Assembly (NCBI GenBank): GCA_910574255.1
Contig: CAJTAK010000013.1
Span: 1-64,000 of the forward strand
Source of the DNA: Clostridia bacterium
GTDB lineage: Bacteria > Bacillota > Clostridia > Lachnospirales > Lachnospiraceae
Direction of reading: 5' to 3'
DNA length: 64,000 bases
Shown here one piece after another: positions 1-64,000 of the stretch. The notes under the pieces are model-generated. The model saw only the letters and a list, made by a program, of their open reading frames with translations, was not told where the DNA came from and ran no database searches. Position 1 is the stretch's first letter, and every line of letters begins with the position of its first letter. The translations under genes were made by a program, and so were the position numbers.

Positions 1-23
1 ACAAATTTTAATAATCCTATCAC

Positions 24-57
24 AAAAAGCTGCTGCACCGAAATGCAACAGCTTTTA
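24..57 (-). terminator. Intrinsic terminator-like hairpin
   Basis: On the minus strand the arms AAAGCTGTTGCA and TGCAGCAGCTTT can pair (one G-T wobble) around a six-base loop and are followed by a short T run. It lies beyond the last gene of the minus-strand group that ends near 117, so it probably ends that transcript. Prediction by eye only. Confidence 0.6.
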
Positions 58-116
58 CTATTTTCATAAACTAACGCCATTTTTTAATGTCTGATACCAA
101 AGTCAGGTATTATACA

Positions 117-519
117 TCATTGCGGAGAAATTACAATCCAGTCATCTACATTCGCTGTTCGTTCGGAACATAAGGTTTCCATAGCATTTATGCAAGCATG
201 AATCTCCATGGCAGGAATCTCATCTATTGCAACCTCTTTATGCTCCATATGGTCAATGTCTAAAATATTTTTCCTGTGCATAGGTATCAAAAGGTTCTAT
301 ATCTGAGGAAGATATTGCATATAATGGTTGATTCCAATCAGCATCACATACCCACTGGGGGATTTCATTGCCGATCTCTTCCCTATCTTCTGCTTTTGGA
401 AGTTCCCCAAGCATAAGCAAATTAGAACTGCTGCCGGAACAGCCCTCAATGACCAAAATACAAATTAATATTAGTTCAAAACGCAATATCCTTATAAGCG
501 ATCTCATCAATTTCCTCAT
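117..519 (-). pseudogene. Small lipoprotein gene with a frameshift
   Basis: The N-terminus has basic residues, a hydrophobic stretch and the lipobox VIEGC, so it should be exported and lipid-anchored at the Cys. Translation from the ATG at 519 stops early at about 253. If one base is removed from the five-T run at 268-272, the reading frame continues to a stop at 117-119, giving about 130 residues with a plausible acidic C-terminal part. I therefore call one frameshifted gene rather than an 88-residue protein. The start overlaps the end of the upstream gene by about 44 bases; an ATG at 504 is an alternative. Function unknown. A sequencing or assembly indel could equally explain the break. Confidence 0.5.
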
Positions 520-978
520 TTAAAAATCCCACACCGATTCCATTATCGTCCCAGTCTTCACCGCCCCATGTCCTTGAGAAAAGCAAATAAACATACCGCC
601 CTCCCTTAACTTTTTCCATGGTAAAATCCCATGGGATAACCATAGTCTCCGGCGTTACTGCCTGCAAAAGTGCATCCCTTGTCTCAATCTCCGGCCACCA
701 TGTTTCAAATTCCGCTTCATCATCAGGCCCCCAGGCAAAGCGTTCTTCCTCGTTATAGTATTTAATCAATGCTTCAATGAGTTTTGATTGCAGTTTGGGC
801 CATTTTTCCATAAGCACTGAAACGCTTCTTTCTGCCTTTCCGTAATTCCGCTTTCTTCGCTGCTTTTTGTTATGAGAAGCTCTATGGTATAGGAGGTTTC
901 TCCAAAGTCAAGTGTCTGCTTCCCCAACCAGCCATAATCACCATCTTCACTTAATTCGCCAAATATCAAATCTGTCAA
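476..978 (-). pseudogene. DUF2004/DUF6985-like protein, frameshifted
   Basis: Two overlapping reading frames together make one recognisable protein. The first starts at a TTG at 978, preceded by AAGGAGA, and encodes the N-terminal part (FGELSEDGDYGWLGKQ). The second picks up near 817 and carries the conserved C-terminal part (WWPEIETRDALLQAV, FSRTWGGEDWDDNGIG, EEIDEIAYKDIAF). The junction near 815-820 needs one added base to restore the frame. Proteins of this kind in Firmicutes are usually about 160 residues and uncharacterised. It follows the 76-residue gene by 15 bases and overlaps the lipoprotein gene. Frameshift by mutation or by sequencing error cannot be told apart here. Confidence 0.6.
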
Positions 979-993
979 TGCTCTTTTCTCCTT

Positions 994-1224
994 TTACATC
1001 ACATAACTGCAGCCAGGTCTGTCCGGCATATCATCATCCTTTACATATCTGGCGTTGAACTCCATATTGATCTGTCGCAGTTCTTTTTTGCCGTCAATGT
1101 AATCCTGATACATATCCGCCAAGCCAGCCATACAGCCATCACAATTTGCATCCATGCTGCCCAAGGATTCCGCAACGATCCTTTCACGCTCTTCCTTTGT
1201 TGTCTCTGAAATCAAATATCCCAT
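994..1224 (-). CDS. Conserved small hypothetical protein, 76 aa
   Basis: A short soluble acidic protein beginning MGYLISETTKEERERIV. It has a CDGCMAGL motif near residue 29 and a C-terminal Cys. It resembles a small protein common in Clostridia that I know only as hypothetical, so no function is claimed. The two cysteines of CDGC could bind metal or form a disulfide. It sits 15 bases upstream of the DUF2004/DUF6985-like gene, suggesting co-transcription. The ribosome-binding site (AGCAGG) is weak, but the start is the only sensible one in this frame. Confidence 0.65.
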   Translation of the reverse strand: MGYLISETTKEERERIVAESLGSMDANCDGCMAGLADMYQDYIDGKKELRQINMEFNARYVKDDDMPDRPGCSYVM

Positions 1225-1306
1225 TTTTCAACCTGCTTTCTGCTTAAATTCATTTATCCTTTACAAAATGCTTCCCATTACTGCTCTAATCTGCCATGTA
1301 CTCACT

Positions 1307-1678
1307 TTAAAATCTCTTCCCGCATTTCGGGCAGAATTCAAAGTCCTCCTGTGTCTCAAATCCGCAGTTATCACAGCTCTTAATCCTGCTTTTGTATCCC
1401 GCCTGTACCTGTGTGAGATTCTGCGGCAGTATCTCTACAGCTTCTCCCCTTGCAATCCGTCTTCCAAGCTCCGGATCAAGAGAATAAATGGTATTACAGC
1501 ATGTCGTCTTCACATAATACTGCCTGTTCCATTTCAAGCATGGAATAAAGAACAGGGACAGGCACATATAAGTCATAAACACCTGATATCTGCCGTAAGA
1601 GCCGCAATGGTCACAGATAACCAGCTGATCATACTCAAACGCTTTTCTTCCCTGGGTAATTCCTATCATAAAAAACAT
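1307..1678 (-). CDS. Zinc-ribbon protein, 123 aa
   Basis: Two cysteine clusters are visible. An N-terminal CDHCG (about residue 22) pairs with a later CC near residue 60. A C-terminal CDNCG ... CPKCGKRF is a textbook zinc ribbon. Between them is a hydrophobic stretch (YMCLSLFFIPCL) that may be one membrane segment. GGAGA lies nine bases before the ATG at 1678, supporting this start over the ATG three codons later. It leads a minus-strand group of small genes. Function unknown; zinc ribbons of this type occur in many membrane-associated proteins of unknown role. Confidence 0.7.
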   Translation of the reverse strand: MFFMIGITQGRKAFEYDQLVICDHCGSYGRYQVFMTYMCLSLFFIPCLKWNRQYYVKTTCCNTIYSLDPELGRRIARGEAVEILPQNLTQVQAGYKSRIKSCDNCGFETQEDFEFCPKCGKRF

Positions 1679-1828
1679 CTTCGTTATTCTCCAAACTCAT
1701 TTTCAATTCCAACAGCACATTTCATTACTTCAACAACTTCCACCACCATAACAAGATTATTTTACCACAATCTCACCCACAATTTTATTAAATTTCATTA
1801 AAACTTTTCTCCCTTTTCGGATTTGATT

Positions 1829-1860
1829 TGTGTCGTTTATGCAAAATCTGTGTCGTTTAT
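1829..1860 (+). repeat. Direct repeat TGTGTCGTTTAT x2, 20-bp period
   Basis: The 12-mer TGTGTCGTTTAT occurs at 1829-1840 and again at 1849-1860, two helical turns apart, about 80-110 bp before the lipoprotein gene at 1937. Such spacing is typical of a tandem protein-binding site; the factor is unknown. The TGTCGT core also resembles the -10 element of some ECF sigma promoters, but no matching -35 element is evident. Confidence 0.4.
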
Positions 1861-1936
1861 ACGTTGAGTATTTTATTGTCTTTCTCACTGTGATATAAAT
1901 AAGGTGTCAAGAATGTTTTGAAAGGGTAATCTTATA

Positions 1937-2965
1937 ATGAAAAATAAATCTTTATTATTTTGTATGACTTTGAGCTTATTTCTTGCTCTTAGCGGATGCA
2001 GGAAAAATGAAATTCCACAAGAAGACGTCACATATGATCAGAGCTTACCTAACGATAATCCCATAGATGAATCTTCTGATAACAGTAAAAACAACTATGA
2101 AACCAACAATAAAATACCGGATAATTCATCGCAATCCATAGACGATCATAATCCGGACAGCTCGGATGAACCATCCAATATTCCGGATCATTCCAGCGAG
2201 AGTGCATACTTCCTTTCCACGAATCATGATTTTTATGAAAAAGCTGCATTTAATCCAGTTGACCGGAACTATGTAATGGATTATGAAGCTGCTCCTCCGG
2301 AATTTTGGAAATCTGCTTTAGCGAAATGTGAAGCATGGAACCAACAGATTGACTTCACCGGTTCTGAACTTAAGGGATTACTAAGTAAAACCGACTATGA
2401 TCAATTACAGAATGCAATCAGTCTTTGGCAGGAGTATTATCAGGAAGAAGTTTATCAAAGCCGTGAATTATATGGACCTAATGCAATGATTGGGGGTAGC
2501 ATGTATACAGCCATATCCGGAGATCTTCTGATAGAAAAATGCAAGCTGATATCCTTTATATTATTGTCTCAAGAATATGAATTATCAGGCAATGTATCCT
2601 TTGCGGAAGATACTGCGGCAGCAAGCAATGACAATGACTATTCTTTTTCGCCCCAATCCTTTTGCATTGAATACAGCTCTGACTTTGAAGAAACGTTAAT
2701 TCCTTATTCTATAAACGAAAAGAACAGCGATGAATTAGAAGCACTTATTCATGAAACAGCCACTACCATTGAAGAAACATTTGGGCATGACTATGCGGAA
2801 CATGCAAACAAATACGTTTCTTTCATCCATGCACTCTATACAATCGAGAACCATATATCCGAAGACAGTAATCAATGTCTTCTGTTAAAAGAAAACAGAC
2901 TTAGACTGTATGCCATAGAACTTTTGAATATTGTATATATGATGGATGTGATGGATAGTCAATAG
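1937..2965 (+). CDS. Secreted lipoprotein, 342 aa, unknown function
   Basis: The N-terminus MKNKSLLFCMTLSLFLALSGC is a type II signal peptide with lipobox LSGC (Cys21), so the protein should be anchored outside the membrane. Residues about 25-95 are a low-complexity linker rich in Asp, Asn, Ser and Pro, as often found between a lipid anchor and a folded domain. The remaining 240 residues are acidic and probably helical, with no family that I recognise. GAAAGGG precedes the ATG at about 11 bases. It is a plus-strand single gene between minus-strand groups and ends convergently with the DUF3786 gene. Direct repeats at 1829-1860 may regulate it. Confidence 0.75.
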   Translation: MKNKSLLFCMTLSLFLALSGCRKNEIPQEDVTYDQSLPNDNPIDESSDNSKNNYETNNKIPDNSSQSIDDHNPDSSDEPSNIPDHSSESAYFLSTNHDFYEKAAFNPVDRNYVMDYEAAPPEFWKSALAKCEAWNQQIDFTGSELKGLLSKTDYDQLQNAISLWQEYYQEEVYQSRELYGPNAMIGGSMYTAISGDLLIEKCKLISFILLSQEYELSGNVSFAEDTAAASNDNDYSFSPQSFCIEYSSDFEETLIPYSINEKNSDELEALIHETATTIEETFGHDYAEHANKYVSFIHALYTIENHISEDSNQCLLLKENRLRLYAIELLNIVYMMDVMDSQ

Positions 2966-2975
2966 GTGCATAAGG

Positions 2976-3012
2976 AACCCATAATCCATTGAAAATCTGT
3001 GTATTATGGGTT
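2976..3012. terminator. Hairpin between convergent genes
   Basis: AACCCATAAT at 2976-2985 is perfectly complementary to ATTATGGGTT at 3003-3012. It sits between the convergent stops at 2965 and 3004 and overlaps the last codons of the minus-strand gene. There is no long T run on either side, so termination is likely but not certain. Confidence 0.45.
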
Positions 3013-4029
3013 ACACATCTCTTTGATCCGCCCTGCCATATGGGATATGAGATACCATATGGTTTCATAATGCATATATTGCAGCGTATTCTTATCACAC
3101 AAAAATTGGATCTGTGCCGGGAAGTCCTCGTCCGAGTTCCAAAAGGAAAAAATCACGTCCAGAGACTGAAACACCGGAATCCGAAAGCTCACGTCACCTT
3201 TTCCGTATGGCTTCCCGTTCAGCCTCTCCAACGCCTGTACAAGCAGCTCCGCTTTCCCGTCAAAGAAAGCTTCATCCTTTTTAAAAGAACCCTCTCCGGC
3301 ATAGGATGCGGCATTCTGCACACTGGAAAGCCGCTGTATTAATGCAAACTCATTTGAGGGGGCCGCACCCTTCTTTGAATAGCAGAGAATATCATAAATG
3401 GTCATAACCTCATTAAAATCGGCTTCCTTTACATCAGCAAAATCATTTTCTGACCATTCCACGCAGCCCGTCTGACAATGGACCCGATAGCTCCTGTTTA
3501 AAAATTTCAAATATAAATAGCCGTTTTCCAAAGGAATCCGAAGCTTCCCGGCAATTTCCTCATGATTATATTGGTAAAACTGCTTTTGGGTTTTTCGTTT
3601 GGCAATTTCATAATTTGACAGCTTCTTACACACGCAGAAATGGCAGCTTGTGTCTCTTTTGGAAGATTTATTCGGACATTCATAAATCCTGCCCTCTTTA
3701 TCCTCCGTCACCTTGATCTCCAGCTTTTCCATGGGATGCATGGGGCGTTCGGCAATGTAAGTAAGATAAATGCTACTGATTATAATATATTTCCATGCCA
3801 AAGGTTTATCCGGCAGATGCCGGGAAAGGTAGTCCTTTAGAACTTGGGAAAGCTCTTTGGCAAGCTGTTCATCAACAAAGCTCTCATCCCCGTCCGTACT
3901 TTCCTGTTTCATTTCCTTAAGCGTACTGTTATTAAAATCACTGATGGGCAGCTCTCCCCTTTGAAGCCGCTCCCATTCCTCCTGAGATATTGCAAGATTC
4001 AGCTTGTGTCGTAATTCTTTCTTTGTCAT
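3004..4029 (-). CDS. DUF3786-type protein, 341 aa
   Basis: The central and C-terminal part (HEEIAGKLRIPLENGYLYL, ILCYSKKGAAPSNEFAL, then a long helical end with FPVFQSLDVIF-like hydrophobic segments) matches my recollection of DUF3786, a family of unknown function in anaerobes. Near residue 130 there is a cluster CHFCVCKK and an upstream CPN that could bind a metal. The ATG at 4029 is chosen because GGAGAGGG lies eight bases before it; an upstream in-frame ATG at 4098 would overlap the preceding gene and lacks such a site. Follows the 119-aa gene in the same orientation. Family assignment moderate, function unknown. Confidence 0.65.
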   Translation of the reverse strand: MTKKELRHKLNLAISQEEWERLQRGELPISDFNNSTLKEMKQESTDGDESFVDEQLAKELSQVLKDYLSRHLPDKPLAWKYIIISSIYLTYIAERPMHPMEKLEIKVTEDKEGRIYECPNKSSKRDTSCHFCVCKKLSNYEIAKRKTQKQFYQYNHEEIAGKLRIPLENGYLYLKFLNRSYRVHCQTGCVEWSENDFADVKEADFNEVMTIYDILCYSKKGAAPSNEFALIQRLSSVQNAASYAGEGSFKKDEAFFDGKAELLVQALERLNGKPYGKGDVSFRIPVFQSLDVIFSFWNSDEDFPAQIQFLCDKNTLQYMHYETIWYLISHMAGRIKEMCNP

Positions 4030-4094
4030 AACGCACCCTCTCCATTTTATATAAAAAGCTCCCTTTTCCCATAGAGGAAAACAAAATGCTTCTT

Positions 4095-4454
4095 TCAAAA
4101 AAGCGCCCCTCTATCCTCTTCTCCCCATTCCAGAACCGTATCATCAATATGCACATGCCATTGGGCGCCGGGAAGCATGTCAGTGATTTCACTCAGGCAT
4201 TCCAGCCACCAATTTATAATATCAAAAAACAACTCCTGATCAACATCCGGCGGTAACTTTGTAGCACCGCTGAAAATAACGTCCTTTTCACTTTCATGTC
4301 TGTCTTTTTCCAAATCATAAATGCAGAATCCCTCATACATTTCTCCATAGGGATATTGTGCATCATAACGCCTGGCGATTTCATCGCAGGCTTTCTGTTC
4401 CTGTAAGGTAATCGGCTGCGTCCGGCTTGCCGTATAATAAAGTGACACTGACAT
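4095..4454 (-). CDS. Hypothetical protein, 119 aa
   Basis: Acidic, soluble, with many aromatic residues (WWLECL, QWHVHIDDTVLEW). No signal peptide or membrane segment. AGGAGG lies seven bases before the ATG (MSVSLYYTASR), so the start is firm. It is 24 bases downstream of the membrane-protein gene and upstream of the DUF3786 gene, so the three are probably one transcript. I do not recognise the family. The small size and acidic composition would suit an immunity-like or ligand-binding protein, but nothing here demonstrates that. Confidence 0.6.
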   Translation of the reverse strand: MSVSLYYTASRTQPITLQEQKACDEIARRYDAQYPYGEMYEGFCIYDLEKDRHESEKDVIFSGATKLPPDVDQELFFDIINWWLECLSEITDMLPGAQWHVHIDDTVLEWGEEDRGALF

Positions 4455-4478
4455 GGCTTAACCTCCTATCTCCTGATT

Positions 4479-5309
4479 CTACCACATAATCGTAAAATAC
4501 ATGTAGTTAAAAAATACGGCCCACACCATGCAAATGATGCTTATGATCAGACATTTCTTACTCTTGGCTCCCTTTGACTTTCCTACAATCGACAAAATCA
4601 GTCCAATCAGACACAGAACCGCACCAAATGGAGGAAATACCATTGCACCAACTGCGCCTGCAATAGAAAGACCTGCTCCTATCACTCCATAGCCCTCATT
4701 GACCTCGGCCGCTATCACCGCATCAATACCGGGATTCTCACTGGCAACCTGCTGCGCCAGAGCTGTGATAAACCGGGAAAACGCTTCACACTCCTGCTGC
4801 TGCAGAATATTAACCGGGAACCAGCGGCTTTTCCTTAGATTCTCCGCATCCACATATAGCTGGGCAATGGCATGTCCCTGCTTGTCGCCCAGCCATGCCT
4901 CCACCCGGCTGATGACGCCGTTTTTCTCCTTCGTTTTGACAGTCACCTTGCCCAGATTCCGGGAGGTCAGCGTGATGGGATTGCCGGCCTGAACCTGGCG
5001 GCTTCTCTTATCAATATGCAGAGGAAAGATCCACAATGTTCCCCCTTGAAACGCCGCCCCATAGCGGAAATAGGTAGTCTTAACCGTGCGGCCATAGGAT
5101 TCATGCTCTTCCCAGTGGGCATAGGCCAGCTGATAATCGTTCACTCCCACCAGCATCTGCCCTGCCGCCTGTCTCACACGCTCTTTGTCCTCTCCCGTTT
5201 CTGCGGCTTTCCGGTTCCTGCTCTTTTTCACAAAGACAAAATAAATGATTATTCCCAAAACTACGATACTCCAAAGGATGGAATATAGATAGCTCATAAT
5301 AGCTGCCAT
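4479..5309 (-). CDS. Membrane protein of unknown function, 276 aa
   Basis: One N-terminal membrane segment (residues about 5-26) is followed by a basic stop-transfer KKSRNRK, a soluble domain of about 170 residues with beta-type repeats, then two or three further membrane segments (GLSIAGAVGAMVF, AVLCLIGLILSIVG, LIISIICMVWAVF). AGGAGAGAG before the ATG supports the start. First gene of a three-gene minus-strand group with the 119-aa and DUF3786 genes. The soluble part has no motif that I recognise. Confidence 0.6.
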   Translation of the reverse strand: MAAIMSYLYSILWSIVVLGIIIYFVFVKKSRNRKAAETGEDKERVRQAAGQMLVGVNDYQLAYAHWEEHESYGRTVKTTYFRYGAAFQGGTLWIFPLHIDKRSRQVQAGNPITLTSRNLGKVTVKTKEKNGVISRVEAWLGDKQGHAIAQLYVDAENLRKSRWFPVNILQQQECEAFSRFITALAQQVASENPGIDAVIAAEVNEGYGVIGAGLSIAGAVGAMVFPPFGAVLCLIGLILSIVGKSKGAKSKKCLIISIICMVWAVFFNYMYFTIMW

Positions 5310-5508
5310 GATAATCTCTCTCCTTTTTGCTGCCTGCTTTCTGCTCTATGAAAGGGGCTTCTTTTTTCCGAAAATATTATAGCATAATTTTATGAAAAAT
5401 GGGAGGGGATTTCCACAAGCAATCCGGTTAAAGGCGCAGGCAAAAAGAAGCCGGATTCCGCTCATAGTTTTCATTTGGTTATAAAAATGATAAAATTTTT
5501 TGAGAATT

Positions 5509-5534
5509 TGAAAACTTTATTCCAGTGTCGTGAC
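5509..5534 (+). promoter_or_regulatory. Possible ECF-type autoregulated promoter
   Basis: TGAAAACTTT at 5509-5518 followed by TGTCGTGAC at 5526-5534 resembles the bipartite pattern of Firmicutes ECF promoters (a GAAAC-like -35 and a CGT-containing -10). It lies about 65 bp before the sigma-factor start, the expected place for autoregulation. Assigned by similarity of pattern only. Confidence 0.4.
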
Positions 5535-5597
5535 AATATATCTATACAAGGGCAAATCTTTATAAGTCGACTTAAAAGAAGAAGGAGGATAGCTGCT

Positions 5598-6137
5598 ATG
5601 AATAATGATGAATTCGAGCAGTTTGTCCTGAGGTTTGGAAAGGATATTCTGCGATTTTGCCGAATGACTGCCAAAGACGCAGAAAGCGGAGACGATCTGT
5701 ATCAGGACACTATGCTCAAACTGCTGGAGAAAAAGAAAAGACTGGACTCCGGGCAGAATGCAAAGAGTTATGCTTTATCCACTTCAATTTATCTTTGGAA
5801 AAATAAGAAGAAAAAATACGCAAACAGGATGAGACTGGTTCCAATTGACAGTATGGATGAGATGTCCGATGAGGGATATGAGGCTTCCAATCATGACAAT
5901 GAAGCTTCACCGGAACATATTATATTGCAGCAAAATGAGATAGAAATGATTCAGGAATTAGTTGCATCTCTGCCTGAAAAATACAGGCTGCCAATCTATT
6001 TGTATTATTCAGCGGATATGCAGATAAATGAGATTTCTGAGATTCTCGGACTGCCGGAAGGAACCGTCAAGAGCCGGATGCGGACAGCAAAGAAGCAGTT
6101 AAAGGAAAAATTGGAGGCAATAGGATATGACAGATAA
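5598..6137 (+). CDS. ECF RNA polymerase sigma factor, 179 aa
   Basis: Sigma-70 family group IV. Region 2 is visible near the N-terminus (FGKDILRFCRMTAKDAESGDD then LYQDTMLKLLE). Region 4 is at the C-terminus (ELVASLPEKYRLPIYLYY, INEISEILGLPEGTVKSRM), the helix-turn-helix that reads the -35 element. The start at 5598 follows AAGGAGGAT at seven bases; longer in-frame starts upstream lack a ribosome-binding site. It overlaps the following DUF4179 membrane gene by 11 bases, the usual sigma/anti-sigma arrangement. Probably autoregulated from the promoter-like site at 5509. Trigger unknown. Confidence 0.9.
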   Translation: MNNDEFEQFVLRFGKDILRFCRMTAKDAESGDDLYQDTMLKLLEKKKRLDSGQNAKSYALSTSIYLWKNKKKKYANRMRLVPIDSMDEMSDEGYEASNHDNEASPEHIILQQNEIEMIQELVASLPEKYRLPIYLYYSADMQINEISEILGLPEGTVKSRMRTAKKQLKEKLEAIGYDR

Positions 6138-7308
6138 AAAGTTAGATCAAATCTTAAAGCAGGCCCTTGCTCCTGAAATTGATGAAAGAGAAATACGGGT
6201 ACTTAAAAGGAGGCAAGGCAAAATGAAAAAATTTAGTAAAATAGGAAGACCAGCGGCAGCAGCTATTGCAGCAGCCGTTATTGGAATTGGCGGATTGGGT
6301 TATGTTAATCCGGTGCTTGCAGCAAAGATTCCATTGATTGGAAAAATATTTGAGAAAGTTGAGGATAATGTCACATATTTCGGTGATTATGCGGATAAGG
6401 GAACTGTCTTAACAAATGAGGATCAGGCAGGGAATTTGGATACATCGGACTATTCCGTATCTGATAAAGGAATCACACTGACTGCATCGGAGATCTACTG
6501 TGATGGATATTCCATATTCCTTACGGTTAACATTGAAGCGGAAGGCGCAGATTTTACTCATATTCCTGAGCATTATACAGGTGTGAATGCTGCAGATAAC
6601 CGAACAGCCGCAGGATTTTATATAGACGGAACATGGAGTGTTGCTGGAAATTCATCTGAACAGCTCCAAAACACCTTTGAGGGAGAGGTAATCGACAGCC
6701 ATACATTTGCCGGTATGCTGAAAGTGAATCTCGGAGAGAAAGCTTCGGGCAGCGGTGAGCTGAGTTTAAATGTAAACGGCCTTGGTTATGATGATGACAG
6801 GATGCTTGACAGTGAAGAAATATCCGCATCTCATTGGACGGACGGCAATTGGCATATAGTTCTTCCCTTTGAAGTAAATGAAACGGATGTAAAGACGATT
6901 GAAGTGGGCGAGAAAAACGGCAGCATTGAGCTTAACAACGTCGTGATATCTCCCTATCAGGTAATTGTCCACACCACAACGCCGGGTAAGCAGAGAGAAC
7001 TGACAGATGACAGAAGAGAAAAATTACTTTCCAAAGATCCTGATATGACAGATGCAGAAATGCTTGAGATCCTTGGATGGTCCTACGAACCCTGCCAGAC
7101 TATCATATTTAATCAGGATGGGGAGATGCTTTACTCTGATTCGGAAATGGCAGGCAGGGCCGGATTTGCCGTTCAGAGAAAAGAAATAGAGACTCTGCAT
7201 ATCTTCATCTTTGACAATCTTGATGACTGGCAGCAAATGGAGAGCGAGGGAATGAACAGCAGTGCTGCAGACAGGGCTGTCATTGCCAAGGAAATTCTTG
7301 TGGATTAA
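6127..7308 (+). CDS. DUF4179-type membrane anti-sigma partner, 393 aa
   Basis: A basic N-terminal cytoplasmic segment of about 36 residues could bind the sigma factor. It is followed by a single Ala/Gly-rich membrane span (residues about 40-60) and then AKIPLIGKIFE, a junction typical of DUF4179 proteins. The remaining 320 residues form an extracytoplasmic beta-rich domain. The start codon lies within the end of the sigma-factor gene, so translation is probably coupled. By analogy with characterised sigma/anti-sigma pairs, it likely restrains the sigma factor until an envelope signal arrives. The signal cannot be read from sequence. Confidence 0.8.
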   Translation: MTDKKLDQILKQALAPEIDEREIRVLKRRQGKMKKFSKIGRPAAAAIAAAVIGIGGLGYVNPVLAAKIPLIGKIFEKVEDNVTYFGDYADKGTVLTNEDQAGNLDTSDYSVSDKGITLTASEIYCDGYSIFLTVNIEAEGADFTHIPEHYTGVNAADNRTAAGFYIDGTWSVAGNSSEQLQNTFEGEVIDSHTFAGMLKVNLGEKASGSGELSLNVNGLGYDDDRMLDSEEISASHWTDGNWHIVLPFEVNETDVKTIEVGEKNGSIELNNVVISPYQVIVHTTTPGKQRELTDDRREKLLSKDPDMTDAEMLEILGWSYEPCQTIIFNQDGEMLYSDSEMAGRAGFAVQRKEIETLHIFIFDNLDDWQQMESEGMNSSAADRAVIAKEILVD

Positions 7309-7684
7309 GGGGAGAATAGTTAGAAATTATAAGTGCATTATATGATACTTACATGCATTAGGATTAAAGCGGGAAAGCGTCTGTTGGGATAAAGCCGATA
7401 GACGCTTACACTTTCATGTACTTATTGCATTTTAAAGCAAATGGTTTTCATTTCCAAATTTACTGGCGCCATTCCAATTTTCCGGATTGGCTACCGCCAA
7501 ATACAGATCCGCCCCCAACGTCTGCTCACTTTATGCACTAAAAAAAATTACAAATTCCCTGTCACTTTCTCCCATTCCATAATCAGATAAATCACATACA
7601 AGCGGCAGGTCATTACGCTGCCCACATCAGGATTGCACCGTCATTATATAACTGAATTTCAACCAAAATTCAGAAGCATTATTA
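7309..7684. other. Non-coding stretch after the anti-sigma gene
   Basis: No convincing gene on either strand. The only clear structure is the inverted repeat AAGCGTCT (7375-7382) / AGACGCTT (7400-7407), which could terminate the sigma operon although no T run follows. The rest is AT-rich and featureless to me; beyond it lies a decayed reading frame. Confidence 0.4.
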
Positions 7685-7969
7685 TCACGGATATGCTTCA
7701 TCGCCCCGCACAACTGCTGTGCATTTTGTCAGGTTTTTATCGCTCAATGCCTTCGCTTCAATGGATTGTTCTCCATTTCCTCACGTCCTGTATGTATTTG
7801 CAGTATTCAATTTTTCATTCAGCTACAGTTCCAGCTTATATGCACCGTATTTCCCCAGGACACGTTCGAGAATTTTTTTATCTTCCCCCACTGCCGCATC
7901 ATACATTTTTTTGAGCCTTTCCTGCTCTAAAGAAGTGAGTGTGTTATTGTATGGCTTGTAGCTGTCCAT
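7685..7969 (-). pseudogene. Decayed short gene with in-frame stops
   Basis: On the minus strand a good ribosome-binding site (AGGGGGA) precedes an ATG at 7969. The frame encodes MDSYKPYNNTLTSLEQERL and 29 further residues, then a TAG, then LNEKLNTANTYRT, a TGA, and then GNGEQSIEAKALSDKNLTK before a final stop at 7685-7687. The same frame continues to look coding across both internal stops, the pattern of a gene decayed by nonsense mutations. Family not recognised; charged and helical. If functional, only a 48-residue peptide would be made. Confidence 0.45.
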
Positions 7970-8205
7970 GATAAAAATTCCCCCTAACCCTCTCATTGAA
8001 TAAAAAATCCACGTTCCGGTTTATCATCTATCCATACCAAACTGCGAATTTCTATAATGAAAAAGACGCACTATAATAAAAAGTTCCTCCTTCATTGCAG
8101 CACATCTTTTTGCCTGCAATACAATATCATTTTTACTTTCTGCTATAATATAGTTAGAATCGTTTTTCTCAAGCCATTCTTTCATTACAACAGAAGATAA
8201 AGAAC

Positions 8206-8232
8206 AGCGGCCTTGATTCCTCAAGAGCCGCT
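8206..8232 (-). terminator. Terminator of the ABC transporter operon
   Basis: On the minus strand, just after the ATPase gene stop at 8251, AGCGGC and CTTGA pair with TCAAG and GCCGCT around a GGAA loop, followed by the T-rich GTTCTTTATC. This suits Rho-independent termination of the minus-strand transporter operon. Confidence 0.55.
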
Positions 8233-8250
8233 ACATAAGGATAAGTGCAT

Positions 8251-8925
8251 TTAATTAGTTTCCCTATATTTATCTGCAATTTCCTCTGTCAAGGGAATAA
8301 GCCTGCACTCTTCGATTGTATAAACCGCATCACAAAGCTGTTCAATATCGTTGAAATTGTGAGAGGTCAGAAAAATAGTTTTTCCCTCTGCCTTCAGCAT
8401 ACGGATAATCTCTTTCATATCCCCATAAGTCTTGTGATCCAGTGCATTAAACGGCTCATCCAATACAAGAATGTCCTGTTCTTCCATGATAGCCTGCGCC
8501 AAACCAAGTTTTTGCTTCATGCCTAATGAATAATCATCCACCTTTGTCTTATTAGACGGGTCTAATCCAACTTTTAACATGGCATCCTCTATTTCTTTCG
8601 TTCCAATTTTCCCCCGAATATCCGCAAGGAATTTCAGGTTTTTGAATCCACTGTATATGCCAATAAAACCGGGAGAATTGATAAAAGTACCCATATTTTC
8701 CGGAAAATCCCGCCCCTTCCCCAATTTTTTTCCATGTACGAAAACACTCCCTTTATCGGGCTGTAAAAATCCACACAAAATTTTGAAAAGTACAGATTTC
8801 CCACTCCCATTAGCACCGACAAGCCCTACCGTTTCCCCTTGCTGCACAACGAAAGAAACATCCTTTAAAATAGTCTTGTGCCCAAACTTCTTTGATACAT
8901 TTTTCATCTCTAATAAAGCTCCCAT
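8251..8925 (-). CDS. ABC transporter ATP-binding protein, 224 aa
   Basis: Complete nucleotide-binding domain. Walker A GANGSGKS is at residues 37-44, the signature YSLGMKQKLGLAQA near 132, Walker B ILVLDEPF near 150, and the switch His in LTSHNFNDIE. The LGMKQ signature is typical of ABC-2 class pumps such as peptide-antibiotic self-protection transporters. GGAGGTG precedes the ATG. It follows the two permease genes in the same orientation (15-base gap), so it should power a transporter made with them. Substrate unknown; export of, or immunity to, a membrane-active peptide is the best guess from the neighbouring LytTR/GHKL regulators. Confidence 0.85.
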   Translation of the reverse strand: MGALLEMKNVSKKFGHKTILKDVSFVVQQGETVGLVGANGSGKSVLFKILCGFLQPDKGSVFVHGKKLGKGRDFPENMGTFINSPGFIGIYSGFKNLKFLADIRGKIGTKEIEDAMLKVGLDPSNKTKVDDYSLGMKQKLGLAQAIMEEQDILVLDEPFNALDHKTYGDMKEIIRMLKAEGKTIFLTSHNFNDIEQLCDAVYTIEECRLIPLTEEIADKYRETN

Positions 8926-8940
8926 TTATAAGCACCTCCG

Positions 8941-10434
8941 TTAAGTTAATAATCTTTTTTGTCCTGTCAGCAATAACCAGCCCAACAACAACAATATACC
9001 TGTAAGAAATACACTATCTGCTATAACCGCTTCAATCCCCGGATAAGAAGATAAAATTGAAATACGTGCCATACTGGAAAGACCAAAAGGCAAAAAAGCA
9101 GATATATTCTGTGGCAGAATACATAAGAAATTTGCACCTACCAAAGCAAGGAAACCAACCGTAACCTGTTTTGTAAAGATATATAATACAATCATTAAAA
9201 GGTATTGCAGGAAAATATCCAGCCCTTTCATAAATACTGCATTTATAAGAACTTGCACGCTTGTCTTTGTGAGTACATATCTAAAACCAAAACAGCTTAA
9301 TAATCCAGCTATCCCCCATAAAGCACTGTAAAACAAGATAAAGCAGATTCCGATTCTTATAATTGCAGCCATAAGTTCCCGGCGGCTTTTCAGACGGATT
9401 GGTATAAAAAGCGACTGTCCGCTGACCGCCTTTTCTATAAAGGCAGCAAGCAGATATAAAGGCGTTCCTCCTATTATCAATAATTCAAGAAACGGAAAAA
9501 TCTGAAAATATCCTGCTCCATGCCCTAAAAACAAAAAATACACCCATTCTTCTCCGCTTGAAACAAAAGGATTCTGCAAACCCTTGTATAATGTAATCCC
9601 AATCACCACTGCCAACACAATTAGGATATTCTTTTTTGTAAACAGTTGACGCAGGTAATAGTTTTTTATACCATGCTGCTTTATTGAAATATCTCTGATT
9701 TTGTTTCTCCAAAATAATCTAACCGTCAACAAAAGAAGCAGTATCAGTAGAACAACTGTAGAAACTGTCACCCAAAATCTCCAGGGAGTTGTAAAATTAT
9801 GATGTAAAATCAATAAGTGGTTCAATCCTGTAAGCGGCAGGTGTTGTACTGCTGAAATTTTAATCCAAAGTGCCGAAAAAACATAAAGTACCACTAAAAT
9901 TCGTACTGTCCATTTCTGTCCTGTAAAATGGCAAATCCACATGGATATTCCGCTGATGATCCAAATTCCCATGAATTCAAAAATCAAAACTGCTAATAAC
10001 GCTTCTACCGGAGCAGAAAAGAATCTGCATAAGACGGAAAATAAATCGGTTTCTAATGCCCCCTCATGAAGCAGCCATGTATTATTCCTGACAAGACCAA
10101 CCCCAGACAGCAGAATTGCAATGCTCTGAGACAGGACAATGCTTCCGGCAATCAATCCCGTTCCCAACCATTTTCTGGTAAAATAGGAAAAGTAACTTCC
10201 AAACCGACTAATCACAATTTCAGCATCATCTTCGATAAACGTATAGCAGCAGAACAATACCATAGGAAGCAGGAAATAGGTCATATAGTAATGATCAGTT
10301 GCTGCTGACAGGATATGCTGCTCATAAGTTAAATCCGTTCCACTCCTGTTTCCAACGGAAAAGATAAGGCAGACAAAGAATACAGCAAATATTTTTTTCC
10401 ATGTTCCATAATTCTTTTTCGCTAATACAATCAT
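8941..10434 (-). CDS. ABC-2 type permease, 497 aa
   Basis: Polytopic membrane protein with roughly twelve hydrophobic segments and short basic loops, the larger of two permeases in this operon. AGGAGAAGG precedes the ATG (MIVLAKKNYGTWKK). It lies nine bases downstream of the smaller permease and upstream of the ATPase. No peptidase or substrate-binding domain is visible. Known ABC-2 exporters with two different permeases and one ATPase include lantibiotic immunity systems, but sequence similarity to those cannot be judged here, so the substrate remains open. Confidence 0.7.
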   Translation of the reverse strand: MIVLAKKNYGTWKKIFAVFFVCLIFSVGNRSGTDLTYEQHILSAATDHYYMTYFLLPMVLFCCYTFIEDDAEIVISRFGSYFSYFTRKWLGTGLIAGSIVLSQSIAILLSGVGLVRNNTWLLHEGALETDLFSVLCRFFSAPVEALLAVLIFEFMGIWIISGISMWICHFTGQKWTVRILVVLYVFSALWIKISAVQHLPLTGLNHLLILHHNFTTPWRFWVTVSTVVLLILLLLLTVRLFWRNKIRDISIKQHGIKNYYLRQLFTKKNILIVLAVVIGITLYKGLQNPFVSSGEEWVYFLFLGHGAGYFQIFPFLELLIIGGTPLYLLAAFIEKAVSGQSLFIPIRLKSRRELMAAIIRIGICFILFYSALWGIAGLLSCFGFRYVLTKTSVQVLINAVFMKGLDIFLQYLLMIVLYIFTKQVTVGFLALVGANFLCILPQNISAFLPFGLSSMARISILSSYPGIEAVIADSVFLTGILLLLGWLLLTGQKRLLT

Positions 10435-10443
10435 AACCTTCTC

Positions 10444-11211
10444 CTATACCACAGTATTCTTACGAACTTTAGCAAAATAAAGCCATATTGCACCACACAA
10501 TGCCAACAAAAGAACTGGCGCAACTATAACCGATGCAGCCGAATAAGCATCTGCTGCAATAGTTGTCGGTTCAAAGGAAACAACCAAACGATACTTTTCA
10601 ATCCTGAGAACTGAAAGTATGAAGTTTTCCAATACCGCATAAATAAACGGACCCGTCAAAACCACAAAAATGTTTTTCACATACATAGAAAGCACAAACC
10701 CAAGCGTCATGACCAATATGCCAATAATCCCTTTCCAAAGCGACAACATAAGCGCATAAACCATTGGCGCTTCAGCAAACGTATGAAAAAACACATGGCT
10801 GACCGGTGAAGCTTCTGCTGATAAATAGAAAGGCTCTATAGGCGGTTTTACATATAAAGAAAATATGGCAGAAAGCACATAAGGAATAAACAAGATGAAA
10901 AATGCACAAACCGTCTGTACCAGCCACTTTACTGCAAGATACTTTTTTAGTCCCACACGCTGACGGACATAGAACAGGAAATTATTTTTTCGTTCATAGT
11001 AAAGATTCCAGCAGACAGGAAGTACAACAAACAACGGAAACAGAAGATTAACCATCTCCGTACCAACCTCCCATGCTTCCAAATCATATTGCAGCGCATA
11101 GTTCTGATATAGGGTGCATGATAAAACGCACATTATGATGCTTAGGATAAATGTTGTTGCAAGCACAGGCAAACATACCTTGCTCCATTCGCTTTTGATT
11201 AAATTTAACAT
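10444..11211 (-). CDS. ABC-2 type permease, 255 aa
   Basis: Begins MLNLIKSEWSKVCLPVLATT, the usual short amphipathic start before the first span of ABC-2 permeases, with about six membrane segments in total and the conserved-looking YYERKNNFLFYVRQRVG cytoplasmic loop that commonly contacts the ATPase. First gene of the transporter operon. A strong 15-bp inverted repeat lies in the 138-bp gap before it, after the kinase gene. GAAAGGA precedes the ATG. Likely heterodimer partner of the 497-aa permease. Confidence 0.75.
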   Translation of the reverse strand: MLNLIKSEWSKVCLPVLATTFILSIIMCVLSCTLYQNYALQYDLEAWEVGTEMVNLLFPLFVVLPVCWNLYYERKNNFLFYVRQRVGLKKYLAVKWLVQTVCAFFILFIPYVLSAIFSLYVKPPIEPFYLSAEASPVSHVFFHTFAEAPMVYALMLSLWKGIIGILVMTLGFVLSMYVKNIFVVLTGPFIYAVLENFILSVLRIEKYRLVVSFEPTTIAADAYSAASVIVAPVLLLALCGAIWLYFAKVRKNTVV

Positions 11212-11286
11212 TCCGTTTTCGTCCTTTCTCTGTTTTTTGCCAGTATAGCAATCCCATAGGAGTAATTCAATATGCCAGAAACAAGA

Positions 11287-11332
11287 GAGGGTTTTAAGGG
11301 ATTGAAAATATTTTCGTTCCCTTAAAACCCTC
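11287..11332. repeat. Perfect 15-bp inverted repeat
   Basis: GAGGGTTTTAAGGGA (11287-11301) and TCCCTTAAAACCCTC (11318-11332) are exact complements around a 16-base AT-rich loop. It sits between the kinase stop and the permease start on the minus strand. It may attenuate or terminate the regulator transcript, or be an operator for the transporter genes. No strong T run follows. Confidence 0.6.
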
Positions 11333-11349
11333 GTTCGTGCTTCACATAG

Positions 11350-12675
11350 CTAAATTTTTACCCCAAAAACAACATAATTTCTTTTATTCTTCGTCTCATT
11401 CCTTGTAATTACTTTTCCATGATAGCGCTCCATAATTGCAAGGACATTATACAGTCCAAATCCATGCCTGTCGCCATTCTCACCTTTCGTTGTAAATCCT
11501 TTTCGGAAAAGTTGGACAAATTCGGTATTTGACATGGGCGTAAATGGATTGCTTACTGTCAATTCAATATATCTGTCAAGTTTGCAGGATTGTACATATA
11601 TTGTATCGCCGCTTTTTGATGCTTCGATTGCGTTATCCAATAAAATCCCCAGTATTTCAATCCATTCAGTTTCCGGCAAGATACCTGTTTTGAATCCATT
11701 TTGTAATTCTACCAAAATATCTATCTGTAACAAAGATGCCTGTTTTATCTTCTCATAAAGCATCCCGGCAATTATCTTACTGTCACACGACAAAAGTTCC
11801 CGGTCATTATCATCTAAATAAATCCCACTTGCCAAAAGTGATACGGATTGTTTCGCTTCTTCCAGACTTTCAGAAGACATAACCGCCGCTTCAATGGCAA
11901 TCAACCGATTGTTGTATTCATGCTGTCTTGAACAAACCTGTGAAATCAGTTCTTCCACAATAGGTACATATTGCTCTATCATCCGTATTCTTTTTTGCTC
12001 TTGTATTCTACGTCCATTGTAGATAAGCATGATACTGTCAAAAATAAATATCGCCAAAAGCAATAAAGCCACCATCTGAATATGCTCTGTAATCTTTGCT
12101 AAATCAAATGAAAATGCAGATAAAATAACAATTAACACAAGTGCAACATTTGCAGATAATAATTTGCCGCTAAACCCTCCATTTCTCATAATCCTGTTGC
12201 ACCATTCAAATATCGGACTGAATAAAAATATACTGGCAAAAACAACTGAAAGAATACGGCTCCCAAACAATAGTACATTTCCCGTTGCACCGCAAAGGGT
12301 GAAAATAATAACACTCATTACCCTTGATGATAAGTAAATAGAAAATATACTGATACTGCCACAAAGGGTATAGCTGCTATCTTCAGGCTTATAATACAGG
12401 CTGCTCACAAAAGCGAAAGCAAGAATAAGGAACAACAGAAGGAAAAAATTATTTGCCGGAGCAATTTCAAATCCCTGCCTGGGAAACAAAACCGGAGTTT
12501 TCATCCCTGCAATAATATTTACTCTTGCAGCCATACAAAGAAAGACAACTACAGGATAAAGCAGCCAATCTGTCATAGCAAACGGATTATTTTTATTCCG
12601 AAATATCCTCTCAAGACAAAGGAACAGCAATCCGGCATCCAATAAAATCTGCAATAAGTTCAAAACATTCTCCAT
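11350..12675 (-). CDS. GHKL sensor histidine kinase (AgrC-like), 441 aa
   Basis: About six N-terminal membrane spans make up the first 210 residues. A short helical region has the sequence CSRQHEYNNRLIAIE, where the His is the likely phosphate acceptor. A C-terminal HATPase domain has the N box LLDNAIEAS and the G box GFGLYNVLAIM. This is the AgrC/ComD/BlpH type that senses peptide pheromones. The ATG at 12675 is chosen over 12687 because GGGGA lies six bases before it and within the end of the upstream regulator gene. Partner of the LytTR regulator; the signal may be a peptide, though no precursor gene is visible nearby. Confidence 0.85.
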   Translation of the reverse strand: MENVLNLLQILLDAGLLFLCLERIFRNKNNPFAMTDWLLYPVVVFLCMAARVNIIAGMKTPVLFPRQGFEIAPANNFFLLLFLILAFAFVSSLYYKPEDSSYTLCGSISIFSIYLSSRVMSVIIFTLCGATGNVLLFGSRILSVVFASIFLFSPIFEWCNRIMRNGGFSGKLLSANVALVLIVILSAFSFDLAKITEHIQMVALLLLAIFIFDSIMLIYNGRRIQEQKRIRMIEQYVPIVEELISQVCSRQHEYNNRLIAIEAAVMSSESLEEAKQSVSLLASGIYLDDNDRELLSCDSKIIAGMLYEKIKQASLLQIDILVELQNGFKTGILPETEWIEILGILLDNAIEASKSGDTIYVQSCKLDRYIELTVSNPFTPMSNTEFVQLFRKGFTTKGENGDRHGFGLYNVLAIMERYHGKVITRNETKNKRNYVVFGVKI

Positions 12676-12677
12676 AG

Positions 12678-13391
12678 TTATCCCCATATTCCAGTCTGAT
12701 ACTTATTTCCTATGGGAATTGGTGCGTCAAAATCCCGCAGAAAAATCAATCTTCCTGTTTTATCAATTTTATCAATATGGTTCTTATTTACGATATAGCT
12801 TTTATGACATTGTATGAAAGCCGGATCATCTATCAGCGTAAATAAGCCGGATAATGAATATCCGGAAATCGTATCCTGCTTTCTCCCAAGCCTTAAACTA
12901 TTGGTATGGATTACAATTTTTTTACCGAACGCTTCTAAGTAGGCAATATCCTGTACCTCATACTCTAGCACAAATTGTTTCTGCTCAATCTGTATTATCT
13001 TTGTTTTTTCCTTTATCTGATCAGATAATCCAAGCGCATCACAAAAGGCAGAGGCAAATTCCGTTTCCGTAAACGGCTTGATAAGAAAACTATAGCATTT
13101 TATATCTCTGTAAGCGGATAGTTCCTCTCCTGCAAGGGCTGTTTCAAAAATAACAGGAGTATATTTATATTTTGGCATTGCACGAATTTGTTTTGCAAGA
13201 CTTGTTCCTTTATAATCAACTAACTGTATATCCAGTATAAAAAGCGAAATTGTTTCTTTCTGTGCATAATCATACGCTGCACTCGCTTCTGCAAAAGATA
13301 CAATTTCAAGTTCACCGTCAATTTTCCTTATATACTGCATAATCCGCTTTACTGCCGCTGTATTATCCTCAACCAGCATTATTTTCCTCAT
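12678..13391 (-). CDS. LytTR-family response regulator, 237 aa
   Basis: A receiver domain (residues 1-120; acidic pocket VEDN, phospho-acceptor Asp54 in FILDIQ, Lys in LIKPF) is followed by a LytTR DNA-binding domain (from about 135, with IAYLEAFGKKIVIHT and IQCHKSYIVNKNHI). Start at 13391 (MRKIMLVEDN) fits the family length; an ATG at 13406 is an alternative and neither has a strong ribosome-binding site. Its stop overlaps the possible upstream start of the kinase. It probably controls the downstream ABC operon. The insertion sequence lies about 140 bp upstream and could have altered its promoter. Confidence 0.85.
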   Translation of the reverse strand: MRKIMLVEDNTAAVKRIMQYIRKIDGELEIVSFAEASAAYDYAQKETISLFILDIQLVDYKGTSLAKQIRAMPKYKYTPVIFETALAGEELSAYRDIKCYSFLIKPFTETEFASAFCDALGLSDQIKEKTKIIQIEQKQFVLEYEVQDIAYLEAFGKKIVIHTNSLRLGRKQDTISGYSLSGLFTLIDDPAFIQCHKSYIVNKNHIDKIDKTGRLIFLRDFDAPIPIGNKYQTGIWG

Positions 13392-13485
13392 GATGTTCAC
13401 CGCCATTTTTTATTTTTCGTGGCGTAACGCCCCACTTTTCATTTGCAGCTTTATAAAGTCATATAGTCCATAACCAACCAATCAT

Positions 13486-13534
13486 ATTATAATTCGTTCT
13501 CTCGAACAAGGCAAGGATTGAAAATATCATGACA
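13486..13534 (+). repeat. Left 49-bp direct repeat flanking the IS
   Basis: Bases 13486-13534 are identical over all 49 positions to 15497-15545 on the other side of the insertion sequence. The flanking bases then differ (T versus G before, C versus A after). This is the footprint expected of a target-site duplication. Long, variable duplications are a known trait of IS1634-family elements. It contains the palindrome GTTC-TCTC-GAAC. Confidence 0.8.
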
Positions 13535-13572
13535 CGGGTGTTTGACACATCAGTAATCAAAAAAGTACCTTT

Positions 13573-13599
13573 AAGCCTTGTAATAGGCTTATTTTTTTG
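13573..13599 (+). terminator. Terminator inside the IS left end
   Basis: AAGCCT (13573-13578) and AGGCTT (13585-13590) pair around TGTAAT and are followed by ATTTTTTT. Placed just inside the left end, it would stop plus-strand transcription entering from outside, a common self-limiting feature of insertion sequences. Confidence 0.6.
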
Positions 13600-13669
13600 T
13601 CAACTTTTTTGTTTTACTATCTAGTAATATTTAGTGATTTGTGGTATACTGATAACAGAGGTGATTATC

Positions 13670-15397
13670 ATGCGGGTGACAACATCTAAATCCAAAAATT
13701 CGGAATCCTTTTATATTACCCAGTCGTATACAAATGCGCAGGGAAAAAGCACTTCAAAAACTATACGCAAGCTTGGCACTCTGGCTGAATTGTCAAAGCG
13801 TCTCCATACTGACAGGGACGGGGTCTTGGCCTGGGCTAATGAACAGGCCCGCCTTGAAACGGCGAGATACAAAAGCGAAAAGGAAGATGCTCTTGTCATG
13901 GTTCCTTTTCATTCCAATAAACTCATGGACTATCATAAGCAGAAACTTTTCACCGGCGGCTATCTTTTCCTCCAGTCCGTTTATTATGGCCTCAAGATGG
14001 ATTCCATATGCCGGAAGATCAAAAGCCGCTATAAGTTCGAGTATGATCTAAATGCAATCCTGTCAGATCTGATCTATACCAGGGTGCTGGTGCCTTCCAG
14101 CAAAAGTTCTTCTTTGCGCACTGCAGAACAATTCCTTGAGCCGCCAACTTACAGGCTGCATGATGTATACCGTGCACTTTCGGTCCTTGCCAGGGAAATG
14201 GATTTTATCCAGGCGGAAGTTTACAAAAACAGCTTTTTACTGGGCAGTAGAAATGATCGGATTCTTTATTACGATTGTACGAACTACTATTTTGAGATTG
14301 AACAGGAGGACGGAGATAAAAAATATGGCAAGAGTAAAGAACACCGGCCTAACCCGATTATTCAGATGGGGCTTTTTACGGACGGTGATGGACTACCGTT
14401 AGCTTTTTCCCTTTTTCCAGGGAACCAAAATGAGCAAAAGTCACTAAAGCCCCTGGAGACCAAGATCCTTCAGCAGTTCGGATGTGAAAAGTTTATTTAT
14501 TGCAGTGATGCGGGCCTTGCGTCCGAAGACAACCGGGCATTCAACCACATGGGGCAGCGCTCATTTATTGTAACCCAATCGATTAAAAAACTCCCTGCCG
14601 AGGATCGGACATGGGCACTGAGCAGGAGCGGTTTCAAGCGTCTGTCAGATGATGCGTCTGTGGATATCACGAAACTGTCAGAAGATGATAAAGACCAACT
14701 CTATTACAAAGATGAACCGTTTACAACAAAAAAACTACACCAACGGCTGATCATCACATATTCCCCAAAGTATGCTGCCTATCAGAAGGCGGTCCGTGCG
14801 GAGCAGATCGCCAGGGCAGAAAAGATGGTTGCCAATGGCACTTTGAAAAAGCAACGCAAAAACCCGAATGACCCTGCAAGATTTGTAAATAAAATCGCTG
14901 CGACTGAAGAAGGCGAGAAAGCGAAAATCCACTACTATCTCGATCTGGATAAGATTGCCGAAGAAGAAATGTATGACGGGCTTTACGCCGTCTGTACAGA
15001 CCTTCTGGATGATGATGTTGCAGATATATTAAAGGTCAGCGAGGGAAGATGGCAGATTGAGGATTGTTTCAGGACTATGAAAACAGATTTTGAAGCAAGG
15101 CCGGCCTATCTGACCCGTGAAGACCGTATCAAAGCGCATTTTCTCACATGTTTTCTATCTCTGCTTCATTTTCGGTTATTAAAGCGTTCTCTGAAGGACG
15201 CTTATACCACGGAACAGTTACTTCAAACCTTAAGAAACATAAAATTTGCAGATGTAGAAGAACAGGGATTTATGCCTGTATATGAGCGCCAGAAGATAAC
15301 GGATGACCTTCATGAGACATGTGGATTCCGGACGGACTATCAGTTTATAACAAAACGGAAAATGAAAGGAATTCAGAAAAAAAGTAAGCGAAGATAA
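13670..15397 (+). CDS. IS1634-family transposase, 575 aa
   Basis: DDE transposase of the IS4/IS1634 group. The catalytic acidic residues are recognisable as the Asp in ILYYDCTNYYFEI, the Asp in FIYCSDAGLAS, and the Glu in GRWQIEDCFRTMK; the segment around the last fits the YREK-like signature of the IS4 superfamily. The ATG at 13670 follows GAGGTG at seven bases, so I prefer it to an earlier in-frame start at 13634. An extended -10 element (TGGTATACT, ending at 13650) lies just upstream. Length is normal for the family and the frame is intact, so the element may still be mobile. Confidence 0.92.
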   Translation: MRVTTSKSKNSESFYITQSYTNAQGKSTSKTIRKLGTLAELSKRLHTDRDGVLAWANEQARLETARYKSEKEDALVMVPFHSNKLMDYHKQKLFTGGYLFLQSVYYGLKMDSICRKIKSRYKFEYDLNAILSDLIYTRVLVPSSKSSSLRTAEQFLEPPTYRLHDVYRALSVLAREMDFIQAEVYKNSFLLGSRNDRILYYDCTNYYFEIEQEDGDKKYGKSKEHRPNPIIQMGLFTDGDGLPLAFSLFPGNQNEQKSLKPLETKILQQFGCEKFIYCSDAGLASEDNRAFNHMGQRSFIVTQSIKKLPAEDRTWALSRSGFKRLSDDASVDITKLSEDDKDQLYYKDEPFTTKKLHQRLIITYSPKYAAYQKAVRAEQIARAEKMVANGTLKKQRKNPNDPARFVNKIAATEEGEKAKIHYYLDLDKIAEEEMYDGLYAVCTDLLDDDVADILKVSEGRWQIEDCFRTMKTDFEARPAYLTREDRIKAHFLTCFLSLLHFRLLKRSLKDAYTTEQLLQTLRNIKFADVEEQGFMPVYERQKITDDLHETCGFRTDYQFITKRKMKGIQKKSKRR

Positions 15398-15427
15398 AAC
15401 ATTACTATATTTCATGCATACAGCATA

Positions 15428-15468
15428 AAGTGCCACCGTCCCAGTATTTATAAGGGATTGTGGCACTT
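15428..15468. terminator. Nested hairpin near the IS right end
   Basis: AAGTGCCAC (15428-15436) pairs exactly with GTGGCACTT (15460-15468), and inside it TCCC pairs with GGGA. It lies 30 bases after the transposase stop, so it may end that transcript; it may also be a transposase-binding subterminal structure. Confidence 0.5.
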
Positions 15469-15496
15469 ACTTGATTCTTAAAGTGTCAAAAACGAG

Positions 15497-15545
15497 ATTA
15501 TAATTCGTTCTCTCGAACAAGGCAAGGATTGAAAATATCATGACA
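15497..15545 (+). repeat. Right 49-bp direct repeat flanking the IS
   Basis: Exact copy of 13486-13534. At its 3' end it contains an ATG (15540) that opens a frame reading MTKKTMPYTKHGPYALKIMF, preceded by AAGGATTG. That may be the start of a gene the element landed beside, but the frame soon loses coding character, so I do not call a gene. Confidence 0.8.
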
Positions 15546-15671
15546 AAAAAGACAATGCCCTATACAAAGCATGGTCCTTATGCATTAAAAATCATGTTTA
15601 TACTGTATTCCGAAAACCGGAATGTAACAATACTGATATTAACTATACTGAGTATAATCATACTGAATCAA

Positions 15672-16019
15672 TCATATCAATCCTATCCTAAATCCTTCCC
15701 TTGCATCATGGAAATGTTCATAAAAGGCTATGGAGCCATAGATAACTCTGTTCACAGCACATGGAAAAGCAAAGTGCAGCTTTCCCAATCCCCGTCTTAC
15801 GCTTTCGATTAATCCTATCCCTTTTTCACCGTCCAGCTCCTTCATCAGCTTCACAGCCTTGTCATTGGCACAATGAAATCTGTCCTTTACTTCATCAATC
15901 GTGAAATATATGTATGTCCTTCTACGCTTATCAATCCACCCATTTTTCTGTGACAGCTCCATGCGGTCAATCATCATTCCATAAAGCAGCTTTGCCCCTT
16001 CATACTTTGCTGTTTGCAT
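15672..16019 (-). pseudogene. Fragment of a RepA_N-type replication initiator
   Basis: The minus-strand frame from about 16019 downward contains AKLLYGMMIDRMELSQKNGW, then YIYFTIDEVKDRFHCANDKA and KAVKLMKELDGEKGIGLIE. I recognise this as the conserved N-terminal core of replication initiator proteins of the RepA_N family found on plasmids and conjugative elements. The beginning of the protein is missing, about four residues appear deleted after KYEG, and after RRGLGK the sequence no longer resembles the family. It is therefore an internal remnant. Together with the neighbouring IS it marks a scar of an integrated element between the LytTR operon and lexA. Confidence 0.65.
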
Positions 16020-16042
16020 TTCTTTCGAACATATGTTATACT
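16013..16042 (+). promoter_or_regulatory. SOS (LexA) box overlapping a promoter
   Basis: CGAACATATGTT at 16026-16037 matches 12 bases of the Gram-positive LexA operator (CGAAC-N4-GTTCG). It lies between TTTGCA (16013-16018) and TATACT (16037-16042), an 18-bp spaced promoter reading toward lexA, 227 bp upstream of its ATG. LexA binding would cover the -10 element. This suits lexA autoregulation with an unusually long leader. The box also sits at the edge of the repA fragment. Confidence 0.65.
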
Positions 16043-16132
16043 TAAAACAACCTTGTACAAAAGATTTTACTGACCTGCAGTCATACAAGGCAGGCTGATA
16101 ATACTTTGTTGTACATAAAATCTGAGAACATC

Positions 16133-16260
16133 GGTAAAGTTGCAAAAGCATACGAGAGGAACTTTCTGAGTGCCCTTTCGAATGAAAGTTTCTTTCATTA
16201 TGTGTGTACCGAAGTGACTTTACCCTTTAGTACCGCCCGGTGGCAACTTAAAAAGGAGGA
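16133..16260 (+). repeat. Structured leader element, lexA copy (E1)
   Basis: Copy 1 of the interspersed element. GGTAAAGTT pairs with GACTTTACC, GCATAC with GTGTGT (wobbles), and GAGAGGAACTTTC with GAAAGTTTCTTTC, making one long hairpin. Then comes CTTTAGTACCGC and GGCAACTTAAAAAGGAGG, the latter being the ribosome-binding site of lexA. The 5' small hairpin of the other copies is replaced here by a different nested hairpin at 16053-16122. Same orientation relative to the downstream gene as every other copy. Confidence 0.75.
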
Positions 16261-16268
16261 AGCGATAT

Positions 16269-16886
16269 ATGCCCTATGGTAAGATTTCCAAGAAGCAGTC
16301 AGAAATTTTAGAATACATTAAGTCACAAATTTTAAATAAAGGTTATCCGCCGTCAGTCCGTGATATCTGTGAAGCTGTGGATTTGAAGTCAACTTCATCT
16401 GTTCATTCCCATCTGGAGACGTTGGAGAAGAATGGTTATATCCGCCGGGATCCCACTAAGCCTCGTGCAATTGAGATCATAGACGACAATTTCAATCTGG
16501 CACGCCGGGAAGTGGTGAATGTTCCCATAGTAGGCAAAGTGGCAGCAGGACAGCCCATACTGGCTGTTGAGAATGTAGAATCCTACTTCCCCATTCCCAT
16601 GGAGTTTATGCCCAATGAACAATGCTTTATGCTGAAGGTGCAGGGGGATTCTATGATCAATGCCGGAATTTTTGATGGAGATACAATTCTGGTAGAACAG
16701 CGTCAGACTGCCCATAATGGAGATATGGTAGTGGCTCTGGTGGATGATTCCGCTACTGTGAAGACCTTTTATCAGGAAGCCGATCACATTCGCCTTCAGC
16801 CAGAGAACGATTCCATGGATCCCATTATTGTTCCGGACTGCCAGATCCTTGGAAAGGTATTTGGCGTAATACGTTTTTTTCAATAA
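16269..16886 (+). CDS. lexA: LexA SOS repressor, 205 aa
   Basis: An N-terminal winged helix-turn-helix (residues 1-65; [20 protein letters not shown]) is followed by an S24 autoprotease domain. The self-cleavage Ala93-Gly94 bond lies in KVAAGQPI, with catalytic Ser128 (QGDSMINAG) and Lys165 (SATVKTFY). It represses DNA-damage genes until RecA filaments trigger self-cleavage. AAGGAGGAAG precedes the ATG and is the tail of element E1. A LexA box lies in the likely promoter. It is flanked on both sides by mobile-element debris but is itself intact and of normal length. Confidence 0.95.
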
Positions 16887-16939
16887 AGTGAACTGCAAAA
16901 GAGTACAATATCCTAAATCAGAACCAGAAAGTTTGTATT

Positions 16940-17170
16940 TTGACACATTTATACCTTAATACTTCAGAACTGTGTGGGAACCGGAGGTATCAGAAGGATT
17001 TGAAGCAGCGGCGATTGGAAAAACTCCAGAATCGGGTCTGCAAGGTCTGCGGAAAGACCTTCACACCCAAGCGGTCGGATGCGGTCTACTGCTCCAATGC
17101 CTGCCGCCAGCGGGCGTATCGCCAGAACGTTACGGATAAGCTAAGTGGTCAAATATACCACCACAACTAA
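16940..17170 (+). CDS. Cys-cluster small protein or C-terminal fragment, 76 aa
   Basis: Residues 34-65 carry CKVCGKTFTPKRSDAVYC then SNACRQRAYR, a C-x2-C ... C-x3-C zinc-finger-like motif that I associate with the C-terminal end of mobile-element proteins. The N-terminal part (RRYQKDLKQRRLEKLQNR) is a basic helix. No good ribosome-binding site is seen, so this may be the tail of a longer lost gene. It begins the stretch of foreign-looking DNA between lexA and the Bce module. Function not known. Confidence 0.4.
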   Translation: MTHLYLNTSELCGNRRYQKDLKQRRLEKLQNRVCKVCGKTFTPKRSDAVYCSNACRQRAYRQNVTDKLSGQIYHHN

Positions 17171-17562
17171 CCGTAACAGGGACATGGAATATGCGCCGGA
17201 CATGGGAATTGTCCAGACAGTCCCTCGCCAGTCTTGCTGCTATCCGATGATGGTGGCAAGGAGCAGGACTGCCGCTTTTCCAGTTTGCAGGGAGCGCAAG
17301 CCCCACTTGTTCCTGCGGAGCAGGAAACAACAGCGTTCGTTTCACGAATGCGCAGCCAGCCCCGTGAACGGGGCTGAAAAAGGGGTTTGGGGTTCTACCC
17401 TAACAAGCAGAAACTGCGGTTTCCGGCAATGCCGGGAACCGCAGTTTCGAGTCTTTGTGGGAACAAAGGCACTGCTTGCCAAGTAGTTATTATACTCCGT
17501 TGTCGCACATTGAAAAGGTTTATACTTGAGTTATAAGATATAATTTCCCATGACCCTTTCTA
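17171..17562. other. Non-coding remnant with a strong hairpin
   Basis: No gene can be supported. The stretch has a short GC hairpin (GCCCC-GTGAAC-GGGGC near 17354) and a very strong one: GAAACTGCGGTT and TCCGGCA at 17410-17428 pair with TGCCGGG and AACCGCAGTTTC at 17430-17448. The text around it (AAAAAGGGGTTTGGGG) reminds me of DNA before mobilisation genes in clostridial transposons, so it may be a relic of a transfer region; this is only an impression. Confidence 0.35.
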
Positions 17563-19518
17563 TTAGTTTGGCAACACACTCCTTTTTAAGCTGGTGTAAG
17601 CCAGCAAAATATAGATTGCGTAAATCAGAAAGAAAATCCCCAGCGAAATGAGCACGATGACCCTGGGACTGCTCATTCCCACCATCACCCCCGGCTCCGG
17701 GGCGTGGGCCAGGTGGAGGATGAACGGCACCCCAATCAGAACCGGCGGCACGGCGGGCATGGCGTAGTAGATGGCGAACTGCCGCCCAAGGGCCCGCCCC
17801 ATCTCCCGCCGGGCCATGCCCAGTTTTTGCAACAGGGCAAACTGCCGCCTATACCGCTCCGTCTCGCTGAGCTGTTGGATGGTAAGGATGGTCGCCGCAG
17901 TCATGGTGAGGGCCAGTGCCAGGTAAAACAAAGGGAACGCAGAGAGGGCTGTCCACGATGCTGCGTCTGCCTCCTCCATTGCTTTGGCGCGGATGGTGTC
18001 ATAGCTCCGGGTCAGGTCCTGTTCCTCCAGTCTATGATGAATCCAATACAGGCCGTAGAACTGATCTTCGGTCACCGGTTGGACCGTCTTCGCCGCATAG
18101 GCATAGTGATGCACCGGAAGTCCCTCTGCCGCATTGTCCGGTACCACAAGGGTGAATTGTGTCCCGTTGCTTGCGTTGTAGTCCTGCATCAAGTGTTCTG
18201 TATGCACCCCGCCAAGGGTCAGCTGGGCGCCCCCCACAGAAATGGGCTGGGGGAAGCCCGCAAGATATTCTCCCAGATAAGACCAGCAGTGAATCAGATA
18301 TTCTCCAGGCTTCAGTTCCACCGGCGGATAGCCCGCGATGGCCCGCAGCGCCGCATAATCGCTGTACCGCAGTACCGGGTCCTGTTCATAGTAGCGGAAG
18401 TAATCCTCCCCGCTTTCTTCCACATAATCCAGAACCCGGCTGTCTCCAGTATGATAAACATTGTAGCGCAGGGACTGTTCCACGGGGATACTCGCCCGGA
18501 TGTAGTCAAAATAGTCCTCGCTGAGCGGCGTGTCATCTTCACTGCCGAGATACAGGTCAAAGCAGCCGCTCTCCGCCGCCCGGCTCTCGAAAAGCCCACG
18601 GAACACCAGTCCGGCTCCTTCAGAGATGATCGTAGCCGTAAAAATCACGGAAATCACTGCCATGACGATTCCTATAGTGGCCAGCTTTGCAGTGAGGGTA
18701 CGGAAAATCAGCAGGTTCTGTCCCTGATATTTCCGGGCAGGGCGTTTGTCGAAAAAGTCCGGTACACCAGAGGCGAAGCTGAGGAAGAAGCCGAAGAGGG
18801 CGAAAATCACGCACCCTCCCCCCATGACTGCCAATGCCAGTACAGGCGTTATCATCAACGCAGTTCCGATGATGCCCAGCACGATGGACAGGACGAACAT
18901 CATCCGCAGCTTCCTGCCTGTCTGGATAACGGCCCCCTGATTCACCCTGTCGGTATAAATCAAATCGTGGATGTTGGCTTTACGGATGCGTTTCCGCCCC
19001 CGGTCTAGGGCGAAAAGGTAAATCAGCGCAAAATAAAGGACCGTCAGTCCCGCCGCCGGGAGGGACAGGGTCAGGACGAAGTGATACGGCATGCCGAACA
19101 GTGCGAACAGAACAGCCCGCAGCATCTGATAGAAAAGGCTGCCCAGGACAGTCCCCAGCACCAGGGCACAACCGCCAATGGCTAAGTTTTCCAGGAAGAA
19201 CAGCCGGGCCACCTGCTTGTTTGTCAATCCGATAAGCAGATAGGTTCCCAATTCCCGTCCCCGGCGGGAGAGCATAAATCCTGTGGCGTAGCTCACCAGC
19301 CAGCCGAAGACGCACACTACCACAATGCTGGCCAGGACAAGCATAAGGCGGAAGTTGGAGAGGCTTCTGGAAAGAGTATGGATCTCCTGAGAGAATATCA
19401 GCCCATTGAAAGCGTACAACAGTGCCGCCGCCATAACGACTGTGACGAAGTAGACCATATAGTCCTGCGCCTGCCGCCTGGCGTTGCGCAGGGAGAGCTT
19501 AGAGTACGTCACTGACAT
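17563..19518 (-). CDS. BceB-type FtsX permease, 651 aa
   Basis: Membrane subunit of a peptide-antibiotic (bacitracin/lantibiotic type) ABC transporter. N-terminal spans contain VVMAAALLYAFNGLIF and a FtsX core. A large extracytoplasmic domain lies between about residues 300 and 520, as in BceB proteins, where it contacts the antibiotic. C-terminal spans contain FYLALALTMTAATILTI. Length fits the family (about 640-660). The ATG at 19518 overlaps the ATPase stop by 20 bases; a longer frame reaching 19656 would overlap the ATPase gene heavily and begins with non-membrane sequence, so it is rejected. Last gene of bceR-bceS-bceA-bceB. GC-rich compared with flanking genes. Confidence 0.88.
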   Translation of the reverse strand: MSVTYSKLSLRNARRQAQDYMVYFVTVVMAAALLYAFNGLIFSQEIHTLSRSLSNFRLMLVLASIVVVCVFGWLVSYATGFMLSRRGRELGTYLLIGLTNKQVARLFFLENLAIGGCALVLGTVLGSLFYQMLRAVLFALFGMPYHFVLTLSLPAAGLTVLYFALIYLFALDRGRKRIRKANIHDLIYTDRVNQGAVIQTGRKLRMMFVLSIVLGIIGTALMITPVLALAVMGGGCVIFALFGFFLSFASGVPDFFDKRPARKYQGQNLLIFRTLTAKLATIGIVMAVISVIFTATIISEGAGLVFRGLFESRAAESGCFDLYLGSEDDTPLSEDYFDYIRASIPVEQSLRYNVYHTGDSRVLDYVEESGEDYFRYYEQDPVLRYSDYAALRAIAGYPPVELKPGEYLIHCWSYLGEYLAGFPQPISVGGAQLTLGGVHTEHLMQDYNASNGTQFTLVVPDNAAEGLPVHHYAYAAKTVQPVTEDQFYGLYWIHHRLEEQDLTRSYDTIRAKAMEEADAASWTALSAFPLFYLALALTMTAATILTIQQLSETERYRRQFALLQKLGMARREMGRALGRQFAIYYAMPAVPPVLIGVPFILHLAHAPEPGVMVGMSSPRVIVLISLGIFFLIYAIYILLAYTSLKRSVLPN

Positions 19519-20257
19519 CACCCCCCAGCGCAGCCAGCACGTCCAGAATTTCGTGATAGAACACCGGCCTGCCCCGGTCCCCCCGGAGCAGTTCGTTGAA
19601 CACCCGGCCATCCTTGAGGAACAACACCCGTTTGGCATAGCTGGCACTGTAAGCATCGTGAGTGACCATGAGAATGGTAGCGCCCATGTCCTGGTTCATG
19701 GTGGTCATGATCTCCAACAGATTCTTGGATGCCTTGGAGTCCAGCGCCCCGGTGGGTTCGTCAGCCAGGAGCAGGGATTGTCCCGCAACCATTGCTCGGG
19801 CGCAGGCGGTCCGCTGCTTCTGTCCGCCGGAAACCTGATAGGGAAACTTGGGCAGGATGTCAGTGATCCCCAGCTTTTGGGCAACATCCCGCACCCGCTC
19901 TTGTACCGTTTTGGGGTCAGTATGGTTCAGCGAGAGGGCCAGTCCGATGTTTTCCTCAACCGTTAAAGTATCCAGCAGATTGAAGTCTTGGAACACAAAG
20001 CCCAACCGTTCCCTACGGAATTTTGCCAATTCTTCCTCGGACAGATCAGCAATACTCACACCGTCCAGCAGGATACTCCCGGCGCTGATGGTGTCGATGG
20101 TGGAGATGCAGTTGAGCAGGGTGGTCTTGCCCGAACCGGACGCCCCCATGATTGCCAGAAACTCCCCGGCCTCCACGTTGAAGCTCACCCGGTCCAGGGC
20201 CTTGGTGACATTGTTTTTGCTCCCATAATATTTTTCGATATTTTGTACTTGTAACAT
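19499..20257 (-). CDS. BceA-type ABC ATPase, 252 aa
   Basis: Walker A GASGSGKT at residues 38-45, Q-loop VFQDFNLLDTLT, signature VSGGQKQR near 143, Walker B LLLADEPTGALD, and switch His in MVTHDAYSA. The LLLADEPTGALD segment and FQDFNLLDTLTVEENI are hallmarks of the LolD/BceA class that drives FtsX-type permeases. Upstream of, and overlapping, the permease gene. In the Bce paradigm the transporter both removes the peptide from its lipid target and signals flux to the kinase BceS. GGAGGCAAACCGCC precedes the ATG. Confidence 0.92.
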   Translation of the reverse strand: MLQVQNIEKYYGSKNNVTKALDRVSFNVEAGEFLAIMGASGSGKTTLLNCISTIDTISAGSILLDGVSIADLSEEELAKFRRERLGFVFQDFNLLDTLTVEENIGLALSLNHTDPKTVQERVRDVAQKLGITDILPKFPYQVSGGQKQRTACARAMVAGQSLLLADEPTGALDSKASKNLLEIMTTMNQDMGATILMVTHDAYSASYAKRVLFLKDGRVFNELLRGDRGRPVFYHEILDVLAALGGDVSDVL

Positions 20258-20336
20258 GGCGGTTTGCCTCCTTTGCTTGTGGCTCTATGGTACACCAAAA
20301 GCGAAGGCCGTTGTATCGAAGTCATATTGATTTTCC

Positions 20337-21347
20337 TTACAATTTTGTAAGGTTCTCCTTCGCCGGGAAGGTCAGAGTCACGGTAGTCCCTTTTCCCTCC
20401 ACGGAGGCGGCCGCCAGTCCCAGATTCAGGAACCCCGCCAGTTTTTTGCAGAGATACAGTCCCATGCCGGTAGAATTACCCCGGCTTCGTCCGTTTGTGC
20501 CAGTGAAGCCCCTGTCAAATATCCGGGGCAGTTCATGGACGGGGATTCCAATGCCATTATCGTGAACAATGAGCTGAGTCTGTTTCCCCAGCGGCTTTGC
20601 GGAAAGTGTGATGACCGGTGCTGTCCCCCGGTAACGGGCGGCATTTTGGAGCAGTTGGCCCAGGATGAACACTGCCCACTTTTCATCGGTATAGACGGTA
20701 CAATCCAATTCCTCCGTTACCACCTGAACACCGCTTTGAATCAACAGAGAACGATGATTTTCAATCGCCTGCGTAGCGATTTTTCCCAAGTCTATCTGTC
20801 TAAGCAGGCAATCTTGTTCCGGGTTCTCCGCGCGAGCGTAAAACAAGGCCCGCTCTACATGGGTCTCGATTTGCGCCAGCTCCGCGGTCAGCTTCCGGCG
20901 GGTATCCCCGTCCAGTTCCCGGCAAATGAGCCGGGCAGCGGTGATAGGAGCCTTGATTTCATGCACCCATTGTTCCACATACTCTCGGTACTCCCGTTGC
21001 TGAGCCTGCGCGTCGGATACCGCCCCCGTCATAGCCCGGCCTGCCCGCCGGGTCAGGTCAAAGAGATGGCGCTCATAGAGATTTTTGGGAAGTGGGACAC
21101 ACTCCATAAATAAATACTTCCGATCCAAGCCCTCCAAAATATTTTCTAATTCCAGCAAGCGGGCACGTTGTTGAAAGAAATCGAACACATTCACACTCAC
21201 GAAAACCATCAGAAGCGTGAGCAGCAAAACTAAAAGGATTCCTGATTGCGTTCCTGTGGCGAGAAGGAACAGTGCCGCCAATCCGGTGCAAATCAGTTGG
21301 AGGGCAATCCGGCCCAGCCGGTCAGATAAAAATTCCTGCAAGGTCAT
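20337..21347 (-). CDS. BceS-type intramembrane-sensing histidine kinase, 336 aa
   Basis: Two N-terminal membrane spans (residues about 12-55) with almost no extracellular loop mark the intramembrane-sensing class. A dimerisation helix has His129 in YVEQWVHEIKAPITAARL. The HATPase domain has an N box in QNAARYRG, a G1 box in HDNGIGI and a G2 box in STGMGLYLCKKLA. Kinases of this type do not bind the drug themselves but read the activity of the cognate BceAB transporter, whose genes follow 79 bases downstream. The start overlaps the regulator stop by four bases (ATGA). Confidence 0.9.
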   Translation of the reverse strand: MTLQEFLSDRLGRIALQLICTGLAALFLLATGTQSGILLVLLLTLLMVFVSVNVFDFFQQRARLLELENILEGLDRKYLFMECVPLPKNLYERHLFDLTRRAGRAMTGAVSDAQAQQREYREYVEQWVHEIKAPITAARLICRELDGDTRRKLTAELAQIETHVERALFYARAENPEQDCLLRQIDLGKIATQAIENHRSLLIQSGVQVVTEELDCTVYTDEKWAVFILGQLLQNAARYRGTAPVITLSAKPLGKQTQLIVHDNGIGIPVHELPRIFDRGFTGTNGRSRGNSTGMGLYLCKKLAGFLNLGLAAASVEGKGTTVTLTFPAKENLTKL

Positions 21348-22012
21348 AGCTGATACCCCATTCCACGCCGGGTCTTGATGGCATCAGGCAGGCCAATTTC
21401 CGCCAGTTTACCCCGCAGCCGGGTCATATTAACACTGAGGGTGTTGTCATCAATGTAAATTTGATTGTCCCATAACGCATCAATCAGATCAGCTCTGGAA
21501 ACAATTTGCCCCGTATGTGCCATCAGACAAGCCAGTATTTGTAGTTCGTTTCGGGTCAACTCCGCAGTTTTTCTGTTGGCCGACACAACTCCTTTTGTCA
21601 GGCTCAAACGCAGTTCTCCGGCCTCCAGAACATCAGCCGGTTCCGGCTCATCAAGGCTCCGGCGCAGAACCGCCTTGATGCGGGCCAGCAGAACAGGGAC
21701 GCTGTAAGGCTTGGTGATGTAGTCGTCCCCACCCAGGCTCAGTGCCCGCACCTCGTCCACACCAGCATCTCGGCTGGTGACAAAAATAATCGGCGCAGAA
21801 ACAGCTTTCCGCAGAGCGGCGCATAAGGAAAAACCATCCCGCCCTGGCAGTCCAATATCCAAGAGAATCAAATCCGGGCGCTCCAAGACCACCTGCCCCA
21901 GTATATCTGTAAAATTTGTAACCACCAGAGGCGTATATCCTTCGTTTTCCAGAAGCAGAGCCAATTCCTCCTGGATAGCGGTATCGTCCTCTATAACCAT
22001 TATTTTTTGCAT
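21344..22012 (-). CDS. OmpR/BceR-type response regulator, 222 aa
   Basis: Receiver domain with acidic pocket IEDD (residues 7-10), phospho-acceptor Asp52 (LLLDIGLPG) and Lys in ITKPYS, then an OmpR-type winged helix (ELTRNELQILACLMAH, DDNTLSVNMTRLRGKL, TRRGMGYQL). First gene of the four-gene Bce module on the minus strand and translationally coupled to the kinase. It should activate bceAB transcription when peptide antibiotic is present. A plausible promoter lies 30 bp upstream. Confidence 0.92.
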   Translation of the reverse strand: MQKIMVIEDDTAIQEELALLLENEGYTPLVVTNFTDILGQVVLERPDLILLDIGLPGRDGFSLCAALRKAVSAPIIFVTSRDAGVDEVRALSLGGDDYITKPYSVPVLLARIKAVLRRSLDEPEPADVLEAGELRLSLTKGVVSANRKTAELTRNELQILACLMAHTGQIVSRADLIDALWDNQIYIDDNTLSVNMTRLRGKLAEIGLPDAIKTRRGMGYQL

Positions 22013-22041
22013 ATTACCACTACCGCCCTGTCGTTTCCCCT

Positions 22042-22071
22042 ATACTAACACGAACAGAGCGCACTTGTCCA
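22042..22071 (-). promoter_or_regulatory. Possible promoter of the Bce module
   Basis: On the minus strand TGGACA (22066-22071) and TAGTAT (22042-22047) are 18 bases apart and 30 bases before the bceR ATG. Both hexamers are imperfect. Confidence 0.35.
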
Positions 22072-22172
22072 GACGCAGTTGTCCTCATGAAAATCAAAAA
22101 ATCTCACATTCTCCCCTTGACAACAGCTTTAGAGTGCTATGCGGATGCGTATTAAAATTTTTTTCGGAGAAA

Positions 22173-22277
22173 TTATCCTTGACAAATCTCTTCTTGGTTG
22201 CTGATGGAATTACTATCACCTTGGAGTTCATCACGGGAGAGCCTCTCGTACAGCGGGGTGATCTTGGTTTTCGTCAT
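22173..22277 (-). pseudogene. 5' stub of a large serine recombinase
   Basis: After a good AGGAGG site, the ATG at 22277 opens MTKTKITPLYERLSRDELQG then DSNSISNQ, followed by divergent residues and a stop, 34 codons in all. LYERLSRD(D)E...GDSNSI.NQ is the N-terminal catalytic-domain opening of TnpX/TndX-like large serine recombinases that move clostridial conjugative and mobilisable elements, although the catalytic Ser-containing segment is only partly retained. The rest of the gene is gone. It lies at the upstream edge of the GC-rich Bce module and is direct evidence that this block arrived on, or was hit by, a mobile element. Confidence 0.7.
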
Positions 22278-22295
22278 AGCGTCTGCCTCCTTACA

Positions 22296-22372
22296 TGAAA
22301 TATGCTCTAAATGAGTTCTTCACTAACCATGAGAAAATCTTGTGATTAAGAAGTCATTTAGAGCATATTTCA
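22296..22372. repeat. Perfect 19-bp inverted repeat
   Basis: TGAAATATGCTCTAAATGA (22296-22314) is the exact complement of TCATTTAGAGCATATTTCA (22354-22372), and pairing continues for about six more positions with one mismatch. It is 18 bases upstream of the recombinase stub and between that stub and the NUDIX gene. It could be the terminus or attachment region of the acquired block, a small MITE, or a transcription terminator. Without a T run I favour a mobile-element relic. Confidence 0.6.
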
Positions 22373-22468
22373 CCTATAACGGCCAAAGTCTTCCTGCCCT
22401 TAAGGAGTATTTATCAGGGATGTCATGGCTTATATTTTCGTATACGGACTGCCAGTATCTTTAAGTTC

Positions 22469-23095
22469 TCAAACAGATCGATATCCCTCTAAAAATCCAA
22501 AGGGATCTTTCGGATCTTCATGTAGAAAGTGCATCATCATATAAGCACACATAAGAGATACATGCTCTTCTCTGAGAATCCGCAGAACTTCCTTTCGATC
22601 TGCCAAAACTACTTCTATCTCTTCTGTCTCCTCCTGCTCTTTTTTCGAGATCTCTCCCTCCGCTGTGCCATATACTGCGGCACAGGACTCATCGGTCATT
22701 CCAATGGTAGTAAAATAAGGCTTGGAATAGATCGGATCCACTTCTACAGGGTGGAAGGTAAGGCCCGTCTCCTCTCTTAACTCTCTGACACCTGCCTTAT
22801 GAAAGTCCTCCCCCTCATCAATCAGGCCAGCCGGAAATTCATAGATATAGTTTCCGATGCTGTAACGATATTGCCGGATCAGCACTACATGATCCTTCTG
22901 TTCCCCGTAAAGGGCATAGATGATCACCCCGTCCGGCTTGTTTTTCCCTGTGGCAAGCTTCATATCCTCTTTGTGCCGGGCTCTGGAAGCTACCTGATAG
23001 GGATGCTGATTTCCATTCTTATCCTCCACCTCTAAATCATACATATTTAAAAATCGATTGTCTGTAACCTGTGTAACTTTTAAAATCTTTCCCAT
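22469..23095 (-). CDS. NUDIX hydrolase (ADP-ribose pyrophosphatase-like), 208 aa
   Basis: The Nudix box spans GLIDEGEDFHKAGVREL then REETGL (consensus G-x5-E-x7-REUxEExGU), with the preceding YEFPAG typical of ADP-sugar pyrophosphatases. N-terminal beta strands before it fit dimeric ADP-ribose hydrolases, which split ADP-ribose to AMP and ribose-5-phosphate. GGGGAGAG precedes the ATG. It is 18 bases downstream of the DUF554 gene on the minus strand and marks the return to ordinary chromosomal DNA. Confidence 0.85.
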   Translation of the reverse strand: MGKILKVTQVTDNRFLNMYDLEVEDKNGNQHPYQVASRARHKEDMKLATGKNKPDGVIIYALYGEQKDHVVLIRQYRYSIGNYIYEFPAGLIDEGEDFHKAGVRELREETGLTFHPVEVDPIYSKPYFTTIGMTDESCAAVYGTAEGEISKKEQEETEEIEVVLADRKEVLRILREEHVSLMCAYMMMHFLHEDPKDPFGFLEGYRSV

Positions 23096-23113
23096 CTGTC
23101 TCTCCCCTTTCTA

Positions 23114-23800
23114 TCACATAAATCTGCACAGCAAAATCGGCATAAATACAGCTGGAATAGAATTCATCACGCAGATTTTATTTTTAAAAAGCATATTGAT
23201 GGCTACTCCCATAATAAGGAGAGATCCCACACAGGTCATCTCATTGATCACCGCAGCAGTCAGGAAAGGCTCAATAAACTGGGCGCACAAAGCCAATCCT
23301 CCCTCATAGACCAGACACAGAACACCTGCAAAGAAAACGCCAAAGCCCAGACTGGAAGCAAGTACTACGGCTGCTATCCCGTCAATAAGAGATTTGGCAA
23401 TAAGAGTACTGTGATCTAAGGATAAACCGCTCTGCAGAGAACCTACAATCGTCATGGCTCCAGTACAGAATAAAAGACTGCTGGTGACAAATGCTTCCGC
23501 AACAGAAGTCTGGCTATTTTTAGATTGAAACTTATTTTGGATCCACTCTCCCAGCCGTTCCATCCGGGCATTCAAGTCCAAAAACTCTCCGATCACCGTT
23601 CCAACAGCCATAGATACAATGGCAATTAACACATTTTCCCCCTCAAAGGCCCCACTGATGCCAATATAAATTACACAAAGGGAGAGTCCTTTCATAATGG
23701 ATTCTCCCATACGTTTCGGAAGGCCTTTTTTCAGCAAAAGACCTACAGCGCTTCCGATAAATACGGCAAGTGCATTAACTACTGCTCCTGTCAAAATCAT
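23114..23800 (-). CDS. DUF554 family membrane protein, 228 aa
   Basis: Opens MILTGAVVNALAVFIGSAVG, the conserved start of DUF554 (YqgA/YdfK) proteins, with KGLP..MGESIMKGLSLCVIYIG and GTVIGEFLDL following. About seven membrane spans, no soluble domain. Function of the family is unknown; a transport role is usually assumed. GGGAGGATA precedes the ATG. Same orientation as the NUDIX gene. Confidence 0.88.
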   Translation of the reverse strand: MILTGAVVNALAVFIGSAVGLLLKKGLPKRMGESIMKGLSLCVIYIGISGAFEGENVLIAIVSMAVGTVIGEFLDLNARMERLGEWIQNKFQSKNSQTSVAEAFVTSSLLFCTGAMTIVGSLQSGLSLDHSTLIAKSLIDGIAAVVLASSLGFGVFFAGVLCLVYEGGLALCAQFIEPFLTAAVINEMTCVGSLLIMGVAINMLFKNKICVMNSIPAVFMPILLCRFM

Positions 23801-23888
23801 TGGTATATCCTCCCGTCAAATGCTGTAGTAATGCTAAATCAATATACTTTATGGACAGGCAGACTTTGTCCGGCAAGGTATCTGCAGG

Positions 23889-24251
23889 CTACACCTCCAG
23901 TTCTTCCGCCTGTATCAGCGAACCGTCACGCCAAATTCGCTCTAAATCGTAAAATAGCCGATTTTCTTCATCAAACACATGGATGATAATGTCGCCGTAA
24001 TCCAGCAAGACCCAATTAGCCGTATTGTAACCCTCCACCTGCTTTGGGGAAAAGCCTGCTTCACGAAGCTTCTCCTCCACATTATCCACCATGGCCTGCA
24101 CCTGATTCCGATTGGAACCACTTGCAATGAGAAAATAATCTGCCAGTACGCTGACCTCGGATATGTCCAGAATACGCACATCCTTTGCTTTCTTATCCTC
24201 CAATGCCTGGCAAGCCTTCTTTGCCATTTCCTTTGATTGTTTCAGAGTCAT
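23889..24251 (-). CDS. rsfS: Ribosome silencing factor RsfS, 120 aa
   Basis: Full-length RsfS/Iojap family protein: KKACQALEDKKAKDVRILDI, the core DYFLIASGSNRNQVQAMVDN, and the C-terminal WVLLDYGDIIIHVFDEENR then FYDLERIW. It binds ribosomal protein uL14 and blocks subunit joining when nutrients are low. AAGGAGGG precedes the ATG and belongs to a shortened copy of the leader element (E2). It follows yqeK and nadD, the usual Firmicutes neighbourhood. Confidence 0.95.
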   Translation of the reverse strand: MTLKQSKEMAKKACQALEDKKAKDVRILDISEVSVLADYFLIASGSNRNQVQAMVDNVEEKLREAGFSPKQVEGYNTANWVLLDYGDIIIHVFDEENRLFYDLERIWRDGSLIQAEELEV

Positions 24252-24257
24252 ATGCTT

Positions 24258-24300
24258 CCCTCCTTTTTTAAATTGCTGCGCAATGGTACTAAGCTGGACT
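24258..24300 (-). repeat. Structured leader element, internally deleted rsfS copy (E2)
   Basis: Read on the minus strand: AGTCCAGCT joined directly to TAGTACCATTGCGCAGCAAT and then TTAAAAAAGGAGGG. The first part equals the 5' end of copies E3/E4 (AGTCC[A/G]GCTAAG) and the second their 3' end (TTTAGTACC...GCAACTTAAAAAGGAG), so the central hairpins are missing. It fills nearly the whole gap between the yqeK stop and the rsfS start and supplies the ribosome-binding site. Confidence 0.7.
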
Positions 24301-24302
24301 TT

Positions 24303-24908
24303 TTATTCCAGTTGCGCATTTTCTGCCAGGCCTTCCTGTTTTTCCCTGTAATACTCGTACGCCTTTACAGTCATTTCATCAATCTCACTGGATCCCTTGT
24401 CCAGATATTTCAATGTATCTGAAAGAATCCGGTACAAAGCCTGATTGATATCTATAAAAGCCAGCTTTCGAACCTCCGGCAGATTTTCTGCTTTGTTGCG
24501 TTTCGGCTCAATATAATCAGCAACATAGACAATCTTGTCCAGCAGGGACATATTCGGCTTTCCTGTGGTGTGATTCAAAATCGCACTGATAATCTCCTTG
24601 TCCGTTATCCCATACTGGTCCATGGCCAAAAACGCCCCCAGCTTGGCATGAAGCAGGAAAGGATTTCTGCGCTCTGTCTCTGTCATCTGAATATTGTGCT
24701 TTTCACAGAGCTTCAGCTTCTTTCCATTTGGAATGCATTTGGCACAATCGTGAAGGAGACCGGCCATCTGGGCTTTTTGAATGTCATATTCGTAACGCAT
24801 AGCAAGAGCCGCACAGGTATACATAACTCCCAAGGTGTGCTGATAGCGTCCGTCGTCCATCTCATGCTTCAATTTCTTCTGATAAGCTTTCATATCATAG
24901 TTTTTCAT
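24303..24908 (-). CDS. yqeK: YqeK HD-domain Ap4A hydrolase, 201 aa
   Basis: HD-family phosphohydrolase with the metal ligands in YQHTLGV, GLLHDCAKC, LLHAKLGA and HTTGKPNMSLLDKIVYVADYI. YqeK proteins hydrolyse diadenosine tetraphosphate symmetrically to ADP. Preceded by nadD with a 9-base gap and followed by rsfS, the standard order. The ATG at 24908 follows GAGGAATTCGG. Confidence 0.93.
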   Translation of the reverse strand: MKNYDMKAYQKKLKHEMDDGRYQHTLGVMYTCAALAMRYEYDIQKAQMAGLLHDCAKCIPNGKKLKLCEKHNIQMTETERRNPFLLHAKLGAFLAMDQYGITDKEIISAILNHTTGKPNMSLLDKIVYVADYIEPKRNKAENLPEVRKLAFIDINQALYRILSDTLKYLDKGSSEIDEMTVKAYEYYREKQEGLAENAQLE

Positions 24909-24917
24909 CCGAATTCC

Positions 24918-25577
24918 TCATTTCCTGTGGTTTTCACTATATAATCCCTGTTCCCGAATATAGGCTTCCACTGCTTCCGGCACATAATAGCGGATGCTCC
25001 TCCCGCTGCGCACCCGTTCCCGAAGCATATTGGAGGAAATATCAATATTAGGTGTTTCCAAAGGCTCAATCACAGCGCCATAATCCCGTTTTAAACGTTC
25101 CATATGCTCCCCTAAGACCTCAATCTCCATCCGGTCTCTTGCAGCTGCCAGAATCCGGCAGCATCTGCAGATTCGTCCCGGTTCCATCCAAGTATGGAAC
25201 AGAACCAAAGAATCCGCCCCCAGAATAAAGTAAAAATCTGTATCCGGATGCTTCTTCGTGAGAAATTCCAGTGTCTCATAAGTATAATGGTAATCCTGGG
25301 GCGTCTTTTCAAAATCAGACACCTTAAGATGCGGATTGCCGGCAGATGCCAGCTCCGCCATATGGGTGCGCTGCTCCATGGTTGCATGTACCTGTCCCGG
25401 TTTGTGGGGCGGATTGCCATTGGGCATGATAAGAACATAATCAAGGCCAAAGGACGCAAAGGCTTCTTCTGCCAGAATCAGATGGCCTGTGTGAATGGGA
25501 TCAAAGGTTCCTCCCAGAATGCCTACTTTTTTTCTTTTCCCCCCATTATTGGGGCAGTTCGATCCGCTTTTTGTCAT
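24918..25577 (-). CDS. nadD: Nicotinate-nucleotide adenylyltransferase NadD, 219 aa
   Basis: Nucleotidyltransferase fold with GGTFDPIHTGHLILAEEAF (the HxGH site), GADSLVLFHTW in the middle, and ISSNMLRERVRSGRSIRYYV at the C-terminus (ISSTxxR-like, with Asn instead of Thr). Converts nicotinate mononucleotide to deamido-NAD. The ATG at 25577 lies inside the end of yhbY, so the genes overlap by 32 bases. The 17-residue N-terminal extension before the first strand is longer than usual, but no later start is available. Confidence 0.93.
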   Translation of the reverse strand: MTKSGSNCPNNGGKRKKVGILGGTFDPIHTGHLILAEEAFASFGLDYVLIMPNGNPPHKPGQVHATMEQRTHMAELASAGNPHLKVSDFEKTPQDYHYTYETLEFLTKKHPDTDFYFILGADSLVLFHTWMEPGRICRCCRILAAARDRMEIEVLGEHMERLKRDYGAVIEPLETPNIDISSNMLRERVRSGRSIRYYVPEAVEAYIREQGLYSENHRK

Positions 25578-25839
25578 CCTTGCCCTCTTTATAGAGTACG
25601 ATTTTTTTTCCGATTACCTGTACGACCTGTGAATGGGTGCGTTCCGCCAGCATCTGGGCAATGACCCTGGGATCATCCGCACAGTTTTGCAGAACGCTTA
25701 TTTTAATCAGTTCCCGTGCAGCCAAAGCCTCGCTGATGGCGGTGCAAAGCTCCGGCGTTACAGAAGCCTTGCCTATCTGAAAAATGGGATCCATCGTCAT
25801 AGCCAGGCTTTTTAAATAGGCTCGTTGTTTGCTTGTCAT
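25546..25839 (-). CDS. yhbY: YhbY CRM-domain RNA-binding protein, 97 aa
   Basis: Single CRM domain: MTSKQRAYLKSLAMTMDPIF, then IGKASVT and the RNA-binding KISVLQNCADDP, ending VIGKKIVLYKEGK. Associated with pre-50S ribosomes in other bacteria. The start at 25839 follows AGGAGGA at about nine bases; an earlier ATG (25869) would overlap obgE and is less likely. 13 bases after obgE. Confidence 0.92.
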   Translation of the reverse strand: MTSKQRAYLKSLAMTMDPIFQIGKASVTPELCTAISEALAARELIKISVLQNCADDPRVIAQMLAERTHSQVVQVIGKKIVLYKEGKDDKKRIELPQ

Positions 25840-25852
25840 TTCAAAAATCCTC

Positions 25853-27160
<1,308 letters not shown>

Positions 27161-27222
27161 TCATAAAAACAAATATTGCACAAGGAAGCTTCATAAGAAA
27201 TCTTCTCATATGCCATATTAGT

Positions 27223-27256
27223 AAAAGAGACTTCAAATCTACCGACTTGAAGCCTC
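27223..27256 (-). terminator. Terminator after rpmA
   Basis: On the minus strand GAGGCTTCAAGTC pairs with GATTTGAAGTCTC (13 positions, wobbles included) around a short loop and is followed by TTTTACT, 8 bases after the rpmA stop. Confidence 0.7.
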
Positions 27257-27263
27257 ATCACAC

Positions 27264-27551
27264 TTATTCTGCTGCTACCGGAACGATAGAAACCTGTTTC
27301 TTATCTCTTCCTTTTCTTTCAAAACGAACAATACCGTCTGTCAAAGCAAACAATGTATCGTCTCCTCCCCGGCCTACATTTACACCAGGGTGAATCTTGG
27401 TTCCGCGTTGTCTGTAAAGAATGTTACCAGCCTTTACGAACTGTCCGTCTGCTCTCTTTGCGCCTAACCGCTTTGACTCGGAATCTCTTCCGTTCTTGGT
27501 AGAACCAACACCCTTCTTATGTGCGAACAATTGAAGGTTCATCTGCAACAT
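27264..27551 (-). CDS. rpmA: Ribosomal protein bL27 with Prp-cleaved leader, 95 aa
   Basis: Classical bL27 ([38 protein letters not shown]). It starts [14 protein letters not shown]: in Firmicutes an N-terminal extension ending in ...LQLFAHKKG is removed by the protease Prp before assembly, exposing the tail that reaches the peptidyl-transferase centre. The prp gene lies 4 bases upstream. Confidence 0.97.
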
Positions 27552-27555
27552 AGTC

Positions 27556-27876
27556 TTACACCTCCTTAAAGATCAATCTGATATATTGCTTTCCATAGTT
27601 ATTCTGAATGTCTGTTAAGCCAAGCACCATGGAATCCATCAAAAGCGCCGCCTGTGAAGACAGGGGGCCTTCAAACTGGCAGATAAGAAATCCGTTCTTC
27701 TCTTCTGCCGAAAGTCTGTCCTCGGTAAATGTCTCAATAGAATTTACCGTATTCACCGTCAGAGCGCTGACTGCTGCACAGATGATATCAAACCCTTTCT
27801 GGGCATAGCCTGCATGTCCCTCCACGGAAAACCGATTATACTGACTGGAATCCTTATATATGGTTACTGTAATCAT
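27556..27876 (-). CDS. prp: Prp, cysteine protease processing bL27, 106 aa
   Basis: Ribosomal-processing cysteine protease (formerly YsxB). The catalytic His lies in [11 protein letters not shown] and the catalytic Cys in [12 protein letters not shown], the spacing seen in the family. Encoded between the genes for bL21 and bL27, 6 and 4 bases away, the standard Firmicutes arrangement. Cleaves the LQLF/A site at the bL27 N-terminus. Confidence 0.95.
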
Positions 27877-27882
27877 AACAAC

Positions 27883-28245
27883 TTATTCTGCGGCTTCTGT
27901 CTCAGCTTCTGCAGCAGCCTTCTTTGCACGCGGCTTCCTCACAGAGATCTTCTCAATCTTCAATTCTGTGTACTGCTGTCTGTGGCCGTTCTTTTTGTGA
28001 TATCCGCTTTTTCTCTTGTACTTGTAAACGATGACCTTCTTGCCTTTTCCGTCACCGACTACAGATGCGGTAACAGTTGCTCCCGTCACGGTGGGGGTTC
28101 CAACTGTCATAGTGTCTCCGCCCACTGCCAGAACCTGATCAAACTTATAAGTCGAACCAGCCTCCACGCCGAGCTTCTCCACTCTGATAACGTCGCCCTC
28201 AGATACTTTGTACTGTTTACCACCTGTTGCAATAATTGCGTACAT
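27883..28245 (-). CDS. rplU: Ribosomal protein bL21, 120 aa
   Basis: [18 protein letters not shown] is the canonical bL21 start, with [20 protein letters not shown] in the conserved middle. After the usual end (...LKIEKISV) there is an Ala/Glu/Lys-rich tail ([17 protein letters not shown]) of about 20 residues. AGGAGGTG lies six bases before the ATG at 28245; the longer in-frame start at 28314 lies inside the leader RNA and is rejected. First gene of rplU-prp-rpmA. Confidence 0.96.
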
Positions 28246-28340
28246 ATGGCACCTCCTATTATCATTACTCGCCAGCTTCGGTGATATACTTTTCTTTTGC
28301 ATAAAAAAGCACATACTTTTACCCCACTGTGCGGCATCCG
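28246..28340 (-). promoter_or_regulatory. rplU 5' leader, probable L21 leader RNA
   Basis: About 95 bases between the predicted start of transcription and the rplU ATG. The 3' part reads CCGAAGCTGGCGAGT, then ATAGGAGGTGCC, which resembles the conserved end of the L21 autoregulatory leader of Firmicutes. GTGCTTTTTTATGCAAAAG upstream can form a small hairpin. Role inferred from position and this resemblance. Confidence 0.5.
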
Positions 28341-28344
28341 TATC

Positions 28345-28373
28345 AGGATAGCATGGATGGATGAAATTGTCAA
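28345..28373 (-). promoter_or_regulatory. rplU promoter
   Basis: Minus strand: TTGACA at 28368-28373, a 17-bp spacer, TATCCT at 28345-28350. The -35 is a perfect consensus. Located just after the deoC terminator, so it is the natural promoter of rplU-prp-rpmA. Confidence 0.75.
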
Positions 28374-28397
28374 GATTTTTTTCAATTTAGTATCGTT

Positions 28398-28437
28398 AAA
28401 AAGGTTCCCAATGAAAAATCATTGGAACCCTTTTTTC
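28398..28437 (-). terminator. Strong intrinsic terminator after deoC
   Basis: On the minus strand GGGTTCCAATGA pairs with TCATTGGGAACC (one bulge) around a four-T loop and is followed by TTTTT. It lies 27 bases after the deoC stop. On the plus strand the same hairpin is followed by TTTTTTCTT, so it can work both ways. Confidence 0.8.
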
Positions 28438-28463
28438 TTAGAGACTGTTAAAGTATCAATCCT

Positions 28464-29132
28464 TTACAGCTCTTCCACAATCTTCACACCGGCACTGACA
28501 CCAAGCCGGCTCGCCCCTGCTTCAATCATGTCCAATGCATCCTCCAGGGTCCTTATACCTCCGGAAGCCTTTACACCCATGTCCTCACCTACTGTCCGTC
28601 TCATCAGCGCCACATCCGCAGCCGTAGCTCCGCCGACAGAAAAGCCTGTAGAAGTTTTAACAAAATCAGCTCCCGTTTCTTTGGATATTTCACAGGCTTT
28701 TACTTTCTCTTTATCTGTCAAAAGGCAGGTTTCAAGAATTACCTTTAGCTTTGCTTTGCCTTTAGCTGCATTTACAGCTGCGATATCCTCCTTCACGGCA
28801 TCCCAATCGCCACTCTTAACCGCACCTATATTAAGAACCATATCAATTTCTTTTGCGCCTGCGGCAACCGCATCCCTTGTCTCACGAACCTTTGCGGAGG
28901 TCAGCATTGCTCCCAAAGGGAAGCCAACAACACAGCAGGGTGAAATATCCGTCCCTTCCAGTTCCTTTGCAGCAAGTGCAATCCAATAAGAATTCACGCA
29001 GACAGATGCAAAATGATATTGTTTTGCCTCCCGGCAAATTTCAAGAATCTGCTCCTTTGACGCATTTGCCTTTAAAAGTGTGTGATCCATATATGCTGCA
29101 AGGGATTCCTTTGTAAATGATGTTTTGTCCAT
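28464..29132 (-). CDS. deoC: Deoxyribose-phosphate aldolase DeoC, 222 aa
   Basis: Class I aldolase barrel: [11 protein letters not shown] at the start, [11 protein letters not shown] (active-site Asp), Schiff-base Lys in DFVKTSTGF, second Lys in [10 protein letters not shown]. Splits 2-deoxyribose-5-phosphate into glyceraldehyde-3-phosphate and acetaldehyde. It is last in a minus-strand group with PTS genes IIC-IIB-IIA, separated from IIA by the structured leader element E3 whose tail (AAAAAGGAG) is its ribosome-binding site. The link suggests that the PTS sugar may feed deoxyribose-phosphate metabolism, but the two could simply be adjacent. Confidence 0.95.
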
Positions 29133-29143
29133 GTGATTTTTTT

Positions 29144-29320
29144 CTCCTTTTTAAGTTGCTACGCAATGGTACTAAAGGGTAAAGTTACTTCAGCGCACAC
29201 CTATGAGAGAAACTTTCATTCGAAAGTGCACTCATGAAAATTCCTCTCGTGCGCTTTCGCAACTTTACCGTCCGGCAGAAAGTATTTCTTTTAAACACTT
29301 GACGTTTCTTAGCCGGACTT
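29144..29320 (-). repeat. Structured leader element, full deoC copy (E3)
   Basis: Minus strand. A 5' hairpin is closed by GTCCGGC / GCCGGAC with inner arms AAGTGTTT / AAATACTT. Then comes a long hairpin: GGTAAAGTT / AACTTTACC, AGCGCAC / GTGCGCT, GAGAGGAATTTTC / GAAAGTTTCTCTC. The 3' end is CTTTAGTACC, then GCAACTTAAAAAGGAG. It begins right after the IIA stop codon and ends in the deoC ribosome-binding site. About 75-80% identical by eye to E4. Confidence 0.8.
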
Positions 29321-29323
29321 CTA

Positions 29324-29776
29324 TTATTTAACAAATTCCTCATAAAGCTCCTGGGAGGAATTCATATTCACACAGCTTTGAATCCTGCTGTCATCATTCA
29401 AAAGCTCCGCTAATTGGGCCAGCACATCCAGGTGGCTGTTGGAATCCTCGGCCGCCAAAGCAATAATCAGCCGAACCGTATCCTTCTTGTTGGGGAAGGA
29501 TATGGGATGGCGAAACAGCGTAAGGGCCAGCTGCTTCTTAATCACGCCGTCCTCCGGCCTGGAATGGGCAAGGGCCACATCCGGACACAATACATAGTAA
29601 GCACCATGCTTTTTTGTTGTGTCGATAATGGTCCTGGGATACTGCTCGGTAATATATCCCTGCTCCAGAAGGGTCTGCATGGAGATATAAATAGCTTTTT
29701 CCCAGTCACAGTCTTCCTCAATAATACGAACGTTTTCGAGCTTTAACATTTCAGTTATCATATCAATACGTCCCAT
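29324..29776 (-). CDS. PTS EIIA, mannitol/fructose/ascorbate type, 150 aa
   Basis: PTS_EIIA_2 fold; the phosphorylated His is His71 in DVALAHSRPEDGV. Takes phosphate from HPr and passes it to the IIB protein encoded just upstream. The start is uncertain: the ATG at 29776 directly abuts the IIB stop, while an ATG at 29761 gives MITEMLKLENV, a more usual beginning; neither has a strong ribosome-binding site. Followed by element E3 and deoC. Confidence 0.88.
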   Translation of the reverse strand: MGRIDMITEMLKLENVRIIEEDCDWEKAIYISMQTLLEQGYITEQYPRTIIDTTKKHGAYYVLCPDVALAHSRPEDGVIKKQLALTLFRHPISFPNKKDTVRLIIALAAEDSNSHLDVLAQLAELLNDDSRIQSCVNMNSSQELYEEFVK

Positions 29777-30058
29777 CTAGCTGTTTAAATAAGCCTTAAT
29801 TTTCGTTTCTACTTCTTCGTAATCCGTCAGATGCTCCAAGGGAATCGCATCCCCTGCACGAGAACACTCTTCATAGATATCCGCAGAGCAGACAAAGAGA
29901 TCCGCTGCGCCGGGAACCGCATCATAGGTTCCGGCATGATCTACCAGTACATCCTCCATGCCAAGGCTCTCCATTACCTTCTTTACATTCATAGCTACCA
30001 GGAAAGAGGAACCCATTCCGGTCATACAGCAGCATAAGATTCGATTGATTTCTTTCAT
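29777..30058 (-). CDS. PTS EIIB, ascorbate/lactose-like, 93 aa
   Basis: Small cytoplasmic IIB protein with the P-loop CCCMTGMGSSF; by alignment with UlaB-type proteins Cys11 is the phosphorylated residue. AAGGAG lies before the ATG at 30058 (MKEINRIL), preferred over an earlier start at 30085. Carries phosphate from IIA to the sugar bound by the IIC membrane protein. It sits between IIC and IIA in the same operon. Confidence 0.9.
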   Translation of the reverse strand: MKEINRILCCCMTGMGSSFLVAMNVKKVMESLGMEDVLVDHAGTYDAVPGAADLFVCSADIYEECSRAGDAIPLEHLTDYEEVETKIKAYLNS

Positions 30059-30098
30059 TATATAACTCCTTTCCGTCCGCAGCATGCGGACATTTCAT

Positions 30099-31490
30099 TT
30101 AAGCTTCCTCAGTAAAGCCAGGTTTGTTCTTAGTAAGTACACTGTAGATAATTGGCGCAAGGAATACCAGGACAGACGCAGCCAGGAATCCGGTACTTCC
30201 TATGGTGCCGCCGACCTGTGTATTAAACATACCAACTACCGTAGCGTCCGCACCGCCAAAGGTAGTTCCTTCTACATTTACACCGCCAAACTTAATAAGC
30301 AGGGCCGGGAACAGGGCAATGATAAATCCTGTAAGCAGAGAGCTGATGATTACACCTCTAAGGCCGCCTTCCTTATTGGCTACACAGCCTACGGTTGCAC
30401 CATAGAAGAACGCTGTGAACAGAGATGGAAGAATCAACGGAAGCTCCAGGGCTGTTCCGGCCAATGCCAACTGAAGGAAGAATGCCAGCACGCCGCCGAT
30501 AGCCGCACACAGAAAGCCGATCAATACGGAGTTGGGCTGGTAGGGATACAGAATCGGAATATCAAGAGCAGGAACCGCATTTTTGATAAACTTCTCCGCA
30601 ACACCTTTGAAAGCGGGAACAAGTTCCGCTACAATCATACGCACACCGGATTGGATAACATAGATAGATACCGCAAACTGTACACCATAAGTAATAGAGA
30701 AAATGATAAAATTGGTTCCTCCAAAAGTTGCCGCTGCCAGCTCCGGCTGCTGAACCATACAGAGAACGGAAATTAAAATGTAAACCAGTGTCATTGCCAG
30801 AGAAAGTGAAATAGTCAGGTCACGAAGCACATTCAGAGACTTGGACATATTAATCTTCTCTGCGTCTTTGTCTTTATTGCCGGTAACCTTCGCAATCAAT
30901 CCGCCAATCCAATAATATACAATTCCTGAGTGACCAACGGCCAGATCCTTTACACCTGTAACCTTACATACGGATTTGTAAATCAGGGCCGGGAACACCG
31001 CCATATAAGTTCCGGTAATCAGGCCGCCGCAGATAAGCACCTGCCAGATGGGGAATCCAAGAGCGCCCAAAGAAATGGCACATACGGTAGAAATCCACAT
31101 AATTTCATGACCTGTCAGATAGATAAACTTGAATTTGGAAAATCGGGCTAATACAAGGTTTACTACTAATGCGATTGCCATAATGCCGGACAGGGCCGTT
31201 CCGAACTGTGCAGAAGCCACGGCGAAGCAAGACTCATTTACAGGAAGGGTACCGGTAAATCCGAAGATTCCCTGCATCATGTCACTCATTGGAGTAACAG
31301 CACCGATAACAATGGTGGAACCGCAACTGATAAGTGTAAATCCTACAATTGTCTTAACAGTGCCGCGAAGCAGGTCATTCCATTTTTTCTTCTGAATAAG
31401 CAAACCAATGAGCACAATCAATGCAATCAGAATGGTGGGATTTGAAATAAACTGTACAATAAATCCCAAAATTGCCTCAATAACAAACAT
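30099..31490 (-). CDS. PTS EIIC, UlaA/SgaT family, 463 aa
   Basis: Polytopic sugar transporter with about eleven spans and the UlaA-family pattern (GFIVQFISNPTILIALIVLI at the start, TGHEIMWISTV, GGTNFIIFSITYGVQFAVSI). This family imports L-ascorbate in enterobacteria, but relatives handle other sugars or sugar acids, so the substrate is open. First gene of IIC-IIB-IIA. AAGGAGAGAAAG precedes the ATG. A regulator with PTS-responsive domains lies upstream on the same strand. Confidence 0.9.
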   Translation of the reverse strand: MFVIEAILGFIVQFISNPTILIALIVLIGLLIQKKKWNDLLRGTVKTIVGFTLISCGSTIVIGAVTPMSDMMQGIFGFTGTLPVNESCFAVASAQFGTALSGIMAIALVVNLVLARFSKFKFIYLTGHEIMWISTVCAISLGALGFPIWQVLICGGLITGTYMAVFPALIYKSVCKVTGVKDLAVGHSGIVYYWIGGLIAKVTGNKDKDAEKINMSKSLNVLRDLTISLSLAMTLVYILISVLCMVQQPELAAATFGGTNFIIFSITYGVQFAVSIYVIQSGVRMIVAELVPAFKGVAEKFIKNAVPALDIPILYPYQPNSVLIGFLCAAIGGVLAFFLQLALAGTALELPLILPSLFTAFFYGATVGCVANKEGGLRGVIISSLLTGFIIALFPALLIKFGGVNVEGTTFGGADATVVGMFNTQVGGTIGSTGFLAASVLVFLAPIIYSVLTKNKPGFTEEA

Positions 31491-31680
31491 AACTTTCTCT
31501 CCTTTTCTTTTGCTGCGATCAGCCTTAAGTAAAAATAATACGCAAAACTTATAAAGGCTGAGTAAAAACAGTTACCCTTTTGATCAACAAGCTTCTTGAT
31601 AAGGCAACTATACACAAAAAACAAAAAAAGAAAAAGCCCAACTTTATTCACAATTTACAGTGCAGAAAAATGTACCCAAC

Positions 31681-33717
31681 TTAGATATTCGTGAATTTGC
31701 TCAAAGCAAAAAGAACATCCTCCTCACACTCTGCCGTCAGAAGCTCCCTTTGCATAGAGGGATTTCCACTCAACTCCATAATATCCTGCAAAATATGTAA
31801 ATGATCCTGGTTGTTAGGCGTTGCCAAGACAAAAAGAAAATGAATGGACGACTTTCCCATAATATTCAGGCCTTCCTGAAAAATGGTAAGTGTCATTCCA
31901 AGGGCATCCACACCATTCTCCGCATGGGCATGAGCAATGGCCATCTCATCATTGATGACAAACCAAGGGCCATTATCATGAGCCATGGAGATCATGGCAT
32001 CAATATATTCTTCTCGGATGCATTCCTGCTCAAGAAGAGGAAGGGCCGCATCTCTTACCGCCCTTTCCCAATTTCCATAAGTATGCGATACAATCATAAC
32101 CCCGCATTTAGCAAGAATATCATGAAGCGTCATATATTTTTGCTCGGGAATTGTAACAAGGGCGCCGCCGGAATTCAAATAGCTGCTCAAATCCTGGCAT
32201 ATTATTTGATAGGTTTCCTCGTCCACATGACTGCGCACAATCTTTAGCAATGCCTTAACCTGTTGATTATCAGATTTTGAACTGATATTCAGCAGCATCA
32301 TCATAGATACAATGCTTGCCTTATCTTCCTGAGTCAAAATAGGATGGACAAGAATCAGAGGGAAAATACAATCAAAATGGACAGTGGAGATCACAAAATC
32401 AATCTGCTTAGCAGCAGTGTATTTGCTGATATCCTGAGGACGTACCATATCAACTACTTCAATGTTATCAAACTGCTGCTCAATTTCACTTTTCAACAGC
32501 AAAGAACTTGTAGTAATATTCGGACAGGTAATAAGTACCCTTGCCTTGGATGTCTCCTTTTTGACTTTATGCATATAAACACCAAAATGAATGGTCAAAT
32601 AAGAAATTTCATTTTCATCCAAAAGATAGGGCAGTTCTTCTTTTAAAACCTCACAGCTTACCTTTGTCATCCGATAGAGCTCCCCATAATCCTCTTGTAT
32701 TTCTTTGAAGAGAGGGTTATTGTTCGGCACCAGATAGCAATAATTAAAATAAGAAAGCTTCATATGAAGATAAAGGGATGCCGTCAATTCATCCCGGCGT
32801 TCAAAATCTACACAAGCAACCCGTTCAAAGGTCTTTACCAGCTTTTCCGCACAATCTTGAAGTTTGAGTTCTTCTTTGGGATTTTCATGCATGTAAAGCC
32901 GATTATTCCCATAACCCAACAGGCAAATGGCAAGGTATAACTTTTCATGCATTTTAATTTCCTGAAAAAAATGATCCACCAGTTGAAATTCCCGGGTTCC
33001 TCTTACATATTCAATATCTAAAAGCTGAATCTGATAAACTGCAGGTGTATTTTGTACCACCAAAATCAAATAAACCAGTTCAAGCATATTCTCTTCTTCC
33101 AAATTAAGATTCAATTCTTTTGTAATCTCTTTCAAAATATGCAGATAAGAATCCACAATCCCTGTTTCAAACAGATTTAACTCCGATGAACCAAGCAAAT
33201 CCAGAATCTCCGTAACATAAAGCAAAAAGACGGAGCGCTGACGGAACACATCGCCATTTACATGATACCCTTTCTTTTTTGTATTTACTAAAGAAAGCTG
33301 ATAACCGGATAAAATCTTTTTTGCTTCGGCCAGATCATAGAGAACGGCATTTCTGGACACACCGAACTCTGCAATCAGCGACTCAAGACGCACCTCTTTT
33401 TGAGAACAGATAGAAGCACAAATAATATAAGCAATGCGATGACTTTTTTCAAAGGAACGTCCGGCTGTTCTTAGATATTCTTTCAGTAATTGTTTCTGTT
33501 TTGGCGTAAGCAGATACATACCGTCTTCTTTGTCCGGAGAACCGGCTTTCAAAAGCTTCAAAAGATGCCGGATATGGTTTAAATCATAATATACGCTGCG
33601 CTTTGAAGTTCCGGACCCATGAATAATTTGTTCAATATTCGAAGAACTTGTTTCCTCCAAAAGAAATTTTAATACCTTCCGTGTGCTTTTTGTTAATGAT
33701 ACTTCAAATTGATTCAC
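31681..33717 (-). CDS. PRD-containing PTS-responsive transcription regulator, 678 aa
   Basis: BglG/MtlR-type activator. An N-terminal helix-turn-helix (TSSSNIEQIIHGSGTSKRSV) and a second HTH (SICSQKEVRLESLIAEF) are followed by two PRD modules in the middle. An EIIB-like domain (ARVLITCPNITTSSLLL) follows near residue 390, with Ser-Ser after CPN. A C-terminal EIIA-like domain has a His in EMAIAHAHAENGV. Phosphorylation by PTS proteins sets its activity. The start is GTG overlapping the rng stop (GTGA). It lies 190 bp upstream of the IIC gene and is the obvious regulator of that operon. Confidence 0.88.
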   Translation of the reverse strand: MNQFEVSLTKSTRKVLKFLLEETSSSNIEQIIHGSGTSKRSVYYDLNHIRHLLKLLKAGSPDKEDGMYLLTPKQKQLLKEYLRTAGRSFEKSHRIAYIICASICSQKEVRLESLIAEFGVSRNAVLYDLAEAKKILSGYQLSLVNTKKKGYHVNGDVFRQRSVFLLYVTEILDLLGSSELNLFETGIVDSYLHILKEITKELNLNLEEENMLELVYLILVVQNTPAVYQIQLLDIEYVRGTREFQLVDHFFQEIKMHEKLYLAICLLGYGNNRLYMHENPKEELKLQDCAEKLVKTFERVACVDFERRDELTASLYLHMKLSYFNYCYLVPNNNPLFKEIQEDYGELYRMTKVSCEVLKEELPYLLDENEISYLTIHFGVYMHKVKKETSKARVLITCPNITTSSLLLKSEIEQQFDNIEVVDMVRPQDISKYTAAKQIDFVISTVHFDCIFPLILVHPILTQEDKASIVSMMMLLNISSKSDNQQVKALLKIVRSHVDEETYQIICQDLSSYLNSGGALVTIPEQKYMTLHDILAKCGVMIVSHTYGNWERAVRDAALPLLEQECIREEYIDAMISMAHDNGPWFVINDEMAIAHAHAENGVDALGMTLTIFQEGLNIMGKSSIHFLFVLATPNNQDHLHILQDIMELSGNPSMQRELLTAECEEDVLFALSKFTNI

Positions 33718-34913
33718 TCTTCTACCTGCTCTTTCAGTGTCTTGCGTACCTTTTTACGGGTAAGCTCCACAAGTCCTAAAGGCGTCATATCAACCAAAAC
33801 GGTTTTTATGGGATCCTTTTTTATCTCATTGTCCAAAAACTCCATCAGCTTTTTGCGATCCTCATCTTCTTCCATATCAATAAAATCTACAACAATAATC
33901 CCTGACAGATTCCGTAACCGCAGCTGCCTTGCAATCTCTCCTGCCGCTTCCATATTAATTCGAAGAAAGGTATCTCGAATTTTTTTATGCCCATCATATT
34001 TCCCGGTATTTACATCAATTACAGTTAAAGCCTCTGTGGGCTGAATAACCAGATAAGCACCGGATTTCAGCCAAACCCGTTCCTGAAGGGCAGACTTAAA
34101 AGCTGTGGTGATTCCATATAAACGATTCAGAGAGGGACGCTCCTCCTGGTAAAAATGAAGCTTCTCCTGATCCTCCGGCTGATATTCCGAAAGATACAGG
34201 GAAAGGGTTTCATAAATCTTCCAATCATCCGTTACAATCTCCAGCAATTGTTCCTTATGAATATTACGAATTGCTGCGGCATAGGCGGGAGGTTCCTGAT
34301 AAACTTGTGAGAAACAGCTTTGATGCTTTCCCATGGTTAAAACTCTATGGCAGCTTTTGCTTAGACGCTCAAATTCTTCCTCAAGCACTTCTTTTGAAGC
34401 CCGGGCCGCATTGGTTCTCACGATGACACCGAATTCTCCGGTAAGAAAAGGCTCCGCAATCTTCCGAAGACGCTCCTTTTCCTCCAAAGAAAGCTTTGAG
34501 GAAAGACCAAGCTGCTTTTTTCCTGTGGTAAGCACCAGATACTTTCCCGGAAAATTGAGATTGCAGGTCACGGTAGGCGCTTTGGTTTTCACCGCTTCTC
34601 TGCTTACCTGCACCAGAAGCTCATCTCCGGGAGACAGCTTACTCCCTTTTTTCTCTTTAATATAGATAGGTTCTTCCTTTTCCCGAAGAGAATAATAGCA
34701 GAGAATACCGCCCTCAATCTCAATAAAAGCCGCTTCAATATTCTTCACAATATTTTTTACCTTGCCAATGTAGATACTCCCAAGAAGCTGTTCTTCATCC
34801 ATTCCAAAGCAGGATAATTCCGTTGCTTTTCCGTCTTCGTAAAAGGCAGAAAGAACCTTTCCCCTATCCTGTTCTTTCTGCCTCGTAATAATGAGTTTTC
34901 CGTTTTTTTCCAT
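33714..34913 (-). CDS. rng: Ribonuclease E/G family protein, 399 aa
   Basis: An N-terminal S1-like RNA-binding region (GSIYIGKVKNIVKNIEAAFI) is followed by the RNase E/G catalytic domain with metal-binding Asp residues in LTVIDVNTGKY and VVDFIDMEEDED. The length suits the short RNase G forms without the large C-terminal scaffold. In Firmicutes it normally sits directly before rplU; here the regulator, PTS and deoC genes separate them. It overlaps the regulator start by 4 bases. Confidence 0.92.
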   Translation of the reverse strand: MEKNGKLIITRQKEQDRGKVLSAFYEDGKATELSCFGMDEEQLLGSIYIGKVKNIVKNIEAAFIEIEGGILCYYSLREKEEPIYIKEKKGSKLSPGDELLVQVSREAVKTKAPTVTCNLNFPGKYLVLTTGKKQLGLSSKLSLEEKERLRKIAEPFLTGEFGVIVRTNAARASKEVLEEEFERLSKSCHRVLTMGKHQSCFSQVYQEPPAYAAAIRNIHKEQLLEIVTDDWKIYETLSLYLSEYQPEDQEKLHFYQEERPSLNRLYGITTAFKSALQERVWLKSGAYLVIQPTEALTVIDVNTGKYDGHKKIRDTFLRINMEAAGEIARQLRLRNLSGIIVVDFIDMEEDEDRKKLMEFLDNEIKKDPIKTVLVDMTPLGLVELTRKKVRKTLKEQVEE

Positions 34914-34958
34914 TACATTGCTCCATAGATGTCAAAATCTGAATCCAAACAATTCATG

Positions 34959-35666
34959 TTACTTCATATCTTCTCCCAGAGATTCCAAAGCTACCAACTG
35001 CCGTTTCTCTTCCGTCCCCATGTCCGCATAAACCTCCAGACGGTGTATCAGAAAAGCGAACTCCGGAAATTCCAGCCCGGCCCAGGAAGCAAAAGCCTCC
35101 ATCACAAGCTCCGGCTTCACATTCCGGGCACTTCCCGTTGCCACCTGCATGAAGATACAGTCCTCACGCCGTTCTATCCTATAGATCAGGGGACGGATAT
35201 CCACCTCCCGCTCACCCTTTTTCGTTTTTTTCACTACCGGCACTGTCTCTAAAGCGCAAAAGCCGTCAAATGTCTCCTGCCACCCCTCCTTTGGAGCGCA
35301 TCCCTCCCGGAAGCGAATCTCATAGTCTGCCGCCGCCGTAAGGGCCATGGCATTGGATGCCTTTCCATCGGGAATCTTCCGGAAGGAAACTACCTGGACC
35401 CCCTCTGTCATCACATCATTCAGCCGACGGATGGCCTCTTCGGAAGCTAAAGCCTGTCCAACCTCAATATCCAGATATTCCCCGTCGCTGGTAAGTCCCA
35501 CCCCCAGAGGCGAAGCAAAAGACATAATCATATGGGGGCTGAAGCCTTCGGAATAGCAGATATCGATTCCCGCCCTGCGGATAGCCTTCTGGAAATAGCG
35601 CATCATATCCAGATGGCCGATAAATTTCATTACCCCATACTTGCGGAATTTTACCCGGATTTTCAT
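34959..35666 (-). CDS. DUF2344/TIGR03936 radical SAM-linked protein, 235 aa
   Basis: MKIRVKFRKYGVMKFIGHLD and AGIDICYSEGFSPHMIMSFASP are hallmarks of DUF2344. The protein is normally encoded directly after, and sometimes fused to, the TIGR03960 radical SAM protein found upstream here. Role unknown, possibly an RNA-modification partner. The ATG at 35666 follows GAGGATAAAAGGG; longer in-frame starts lack this site. Confidence 0.9.
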   Translation of the reverse strand: MKIRVKFRKYGVMKFIGHLDMMRYFQKAIRRAGIDICYSEGFSPHMIMSFASPLGVGLTSDGEYLDIEVGQALASEEAIRRLNDVMTEGVQVVSFRKIPDGKASNAMALTAAADYEIRFREGCAPKEGWQETFDGFCALETVPVVKKTKKGEREVDIRPLIYRIERREDCIFMQVATGSARNVKPELVMEAFASWAGLEFPEFAFLIHRLEVYADMGTEEKRQLVALESLGEDMK

Positions 35667-35744
35667 AACCCTTTTATCCTCGTTTCTTTCTATACATTCT
35701 AACCCGAATAAGCCGGAAAATTTCATGTTCCCTAATTCAGAAGC

Positions 35745-37637
35745 TTACTCTTTTTCTGCCTTATCCTGACTCATGGTACCCTGTAAAAAACAGATTCCGC
35801 TTCCATAGCGTCCTGCACCACACCCCTGGCACTGCTGCTTACAATTAGGCGTAACCGTCTCATTCATTGCCCGTTCCCACTCCCCATACAGGAACTTCTT
35901 TGTAACACCGCTGTCAATAAAGTCCCAGGGGAAGATCTCATCCTGCTTCCGATTTCGTGTGGTATAGAACAGCAGATCCGTCTCTGTCTCCTCAAAGGCT
36001 TCCATCCACCGTTCATTGTGAAAACATTCCGTCCAGGAATCAAAGAGGCATCCCTTATCATAAGCTCGAAGGAGCAGCTTAGAAAGCCGTCTGTCTCCTC
36101 TTGCGAATACACCCTCCAGCACAGTCACATCCGCCTCATGCCAATTGTACTTAATACTCTTGCGGTTTAACTGAGCCTTAATTTCCATATTTACCCTGTG
36201 GGCTTTCTCAAGAAATTCTTCTCTTGTACACATTCTTGCCCACTGAAAAGGCGTAAAGGGCTTTGGCACAAAAAAGGAAGTGCTGACGGTAATCTGGCAT
36301 TTTCCGTTTCTCTGCTCCTTGGGAATCTCATAATAACGCTTCGCAATTCTTTCCGCCAGCCACGCAATACTTTTCTGATCTTCCTCTGTCTCCGTAGGAA
36401 GACCCAGCATAAAATAAAGCTTCACCTTATTCCAGCCGCCCTCAAAGGCAGCTCCCGCCCCCTCTAAAATCACTTCCTCGGTGAGCCCTTTGTTAATCAC
36501 ATCACGAAGGCGCTGGGAACCGGCCTCCGGCGCAAAGGTCAGGCTGCTTTTGCGGATATCCTGAACCTTGCTCATCACATCCAGGGAAAAGGCATCAATC
36601 CGCAGGGAGGGCAGAGAAATATTGACTCCCTGATTTCCAAAGGTCTCCAGCAAAAAAGTTACCAGCTCCGGGAGCTTTGAGTAATCGCTGGAACTTAGAG
36701 AGCTTAAGGAAATCTCCTCATGTCCGGTAGCTTTAAGCATCTTTTGGGCCGAAGTCTTCAGCATCTCAAGATCCCGCTCCCTTGTGGGACGATAGAGCAT
36801 TCCGGCCTGACAGAACCGGCAGCCCCGGATACAGCCCCTTTGTATCTCCAGAACTACCCGATCCTGCGTAACCTTAATAAAGGGAACTAAGGGCTTTTGA
36901 GGATAAAAAGTATTGGTCAAATCAGACACTGCCTGACGCTGCACCTTGGCCGGCACGCAAGGCTCCGTCGGCTCCATACAAGCAATAGTTCCGTCGGAAT
37001 GATACGTTACTTTATAAAGAGAAGGAACATAGATGCCGGGAATCTGAGCTGCTTTTTGAAGAAACTCCTGCCTGCTCTCCCCTGCCTTTTTATGTGCCTT
37101 ATAAGCATCAAGCAAGGCATAATAGGAGGTTTCTCCCTCTCCAATATAAAACAGATCAAAAAAATCAGCCAACGGTTCCGGATTACAGGCACAGGGACCG
37201 CCTCCGATAACGATTGGATCTGCTTCCCCACGCTTGTCCGCAAACAAAGGAATCCCACTCAAATCCAGAATCTGCAGTACATTGGTATAGCACATTTCGT
37301 ATTGAAGCGTAATGCCCAGAAAATCAAAGTCCCTGATGGGATCCTGAGATTCCAATGCAAAGAGCGGAATCTTTTTTTCACGCATAACTTGATCCAGATC
37401 CACCCAGGGAGAGTAGACACGCTCGCACCATACATCCTCCCTCTGGTTAAACATATCATAGAGAATCTGAATCCCCAGATGGGACATGCCAATCTCATAC
37501 ACATCCGGAAAGCACATGCAGAACCGGACATCAACCCTGGACTTATCTTTCTGCACTGCATTGATCTCATTGCCGATATACCGGGCCGGCTTTTCTATTT
37601 TTAATAATATGGTATCATCAAGAGCCAATTTCTTCAT
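35745..37637 (-). CDS. TIGR03960 B12-binding-domain radical SAM protein, 630 aa
   Basis: An N-terminal B12-binding-like fold (MSHLGIQILYDMFNQRED, GITLQYEMCYTNVLQILD) is followed by a radical SAM domain whose Fe-S cluster motif is CIRGCRFCQAG. A C-terminal region ends with a Cys cluster (CKQQCQGCGAGRYGSGIC). Same strand as, and 78 bases before, its usual DUF2344 partner. The substrate of the family is not known to me. Start MKKLALDDTILLKIE. Confidence 0.92.
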   Translation of the reverse strand: MKKLALDDTILLKIEKPARYIGNEINAVQKDKSRVDVRFCMCFPDVYEIGMSHLGIQILYDMFNQREDVWCERVYSPWVDLDQVMREKKIPLFALESQDPIRDFDFLGITLQYEMCYTNVLQILDLSGIPLFADKRGEADPIVIGGGPCACNPEPLADFFDLFYIGEGETSYYALLDAYKAHKKAGESRQEFLQKAAQIPGIYVPSLYKVTYHSDGTIACMEPTEPCVPAKVQRQAVSDLTNTFYPQKPLVPFIKVTQDRVVLEIQRGCIRGCRFCQAGMLYRPTRERDLEMLKTSAQKMLKATGHEEISLSSLSSSDYSKLPELVTFLLETFGNQGVNISLPSLRIDAFSLDVMSKVQDIRKSSLTFAPEAGSQRLRDVINKGLTEEVILEGAGAAFEGGWNKVKLYFMLGLPTETEEDQKSIAWLAERIAKRYYEIPKEQRNGKCQITVSTSFFVPKPFTPFQWARMCTREEFLEKAHRVNMEIKAQLNRKSIKYNWHEADVTVLEGVFARGDRRLSKLLLRAYDKGCLFDSWTECFHNERWMEAFEETETDLLFYTTRNRKQDEIFPWDFIDSGVTKKFLYGEWERAMNETVTPNCKQQCQGCGAGRYGSGICFLQGTMSQDKAEKE

Positions 37638-37664
37638 ACATATTCATCCTTCATCATTCCTTAG

Positions 37665-37708
37665 AAAAAAGACTGCTGCAAACGCCTGTGAACTTTTGCA
37701 ACAGCCCC
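37665..37708 (-). terminator. Intrinsic terminator
   Basis: Minus strand: CTGTTGCAAA pairs with TTTGCAGCAG (one wobble) and is followed by TCTTTTTT. It lies between the large membrane protein gene (stop 37764) and the TIGR03960 gene, separating two transcripts. Confidence 0.75.
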
Positions 37709-37763
37709 TTCCTTTCATTCAGTATAAAAGGCTTTTTCAAAAAAGTCAATGTAATTGAAGCAT

Positions 37764-39689
37764 CTAGGGCAATACCACCCGATCCGGAACCAGATTCGGA
37801 ATGCCCACATGCCAGAAAGCAAACAGGGACAAAAGACAGGTGCACACCAGTATCCCCTGAATCACCTTGTCCTTCTGAGGCTGCCTTGTCCGAGCCGTCA
37901 GATAAGAGATAAAAAACAGGATCGGAAGCAGATAACGTCCCTGTGGCTGAAAATCGATAAACCAGGAGTTAAAAACAATCAGTGCATACTGGAGGAAGCA
38001 GCAGAATGCGACAGCTCCATACTCCCACCATTTCTGCCGGTTCTTCATACGGATAAACTGCCATGTAATCCGCCCCAGGAAAGCCAGATACAAAAGTCCC
38101 ATAACAAGATAATACCAGCCTCTCTCCCCAAAAGCATAAGTCCCAAAAAAGCCTGCAAAAGTCCGAAAAAGGTTCTGGTGGAACTCATATTCCGTCAAAA
38201 GCTCTCCCAGGGTAATGCCCTTTCCAAAAAAGCTCATGGAATACGCCTGCTCTATAGGCGGCGTGGAGGGCTTGTAGCCATAATCTGCCCGAAGCTCCGT
38301 TACCTCAATCACAGCCCCAAGCTTATTAAAGCCATAATAAGGATAATCCGTGATCATATAACGCACTACGAAAATTCCCAAAGTCAGCCCTGCAAGAATC
38401 AAATATTTGCGCAGCAAAGCCCCTCTCTTCCGCTTTTCCTGGTGCAGCATCCCAATCAGCAAAATCAAAAACAGGAAAACCAAAATGGGATAAAAGGTTG
38501 CCTTAGCCCACAAAAGATGCACAAACAAAATACTCAAAAGCCCATAATAGAGAAGATGCCGTCTCCTGTAATTCTCCCGAAGAAGCCGGTTCAGCATACT
38601 ATTCTCCTCCAAAAGCTCGTAAAGGCTTAAAAACCCCACAAAAAAGTCCAATGCATCCGAAGTGGAATAACTGAAAATATACCATACCTGAGGGGTCAGA
38701 AGAAGCACCAGCAAAAGAGCGTAATGCTTCCGGATATTTTTCAGCGCAATCCCTGCCATGACAGAAAAAAGAATCAGACTGAACAGGCGCATCTGAACGG
38801 CCGGATCCTGAAAAAACTGCCCCAGCTTCCCTGCATAAAAATAAAATAAATTCCATTCAAAATGCCGGGACGTTCCGTATACCGGAAAACTGTCTGTAAT
38901 AATATCGCTGCGGATATCCGGCGGCATAAAATGAGTAAAATAATAAGTAACTGCCGCTTTCACATCATATTCATCTGGATTCAGCCAGAAAGGGCTTCGA
39001 AGCCCCGTATAAACGCACATAAAAACTGCGCCAAGCAGCCCTGCCGCAAACAGAAAGCTGGCCCGCCGCTCCAGAAGGGAAGCCGTCTGCTGCTCTCTGT
39101 ACAGCCAGCGGCACAGAAGGAACAAAAACACCCATATACCAAGGGAGCCGAAAAATCCCGCCAAAAATACGGGAAGCCGGAACTGTCGATACAAAGCACA
39201 GAAGCTATCCGAAGGAAGAAGCTGGGGATCCTCTCCCGTAACTTCAAAAGAAAAACCCGCATCTTCTGTAAACTGCACATGTTCATTCCCAGTAAAGCAG
39301 CTTTTAAGCTCTTCTCCCTCAAGAGCAATCGTCACAAAACCATTCTGCCGCACAGTCAGGCTCTCTATCACCAAAGGACTCACATCATATGCCCCGTCCA
39401 GCGGATCAATCCGCTTCAGGGAACAGTGGGAACCATACCGGATATCCCAAAAGGAAATCCGTGCCGTTCCGCTGTTAATCACCCTGCTTTTTGCATCCTC
39501 CGGCCGCACATGCTGCCTTGGTCCTGCATAAACAGTAGTAATATACTCCCCACTGGGATCTTCTGCAAAATTTATCGTTATAGTTGTGTAGACCGGCGTA
39601 ACTAACATGCACGCCAGCAGCCAGACAAACAGGGCGCAGCCCAAAAGCAATTTTACCCGCCTGCCCTGAATTAAGGGCATTTTTTTCAT
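37764..39689 (-). CDS. Large polytopic membrane protein, DUF2142/GT-C-like, 641 aa
   Basis: One N-terminal span is followed by an extracytoplasmic beta-rich region (residues about 45-170), then roughly eleven further spans. The motif RSPFWLNPDEYDVKAAV after the third span recalls the acidic first-loop signature (DE) of GT-C glycosyltransferases and DUF2142 proteins. Acts at the membrane, possibly in cell-surface glycan assembly. I chose MKKMPLIQGRR at 39689 since GGAGGG lies just before it, but 39701 is also possible. Followed by a terminator. Confidence 0.65.
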   Translation of the reverse strand: MKKMPLIQGRRVKLLLGCALFVWLLACMLVTPVYTTITINFAEDPSGEYITTVYAGPRQHVRPEDAKSRVINSGTARISFWDIRYGSHCSLKRIDPLDGAYDVSPLVIESLTVRQNGFVTIALEGEELKSCFTGNEHVQFTEDAGFSFEVTGEDPQLLPSDSFCALYRQFRLPVFLAGFFGSLGIWVFLFLLCRWLYREQQTASLLERRASFLFAAGLLGAVFMCVYTGLRSPFWLNPDEYDVKAAVTYYFTHFMPPDIRSDIITDSFPVYGTSRHFEWNLFYFYAGKLGQFFQDPAVQMRLFSLILFSVMAGIALKNIRKHYALLLVLLLTPQVWYIFSYSTSDALDFFVGFLSLYELLEENSMLNRLLRENYRRRHLLYYGLLSILFVHLLWAKATFYPILVFLFLILLIGMLHQEKRKRGALLRKYLILAGLTLGIFVVRYMITDYPYYGFNKLGAVIEVTELRADYGYKPSTPPIEQAYSMSFFGKGITLGELLTEYEFHQNLFRTFAGFFGTYAFGERGWYYLVMGLLYLAFLGRITWQFIRMKNRQKWWEYGAVAFCCFLQYALIVFNSWFIDFQPQGRYLLPILFFISYLTARTRQPQKDKVIQGILVCTCLLSLFAFWHVGIPNLVPDRVVLP

Positions 39690-39765
39690 AAATCCCTCCA
39701 TAATTACAAAAATCCCTTTCACAGATAGCAATTGCTGCTATTGTACCTGATTTCCCTTCCATCTG

Positions 39766-40101
39766 TCAACGGCTCACAAAAACAATCTGAACCAGGAACA
39801 TATAACACAGAGTTCCTGCGGCAATACTCAGCAGCACATTGCGCCGCCAGATATGCAGGAGAGCTGTCAAAAGGACAGCGAGAAATTCCGGCAGTCCATG
39901 ATCCGCAGAAAAAACATCTGCACCCTTCAGGCAATAAACTACCAGCGCAGCCATAATGGAAGGCGGAAGAATCCTTCCCAAATAGTGTACCTTCTCCGGC
40001 ACCTGACGCTTCCCGCCAAAAAGCACAAAAGGAATCAGACGGGTAATCAGCGTACAGACCGCCGCCACCAGAATAATTAAAAGCGCCTGTGTTCTCGTCA
40101 T
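39766..40101 (-). CDS. azlD: AzlD-like branched-chain amino acid exporter subunit, 111 aa
   Basis: Small four-span protein starting MTRTQALLIILVAAVCTLIT with RLIPFVLF and YLGRILPPSIMAALVVYCLK, the AzlD signature. Works with AzlC to export branched-chain amino acids or analogues. Overlaps azlC by 4 bases (ATGA). Confidence 0.92.
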   Translation of the reverse strand: MTRTQALLIILVAAVCTLITRLIPFVLFGGKRQVPEKVHYLGRILPPSIMAALVVYCLKGADVFSADHGLPEFLAVLLTALLHIWRRNVLLSIAAGTLCYMFLVQIVFVSR

Positions 40102-40787
40102 AGCGCTGCCTCCTTTTTTTCAATGGGCCTCTCTAATGCCATCAGAAGCGTGACAGTTAGAATCAAAGACGGCAAAATAAAATTACTTCCTCCAAAAATC
40201 AGCAGACATAAAATGGAGGAACCAAGTCCAATCAAAGCCGGGAGATGGGACTTCGACCCTCTCCATTGATCCACAAAAATCGTTACAAAAAGAGCCGTCA
40301 TGGCAAAATCAATCCCTGTCATATCAAAAGGCAGAATCTCACCCAGCGCAGCGCCCAGCACAGATCCTGTAACCCAATAGCACTGATCAAAAAAAGAAAT
40401 CAAAAAAAGCACTCTTTTTTCCTCCATTCCCTCAGGAACCTTTGTGGAACAAAGAAGTGAATAGGTTTCATCCGTCAGGGAAAACACCATATAAGGATAG
40501 GTTTTCATGCTCCGGAACTTTTCCACAAAGCTTAAGCCGTAAAAGGCATGGCGGCTGTTAATAAGCAGTGTCATAACTGCCGCTGTCAAAAGGCTTGTCC
40601 CTCCGGAAAGGAAGCTTACCAGCACAAACTGAATAGAGCCTGCATAAATAACCGTACTGGAAAGCAGCGCCCACCAGAAGCTGTAGCCGCTCTTTTGCAA
40701 AAGCAGGCCAAATGCAAGCCCCAAAAACAGATATCCCAGAAGCACCGGAATGGTTTTTATAAATGCATAGCGTATCTCTCGTCTCAT
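40098..40787 (-). CDS. azlC: AzlC-like branched-chain amino acid exporter subunit, 229 aa
   Basis: Six-to-seven-span protein with FIKTIPVLLGYLFLGLAFGL, SYSFWWALLSS-like second span and NSRHAFYGLSFVEKF, the conserved cytoplasmic motif of AzlC. Partner AzlD follows immediately. It is 6 bases after the small single-span protein gene, which may be co-transcribed. Confidence 0.92.
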   Translation of the reverse strand: MRREIRYAFIKTIPVLLGYLFLGLAFGLLLQKSGYSFWWALLSSTVIYAGSIQFVLVSFLSGGTSLLTAAVMTLLINSRHAFYGLSFVEKFRSMKTYPYMVFSLTDETYSLLCSTKVPEGMEEKRVLFLISFFDQCYWVTGSVLGAALGEILPFDMTGIDFAMTALFVTIFVDQWRGSKSHLPALIGLGSSILCLLIFGGSNFILPSLILTVTLLMALERPIEKKEAAL

Positions 40788-40793
40788 CTTCCG

Positions 40794-41120
40794 TCACTCT
40801 TTTTCGATATTTTCTCCTGTCAGGGGATCCGTTTCCTCCTCCGATACCCATATACTGTCCAATGCTCTGGCAAAGGTCTCCTCCAGATCAAGCTCCGCCG
40901 TCAGATCCCGCTGTACCTCCGCATAGATACGAGTACTGTCAACCTCATAGACAGAAGCCTTTGTATAATCCAAAATCACATAGCCCAGGAACAGACAAAG
41001 ACAAATATAGAAACGGATACGGAAAAAGCTTACCGGCTCTTCCGGTTCCGCCATTCTGTGTCCCTGCTGTGCAAGAAGCATCTGTCGGTACTGTCCCCCC
41101 GTTTTTTGTGCTTTCGCCAT
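40794..41120 (-). CDS. Single-span membrane protein, 108 aa
   Basis: A short basic cytoplasmic N-terminus (MAKAQKTGGQYRQMLLAQQG) leads to one membrane span (FYICLCLFLGYVILDY) and an acidic extracytoplasmic tail (LDLEETFARALDS, ending EEETDPLTGENIEKE). AGAGGGA precedes the ATG at 41120. Family not recognised. Lies between the DUF6056-like and azlC genes with short gaps. Confidence 0.6.
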   Translation of the reverse strand: MAKAQKTGGQYRQMLLAQQGHRMAEPEEPVSFFRIRFYICLCLFLGYVILDYTKASVYEVDSTRIYAEVQRDLTAELDLEETFARALDSIWVSEEETDPLTGENIEKE

Positions 41121-41143
41121 AAAAATCCCTCTCAAAAGGAAGC

Positions 41144-42451
41144 TTACTTGATCTTATGAAAGCCTTGCCAAAAATATGAATAGGCTGTCTTCCTCCATTC
41201 AAGGGCACAGAACATGGCCAGAAACAGAAAGCCGAAATTCAGAAATATGCTTGTCCGCTCTGTAGAAACCCACACCGTAGGGGACATTCCCACACTCACC
41301 TTGGAAAGAGTAACGCTCACCAGGAGCACCAGCATATCCAAAAACTTTTCCGTCGCTCCCCACAGGAGGAACAGGGCATAAACCACACAAAAGCAGCAGA
41401 TTGTATAGATAAACAGCAATAACCGGGCCTTATTCGGCAGATATCCCTGATACCAGACAACAGGCTGGTCAAACTCAAAAATATTTACAATATAATGAAC
41501 CAAATCAATCCCGCAGTAAGGCTCAATTCCCTTCAGCACCAAGAGCCCCGCATTGGAGGCAAAGGGAAGCCCTGCTATCAGATACTCCCAGATTCTTCTC
41601 CTTTTGGCTGCGACCGCCAGGAACAGAACCCCTGTAAACAGGAAATATGTCCAGTTGATATCCTTATACAGGGTCAGCAAAAGGCTGTACCAGCCCAAAA
41701 GCCCTCTCTGAATAAGATTAAAATCGGCATACCCCGGAAACCACACATCAATACTGGTGTCCTTACGGATCCCATTTCCCGGACAAGTCAGAATAATATA
41801 CAAATATAATAGCGAAACTCCAAGGAGAAAGCATACATACCAGTTACAGCTTCGCTTTCGGATCCATTCACAAAGAAGCATATAAAGGGACAGGCACAGC
41901 ACTATAAGGCAGATCTGCTCATGATTAACGGAAAAGATTGCTGCAGGTATGGCAGCAGCATAGGCCCGCTTCCTTCCCCTCTTTGTAATTCCGGGAGCCA
42001 TGGGAAGGAACACAAGGAGCAGCGCAGCCAAAGACCACCAATAATTGATGGTGGTAGTCATCCATCCGGCAGAGGACATTTCCCGAAAATCATAGGAAAG
42101 GAGAAGAAAAAGCAACAGAACCGCAAGGGGAGTCTCTATCTCCTCCTTTTTCTCAAAAACAAACCGGACGGCCAAAGCTCCAATCAGAACGGATATCAGA
42201 ATATCCAAAACCATCCACAGAACTGCGGGCTGCTGCACAACCAAAATCAGCAGCGCCTCAATCACAATCCGGGATGACCAGTCGTTCCACCGCTCCCACA
42301 AAATTCCCCAAAAGGTGGTATCATTCAGGCACGCCATATAATAGGGATCGTCCCCGTCTCCAAGCTGAAGGAAAAACACATGGAACACAATCACGATAAT
42401 GCCGTAAATCAAAAGCAGGCACCCTGTTCTTTTATCCTTTAAACGCTCCAT
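41144..42451 (-). CDS. DUF6056-like polytopic membrane protein, 435 aa
   Basis: About eleven spans. The first extracytoplasmic loop contains QLGDGDDPYYMACLNDTTFW and later RWNDWSSRIVIEALL, a pattern I associate with DUF6056 proteins, thought to be envelope glycan-related membrane enzymes. AAAGGAT precedes the ATG at 42451. It follows hisIE by 22 bases, so the histidine operon transcript may continue into it. Function unknown. Confidence 0.65.
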   Translation of the reverse strand: MERLKDKRTGCLLLIYGIIVIVFHVFFLQLGDGDDPYYMACLNDTTFWGILWERWNDWSSRIVIEALLILVVQQPAVLWMVLDILISVLIGALAVRFVFEKKEEIETPLAVLLLFLLLSYDFREMSSAGWMTTTINYWWSLAALLLVFLPMAPGITKRGRKRAYAAAIPAAIFSVNHEQICLIVLCLSLYMLLCEWIRKRSCNWYVCFLLGVSLLYLYIILTCPGNGIRKDTSIDVWFPGYADFNLIQRGLLGWYSLLLTLYKDINWTYFLFTGVLFLAVAAKRRRIWEYLIAGLPFASNAGLLVLKGIEPYCGIDLVHYIVNIFEFDQPVVWYQGYLPNKARLLLFIYTICCFCVVYALFLLWGATEKFLDMLVLLVSVTLSKVSVGMSPTVWVSTERTSIFLNFGFLFLAMFCALEWRKTAYSYFWQGFHKIK

Positions 42452-42473
42452 TTTGCATCCTTTCCGCAGCTTC

Positions 42474-43562
42474 CTACCGATTAGCAAGCTCTCTTGTAAT
42501 ATCCTCCCAGGTCACGCCGCGCTCCACCATAAGCACCATGGCATGGTATAGAAGATCCGACATCTCGTACTTAATCTCTTCAGGATTGGGATTCTTGGCC
42601 GCAATAATAAGCTCCGCCGATTCCTCTCCAATCTTTTTCAGAATCTTGTCAATTCCCTTGTCAAAGAGATAATTGGTATAAGATCCTTCTTTGGGATGAA
42701 CCTTTCGATCCCCAATCACCTGATACACATTCTCAAAAACCTTTAAAGGATTGGTGTTCTGATACTCAGTTTTGGCAATCTCATGAAAGAAGCAGGAGTG
42801 ATTGCCCGTATGGCAGGCCGCCCCCGTCTGAGACACCTTCGCCAAAATGGTATCACAGTCACAGTCCACCCGAAGCTCCTTCACATACTGGAAATGGCCG
42901 CTGGTCTCACCCTTCAGCCAGAGAGCCTGACGGCTGCGGCTGAAATATGTCATTTTCCCGGTCTCAATGGTCTTATGGAAAGCCTCCTCATTCATATAAG
43001 CCACCATAAGAACCTCATCTGTCCGGTAATCCTGAACCACAACCGGAACCAGACCATCCGGGCCCAGCTTAAATTCCGGCCATTCCATATTGCAGCTTAA
43101 GGGGCGAAGCTGTTCCTTAAAGGGCTTTAGCTCATCCATGGAAATCAGCTCACTTACATACTCTTCTGCCAGTGCTGCAGGCGCACTGACCACATCAGAG
43201 CTGTCCACAGAGGCCGCAATCTTCTCTTTTCCGAAACGTTTGGATACTTCCTTCGTCAGATCAATGTTGCCCTGCTTGGCATAGTTCAAAATCACCTTGG
43301 CACAGCCTGCATAGAGAAGCTTTTTCACATCCTCCGCTCTCTCAATATGGCCGCCGGCCTTCACCGGAACCTCCGATACCCGGCAGATTTCCTTAATCAT
43401 TCCAACAGCAGCCTCATGTTCTTCTTCTGTACGGGAGCAGTCAAAAACAAGAATCTCATCTGCTCCATTGTCACTGTAATGTCTTGCCAGAATAACCGGA
43501 TTCTGTTCCTCTTTTTCTGACTCCCGATTCAGGCGGATCACCCCGCGATTCTTTTCCATCAT
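42474..43562 (-). CDS. hisI: HisIE with HisA/HisF-like N-terminal piece, 362 aa
   Basis: The C-terminal two thirds is bifunctional: a HisI cyclohydrolase ([20 protein letters not shown], metal ligands in DCDCDTIL and [10 protein letters not shown]) then a HisE pyrophosphohydrolase ([36 protein letters not shown]). They carry out steps 2 and 3 of histidine synthesis. The first 135 residues ([40 protein letters not shown]) resemble half of a HisA/HisF barrel. Longer versions of this N-terminal domain occur in Lachnospiraceae; here it looks shortened. AAAGGAAG precedes the ATG at 43562, one base after hisB. Confidence 0.9.
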
Positions 43563-43563
43563 T

Positions 43564-44151
43564 CTACAAACTTCCTTTCGTTGATAAAACATCTGCAATT
43601 CTGGGATCTAATGCAACGGCCATATCTAACGCCTTTGCAAAAGCCTTAAACATTCCCTCAATCATATGGTGGCTGTTCTCTCCTGCAAGCATTTTAAAAT
43701 GAACATTCATGCCTGCACTGTAGGAAATGGCATAAAAGAACTCACGCACCATCTGAGTATCCATATCTCCCACCCGTTCTGTGGGAAATACCGCATCCGA
43801 CCCATAGCAGGGCCTTCCGGAAAGATCCAGCGAACAGAGCACTAAAGCTTCATCCATGGGAAGAATGCAGCTTCCAAAACGCACCATCCCCTTCTTGTCT
43901 CCCACGGCCTCCCGAATGGCCTGCCCCAGCACAATTCCCGTATCTTCAATGGTGTGGTGGCAGTCCACCTCCAGATCCCCCTTCACCTGACAGGCAAGAT
44001 CAAAAAGCCCATGGCGGGCAAAGCCGTTCAGCATATGGTCAAAAAAGCCTACGCCTGTAGAAATATCCGCCCTCCCCGTACCGTCAAGATTAAGGGACAG
44101 GGTTATCTGAGTCTCCTTTGTATTTCTTGCAAGTTCTGCTGTCCGATTCAT
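43564..44151 (-). CDS. hisB: Imidazoleglycerol-phosphate dehydratase HisB, 195 aa
   Basis: Monofunctional HisB with the two manganese-binding repeats: [20 protein letters not shown] plus CHHTIEDTG in the first half, and [17 protein letters not shown] plus [15 protein letters not shown] in the second. Normal length. 6 bases after hisD and one before hisIE. Confidence 0.97.
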
Positions 44152-44157
44152 GGCCCC

Positions 44158-45459
44158 TCACTCCTTTCCCTGTTCAAAGCGCACAGCGATGGAATTGGCA
44201 TGAGCTGTCAGTCCCTCTGCCCCGGCAAAACGGATGATATCCTCATGAACAGCCTCCAAAGCCTCTTTGGAATAGTATATAAGACTTGATTTCTTCATAA
44301 AATCGTCTACCCCAAGGGGGGAGAAGAACTTCGCCGTTCCATTGGTCGGCAGTACATGATTTGGCCCTGCAAAATAATCCCCCAGAGGCTCGCTTGCATA
44401 CTCACCAATGAAAATTGCTCCTGCATTGCGGATCCTGGTCATAACCTGGAAGGGATCCTTCGTCACAATCTCCAGATGCTCGGAGGCAATGGCATTGGCT
44501 GTATCAATGGCCTCATCCATGGTATCCGCCACCAGTATCCATCCATAGTTTTCCAGAGATTTCACCAAAATATCCCTTCGGGAAAGTTCTGTAAGAAAGC
44601 CGTCCACTTCCCTGGACACCTGCTCTGCCAGCTCTCTGCTTGTAGTTACCAGAATCGCAGAAGCCATCTCATCATGCTCTGCCTGAGACAGAAGGTCCGC
44701 CGCCACATACCGGGGATTGGCCGTCTCGTCCGCCAGCACCAGAATCTCACTGGGTCCGGCGATGGAATCAATACTCACAAAGCCGTAGACTGCTTTTTTT
44801 GCCAAAGCCACATAGATATTCCCCGGGCCTACAATCTTATCCACCTTGGGAACGCTTTCTGTTCCATAGGCCAGAGCGCCGATGGCCTGTGCTCCGCCCA
44901 CCTTGTAAATCTCATCCGCTCCGGCCTCATGAGCAGCCACCAGCGTATTGACGTTGATCTTTCCATCCCTGCCCGGCGGCGTGGTCATAATAATCCGCTC
45001 CACTCCGGCCGCCTTTGCCGGAACAATATTCATCAGCACCGAAGAAGGATACACTGCCTTTCCTCCGGGCACGTACACACCAACCATTGCCAGAGGAGTT
45101 ATCTTCTGACCCAGAAGCGTACCGTCCGGCTGGCTGTCAAACCAGCTGTTCCGCTTCTGCTTCTCGTGAAAGCTTTTGATGTTCACAAGGGCTTTTCGGA
45201 TTACCTTAAGAAGCTCTGGCTCAACCTTCTGGTATGCTTCCTCTATCTCCTCCCGGGTGACACGGATGGTATCCTCTGTAATCCTTACTCCGTCAAAACG
45301 CTCGGTATAAGAAAAAAGAGCTTCGTCCCCCTTTTCCTTTACCTCATCCAAAATAGCGTTTACCTGCTCCCCATAAGCTCCATAGTGATTGGGGCTTCGT
45401 TTTAACAATTCATCCAGCAGGTTTTTCCGGCTGGATGCGTTAAGTGCTGTAATTCTCAT
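44158..45459 (-). CDS. hisD: Histidinol dehydrogenase HisD, 433 aa
   Basis: Full-length HisD with GVYVPGGKAVYPSSVLMN, KIVGPGNIYVALAKK, the zinc-site region DSIAGPSEILVLADE, SQAEHDEMASAIL, and NHVLPTNGTAKFFSPLGVDD. Catalyses the last two oxidations to histidine. ATAGGAGGAAATAG precedes the ATG. Separated from the acyltransferase gene upstream by structured leader element E4, which runs up to this ribosome-binding site. Confidence 0.97.
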   Translation of the reverse strand: MRITALNASSRKNLLDELLKRSPNHYGAYGEQVNAILDEVKEKGDEALFSYTERFDGVRITEDTIRVTREEIEEAYQKVEPELLKVIRKALVNIKSFHEKQKRNSWFDSQPDGTLLGQKITPLAMVGVYVPGGKAVYPSSVLMNIVPAKAAGVERIIMTTPPGRDGKINVNTLVAAHEAGADEIYKVGGAQAIGALAYGTESVPKVDKIVGPGNIYVALAKKAVYGFVSIDSIAGPSEILVLADETANPRYVAADLLSQAEHDEMASAILVTTSRELAEQVSREVDGFLTELSRRDILVKSLENYGWILVADTMDEAIDTANAIASEHLEIVTKDPFQVMTRIRNAGAIFIGEYASEPLGDYFAGPNHVLPTNGTAKFFSPLGVDDFMKKSSLIYYSKEALEAVHEDIIRFAGAEGLTAHANSIAVRFEQGKE

Positions 45460-45465
45460 CTATTT

Positions 45466-45651
45466 CCTCCTATCTTAAGTTATAGTTGCTGAGCAGCGGT
45501 ACTAAAGGGTAAAATCACTTCGGCACACCTGTAATGAGAGGAACTTTCATTCGAAAAGGCACTCATGGAAAGTTCCTCTCGTGTGCCTTTGCGACTTTAC
45601 CGTCCAGCAGAAAATATTTCTAATAAACACTTGACATTTCTTAGCTGGACT
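45466..45651 (-). repeat. Structured leader element, full hisD copy (E4)
   Basis: Minus strand. The 5' hairpin GTCCAGC / GCTGGAC replaces the GTCCGGC / GCCGGAC of E3, a paired change. The long hairpin is GGTAAAGTC / GATTTTACC, GGCACAC / GTGTGCC (E3: AGCGCAC / GTGCGCT, again paired changes) and GAGAGGAACTTTC / GAAAGTTCCTCTC, the last a perfect 13-bp match. It then reads CTTTAGTACCGCTGCTCAGC and ends in the hisD ribosome-binding site. Begins eight bases after the acyltransferase stop. Confidence 0.8.
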
Positions 45652-45659
45652 ATTCTATG

Positions 45660-46709
45660 TCAATTCTTCTTACCCAGCAGATGTCCGAAACAGTGATTAA
45701 AAATATAAATAATCGGAACCTCCGCCGCACAGGTCATAATGGTAATGCATACATAAAGAACCGGATCTGTCATAGGAATAAACTTCCGGACAAAAAACAT
45801 TCCCAATGATACATAGTATAACACGTACATCCCTGCATGTGTACACATAATTATCAAAGAATTTTGTCCCAGATAAGAAAGGATCCGGCTGGCAGGCAGC
45901 GCCCGAAGCATATTCAGAATTCCCATGCAGGAGACTGCTGCAACCCCATAGTGAAGTGGGGACAGACAGAGATAATGCAGATCCATCCCCGGAAGTCCCC
46001 TTGCCCCCAGAGTTCCCGCAAGAAAAAGTCCCATACCTGTCAGGAAAAGAAAGAGCTTCCTATCATTGGTCTTTTCCATTTTTTTATACCGACGGCCAAG
46101 CCAGAAAAAGGGAAGCACCAGCAGCATACGCAGAAACACAATCAGCACACCCATGCCGGCATACCAAAGCAGAGTCTCTTCGGTAACCGGATACTGGTCT
46201 GCATGAACCGCAAAAGTAATTCCCAGGGCCAGAGCTGTCAGAATAAAAACCGTCAAACTCAACAGCCATTCAAAATGCTGCTTTCTGCGAAGCCTGCGGC
46301 ACAGCAGAGCAAACAGAGCTCCGGAAAAAAAATAGGCCGGCAGAAACCAAAGGGTATAAAGGCCATATCCCGTAAGGCTCTCTACAAACTCCTTGGCAAG
46401 CTCTCTTTCTGTAATCCGCTCCGGCTGCACAAAATATTCAAAGGTACGCATGGTAAGCATCATAATAGAAAAAGAAGCATAGGGAATCAGCGTTCCCCTG
46501 GCCCTTCTTTTTAACTGCTCCTTCCAGGAGTCCTTTGAATCCTCTTTTCTATATGCCAAAACACCGCCGACTACAAAGAACAGGGGCATATGAAAGGAAG
46601 AAATCCAGCGCTGAACACCTGGGGCCAGATATTCAATGTGACCGAGAATCACCAGAAAAATCCCCACACCCTTTGCCATATCCAGATAATAAAGTCTCGT
46701 TTTCGGCAT
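45660..46709 (-). CDS. Acyltransferase-3 family membrane protein, 349 aa
   Basis: About ten spans; the N-terminal MAKGVGIFLVILGHIEYLAP holds the conserved catalytic His of the family, with SSFHMPLFFVVGG and RARGTLIPYASFS following. Such proteins O-acylate sugars or peptidoglycan at the membrane. It sits inside the histidine operon, between hisZG and hisD, an odd place for a surface-modifying enzyme. AAAAGGAG precedes the ATG. Confidence 0.88.
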   Translation of the reverse strand: MPKTRLYYLDMAKGVGIFLVILGHIEYLAPGVQRWISSFHMPLFFVVGGVLAYRKEDSKDSWKEQLKRRARGTLIPYASFSIMMLTMRTFEYFVQPERITERELAKEFVESLTGYGLYTLWFLPAYFFSGALFALLCRRLRRKQHFEWLLSLTVFILTALALGITFAVHADQYPVTEETLLWYAGMGVLIVFLRMLLVLPFFWLGRRYKKMEKTNDRKLFLFLTGMGLFLAGTLGARGLPGMDLHYLCLSPLHYGVAAVSCMGILNMLRALPASRILSYLGQNSLIIMCTHAGMYVLYYVSLGMFFVRKFIPMTDPVLYVCITIMTCAAEVPIIYIFNHCFGHLLGKKN

Positions 46710-46749
46710 ACAATCTCCTTTTTACAGCAAACGTCAAAGCATCAAGCCC

Positions 46750-48402
46750 TCACAAAACAGCCTGTAAGTCCCGAATCAGACCGTAAATCCTTTCATGCTC
46801 CAGCTTCATACTCACCTGGTTTACCACCATCCTTGCAGAAAGGGGCATAATCTCTTCCAGCACCTCCAGGCCGTTTTCCCGAAGGGTTGACCCTGTCTCT
46901 ACAATATCCACGATCACCTCGGAAAGTCCTACCAGCGGCGCCAGCTCGATGGAGCCATTCAGCTTAATAATCTCCACCGTCTGCTGCTTCCGATTATAAA
47001 AATAATCCTTTGCAATGTCCGGATACTTGGTAGCCACCCGGATCTGCTCCTGAGATTCAAGCTTTTCTTTCGCCTCTTTGGGCCCGCAGACGCACATACG
47101 GCATTTTCCAAAGCCCAAATCCAGAACCTCATACATCTTCCGGCCTTCTTCCACCAGCGTATCCTTGCCCACTACTCCAATGTCTGCGGCGCCGTACTCT
47201 ACATAGGTAGGCACATCCGGCCCTTTTGCCAGAAAAAACTTAAGCCTGCGTTCCTTATTTACAAAAATCAGCTTTCGACTGTCCGGATCCTTCATCTCCT
47301 CACAGGTAACGCCGATCTGTTCTAAGAGCTCCAAAGTCTTTTTTGCCAGCCGTCCTTTGGTCAGGGCTATGGTCAGATAACGCTCCCCCTGAGAAACAGT
47401 ATCCTGCCAGGCTCTCTCGTTTCTGCTGACAGACCGCATAAGCTGGTCAATGACAATGGCAAAGCCCACGGCAGGAAGCTCCCGTCCAAAATGGGACAGC
47501 AGGGTGTCATAGCGCCCTCCTTTTACAATAGGCTCTCCGTATCCGTAAGAGTAGGCCCGGAAAATAATTCCGGTGTAATAATTATACTTGCTGAGCATTC
47601 CCAGGTCAAAGCTTATATAAGCCTCGCAGGACAGCGCTTTTAAGCCCTCATAAATCCGCTCCAGACGTTCAAGGGCACTTAAGGCCTCCTCATTGCCTGT
47701 AAGCCTTTTTGCCTTTTCGATTACTTCTACACCGCCTGATAAGGCAGTCATTTCCAGGAAAATACGGCGAAGCTCATCCGGCAGCTCACAGTCGGAAAGC
47801 AACTCTTCTGCTCCAAATCGGTTCTTATTGGAGATCAGCTGCCGCAGCCGCTTTTCCGTCTGGCTGTCAATTCCGGCCTCCTTCATGAGACTCTTAAAGA
47901 ACATCACCTGACCGATGCTTACCTGAAATTCTCTTAATCCGGCCTCCTTTAAGGCTTTAATCAGAAGTGAAAGCATCTCCACATCCGCCTTTACGCTTCC
48001 GTCTCCCATAAGTTCTGCGCCCAGTTGGGTGCTCTCCTTTAAGCGGCCCAAATATTTGTCATAATTGATAAAGGTATTACCCATATAACAGAGACGAATA
48101 GGCGTCTCGTCGTGGAAATATTTGGATACAGCCCGGGCAATGGAGGGCGTAATATCCGGACGAAGCACCAGCGTATTGCCCTCCCGATCAAAAAACTTGT
48201 ACAGCTCCCTGGAAGGAACCGTTCCCACCTCCCTGGAAAACACGTCAAAAAACTCAAAGGTAGGAGTTTCAATTCCCTGATACCCCTCCCCTGCCAGCAG
48301 GCGGTAGAGCTGCTGCTGAAGCTCGAATTTCTGTACAAATTCGCTTCCGTAAATATCACGAACGCCCTCCGGCGTATGTAAAATCTGTTCCTGACTTTTC
48401 AT
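46750..48402 (-). CDS. hisZG: HisZ-HisG fusion, ATP phosphoribosyltransferase, 550 aa
   Basis: Residues 1 to about 330 are HisZ, the histidyl-tRNA-synthetase-like regulatory subunit ([50 protein letters not shown]). Residues about 340-550 are the short catalytic HisG ([38 protein letters not shown]-binding [17 protein letters not shown]). In most bacteria with short HisG the two are separate chains forming an octamer; here they are one open frame with no stop between. First committed step of histidine synthesis, feedback-controlled through HisZ. AAGGAAAGG precedes the ATG. Driven from the consensus promoter at 48592. Confidence 0.93.
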
Positions 48403-48420
48403 ATTGAATTGAACCTTTCC

Positions 48421-48549
48421 TTAAATTTGTACATGTTGTTTGTACATAAAGGGATACCCGAAGGGTGTTTCCTTAAATTTGTACATGATCTTTGTACATA
48501 AAGGGATACCCGAAGGGTGTTTCCTTAAATTTATACATGATCTTTGTAC
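48421..48549 (-). repeat. 52-bp tandem repeat, about 2.5 copies, in the hisZG leader
   Basis: TTAAATTTGTACATG starts at 48421 and 48473, and a variant with one changed base at 48525, so the unit is 52 bp. Each unit holds a small hairpin (ACCC-TTC-GGGT on the minus strand). Each also holds an ATG opening a short frame: MYKFKETPFGYPFMYKDHVQ plus I and stop, then a near-identical MYKFKETPFGYPFMYKQHVQ, then [11 protein letters not shown], which overlaps the hisZ start. Since 52 is not a multiple of three, successive frames are offset. Regulatory role unproven. Confidence 0.7.
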
Positions 48550-48553
48550 GCCT

Positions 48554-48583
48554 TTACTTTATTGTGCTAATATAATAAAGTAA
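48554..48583 (-). repeat. 10-bp inverted repeat at the his transcript start
   Basis: TTACTTTATT (48554-48563) and AATAAAGTAA (48574-48583) are exact complements with a 10-base loop, placed at or just after the expected transcription start of the hisZG operon. Could be an operator or a 5' stabilising hairpin. Confidence 0.5.
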
Positions 48584-48591
48584 CGTCTGCT

Positions 48592-48620
48592 ATTATAAAA
48601 CATTTATTCCTGACTGTCAA
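48592..48620 (-). promoter_or_regulatory. Consensus sigma-A promoter of the his operon
   Basis: Minus strand: TTGACA at 48615-48620, exactly 17 bases, TATAAT at 48592-48597. Both hexamers are perfect consensus. The -35 lies within the last codons of recU. Transcription would start near 48585 and give a leader of about 180 bases. Confidence 0.85.
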
Positions 48621-49137
48621 TTACCTTTTGTATTCCATCCAGATAAGGCACCAGATACCCTCCATGGGGAGTTAAGATATATTCCGGATTAAGTTCCTCA
48701 TGCCGGAAGCTCTTTCGGCCTCCGTTTTGAGCCCTGTCCCAGAACTGGCGCATCTTCTCATAGGTCAGAAAATACAGCTCATTCCGGTGGGAAAACAGCA
48801 GAATCAGAAAGGCAATCCCCTCCTGCTTTTCAAAATCCTCCATAAATTTCACCTGATGATCATGAATGTTCTGGAGCGGAAAGGTATCGCTGTCACATTC
48901 CTTGGCATCAAAGCACACCGGAATCCCCTGGACGGCTCCAATGTAATCCACTGTACTTTTCTGCTCAAAATAAGCCAGGGTAATATGCCGGTGCTCTTTG
49001 TCTATCTTTATAGGCGTAATAGGCGTAGGCACCTTCTGAATCAGCGCCAGCCCCTGCTCTCTGTATTTTTCATTGGTTCGGTTTACAAGCTCCTCTAAGG
49101 TGGAACCTCGCAAACCTCTGGAATTCCAAGTTGCCAT
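48604..49137 (-). CDS. recU: RecU-like Holliday junction resolvase, 177 aa
   Basis: Starts MATWNSRGLRGSTLEELVN, with nuclease-core residues in KSTVDYIGAVQGIPVCFDAK (Asp and the Asp-x-Lys pair) and QVKFMEDFEKQEGIAFLIL, matching RecU of Firmicutes. Resolves four-way junctions in recombination and repair. Upstream is the M50-like gene (18-base gap); the his promoter overlaps its end. AAGGAAGG precedes the ATG. Confidence 0.9.
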   Translation of the reverse strand: MATWNSRGLRGSTLEELVNRTNEKYREQGLALIQKVPTPITPIKIDKEHRHITLAYFEQKSTVDYIGAVQGIPVCFDAKECDSDTFPLQNIHDHQVKFMEDFEKQEGIAFLILLFSHRNELYFLTYEKMRQFWDRAQNGGRKSFRHEELNPEYILTPHGGYLVPYLDGIQKVIDSQE

Positions 49138-49155
49138 AGCTTTTTAACCTTCCTT

Positions 49156-49689
49156 TTACAGGATCTGTACCAAACACCAGGGAATCAGCATAGCAAGGAC
49201 TGCTGCGTACAGCAGATCCAGCCAGAAGATGCTTCCGATGGAGCAGACATATATAAGGCCTACAAAGGGCGCTGCAATCACTTTCCACAAAAGGCTTACA
49301 TCGGGATCCTTAAGAATACGGTTGATCATAACCTTCGCATCCCCCCTGCTTGGAAAGGCATGCATCAAAATAGAAAAGCCAAGCCAGCCAAGGAGCAGAT
49401 ACAGAGGATTGTTATATTCCCGAAATACCATAAGGGAGATGGAAGCCGGAAGCAAAATCACCATTCCCAGTACACTGTTAATGAAAAACGGCCCCATGCA
49501 GGTGAGAAACACTTTCCAAGGACGGTCTGTAGATTCGTGGATCACATAACCGTTTGGATTGCCCATCTGAAAATATTTTACCTCAAAAACACGAAGTCCG
49601 CAAAGCATACAGAAAATCTGGTGAGCCAGTTCATGAACTACGACTCCCGGAAAGGTCAGCAATGAAATTAAAACTCCTGGTATTATCAT
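49156..49689 (-). CDS. M50-like membrane metalloprotease, 177 aa
   Basis: The zinc-binding motif HELAHQ (residues about 19-24) is inside the first membrane region, as in intramembrane M50 or DUF3267-type proteins. About five spans. SRGDAKVMINR in the C-terminal third could hold the third zinc ligand (Asp). The ATG at 49689 is chosen because the sequence upstream is the tail of leader element E5, whose AAGGAG is its ribosome-binding site; a longer frame would translate that element. Substrate unknown. Confidence 0.75.
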   Translation of the reverse strand: MIIPGVLISLLTFPGVVVHELAHQIFCMLCGLRVFEVKYFQMGNPNGYVIHESTDRPWKVFLTCMGPFFINSVLGMVILLPASISLMVFREYNNPLYLLLGWLGFSILMHAFPSRGDAKVMINRILKDPDVSLLWKVIAAPFVGLIYVCSIGSIFWLDLLYAAVLAMLIPWCLVQIL

Positions 49690-49698
49690 AAATTTAAG

Positions 49699-49781
49699 TC
49701 TCCTTTTTAAGTTGCTGCACAAGGGCACGAAAGTGTAAAGTCACTTCAGCGCATGTGTTCAGCTCTGTATGGGTACAATGC
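49699..49781 (-). repeat. Structured leader element, 3'-half copy (E5)
   Basis: Minus strand. Keeps GAAGTGACTTTACAC and TGCAGCAACTTAAAAAGGAG from the 3' half of the other copies. In place of the long hairpin, AGCGCAT pairs with ATGCGCT around an unrelated loop. Starts at the stop codon of the TPR gene and ends in the ribosome-binding site of the M50-like gene. The TTTAGTACC block is altered (TTTCGTGCC). Confidence 0.65.
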
Positions 49782-49782
49782 G

Positions 49783-50805
49783 CTAATCACTCATATAATA
49801 TTCCTGCAGGGTCATGGTTCCCTCCAGAAGCTGCTTTGTGTCCTCCTCCAAGGAACCCTCCAGATCTTCAATCTCTTTCATCATGGCCTGCTCTCCTGCC
49901 GCATCGCCGTTTACATGAAGGGCAATCAGGTAGGTGTCTCTCACATACATACTGTCCGGATCCGCTTCATAAGCCTGTCTTGCCTTTACAAGTCCCTCAT
50001 TAAAATCATCCTCCAGCATTGCCAGGACAGCCAGCCCCCTCAAGGCTCCTGCATCTCGCTTATCTTTAGCGACGGCAGCCGTAAGGTAGTCCTCAGCCTC
50101 TTCCATTTTTCCTCTGCTTCGCTCCGCATTCCCCAACAGGACACGCAGATCAAAAAGCTCCGGGTCTTCTGCATAGGCTTTCTTAAGACAATTATAATAT
50201 TCTTCCTCATCTTGAGCTGTAATTGCTTCATAATAGTATAGAAATGCCTGATCCTGACTTTCATCCTCATGAAGCTTTGCCAGCTCTCCCCGAAACCACT
50301 CTGTCTGATTTTCTATAGCTTCCTGACTTTCATCCTCTGCTGCCATTGCATTAAGCTCTGCCATTAACTCTTCTACAGCGTCATAGGTCAGATAGTAGCT
50401 GTCCAGCCGTCTGGAATAGCGCATCATTTTGGCATACTGACCGTCACTTAAATTTTTTCCGACCAGATACTCATTGAATACAAAAGCTGCCAGATCGTAA
50501 TAACCTGTATCCATAGAAAGCTCGATAAGCTTTAGGGTTACAGGCAAAGAATTGGGATGCCGCTCCTGTACCTCATAAAGCTCCTGTAAGGCCCCAGAGG
50601 TCTCACCGTTCTCTATGCGCTCCTCTGCCTGACGGAAAACTTTATAATCCGAAAAGGTTTCCGGAAACAGCCCCATAGAAACGCCTGCCAAAAGTACAGC
50701 AGCCATCAAAAACAAAAAAACCGGCACAGGAATTTTTTTGCTCTTACTCAAATCATTTATCTCAAATCCTGGTCCTAGGGAATTGTATTTATTCTGATAA
50801 TCCAT
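49783..50805 (-). CDS. Membrane-anchored TPR protein, 340 aa
   Basis: A 30-residue cytoplasmic start leads to one span (VFLFLMAAVLLAGVSMGLF). A long acidic helical region has TPR-like pairs follow (GALQELYEVQERHPNSLPVT, YYDLAAFVFNEYLVG, YYNCLKKAYAEDPELFDLRV, ALRGLAVLAMLEDDFNEGLV). GGGAGAGGATACA before the ATG at 50805 supports this start. TPR proteins serve as scaffolds; the partner is unknown. First gene before the M50-like and recU genes. Confidence 0.75.
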   Translation of the reverse strand: MDYQNKYNSLGPGFEINDLSKSKKIPVPVFLFLMAAVLLAGVSMGLFPETFSDYKVFRQAEERIENGETSGALQELYEVQERHPNSLPVTLKLIELSMDTGYYDLAAFVFNEYLVGKNLSDGQYAKMMRYSRRLDSYYLTYDAVEELMAELNAMAAEDESQEAIENQTEWFRGELAKLHEDESQDQAFLYYYEAITAQDEEEYYNCLKKAYAEDPELFDLRVLLGNAERSRGKMEEAEDYLTAAVAKDKRDAGALRGLAVLAMLEDDFNEGLVKARQAYEADPDSMYVRDTYLIALHVNGDAAGEQAMMKEIEDLEGSLEEDTKQLLEGTMTLQEYYMSD

Positions 50806-50925
50806 TGTATCCTCTCCCTCCCTTATGTGCATTTCTTTTTACTGAAACTTCTTTCAAATTATATAATAATTTGAAAATAAATGCAATCAGCCCAGGTTGT
50901 TATAAGAGAGTTTTGAGAGAATACA

Positions 50926-50952
50926 AAAGCCCCAGCTCAGCGGCTTTAGGGC
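50926..50952 (-). terminator. Possible terminator after the pseudouridine synthase gene
   Basis: Minus strand: AAAGCC and GGCTTT pair (an alternative AGCCC / GGGCT pairing overlaps it) and are followed by TTGT. About 50 bases after the stop at 51002. Confidence 0.4.
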
Positions 50953-51001
50953 TATCTTTACATAAATTCTTTTTAACTTTATAGCAAACTATATCTCTGA
51001 T

Positions 51002-52003
51002 TCATTCCTGCAAGATATTTGACTGCTTCAAAATTCCTGCAAAAATCGGCGGAAAAGGTGCTGTAAACTGCCGATTGGAAAGGGGCTCCAAGATTCCGGA
51101 AAGCTCCGGAAATTCCAGCCGAAACGCATGGAGAAGCTGATATTTCAGACTGTAATGTTCTCGAAAATATTTATTTATATCTGGATTTCCATATTTGGCA
51201 TCGCCTATCAGAGGATGTCCTGCACTTGCCAAATGTGCCCGGATCTGATGGGAACGCCCGGTAATCAGATTGACTTCTAAATAGGTGTATGTTCTTCCTC
51301 CAAGTAAAATAGTTTTCAGCGGCAAATATTCGGTGCAGATAAAAAGACTGTCCTTCTGCTCTTTTTCATAAATCGTAACTTGATTGGATTTTTCATCCTT
51401 TTTCAGCCACCCTTCTATCCGCTGCTGTTTATGAACTGTGCCGGATACAATGCATCGGTAAAATTTGCGTAAGCTATGAGTTCGAATAAGTTCATTCATA
51501 GACTGAAGTCCTGAAAGACTCTTTCCGGCAGCAATCAGGCCGCTGGTATTTCGATCAAGGCGGCTGCAGATTCCTGGACGGAAGGTTCTTAAATCTTCTT
51601 CCCTTAACTGCCCCGATTCTATCAGATAAGCAGTCATCTGCTCTATCAGAGAGACATCCTTTGGCTTTGCTTTCTGCGACAGCAAGCCTGCCGGTTTGTT
51701 TAGGAGAAGAATATGAGTATCCTCATAAATAATCTCCGGCTTTTTACAGGAGCAGACTGTCTGCGGCTTTACATATGTCCGGGATCCAGAAAAATTTGCT
51801 ATGGTTTCCTCTGATAGAAACAGGCAGATCTCATCCCCTGCCTTCAAGCGCTCACTTCCATCAGCTTTCTTTTTATTCAATGTAATATTTTTCTTCCGAA
51901 GCATTTTGTAAAAAAAGCTTTTTGGGGCCTTGTCCATATATTTAGCCAGAAATTTATCCAGCCGCTGATCTGCTTCATTTGTTTTGATTGTAATGATTTT
52001 CAT
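51002..52003 (-). CDS. RluA-family pseudouridine synthase, 333 aa
   Basis: An N-terminal S4 domain (DQRLDKFLAKYMDKAPKSFF) is followed by the RluA catalytic domain with LLLNKPAGLLSQ, the catalytic Asp in CSRLDRNTSGLI, and HQIRAHLASAGHPLIGDAKY near the end. Modifies uridines in 23S rRNA; RluC/RluD-like, exact sites not predictable. Separate transcript from the TPR gene by a hairpin. Confidence 0.92.
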   Translation of the reverse strand: MKIITIKTNEADQRLDKFLAKYMDKAPKSFFYKMLRKKNITLNKKKADGSERLKAGDEICLFLSEETIANFSGSRTYVKPQTVCSCKKPEIIYEDTHILLLNKPAGLLSQKAKPKDVSLIEQMTAYLIESGQLREEDLRTFRPGICSRLDRNTSGLIAAGKSLSGLQSMNELIRTHSLRKFYRCIVSGTVHKQQRIEGWLKKDEKSNQVTIYEKEQKDSLFICTEYLPLKTILLGGRTYTYLEVNLITGRSHQIRAHLASAGHPLIGDAKYGNPDINKYFREHYSLKYQLLHAFRLEFPELSGILEPLSNRQFTAPFPPIFAGILKQSNILQE

Positions 52004-52021
52004 AAAACAGAGTACTCCGAT

Positions 52022-52633
52022 TCAAATAGACAATGCAAGAATCACTTCCCGTATCACCTGTTCTCGGGTAAGGTTCGGGTAACGCTCGTCCGGTGTGAAG
52101 GGCAGGTTCTCTTTTTTCTGGGCTGCCAGAGCGTCTATCCGTTCCAGAAACTGGGGAAGATCCTGGAAGATGTGCACATGGGCTTTAGGGATTCCATTCT
52201 GTTTGAGAATCTTTCGAATATGCTCCTCTGCTGCTTTCCAGTCAGTTTCTTTTGCTGTGTCTGTATAACCTATGACTTCATTTCCTTTAATTGCTACTGC
52301 TGCTATTGGATAGGACTTCTCATAGGTGGTCAGCACCAGCTCGTAGGCTGTCTCCATTCCCTTGCTTCCTTCTGTGTGGGAAGCGATCTCCTGATACAGC
52401 TTTTCCGGCATAGAACTCCGTTTCAAGAACATCAGCACATTCACCATTTCCTTGCAGGCCGGCAGACAGCCTACTACAGCCACAACGGTGAAATAATTCT
52501 GCTTTGTCTTTGTAGTTATGCAGCCTGTCAGAAAGATCGCCAGAGGAAGAAGAAAAAATATAAAGGTCTTTAATAATTGCTGTTTTTTATGGGCATCCGT
52601 GTAGCCGAATGTGCCCTTTGGGATTTTTTTCAC
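52022..52633 (-). CDS. Membrane protein of unknown function, 203 aa
   Basis: A basic start (KKIPKGTFGYTDAHKKQQ) leads to two close spans (LLKTFIFFLLPLAIFLTG and YFTVVAVVGCLPACKEMV) and a C-terminal cytoplasmic domain of about 110 residues (AAVAIKGNEVIGYTDTA and a positively charged end). The start is the GTG at 52633, which has AAGGAG at a proper distance; the longer ATG frame to 52795 would overlap the SDR gene and has no such site. Resembles a family of hypothetical proteins in Clostridia; no function known. Confidence 0.7.
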   Translation of the reverse strand: MKKIPKGTFGYTDAHKKQQLLKTFIFFLLPLAIFLTGCITTKTKQNYFTVVAVVGCLPACKEMVNVLMFLKRSSMPEKLYQEIASHTEGSKGMETAYELVLTTYEKSYPIAAVAIKGNEVIGYTDTAKETDWKAAEEHIRKILKQNGIPKAHVHIFQDLPQFLERIDALAAQKKENLPFTPDERYPNLTREQVIREVILALSI

Positions 52634-52710
52634 CGCAATCTCCTTTCTTTTAAAGGCTCTTTTATTGTAGCTTATCTTACAGGAAAATACAATCTGCAAA
52701 ATACTTCCGC

Positions 52711-53475
52711 TTACAAAAGCATGCGTCTCATGATTCCAAGGAGCAGCTTTTGCGGAAGCAGCTTGGCTGTCAGGCGAACCAATTGAATAGAGCATCCATA
52801 TATGGAAAGGTTTTTGCCTGCCTCTGCATCAAACAATGCTTTTCGTACTATCTTCTCTGGCTTTGCAAGAAATATTTTTTTCCAGGGGCTTATGGTGATT
52901 CCCCCCCTATGGAAAAATTCGGTGTCTACAGGCCCCGGGCTTACGGAGGTTACAGTGATTCCTCTGCCCTTTAGTTCTGCTCCTAATGCCTGGTCAAAGG
53001 AAAAAACGTAGGATTTACTGGCCGCATAAATGGCAAAGCCCGGCTGAGGCAGAAAGGCTGCACCTGAATCCATCTGAATTACACGGCTTTTCTTTCTCAA
53101 ATAAGGCAGGCAGATCATGGTTACTGCTGTCAGGGCCCTGCAGTTTACATCCAGCATCCTGCAGGCATCCCTCCAGCCCTGCTCTGCTATGGGACCGCTT
53201 TTGCCGCAGCCTGCACTGTTTACAAGAAGGCGAATACAGGGCTGTTCATCTTTTAAGTATTTTTCCAAGGCTTCCAGATCCATATCCTGAGACAAATCAA
53301 GTGGTAAGATGCGTATCTGTTTCTTTGAAAGCTCTGCCTTAAGCTTTTGAAGTTCCGAAAGCCTTCTGGCCAGTACCCATATCTCATCCAGCGATGAATA
53401 GGCAGCCGCAATCTGAAGGACAAATTCTTTTCCGATTCCGGAGGATGCTCCGGTAATTAACGCAATGTGTTTCAT
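52711..53475 (-). CDS. Short-chain dehydrogenase/reductase, 254 aa
   Basis: Rossmann fold with NAD(P)-binding TGASSGIGKEF, a VNSAG strand, and the catalytic Ser-Tyr-Lys as MDSGAAFLPQPGFAIYAASK (Tyr and Lys of YxxxK). The substrate cannot be inferred. AAAGGATAAG before the ATG at 53475 supports the start. It lies 77 bases upstream of the GTG of the next gene. Confidence 0.9.
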   Translation of the reverse strand: MKHIALITGASSGIGKEFVLQIAAAYSSLDEIWVLARRLSELQKLKAELSKKQIRILPLDLSQDMDLEALEKYLKDEQPCIRLLVNSAGCGKSGPIAEQGWRDACRMLDVNCRALTAVTMICLPYLRKKSRVIQMDSGAAFLPQPGFAIYAASKSYVFSFDQALGAELKGRGITVTSVSPGPVDTEFFHRGGITISPWKKIFLAKPEKIVRKALFDAEAGKNLSIYGCSIQLVRLTAKLLPQKLLLGIMRRMLL

Positions 53476-53555
53476 ATTGCTCTTATCCTTTTCCCTTTTG
53501 TACTTTTTCATATTGTTTAATAAACATTATTTTGTAAATGCTGCTTAAAAGCTGC

Positions 53556-55436
53556 TTAGCCCGGCCGCTTGTGTACATTCCGTATAATCTTTTTGCGTTT
53601 CCGGATCTGTTCCGGACGTCTTTGTGTGCTTTCTCCTTTTTTGGGCCGAATCAGACATTTAGGACCAAAGCCAATCAGATCAGTCCGACGGCCTTTCTCA
53701 AGAGCTTCCCTCACCAGCTCATAATTCTTCGGATCCCGATATTGGATCAGAGCACGCTGCATAGCCTTTTCATGGGGATCCTTCGGCACATAGACATTCT
53801 CCATGGTTCTGGGATCCAAACCTGTATAATACATACAGGTGGAAACAGTGGAGGGCGTAGGATAAAAATCCTGCACCTGTTCCGGCATATAACCCAGGTC
53901 CCTGCAATACTCGGCCAGTTCAATGGCCTCTTTTAAGCCGGATCCGGGATGAGAAGACATCAGATACGGAACCAGATACTGCTTCTTTCCAAGGCGCTCA
54001 TTCATTTCCCCATATTGACGGCAGAATTTCTCGTAGACAGACCGGGAGGGCTTTCCCATCTTTGCCAGCACAGTATCCGATACATGCTCCGGCGCCACCT
54101 TTAGCTGTCCGCTCACATGATAGGTGCAGAGCTCCTTCAGGAAAGAGGATTCCGGATCAGCCAGCAGATAGTCAAAGCGGAGCCCCGAACGAACAAAGAC
54201 CTTTTTCACTCCCGGAAGCTCCCGGAGCTTCCTTAAAAGCGCTTGATAATCCCTATGATCCGCTATAAGATTCTTACAGGGCTTCGGATACAGGCATTGT
54301 CGTTCCCTGCAGGCCCCATGAACCTCCTGTTTTTTGCAGGCCGGATGGCGAAAGTTGGCTGTAGGACCGCCTACATCATGGATGTATCCCTTGAAGTCAG
54401 GCTCCTTTACCATCTGTTCTGCTTCTTTTAACAGGGATTCATGGCTGCGCGACTGAATGATCCGCCCCTGATGAAAAGTCAAAGCGCAAAAAGAACAGGA
54501 CCCAAAGCATCCCCGACAGCTAACCAGACTATACTTGACCTCAGAAATAGCCGGAACCTCACCCCATCTAAGGCTGCTGGGGTGACAGGCCCGCATATAG
54601 GGTAATGCGTAAATATCGTCCATTTCTGCCTGAGACAAAGGCTTAGCCGGTGGATTCTGCACCACATAAAGCTGCTTCCCATACTGCTCTGCCAGACGCT
54701 TTCCATTGAAAGGATCTGTATTCCGCCACTGAATGGCAAAGCTTTCGGCGTAAAAACGCTTGTCCCTACACATGCTTTCATAATCCGGCAGGTATATCGC
54801 ATCGTAAATGATTTCCGAATTGCTGGTGCGATACACGGTTCCCTCAATATAGGTCAGATCCCTTACATCAATTCCTCCATCCAAAGCATCCGCAATCTCT
54901 GCTATAGAACGCTCTCCCATTCCATAGGAAATCAGATCCGCTCCGCTGTCCAGCAAAACAGAGCGGCGAAAGCTGTCAGACCAGTAATCATAATGAGCCA
55001 GCCTGCGAAGGCTGGCCTCGATTCCTCCCAATATAATGGGGATTTTCTTGTAGGTCTGCCGAATGAGATTGCTGTAGACAATTACAGCCCGATCCGGACG
55101 CTTTCCCATAAATCCGCCAGGGGTGTAGGCATCCCTGCTTCTGCGCTTCCTGGACACAGTATAGTGATTCACCATAGAATCCATATTCCCGGAAGATACA
55201 AGAAAAGCAAGGCGGGGCTCTCCGTATACCTGAATGCTTTCTTTTTTCTTCCAATCCGGCTGGGAAATGATGGCCACTGTATAGCCTCTGCTTTCTAAGA
55301 CCCGGCTGATAATGGCCGGACCGAACGAGGGATGATCCACATAAGCATCACCGATTACATAAACAAAATCCGGCTGCCCGCCATAAAGGCTGTCCCATTC
55401 TTCTTTTGTGGCTGGCACAAATCCTTCTTTTCTCAT
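53556..55436 (-). CDS. YgiQ-family radical SAM protein, 626 aa
   Basis: Large N-terminal domain (YVIGDAYVDHPSFGPAIISR, GGIEASLRRLAHYDYWSD) before a radical SAM domain with the Fe-S motif CFGSCSFCAL, then the C-terminal YgiQ region (DFYPTPSTVSTCMYYTGLDP, DPKNYELVREAL). Length typical. Reaction unknown for the family. Ends in a basic tail (RKRKKIIRNVHKRPG). Confidence 0.93.
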   Translation of the reverse strand: MRKEGFVPATKEEWDSLYGGQPDFVYVIGDAYVDHPSFGPAIISRVLESRGYTVAIISQPDWKKKESIQVYGEPRLAFLVSSGNMDSMVNHYTVSRKRRSRDAYTPGGFMGKRPDRAVIVYSNLIRQTYKKIPIILGGIEASLRRLAHYDYWSDSFRRSVLLDSGADLISYGMGERSIAEIADALDGGIDVRDLTYIEGTVYRTSNSEIIYDAIYLPDYESMCRDKRFYAESFAIQWRNTDPFNGKRLAEQYGKQLYVVQNPPAKPLSQAEMDDIYALPYMRACHPSSLRWGEVPAISEVKYSLVSCRGCFGSCSFCALTFHQGRIIQSRSHESLLKEAEQMVKEPDFKGYIHDVGGPTANFRHPACKKQEVHGACRERQCLYPKPCKNLIADHRDYQALLRKLRELPGVKKVFVRSGLRFDYLLADPESSFLKELCTYHVSGQLKVAPEHVSDTVLAKMGKPSRSVYEKFCRQYGEMNERLGKKQYLVPYLMSSHPGSGLKEAIELAEYCRDLGYMPEQVQDFYPTPSTVSTCMYYTGLDPRTMENVYVPKDPHEKAMQRALIQYRDPKNYELVREALEKGRRTDLIGFGPKCLIRPKKGESTQRRPEQIRKRKKIIRNVHKRPG

Positions 55437-55472
55437 TTCCGACCTCCTGACTGTTCACTCTTTATGTCAATC

Positions 55473-56138
55473 TTACAGGCGCTTATATGTCCCGTCCAGA
55501 ATCTCGTCAAAGCTTTCTATGTAATAATCTGCCAGTTTAAGGATCTGCTCCTTCCAGCTTTCCGACTGTTTTTCTGCCACAGCACAGACCTTGCTTCCGG
55601 CATTAAGTCCTGCCTGTATCCCTGCAATAGTGTCCTCAAATACCAGACATTCCTCAGGAACAGCGCCAAGCTGTTCTGCCACTTTCCGGTATATATCAGG
55701 CGCCGGCTTTCCTGCTCCGGCCTCGCAGGAAGTCATGCAGTAATCCATGTAATCAGAGAGTTTGAGGGCTTCCATCACCGTCTCCAACAGCTCACGGCTG
55801 CTGCTGGTAGCAATTCCCATAGGAATCCCCTGTTCCTTCAGATGCTTTAAGAAACGTAAAGCTCCCGGCTTAAAGGGCACTTCATGGGCATACTTATCCT
55901 TTGCCATCTCAATCCACTCATCCTTGATCTCTTCTGCACTGGAAGGAAGCTTAAAATGCTCTTTAAAATAGACGGCAGCTTCGGAAAAGCTCATTCCCTC
56001 AATGGTATGCTGCAAATCCGCAGGAACCTCATATCCGTGCTTTCCCAAATATTCCACATCAATATCTCCCCACATCCACAGGGAATCCACCAGGGTTCCG
56101 TCCATATCAAACAAGACTGCCTTTATATTCTCTAACAT
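55473..56138 (-). CDS. HAD-superfamily phosphatase, 221 aa
   Basis: Motif I DMDGTLVDS with the nucleophile Asp, a helical cap, motif II ATSSSRELLE, Lys in AGAGKPAPDIY and acidic motif IV VFEDTIAGIQAG. Same subgroup as beta-phosphoglucomutase and GPH-type phosphatases. The ATG at 56138 is preferred because GGAGG lies eight bases before it; two slightly earlier ATGs fall on or too near that site. Substrate unknown. Confidence 0.9.
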   Translation of the reverse strand: MLENIKAVLFDMDGTLVDSLWMWGDIDVEYLGKHGYEVPADLQHTIEGMSFSEAAVYFKEHFKLPSSAEEIKDEWIEMAKDKYAHEVPFKPGALRFLKHLKEQGIPMGIATSSSRELLETVMEALKLSDYMDYCMTSCEAGAGKPAPDIYRKVAEQLGAVPEECLVFEDTIAGIQAGLNAGSKVCAVAEKQSESWKEQILKLADYYIESFDEILDGTYKRL

Positions 56139-56176
56139 TTTCATTTCCTCCATTCCAGTTCCCCATTAGCCGAACA

Positions 56177-56896
56177 CTACCCTTCAACCCCAACTTCCAA
56201 TTTCAGCTTCGCAAGCTCGGCTTCGGTTAAAAATCGATACTCTCCCGGCTTCAGGCTTTCATCCAAAGTCAGGCTTCCCATAGAAAGCCGCTTTAAATAA
56301 AGAACTTCACAGCCTACTGCCTGAAACATCCGCTTAATTTGATGAAATTTCCCCTCCTGAATCGTCACTCGTACCTGAGAAATCTCCCCGGAATTCAATA
56401 TTTCCAAGACAGCAGACAGGGTTAAACGTTCCTCTCCAATATCCAAACCTTCTTGAAATGCTTTTACATGCTCTCTGGTCACTTGTCCCTGAATCCTTGC
56501 CTCATAGGTCTTATCCACATGGCGCTTAGGGGACAGAAGCAGATGTGCCAGCTTTCCGTCATTGGTAATCAACAGCAATCCTTCCGTATCCTTATCAAGC
56601 CGTCCTACCGGAAACAGATCTTTCCTTTTTTTCTTCGGAAGCAATTCCAGGACTGTCCGGCAATGTTCATCGGTTCTGGCCGAGACACAGCCGGCTGGCT
56701 TGTTCAGCATGTAATATTCCATTTCTGTGTAAGTGAAGGGCTCACCCTCCACACAAACCTTCTGCTCCGGCTCTACCTGGTATTCCGGGCACAGCACCGT
56801 CTCTCCTTCTACCGTAATCAGACCTTTTCGAATCTTCTGCTTCACCTGTGAACGCGTACCTGCACCCATATCACAGAGATATTTATCCAGCCGCAT
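56177..56896 (-). CDS. rsuA: RsuA-family 16S rRNA pseudouridine synthase, 239 aa
   Basis: An S4 domain at the N-terminus (MRLDKYLCDMGAGTRSQVKQ) is followed by the RsuA/RluB/E/F domain with catalytic Asp in VGRLDKDTEGLLLITND and FHQIKRMFQAVGCEV. Converts a uridine in 16S rRNA to pseudouridine. Overlaps the upstream rsmF gene by 14 bases. Confidence 0.9.
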   Translation of the reverse strand: MRLDKYLCDMGAGTRSQVKQKIRKGLITVEGETVLCPEYQVEPEQKVCVEGEPFTYTEMEYYMLNKPAGCVSARTDEHCRTVLELLPKKKRKDLFPVGRLDKDTEGLLLITNDGKLAHLLLSPKRHVDKTYEARIQGQVTREHVKAFQEGLDIGEERLTLSAVLEILNSGEISQVRVTIQEGKFHQIKRMFQAVGCEVLYLKRLSMGSLTLDESLKPGEYRFLTEAELAKLKLEVGVEG

Positions 56897-58325
56897 GCTG
56901 CCACCTCCAGCCTGGATAATATTTGTTCCGAAGCTGCCCGCCTACCAGCTTCCCCCATCCAAGGGGGAAACCGTCCACAGAGACAAGGCACCAGCCAGAG
57001 CCTGGAAGAATCTTATCCATTCCGTCCACATCCAAAGTCTCTCCTTTCAGGTAACGAATCACCCTTGGATCCGAAACAGAAAAATCTATCCCTGTGCCGC
57101 AAGCTCCTTTCTTCAAATACATAGCCAGAGCCTGACTGGGGGTAAACCGCTTTTTTTCTGCATCTCCCAGATAGAGCCCTGTTCGCAGGAAACGCAGACC
57201 GCGGATGGAATGATTCCAGAGAGGTTTTGGCAGGCTGTAAAGCTTTCCATCATACAAGCGAAGGCTTTCCTTGGGAACCGAAATTCCAAGACACCTGGAA
57301 AACTGCTCCCATTCAGGACAGGACACAGCAGACTTTTCAGAAAATTTGCTTTGTCTCCCTGAATCATTTTCCTGTTCCGGACATTCTCCGTTCTTTTTCA
57401 GCAAAGCCAGAAAATGTCCCTCGCCTTTCATGCGATGAGGATAGATACGCACACAATGCTTTAATTGTTCCAAGATGTCCTTGGAAAGCCCGCCCGTTTC
57501 CTTCGGGGCAAGCTCAGACCTGCCCGGCGAAAAACCAGCATATTGGGGCAGAGGGCATACACGAAACTCCGGCTCATGGACCAGAAGATGAGCAACGGTT
57601 CCCTCATTCTCCTTCGCTGAAAAGGTACAGGTAGAATAGAGAAGCATCCCCCCTGGTTTTAACATCTGTGCCGCCTGCTCCACCAGTTTTCGCTGAACAG
57701 CCCCATACCAGTCTGGTCCATGCTCCAGCCAGTCCTTTACCATAGACGGATCCTTTCGAAACATTCCTTCCCCGGAACATGGAGCGTCTACGAGAATCTT
57801 ATCAAAAAATCCGGTGAAATAGGAGACAAGCCGTTCCGGATTTTCGCTGGTAACCAGAATATTTCCCTCTCCGAAAAGCTCCAGATTCTTTAAAAGTCCC
57901 TTGGCTCTGGAATTACTGATATCATTGGCAGCCAGTATCCCCGTCCCCCCAAGACGAGCCGCCAATTCCGTAGCCTTTCCTCCCGGAGCTGCGCAGAGAT
58001 CCAGAACCCGATCTCCTTTTTCTACAGGCAGGCATGCCGCCGGTGTCATAGCGCTTGGTTCCTGCAGATAATAAAGCCCTGCAGCATAATAAGGATGTCT
58101 GGAAGCCGGAGCATCCTCTTTTAAATAAAAACCATTTGGAATCCACGGAATTGCTTCCAAAGGAAAAGGAGAAATTTCTTCAAATTTCTCCGCCTCCACT
58201 TTGGAAGTATTCACACGAAGTCCGCGGAAGCCCGACGACTTCCTGCTTTCCAAAAAAGCTTCGTATTCTGCTCCCAGTAAATCCTTCATATGTTCCAGAA
58301 ATGCTTCTGGTAATTCCATTGCCAT
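56883..58325 (-). CDS. rsmF: RsmF-like rRNA m5C methyltransferase, 480 aa
   Basis: NOL1/NOP2/Sun fold with SAM-binding LDLCAAPGGKATELAARL, then DAPCSGEGMFRKDP (first Cys) and LYSTCTFSAKENEGTV (catalytic Cys). The C-terminal third carries an RsmF-type PUA-like domain (GLYLGDAEKKRFTPSQALAM). Methylates cytosine in 16S rRNA. Followed by overlapping rsuA, so the pair co-expresses two rRNA modification enzymes. Confidence 0.92.
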   Translation of the reverse strand: MAMELPEAFLEHMKDLLGAEYEAFLESRKSSGFRGLRVNTSKVEAEKFEEISPFPLEAIPWIPNGFYLKEDAPASRHPYYAAGLYYLQEPSAMTPAACLPVEKGDRVLDLCAAPGGKATELAARLGGTGILAANDISNSRAKGLLKNLELFGEGNILVTSENPERLVSYFTGFFDKILVDAPCSGEGMFRKDPSMVKDWLEHGPDWYGAVQRKLVEQAAQMLKPGGMLLYSTCTFSAKENEGTVAHLLVHEPEFRVCPLPQYAGFSPGRSELAPKETGGLSKDILEQLKHCVRIYPHRMKGEGHFLALLKKNGECPEQENDSGRQSKFSEKSAVSCPEWEQFSRCLGISVPKESLRLYDGKLYSLPKPLWNHSIRGLRFLRTGLYLGDAEKKRFTPSQALAMYLKKGACGTGIDFSVSDPRVIRYLKGETLDVDGMDKILPGSGWCLVSVDGFPLGWGKLVGGQLRNKYYPGWRWQHAAG

Positions 58326-58357
58326 ATTCTTATATCCTTTTCCTTTGTACTGCCTGA

Positions 58358-59179
58358 TTAAGTGATTTTGGTGGTTTCTGATAAAGCCTGTGCCCGATAA
58401 CCCTCGGCGATCATATCCAGCTGCTTGTCAAACCGTTCCAGCTTCTCAATATCATTCATGGCATAAATCCGGTAAAATTCATCCTGAATCTTCACAATCT
58501 CCCGTTTATTGGCCACATTATAAAGATTCTGAATATTATTCAAAATATCCGCCACAATATTCGCCTGAATCTGGAAAGAAATCTGCGCATCCATTATCTC
58601 ACTGCGCACATTGGACATCTCATTATCCAGTACAATAATCGCATCTGCCGCATTCAAAAGCCGCTCCCTAATGTGCTCCGGAATATTCCGCTTATACTTA
58701 TACTGGAGAGAGTGCTCCACCGTAGCCCAGAAATTCATGGCCATGGTTCGGATCTGCACCTCCATCTGAAGCCTCCTTGGACCCTCTAAGGTATCCACTT
58801 CATAGAAGATAATCATATGATAGCTGCGGTAGCCGGAGGTCTTCATCTGTCGGATATAATCACGCTCCTGCTTTACTTCCATATCCATCCGGTTTCGTAT
58901 AATCTCAACCACCCGATCAATATCCTCTACAAACTGGCATATAATCCGAATACCTGCCAAATCTACGATCCGATCCCCGATCCGCTCCGGAGAAATCTTT
59001 TTCTTCTGGCATTTATCCAGAATACTGGCAATGGTTTTCACTCTGCCCTCTACCCGTTCAATGGGACAGTAGATTCCTTTGTCCTTATGCTCTTTTATCA
59101 AATGGTTAAACTTTGTTGTCACTTCTTTAACGGCAAGCTCGTAAGGATTCAATATTTCCCGCCATAATTGTATTTCCAT
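58358..59179 (-). CDS. Small alarmone synthetase, RelA/SpoT domain, 273 aa
   Basis: Single synthetase domain without hydrolase or regulatory domains: RVEGRVKTIASILDKCQKKK, DLAGIRIICQF, GYRSYHMIIFYEV, and EVQIRTMAMNFWATVEHSL (the conserved acidic and Tyr residues for GTP binding). Makes (p)ppGpp from ATP and GDP/GTP. The C-terminal helical tail would promote tetramer formation as in RelP/RelQ-type enzymes. Confidence 0.93.
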   Translation of the reverse strand: MEIQLWREILNPYELAVKEVTTKFNHLIKEHKDKGIYCPIERVEGRVKTIASILDKCQKKKISPERIGDRIVDLAGIRIICQFVEDIDRVVEIIRNRMDMEVKQERDYIRQMKTSGYRSYHMIIFYEVDTLEGPRRLQMEVQIRTMAMNFWATVEHSLQYKYKRNIPEHIRERLLNAADAIIVLDNEMSNVRSEIMDAQISFQIQANIVADILNNIQNLYNVANKREIVKIQDEFYRIYAMNDIEKLERFDKQLDMIAEGYRAQALSETTKIT

Positions 59180-59218
59180 TTGTAATCTCCATTCCTTTTC
59201 TGCCGCAGTATGACTGCC

Positions 59219-59878
59219 TCAGTAAGAACAGCGCAGCTTGCTCTGTTCCAGATATTTCAGGAACCAATAGGGATTAACTGCCAGCTCACGGATTTCTTCT
59301 GTACGTATGTAAATCCCAAGATGCAGGTGCACGTCAAACTTTCCGCTGGTCCCCTCTTTAACTCCGTAGCCAGTATCGCCCATATATCCTAAGATCTGCC
59401 CGGCCTTTATCACATCCCCCTCCTTAAATTCCTCTGCATAGGAACTAAGATGGGCATAGTAAAAGTATACATCATGAAGGCTTCGGATACCTATGCGCCA
59501 GCCCCCTTTTTCCAGCCAGCCAATCTTTTCCACTACCCCGTCGCTAATGCTTACCACCGGATAGTAACCGGCCTTTTGAATCCCGGCCATCAGATCCGTC
59601 CCCTCATGTCCATAGGAGCCGCCGTAAGTACGCTCAAACATCCAGCTATTTTCATAGGCAACCACAGCCTCCTCATTCTCTGTGGATTCAGGCACAGGAA
59701 AATAGACCAGATCCTTCCAAATATTCTCATACAGCTCGTAAAACTCTCGAGCCTGTTCTTCTGCTTCTGATTCCTCCTTAACCGAATGAGTCATTTCCTC
59801 CATCCGGACAAGCTGGAATTGAATCAGAAAACATACTGTGATAATCAGTAACAGATAAGAAGCAATTGACAGCCGCAT
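59219..59878 (-). CDS. M23-family peptidase, membrane-anchored, 219 aa
   Basis: An N-terminal span (IASYLLLIITVCFLIQF) is followed by a linker and a LytM/M23 domain with zinc ligands in GHEGTDLMA (HxxxD) and DVHLHLGIY (HxH). Acts on peptidoglycan cross-links or serves in sporulation engulfment-type complexes; which cannot be told. Start MRLSIASYLLL at 59878. Confidence 0.9.
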   Translation of the reverse strand: MRLSIASYLLLIITVCFLIQFQLVRMEEMTHSVKEESEAEEQAREFYELYENIWKDLVYFPVPESTENEEAVVAYENSWMFERTYGGSYGHEGTDLMAGIQKAGYYPVVSISDGVVEKIGWLEKGGWRIGIRSLHDVYFYYAHLSSYAEEFKEGDVIKAGQILGYMGDTGYGVKEGTSGKFDVHLHLGIYIRTEEIRELAVNPYWFLKYLEQSKLRCSY

Positions 59879-59918
59879 ATGCGCTCCACTTTTTTATACT
59901 CCATCCATTACTATATGC

Positions 59919-61367
59919 TTAATGAAGCTCTTTTAGAACCTCCAGGACAAATTCATATACACGTTTTACGGAAGAAATGCTCAGGCGCTCCTTAGGCGTG
60001 TGAATATCATACATATTCGGACCGATGGAAACACAGTCCAGACCTTTGAGCTTTCCGCTGAAAATGCCGCACTCCAAACCGGCGTGAATGGCCTCTACCT
60101 GGGGTTTTTCCCCATACAGCTTTTCATAAATCCTTACCATAGTATCCCGAAGGACAGAATCCTTCTTGTATTCCCATCCGGGATAGGAGCCGGTTTCCTC
60201 ATAGGTTCCTCCCAGAAATTCCACGCAGTGACGAAGCCTGCTCCCCAGAGCTTCCTTTTCTGTCTCTACAGAGCTTCTCACACTGAAAACCAGATAAGCT
60301 TCCTCCTCCATAAGCTTTAAGGTTCCCAGATTCAAAGAAGTCTGCACCAAATCCGGAATCTCCATGCTGTTCCTCTGAACGCCATTCGGAACCATGTGCA
60401 GAAGATAAAGCAGCTTCGACGCACTTTCCGCTTTCAAAGCCTTTCCCTTTTTTCTTCCCTCTGCTTCAAAGGAAACGGTAACTTCCGGATCACTTGAGGA
60501 ATATTCTTTCTTATAAACAGCATCCCATTTTCTTAGTGCCTCTGTAAGTTGTTTCTCCTTATCCCCGCCTATATAGATCTGAGCTTCCGTTCTGCGTGGA
60601 ATCGCATTGTCCATCAAGCCGCCGTCTAAAGCGCCAAGCCGAAAATCCAATTCACGGGAAAGCTCACAGAGCAGCCGTCCCATCAAAATATTGGAATTTC
60701 CGCGCTCTTTGTGAATCTCCATGCCCGAATGTCCGCCCAAAAGGCCCTCCACTGCAATCCGGAAGCTTAGACCTTCTACAGCCTCATATGCCGCAGGCAG
60801 AATGCACTTGCTCCGCATACCCCCTGCACAGCTTACAGTAAAAATTCCTTCCAGCTCCGAATCAATATTAATCAGGCGCTTTCCCTGAAGACTGCTCATA
60901 TCCATAGCATTTGCGCCTAAGAGCCCTATCTCCTCATCTGTGGTAAACACACACTCCAATCTGGGATGCGCAATAGACTCATCATCCAAAATTGCAAGAG
61001 CCATGGCAACTGCAATTCCGTCATCGCCGCCCAGAGTGGTTCCGTTAGCCGAAAGCAAATCCCCCTCCACTATGAGATCTAATCCATCCTTCGCAAAGTC
61101 TATGGGATTATCTGCTTCCTTCTCACAGACCATATCCAGATGTCCCTGAAGAATCACCGTAGGCGCATCCTCATAGCCTGCGGAGGCTTCCTTCACAATC
61201 ACTGCATTCCATGCCTCATCCTGCCATGCAGTCAGTCTATGCTCCTTCGCAAATTCCATGCAGTAGTCGCTGGCACCTTTTGTATTGCCGGATCCATGGG
61301 GAATGGCGCACAGTTCCTCAAAATACCGAAATACTTTCTTCGGTTCAAGATTTATTAATTTGCTCAT
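59919..61367 (-). CDS. pepD: Aminoacyl-histidine dipeptidase PepD, 482 aa
   Basis: M20 family metallopeptidase: LQGHLDMVCEKE (His and Asp), NGTTLGGDDGIAVAMALAIL (bridging Asp), TTDEEIGLLGA (catalytic Glu and metal Glu), GGHSGMEIHKERGN, and C-terminal IHAGLECGIFSG. Cleaves Xaa-His dipeptides such as carnosine. AGGAGG lies before the ATG at 61367. Divergent from ylbJ with only 25 bases between the start codons. Confidence 0.95.
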   Translation of the reverse strand: MSKLINLEPKKVFRYFEELCAIPHGSGNTKGASDYCMEFAKEHRLTAWQDEAWNAVIVKEASAGYEDAPTVILQGHLDMVCEKEADNPIDFAKDGLDLIVEGDLLSANGTTLGGDDGIAVAMALAILDDESIAHPRLECVFTTDEEIGLLGANAMDMSSLQGKRLINIDSELEGIFTVSCAGGMRSKCILPAAYEAVEGLSFRIAVEGLLGGHSGMEIHKERGNSNILMGRLLCELSRELDFRLGALDGGLMDNAIPRRTEAQIYIGGDKEKQLTEALRKWDAVYKKEYSSSDPEVTVSFEAEGRKKGKALKAESASKLLYLLHMVPNGVQRNSMEIPDLVQTSLNLGTLKLMEEEAYLVFSVRSSVETEKEALGSRLRHCVEFLGGTYEETGSYPGWEYKKDSVLRDTMVRIYEKLYGEKPQVEAIHAGLECGIFSGKLKGLDCVSIGPNMYDIHTPKERLSISSVKRVYEFVLEVLKELH

Positions 61368-61392
61368 AAGCTGCCTCCTGTCTTTCATATAT

Positions 61393-62331
61393 ATGAATAT
61401 GATGAAAAAAATACTTTATTTCTCCGTAATATTGATATTGCTGGCGTTCCTTCTCCTAGACCCGGTTCATGGAGTAGCTGCCTCAAAAGCAGGGCTTATG
61501 CTGTGGTTCCACACTCTGGTACCTACCCTTCTGCCTTTTTTGATCCTGTCCAATCTTCTCATAGCCATAGACGGAATTGCATACCTGACGCGCTTCCTCT
61601 ATCCTGTCCTCCACAGGCTCTTTGGCTGTTCCAGAAACGGCTGCTTCTGCCTTGCCGCCGGCTTTCTGTGCGGATATCCCATCGGTGCCAAGCTTGCAGG
61701 GGATCTGGTACGGGAAGGGCGCATCACCCTAGAGGAAGGAAATTACCTTCTTACCTTCTGCAATAATGCAAGCCCGGCCTTTCTTGCAGGCTATTGCCTG
61801 ACGGATTCCTTAAAAACTCCGGAGCTTCTGCTTCCTACTCTGATGCTGGTCTATGGCGTTCCCCTCCTGTTAGCTCTTTTTTCCCGTCGAGGAAGAAGCT
61901 TTGAAAATCTGACCGCAGAAAATAAGACATCCCGATCTCAAATCAGCTTCAAAATCGTAGATGTCTGTATGATGAACGGACTGGAAAGTATTCTGAAGCT
62001 TGGGTGTTATATCATCCTGTTTTCCATGCTGGCAAGACTTCTGATACGGATCCCCTGTCCGTCTTCCTCTGTAACCTACCTGAGTGTGGGACTTCTGGAA
62101 ATGACCAATGGGATTGCTCTGGTTACATCCGATCTGTCCCTTCCGGTTCTTATGCGGTATCTCTCTGTTCTGTGCTTTCTCTCCTTTGGAGGGCTCTCCG
62201 GCGCTGCCCAGACGGAAAGCATGATCCTGGACAGCGGTTTATCATTTTGGAACTATCTCAAAGCAAAGCTTTTGACAACCGCCTTTGTTGTCTGTCTTGC
62301 TGCGGGGTATTTCATTCTTCCAGGTCACTGA
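61393..62331 (+). CDS. ylbJ: Sporulation integral membrane protein YlbJ, 312 aa
   Basis: About eight spans: LYFSVILILLAFLLLDPV, then WFHTLVPTLLPFLILSNLLI, CGYPIGAKLAGDLVREGRI, NNASPAFLAGY, and C-terminal GGLSGAAQTESMILDSGLSFWN, the nucleoside-recognition/Gate-type pattern of YlbJ. Needed in spore cortex formation in Bacillus. Start uncertain: three Met codons (61393, 61399, 61402) and no clear ribosome-binding site. The only plus-strand gene in the right half, with its end overlapping the following minus-strand gene by 20 bases. Confidence 0.85.
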   Translation: MNMMKKILYFSVILILLAFLLLDPVHGVAASKAGLMLWFHTLVPTLLPFLILSNLLIAIDGIAYLTRFLYPVLHRLFGCSRNGCFCLAAGFLCGYPIGAKLAGDLVREGRITLEEGNYLLTFCNNASPAFLAGYCLTDSLKTPELLLPTLMLVYGVPLLLALFSRRGRSFENLTAENKTSRSQISFKIVDVCMMNGLESILKLGCYIILFSMLARLLIRIPCPSSSVTYLSVGLLEMTNGIALVTSDLSLPVLMRYLSVLCFLSFGGLSGAAQTESMILDSGLSFWNYLKAKLLTTAFVVCLAAGYFILPGH

Positions 62332-62884
62332 GATCCTCTTCATTCAGGGCCGGCGCCAGCTCATTGCGGTTATTAGCCAGAATATCGCTGAAACTGCGTA
62401 AGGACCCCATCATACTCTCATACTTTGCCATATGGCTTTCCATAGTCTTATGAATCAGGTTTTGGAGATTGCCAAGCATATCATCTGTATAGTGCATGGC
62501 CTGCATCCGAAAATTGTTGGCCTCTATGGTTGCCGCATCCAGCTTCCGCTGAGCCTCCGCCTCCGCCGCTGCCATAATCTCATTTGCCTGAATATACGCC
62601 TGCTGCATGATCTCGTGCTCGTTGATCAGCTCGGAGGTATGTATATTCGCCTCCTTGATAATGGCATCCGCCTTTGCCTGTGCATCCGCAAGGATAGCAT
62701 CCCGGTTGGCAAGTACCTTCTGATATCGCTTTATCTCCTCCGGGGTCTTCATTCTAAGCTCCCGAAGAAGTTCCTCGATCTCTTCTTTATTTACAATGAT
62801 ATTGGTCTTCGATAATGTCTGCGGCTTGCAGCCATCAATATACTCCTCAATTTCTTCAATAATCTGTTCGATTTTGCTGCTCAT
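62312..62884 (-). CDS. Coiled-coil, DivIVA/ATPase b-like protein, 190 aa
   Basis: Almost entirely charged heptad-patterned helix: SSKIEQIIEEIEEYIDGC at the start, a long central coil (EEIKRYQKVLANRDAILADA, then QAKADAIIKEANIHTSELI), and the C-terminal segment LGNLQNLIHKTMESHMAKYE. Coils of this kind occur in DivIVA-like cell-division/vesicle proteins and in b-subunit-like scaffolds. AAGGAGAG lies before the ATG at 62884. It sits before coaD/rsmD in the reading order on this strand and converges with ylbJ. Confidence 0.7.
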   Translation of the reverse strand: MSSKIEQIIEEIEEYIDGCKPQTLSKTNIIVNKEEIEELLRELRMKTPEEIKRYQKVLANRDAILADAQAKADAIIKEANIHTSELINEHEIMQQAYIQANEIMAAAEAEAQRKLDAATIEANNFRMQAMHYTDDMLGNLQNLIHKTMESHMAKYESMMGSLRSFSDILANNRNELAPALNEEDLSDLEE

Positions 62885-62969
62885 GCTTGCTCTCCTTTTC
62901 AAGATCTATGCCTCTGTTCCTTCTAACCAGCGGCACCCTTCTCACTGAAAACTCGGGTCTTATACTAGC

Positions 62970-63461
62970 TTACCCCTTTGGCAATATTTCCATCCGCTCC
63001 TGTATCTTTTTTTCTACATAAGGAGGTACAAAGGCAGAAATATTGCCTCCAAAGCCTGCCACCTCTTTTACGGTTGTAGAGCTTAGATAAGCATACTCCA
63101 AGCTGGTTGTCAGGAATATGGTATCCAGATCCGGACTCATAATCCGGTTAGTCTGTGCCATCTGAAGCTCGTAATCAAAATCGGTAATGGCCCTTAATCC
63201 CCGGACAATTACACGAGCCTCACACTCTTTTGCAAATTCTACTAACAGCCCTGTAAAGGATCTGATTTTCACGTTTGGGTATTCCTTTGTTACTTCTTCT
63301 AACATCTTAACACGTTCTTCCACAGAAAACAACGGAGATTTTGCACGATTATTCAAAACACCCACTACCAGTTCCTCCACAACCCGGGAGGCACGCACAA
63401 TAATGTCCAGATGTCCGAAGGTTACCGGATCAAAGCTTCCTGCATAAATTGCTCTTACCAT
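62970..63461 (-). CDS. coaD: Phosphopantetheine adenylyltransferase CoaD, 163 aa
   Basis: Complete enzyme: [20 protein letters not shown] (TxGH site), [40 protein letters not shown], and [20 protein letters not shown]. Fourth step of coenzyme A synthesis. AGGAGATAAGG precedes the ATG at 63461, overlapping the end of rsmD by the ribosome-binding site; only two bases separate the genes. An earlier in-frame ATG at 63521 would overlap rsmD and is rejected. Confidence 0.97.
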
Positions 63462-63463
63462 CC

Positions 63464-64000
63464 TTATCTCCTGTATCTTAAAAATAAATGCTGATTCGTC
63501 TTGTAATTTTTTATCTTCCACGGGGCAAAGCCGCTGTCCTCTATCCAGTCCATATCACTGTCCTTCGAGGTCTCCAGTATCACCATAGTATCTTCATTCA
63601 CCAGTGAAGAATCACGAAGAACCGCCAATACCTGCTGCTCCAGCCCCTGATTGTAGGGGGGATCCAAAAAAATGATGTCAAATGCAGGCTCCCCCTTAAG
63701 CTCATAAAGGGCAGCCACAGCATCCTTAAACAGCACCCTTGCCCGATCGGAAAGTCTGGTAAAGGAAAGATTGTCCTTTACACAGGCCAATGCCTTTTTT
63801 TGGTTTTCTACAAAAACAGCCTCTTTAGCCCCTCTGCTTAGAGCTTCGATACCGATGGAACCGCTGCCCGCAAACAGATCCAGAAACCGGCAGCCGGGAA
63901 TATCCTGCTGAATCATATTGAACAATGTTTCCTTAATGCGATCTGTGGTTGGACGGGTACTCAGCCCCTCAATGCATTTCAGAGGAAGGCTTCTGGCCGT
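63464..64000 (-). CDS. rsmD: 16S rRNA (guanine966-N2)-methyltransferase RsmD, 5' end beyond the window
   Basis: The frame stays open to the right edge, reading [20 protein letters not shown] and then [12 protein letters not shown] before the SAM-binding [20 protein letters not shown] and the catalytic [13 protein letters not shown]. About 179 residues are present; probably only the first few (MRVIAG-like) lie outside. Methylates guanine 966 of 16S rRNA. coaD follows two bases later, the usual Firmicutes pair. Confidence 0.95.

What the first reader, a model, noticed from the sequence alone, without database searches (positions are those of the whole stretch)
29144..45651. Interspersed, structured leader element with covarying stems before lexA, deoC and hisD
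Three near full-length copies (16133-16260, 29144-29320, 45466-45651) and two shortened ones (24258-24300, 49699-49781) occupy the space upstream of five unrelated genes, always in the same orientation relative to the downstream gene, and each ends in that gene's ribosome-binding site. All full copies form the same long hairpin. Paired changes keep the stems intact: GTCCGGC/GCCGGAC becomes GTCCAGC/GCTGGAC, and AGCGCAC/GTGCGCT becomes GGCACAC/GTGTGCC. That argues for selection on structure, either as RNA in a 5' leader or as a mobile palindrome. I know of no described RNA or repeat family that matches. Spread across SOS, sugar, ribosome and histidine genes, it could be a translation-control cassette shared by a regulon, or a MITE that carries a usable ribosome-binding site.
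Basis: partly seen in the sequence, partly recalled or inferred. Interest (0 to 1): 0.85.

Follow-up and report, generated by a model that had tools for sequence, protein, structure and literature searches.

The report
Hairpin elements docking at ribosome-binding sites
A gut bacterium carries about a hundred copies of small hairpin-forming mobile DNA pieces that sit, facing the same way, immediately in front of the ribosome-binding sites of unrelated genes, a place where they can probably spread without breaking the gene behind them.

Summary
The window copies belong to a family (mod1) of which I catalogued 91 copies or fragments in the window's genome. A second hairpin family (mod2, about 105 nt) behaves alike and also occurs in another genus. 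Of 70 mod1 pieces that are last in line at their site, 65 end at a Shine-Dalgarno sequence (SD) and start codon; 0 of 87 have one abutting in the other direction. Relatives without the element keep the SD, and different species carry different elements at one SD, so these are mobile elements docked at native SDs, not a regulon leader and not carriers of their own SD. Stems covary (mod2: 22 of 35 pairs changed on both sides), and G-U exceeds A-C on the gene-sense strand. IS110-family insertion sequences in these genomes also enter SDs (23 of 27 right junctions lead into SD plus ORF); one type, seen only in relative G013, uses the same AG|GAGG position and a similar right end. Best reading: non-autonomous elements moved by an IS110-type RNA-guided recombinase; that step is inferred. 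SD-like targeting has a precedent in IS900; I found no description of the hairpin families.

The parts
16132..16250 (+). mod1 copy without the 5' hairpin, in the leader of lexA between a LexA-box-like promoter and the SD; SD 16253-16259, ATG 16269
   Evidence: nhmmer hmm 50-169, 114 bits; 14 relatives lack it and keep a similar promoter and an SD (the LexA box is recognised from memory)
24262..24300 (-). internally deleted mod1 (5' AGTCCAGCT joined to the 3' mini-hairpin) before rsfS, whose start codon begins at 24251
   Evidence: BLAST 24260-24292 and sequence; mod1 at 0 of 15 orthologous sites, but G006 has mod2 there (L061 4063-4158) and G002 a mod2-like tail (by eye)
29152..29319 (-). full mod1 copy (subfamily A) before deoC; left border AG|TCCGGC, right border ..TTAAAAAG|GAG (SD), ATG begins at 29132
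   Evidence: nhmmer 1-169, 184 bits; G013 has a full copy at its deoC SD, G005 only a 3' mini-hairpin, and four relatives (G001, G004, G011, G015) no element in the 230 nt shown
45483..45651 (-). full mod1 copy (subfamily B) before hisD, followed by about 8 nt that repeat part of the tail, then the SD; hisD begins at 45459
   Evidence: nhmmer 1-168, 186 bits; sequence
49707..49757 (-). mod1 3' fragment before a putative zincin peptidase gene; SD AAGGAG (49700-49705), ATG begins at 49689
   Evidence: nhmmer 120-170, 31 bits; Pfam DUF3267
45504..45602 (-). central long hairpin of the hisD copy (stem, 7-8 nt 3' bulge, second stem), same layout as mod2
   Evidence: mod2 covariance model R1: 31.7 bits, E 2e-6; an antisense mod2 hit reaches 34.9 bits, so common descent is not shown
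29174..29270 (-). central long hairpin of the deoC copy
   Evidence: R1: 29.9 bits, E 7e-6, same caveat

Best explanation
These are short non-autonomous mobile elements (mod1 about 170 nt, mod2 about 105 nt) that insert between AG and GAGG of a native Shine-Dalgarno sequence, in one orientation, leaving the SD and start codon intact. They fold on themselves in the leader RNA, so the SD stays, by prediction, as available as before. They are most likely moved in trans by an IS110-type DEDD recombinase whose guide RNA (bridge RNA / seekRNA) is programmed for the SD. Shown here: mobility by presence/absence, targeting of native SDs, orientation, covarying structure, and SD-entering IS110 elements in some of the same genomes. 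Inferred: that an IS110 enzyme moves them, that the constraint is on RNA, and that the effect on expression is near neutral.
For: Mobility: 91 pieces in G000; mod1 in 7 of 41 genomes, all one genus; empty or differently filled orthologous sites: at one gene G000 has mod1, G012 a mod1 remnant, G002 and G006 mod2, G013 nothing. SD targeting: 87 pieces with a 3' end; of the 70 last in line, 62 pass a strict SD+ORF test and 3 more have a longer spacing or weaker SD; 0 of 87 pass in the opposite direction; random positions pass 5158 of 200000. mod2 in another genus: 13 of 13 last-in-line copies examined lead into a purine run and ATG, 12 with GGAG or GAGG. Native SD: at the L018 locus G006 and G013 align to the joined flanks with no gap at the insertion point. 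Borders: AG before the left end in 41 of 41 full copies counted (partly built in, since the model starts with AG; a 42nd, L096, reads AA). IS110: types A and B carry DEDD_Tnp_IS110 plus Transposase_20; 23 of 27 right junctions lead into SD plus ORF; type A ends TTGAGATAG|GAGG, mod1 subfamily B TTAAGATAG|GAGG; the type A non-coding region holds AAGGAGG and CCTCC; type B ends joined would give TTGACT-17 nt-TATAAT. The IS621 core dinucleotide CT (passages of PMC11208160) is AG on the gene strand. Trans movement of a mini-IS is published (passages of PMC11187229). Structure. Predicted SD accessibility 0.47 with, 0.47 without, 36 copies.
Against: No element with mod1/mod2 ends around a transposase gene was found. 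IS110 types A/B were found in 4 of the 9 element-bearing genomes searched (G000, G002, G013, G044) and not in G004, G005, G006, G007, G012; MAG assemblies break at such repeats, so absence is weak. Type A, the one that matches the mod1 position, was found only in G013; the window's own genome gave only type B, which enters 3 nt further on. IS110 genes in general do not track the elements: mod1-negative G001, G011 and G015 have them above cut-off and mod1-positive G012 does not. Only the right end is alike; left ends of mod1, mod2 and IS110 differ. Five last-in-line copies do not fit the SD rule (L148, L151, L170, L022, L047). The catalogue was gathered by BLAST and by a 3' motif, so pieces without a 3' end were not sought, and the list was cut.
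Confidence: 0.58

Rival explanations
1. A cis-regulatory RNA leader: a structured 5' UTR that controls translation of a set of genes, spread by duplication.
For: Covarying stems and more G-U than A-C on the sense strand; location between promoter and SD at lexA.
Against: Unrelated genes, absence of mod1 at most orthologues in relatives, tandem arrays, two element families using one site, no predicted change in SD accessibility.
Confidence: 0.07
2. REP-like palindromes moved by a Y1 (HUH) transposase of the IS200/RAYT type.
For: High copy, hairpins, no terminal inverted repeats.
Against: Y1 genes not found in element-bearing G004, G006 and G007; none of the 40 Y1 and IS110 loci fetched has a mod1 piece beside it (one hit at E 1.2) and one weak mod2 hit appears (E 0.067); the Y1 genes looked at read like ordinary IS200 genes (my judgement); no GTAG/CGTC tag as defined in PMC3733652 (passages).
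Confidence: 0.08
3. The elements are mobile guide RNAs: seekRNA/bridge-RNA-like hairpins that travel alone and are transcribed with the host mRNA.
For: Size (about 105 and 170 nt against 70-100 and 145-170 nt for seekRNAs, passages of PMC11187229), long hairpin with internal loops, sense-strand G-U excess.
Against: I saw no consistent segments matching both strands of the SD in mod1 or mod2 (by eye, no systematic test); many mod2 stems are A/T-rich.
Confidence: 0.12
4. The element carries its own SD and provides translation start signals.
For: Many subfamily B copies share the tail GATAGGAGG.
Against: Relatives without the element have the SD; bases after GAGG differ from copy to copy.
Confidence: 0.04

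Closest known systems
IS900 (IS110 family, Mycobacterium avium subsp. paratuberculosis)
   Same: Target motif CATGNNNNNNTCTCCTT (passage of PMC8141618), whose complement reads AAGGAGA-N6-CATG, i.e. an SD-plus-start-codon arrangement (my reading; also recalled from older work); only three genes disrupted.
   Different: A 1,451 bp autonomous IS; no hairpin elements of 100-175 nt in the passages read.
IS110/IS1111 elements with bridge RNA or seekRNA (IS621, ISEc11, ISEc21)
   Same: Specific target and orientation, CT core (IS621), RNA-guided; a mini-IS moves in trans (passages of PMC11208160 and PMC11187229).
   Different: Those are autonomous; mod1/mod2 have no ORF and a covarying hairpin.
Bacterial MITEs and small interspersed repeats (Correia, ERIC, BOX, RUP)
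   Same: Short, high copy, palindromic, can lie in transcripts (passages of PMC10969869 and PMC3049150).
   Different: As recalled, those lie at various distances and in both orientations; here nearly every copy abuts an SD in one orientation.
REP (GTAG/CGTC-tagged palindromes) with RAYT
   Same: Palindromic, high copy, extragenic.
   Different: 20-40 bp and tagged (abstract of PMC3733652); no RAYT-like partner found here.

Membership tests
Non-autonomous IS110/IS1111-type element | specific target site used in one orientation | tested here: met
   65 of 70 last-in-line pieces at SD+ORF; 0 of 87 reversed
Non-autonomous IS110/IS1111-type element | core dinucleotide (CT, AG on the other strand) at both borders, no terminal inverted repeats | tested here: met
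   (AG partly built into the model); at the right border AG is also part of the SD; core CT from PMC11208160
Non-autonomous IS110/IS1111-type element | ends shared with an autonomous IS110 in the same genome | tested here: inconclusive
   right end 8 of 9 letters like type A, which was found in G013 only; left end different
Non-autonomous IS110/IS1111-type element | SD-targeting IS110 recombinase present in every genome with the elements | tested here: inconclusive
   PF01548 above cut-off in 6 of 7 mod1-bearing genomes, not G012, and also in 3 mod1-negative ones; type A/B in 4 of 9 element-bearing genomes searched
Non-autonomous IS110/IS1111-type element | moves when recombinase and guide RNA are supplied in trans | not testable with these tools
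   needs an experiment
IS110/IS1111 (types A and B found here) | DEDD_Tnp_IS110 and Transposase_20 domains | tested here: met
   both domains in both types
IS110/IS1111 (types A and B found here) | non-coding region with matches to both target strands | tested here: inconclusive
   type A has AAGGAGG and CCTCC; type B GGAGG and AAGGAG but no CCTCC
REP / RAYT | 20-40 bp palindrome with GTAG or CGTC tag and RAYT partner | tested here: not met
   length and ends; Y1 loci
Any Rfam 15 family | match at gathering score | tested here: not met
   0 matches in the window; five mod2 loci and the deoC copy searched by E-value gave chance-level hits only
[quoted passage not shown]
   no consistent match seen by eye in mod1/mod2; no RNA pull-down possible

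The most novel reading that the evidence does not exclude
mod1 and mod2 are mobile guide-RNA elements: stripped IS110-type elements that consist mainly of a hairpin RNA recognised by the recombinase. Docking at SDs in the sense orientation lets them be transcribed with the host's own mRNAs, so a hundred or more leaders would act as a dispersed guide-RNA reservoir for an SD-homing recombinase.
Probability: 0.12. Interest if true: 0.92.

Novelty: new variant of a known kind. Interest (0 to 1): 0.7.

Why it matters
It shows a way for a repeat to spread through a dense bacterial genome: home to the short motif that lies just in front of many genes, face one way, leave it intact and fold away from it. 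It links covarying leader hairpins, which would normally be read as riboregulators, to RNA-guided IS110 recombination, and warns that covarying 5' UTR structures can be mobile. If the IS110 link is right, these are natural examples of very small cargoes delivered precisely to SDs, useful for engineering and for asking how an insertion in a leader alters expression.

Tried and rejected
Rfam: nothing plausible. Viral contigs: 0 exact matches to one 3' pattern. Y1 transposases as movers: see rivals. Idea that the element brings its own SD: rejected by empty sites. Idea that the element hides the SD: no difference in prediction. Common descent of mod1 and mod2 from the covariance-model hits: not claimed, because an antisense mod2 also scores 34.9 bits. 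Apparent covariation can also come from palindrome correction during replication (recalled); the excess of G-U over A-C on one strand speaks against this as the only cause, but it is weaker with pairs predicted on both strands, and in subfamily A alone the structure predicted on the other strand gives A-C 33 against G-U 16. R-scape was not run. Other IS110 loci (L105, L106, L107, L108, L110, L111, L112, L121) were looked at for SD junctions without a clear result; L105 and L108 only. Literature: ten searches listed no paper that I recognised as describing hairpin elements docked at SDs; most subscription papers and all preprints are outside that library.
Full report
What is there. In the gene's sense direction a full copy (mod1) reads: flank..AG | TCC(A/G)GC hairpin 1, a long central hairpin closed by GGTAAAGT/ACTTTACC with a 7-8 nt bulge on its 3' side, then CCTTTAGTACC, a mini-hairpin (GTTGC/GCAAC, elsewhere ATCAC/GTGAT), a tail such as AACTTAAGATAG or AACTTAAAAAG, then | GAGG, the Shine-Dalgarno sequence, and the start codon. 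Downstream genes in the window are lexA, rsfS, deoC, hisD and a putative zincin peptidase gene. The lexA copy lacks hairpin 1, the rsfS copy is an internal deletion, and the last copy is a 3' fragment.

How many. BLAST with the deoC copy gave 43 matches in the window's genome with 40 of 99 candidates scored. A pattern for the 3' part gave 110 sites at up to 3 mismatches against 56 for the reversed control (its list was cut). I fetched the flanks of the BLAST hits and of the listed pattern hits up to 2 mismatches and catalogued 91 distinct pieces with a profile HMM built from 36 copies. Pieces that lack the 3' end were not sought. In 41 genomes mod1 was found by BLAST in 7, all in the window's genus; 9 others of that genus and 25 from other genera had none. 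Records that hold a long exact 3' pattern are gut Lachnospiraceae and other Clostridia, mostly MAGs, and the record 1XD8-76.

A second family. Beside mod1 lies mod2, about 105 nt: CAG | a stem of up to 19 bp, a second stem of 9 bp, a 7-8 nt 3' bulge, an inner stem with an A-G mismatch, then CGGAACTTAAAATAG | GAGG. It occurs before or after mod1 and in near-identical tandem copies. A covariance model found it in 2 of 120 genomes of the family, one genome per genus: G000 (34 of 34 scored candidates) and G044 (28 matches). Of 15 G044 loci fetched, two are inner tandem copies; the other 13 all lead into a purine run and an ATG 13-22 nt beyond the model's end, with ORFs of at least 163 codons; 12 have GGAG or GAGG and one GGGGGG.

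At an SD. Of 87 mod1 pieces with a 3' end, 10 are followed by mod2, 6 by another mod1, and 1 by an assembly gap. Of the other 70, 62 pass a strict test (SD core within 14 nt, start codon, ORF of 50 or more codons), 2 pass with about 8 extra nt of tail repeat and 1 with a weaker SD; 5 do not fit (L148, L151, L170, L022, L047). In the opposite direction 0 of 87 pass; random positions in the same loci, both strands, pass 5158 of 200000.

The SD is native. Syntenic regions from 15 genomes of the genus were compared. At lexA, 14 relatives have no element in the 230 nt shown but have a LexA-box-like promoter (motif recalled) and an SD. At rsfS, 15 relatives lack mod1; G006 has a mod2 copy there (L061 4063-4158) and G002 a mod2-like tail. 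At deoC, of 6 relatives shown, G013 has a full mod1 copy, G005 only a 3' mini-hairpin, four nothing recognisable. I then joined the flanks of nine further G000 loci and searched four relatives; five loci gave comparisons. At L018, G006 and G013 show no gap at the insertion point (a 1-nt gap lies between SD and ATG), and G012 has a mod2-like tail there; by eye the SD lies inside the end of the upstream gene and the insertion puts a stop codon from the element into it. At L152 G000 has mod1, G012 a mod1 remnant, G002 and G006 mod2, G013 nothing, all before one SD. At L157 G000 has mod1 and G002 mod2. At L160 G012 and G013 have mod2-like tails and G006 none. At L017 the relatives have no recognisable element but the spacer has diverged. 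Repeated use of one SD by different elements is what a target site predicts.

Structure. mod2: 35 pairs, 94.2% of cells paired, 22 pairs with a change on both sides; 0 of 500 shuffles reach these values, and sliding by 1-3 columns drops pairing to 35-44%; the structure was drawn by me from these sequences, which favours it. In G044, 25 of 35 pairs have double changes, 0 of 500 shuffles, on an alignment fitted to the model. mod1: 9 of 41 pairs with double changes in 27 of 42 full copies. Mean identity is 0.89 for mod1 and 0.67 for mod2, but the mod2 set had been thinned to below 93% identity. On the gene-sense strand G-U cells outnumber A-C cells: mod1 50 to 14 and mod2 29 to 7 in columns where a Watson-Crick pair is the majority, over the union of structures predicted on both strands; G044 28 to 5 in 17 rows of 24, duplicates, one partial and one antisense row dropped, with a structure fitted on this strand. 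A-C on this strand is G-T on the other, so decay without strand preference would give equal numbers. With only pairs predicted on both strands the ratio is weaker (mod1 28:12, mod2 7:3), and in subfamily A alone the structure predicted on the other strand gives A-C 33 against G-U 16. So this is support, not proof, for an RNA-level constraint. Predicted SD accessibility is the same with and without the element (0.47 and 0.47, 36 copies).

The mover. IS110-family genes were examined because the borders show no terminal inverted repeats and AG at both ends (CT on the other strand, the published IS621 core). Comparing copies showed that two IS110 types end at SDs. Searching 12 genomes with their right ends gave, in the loci returned, 27 distinct right junctions: type A 4 of 4 and type B 19 of 23 lead directly into SD plus ORF (57 codons or more, some open at contig ends); the other four type B sites have GGAGG without an ORF, so the DNA motif itself seems to be the target. 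Left junctions: type A ..AAG|CATTCC (3), type B NAGGAG|C in 21 of 23. Type A enters at the position used by mod1 and mod2 (AG|GAGG) and ends TTGAGATAG against TTAAGATAG in mod1 subfamily B, but was found only in G013. Type B, found in G000, G002, G013 and G044, enters three bases further on. One gene has type B in G002 and mod1 in G000 at the same SD (L301, L327, L156; flanks 99% identical), and by eye three type B copies sit behind a mod1 or mod2 remnant (L331, L334, L335). Both types have the two IS110 Pfam domains. The type A downstream non-coding region folds into a hairpin with AAGGAGG and CCTCC in its head, as expected of a guide matching both strands; type B shows only the GGAGG side. 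With AG as core, joining type B's ends gives TTGACT-17 nt-TATAAT, a junction promoter of the published kind (my assembly). A mini-IS can be moved with recombinase and guide RNA in trans (passages of PMC11187229). Against: no autonomous element with mod1/mod2 ends was found; types A/B were missing from five of nine element-bearing genomes (G004, G005, G006, G007, G012); IS110 genes in general do not track the elements.

What is known. IS900, an IS110-family IS, has the target motif CATGNNNNNNTCTCCTT (passage of PMC8141618); read on the other strand this is an SD and a start codon. Targeting an SD by an IS110 element is therefore not new in itself. I found no description of covarying hairpin elements docked at SDs in ten searches of the open library, of which I saw listings and, for seven papers, passages.

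Verdict.

Noticed in passing
window 13486-15545: A 49-nt direct repeat, 100% identical, flanks a 587-aa gene with a DDE_Tnp_1 domain; the stretch 15396-15503 is 99% identical to two contig ends of G013, so this looks like a recent insertion sequence shared between species.
   Followed up: partly
window 48416-48519: Two head-to-tail 52-nt repeats, 96% identical, upstream of the gene at 46750-48402.
   Followed up: no
L159, mod2 copy after the mod1 fragment at 1500: A hairpin is inserted in the 3' bulge of a mod2 copy, which suggests a further small palindromic element.
   Followed up: no
L018 locus (G000:C13:66138-66318): The insertion lies in an SD inside the end of the upstream gene; by eye the element's TCCAGCTAA replaces that gene's last codons with a stop.
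   Followed up: partly
Contig ends of G000, G002 and G013: Many contigs end inside IS110 type B copies, so IS110 numbers and nearby genes are probably undercounted in these assemblies.
   Followed up: partly
window 29290-29330 and 45630-45660, + strand (antisense to the element): Hairpin 1 carries TTGACG/TTGACA pointing outward from the element's 5' end; with some flanks (TATTAT after 17 nt at the deoC copy) it could act as an outward promoter. Seen by eye.
   Followed up: no
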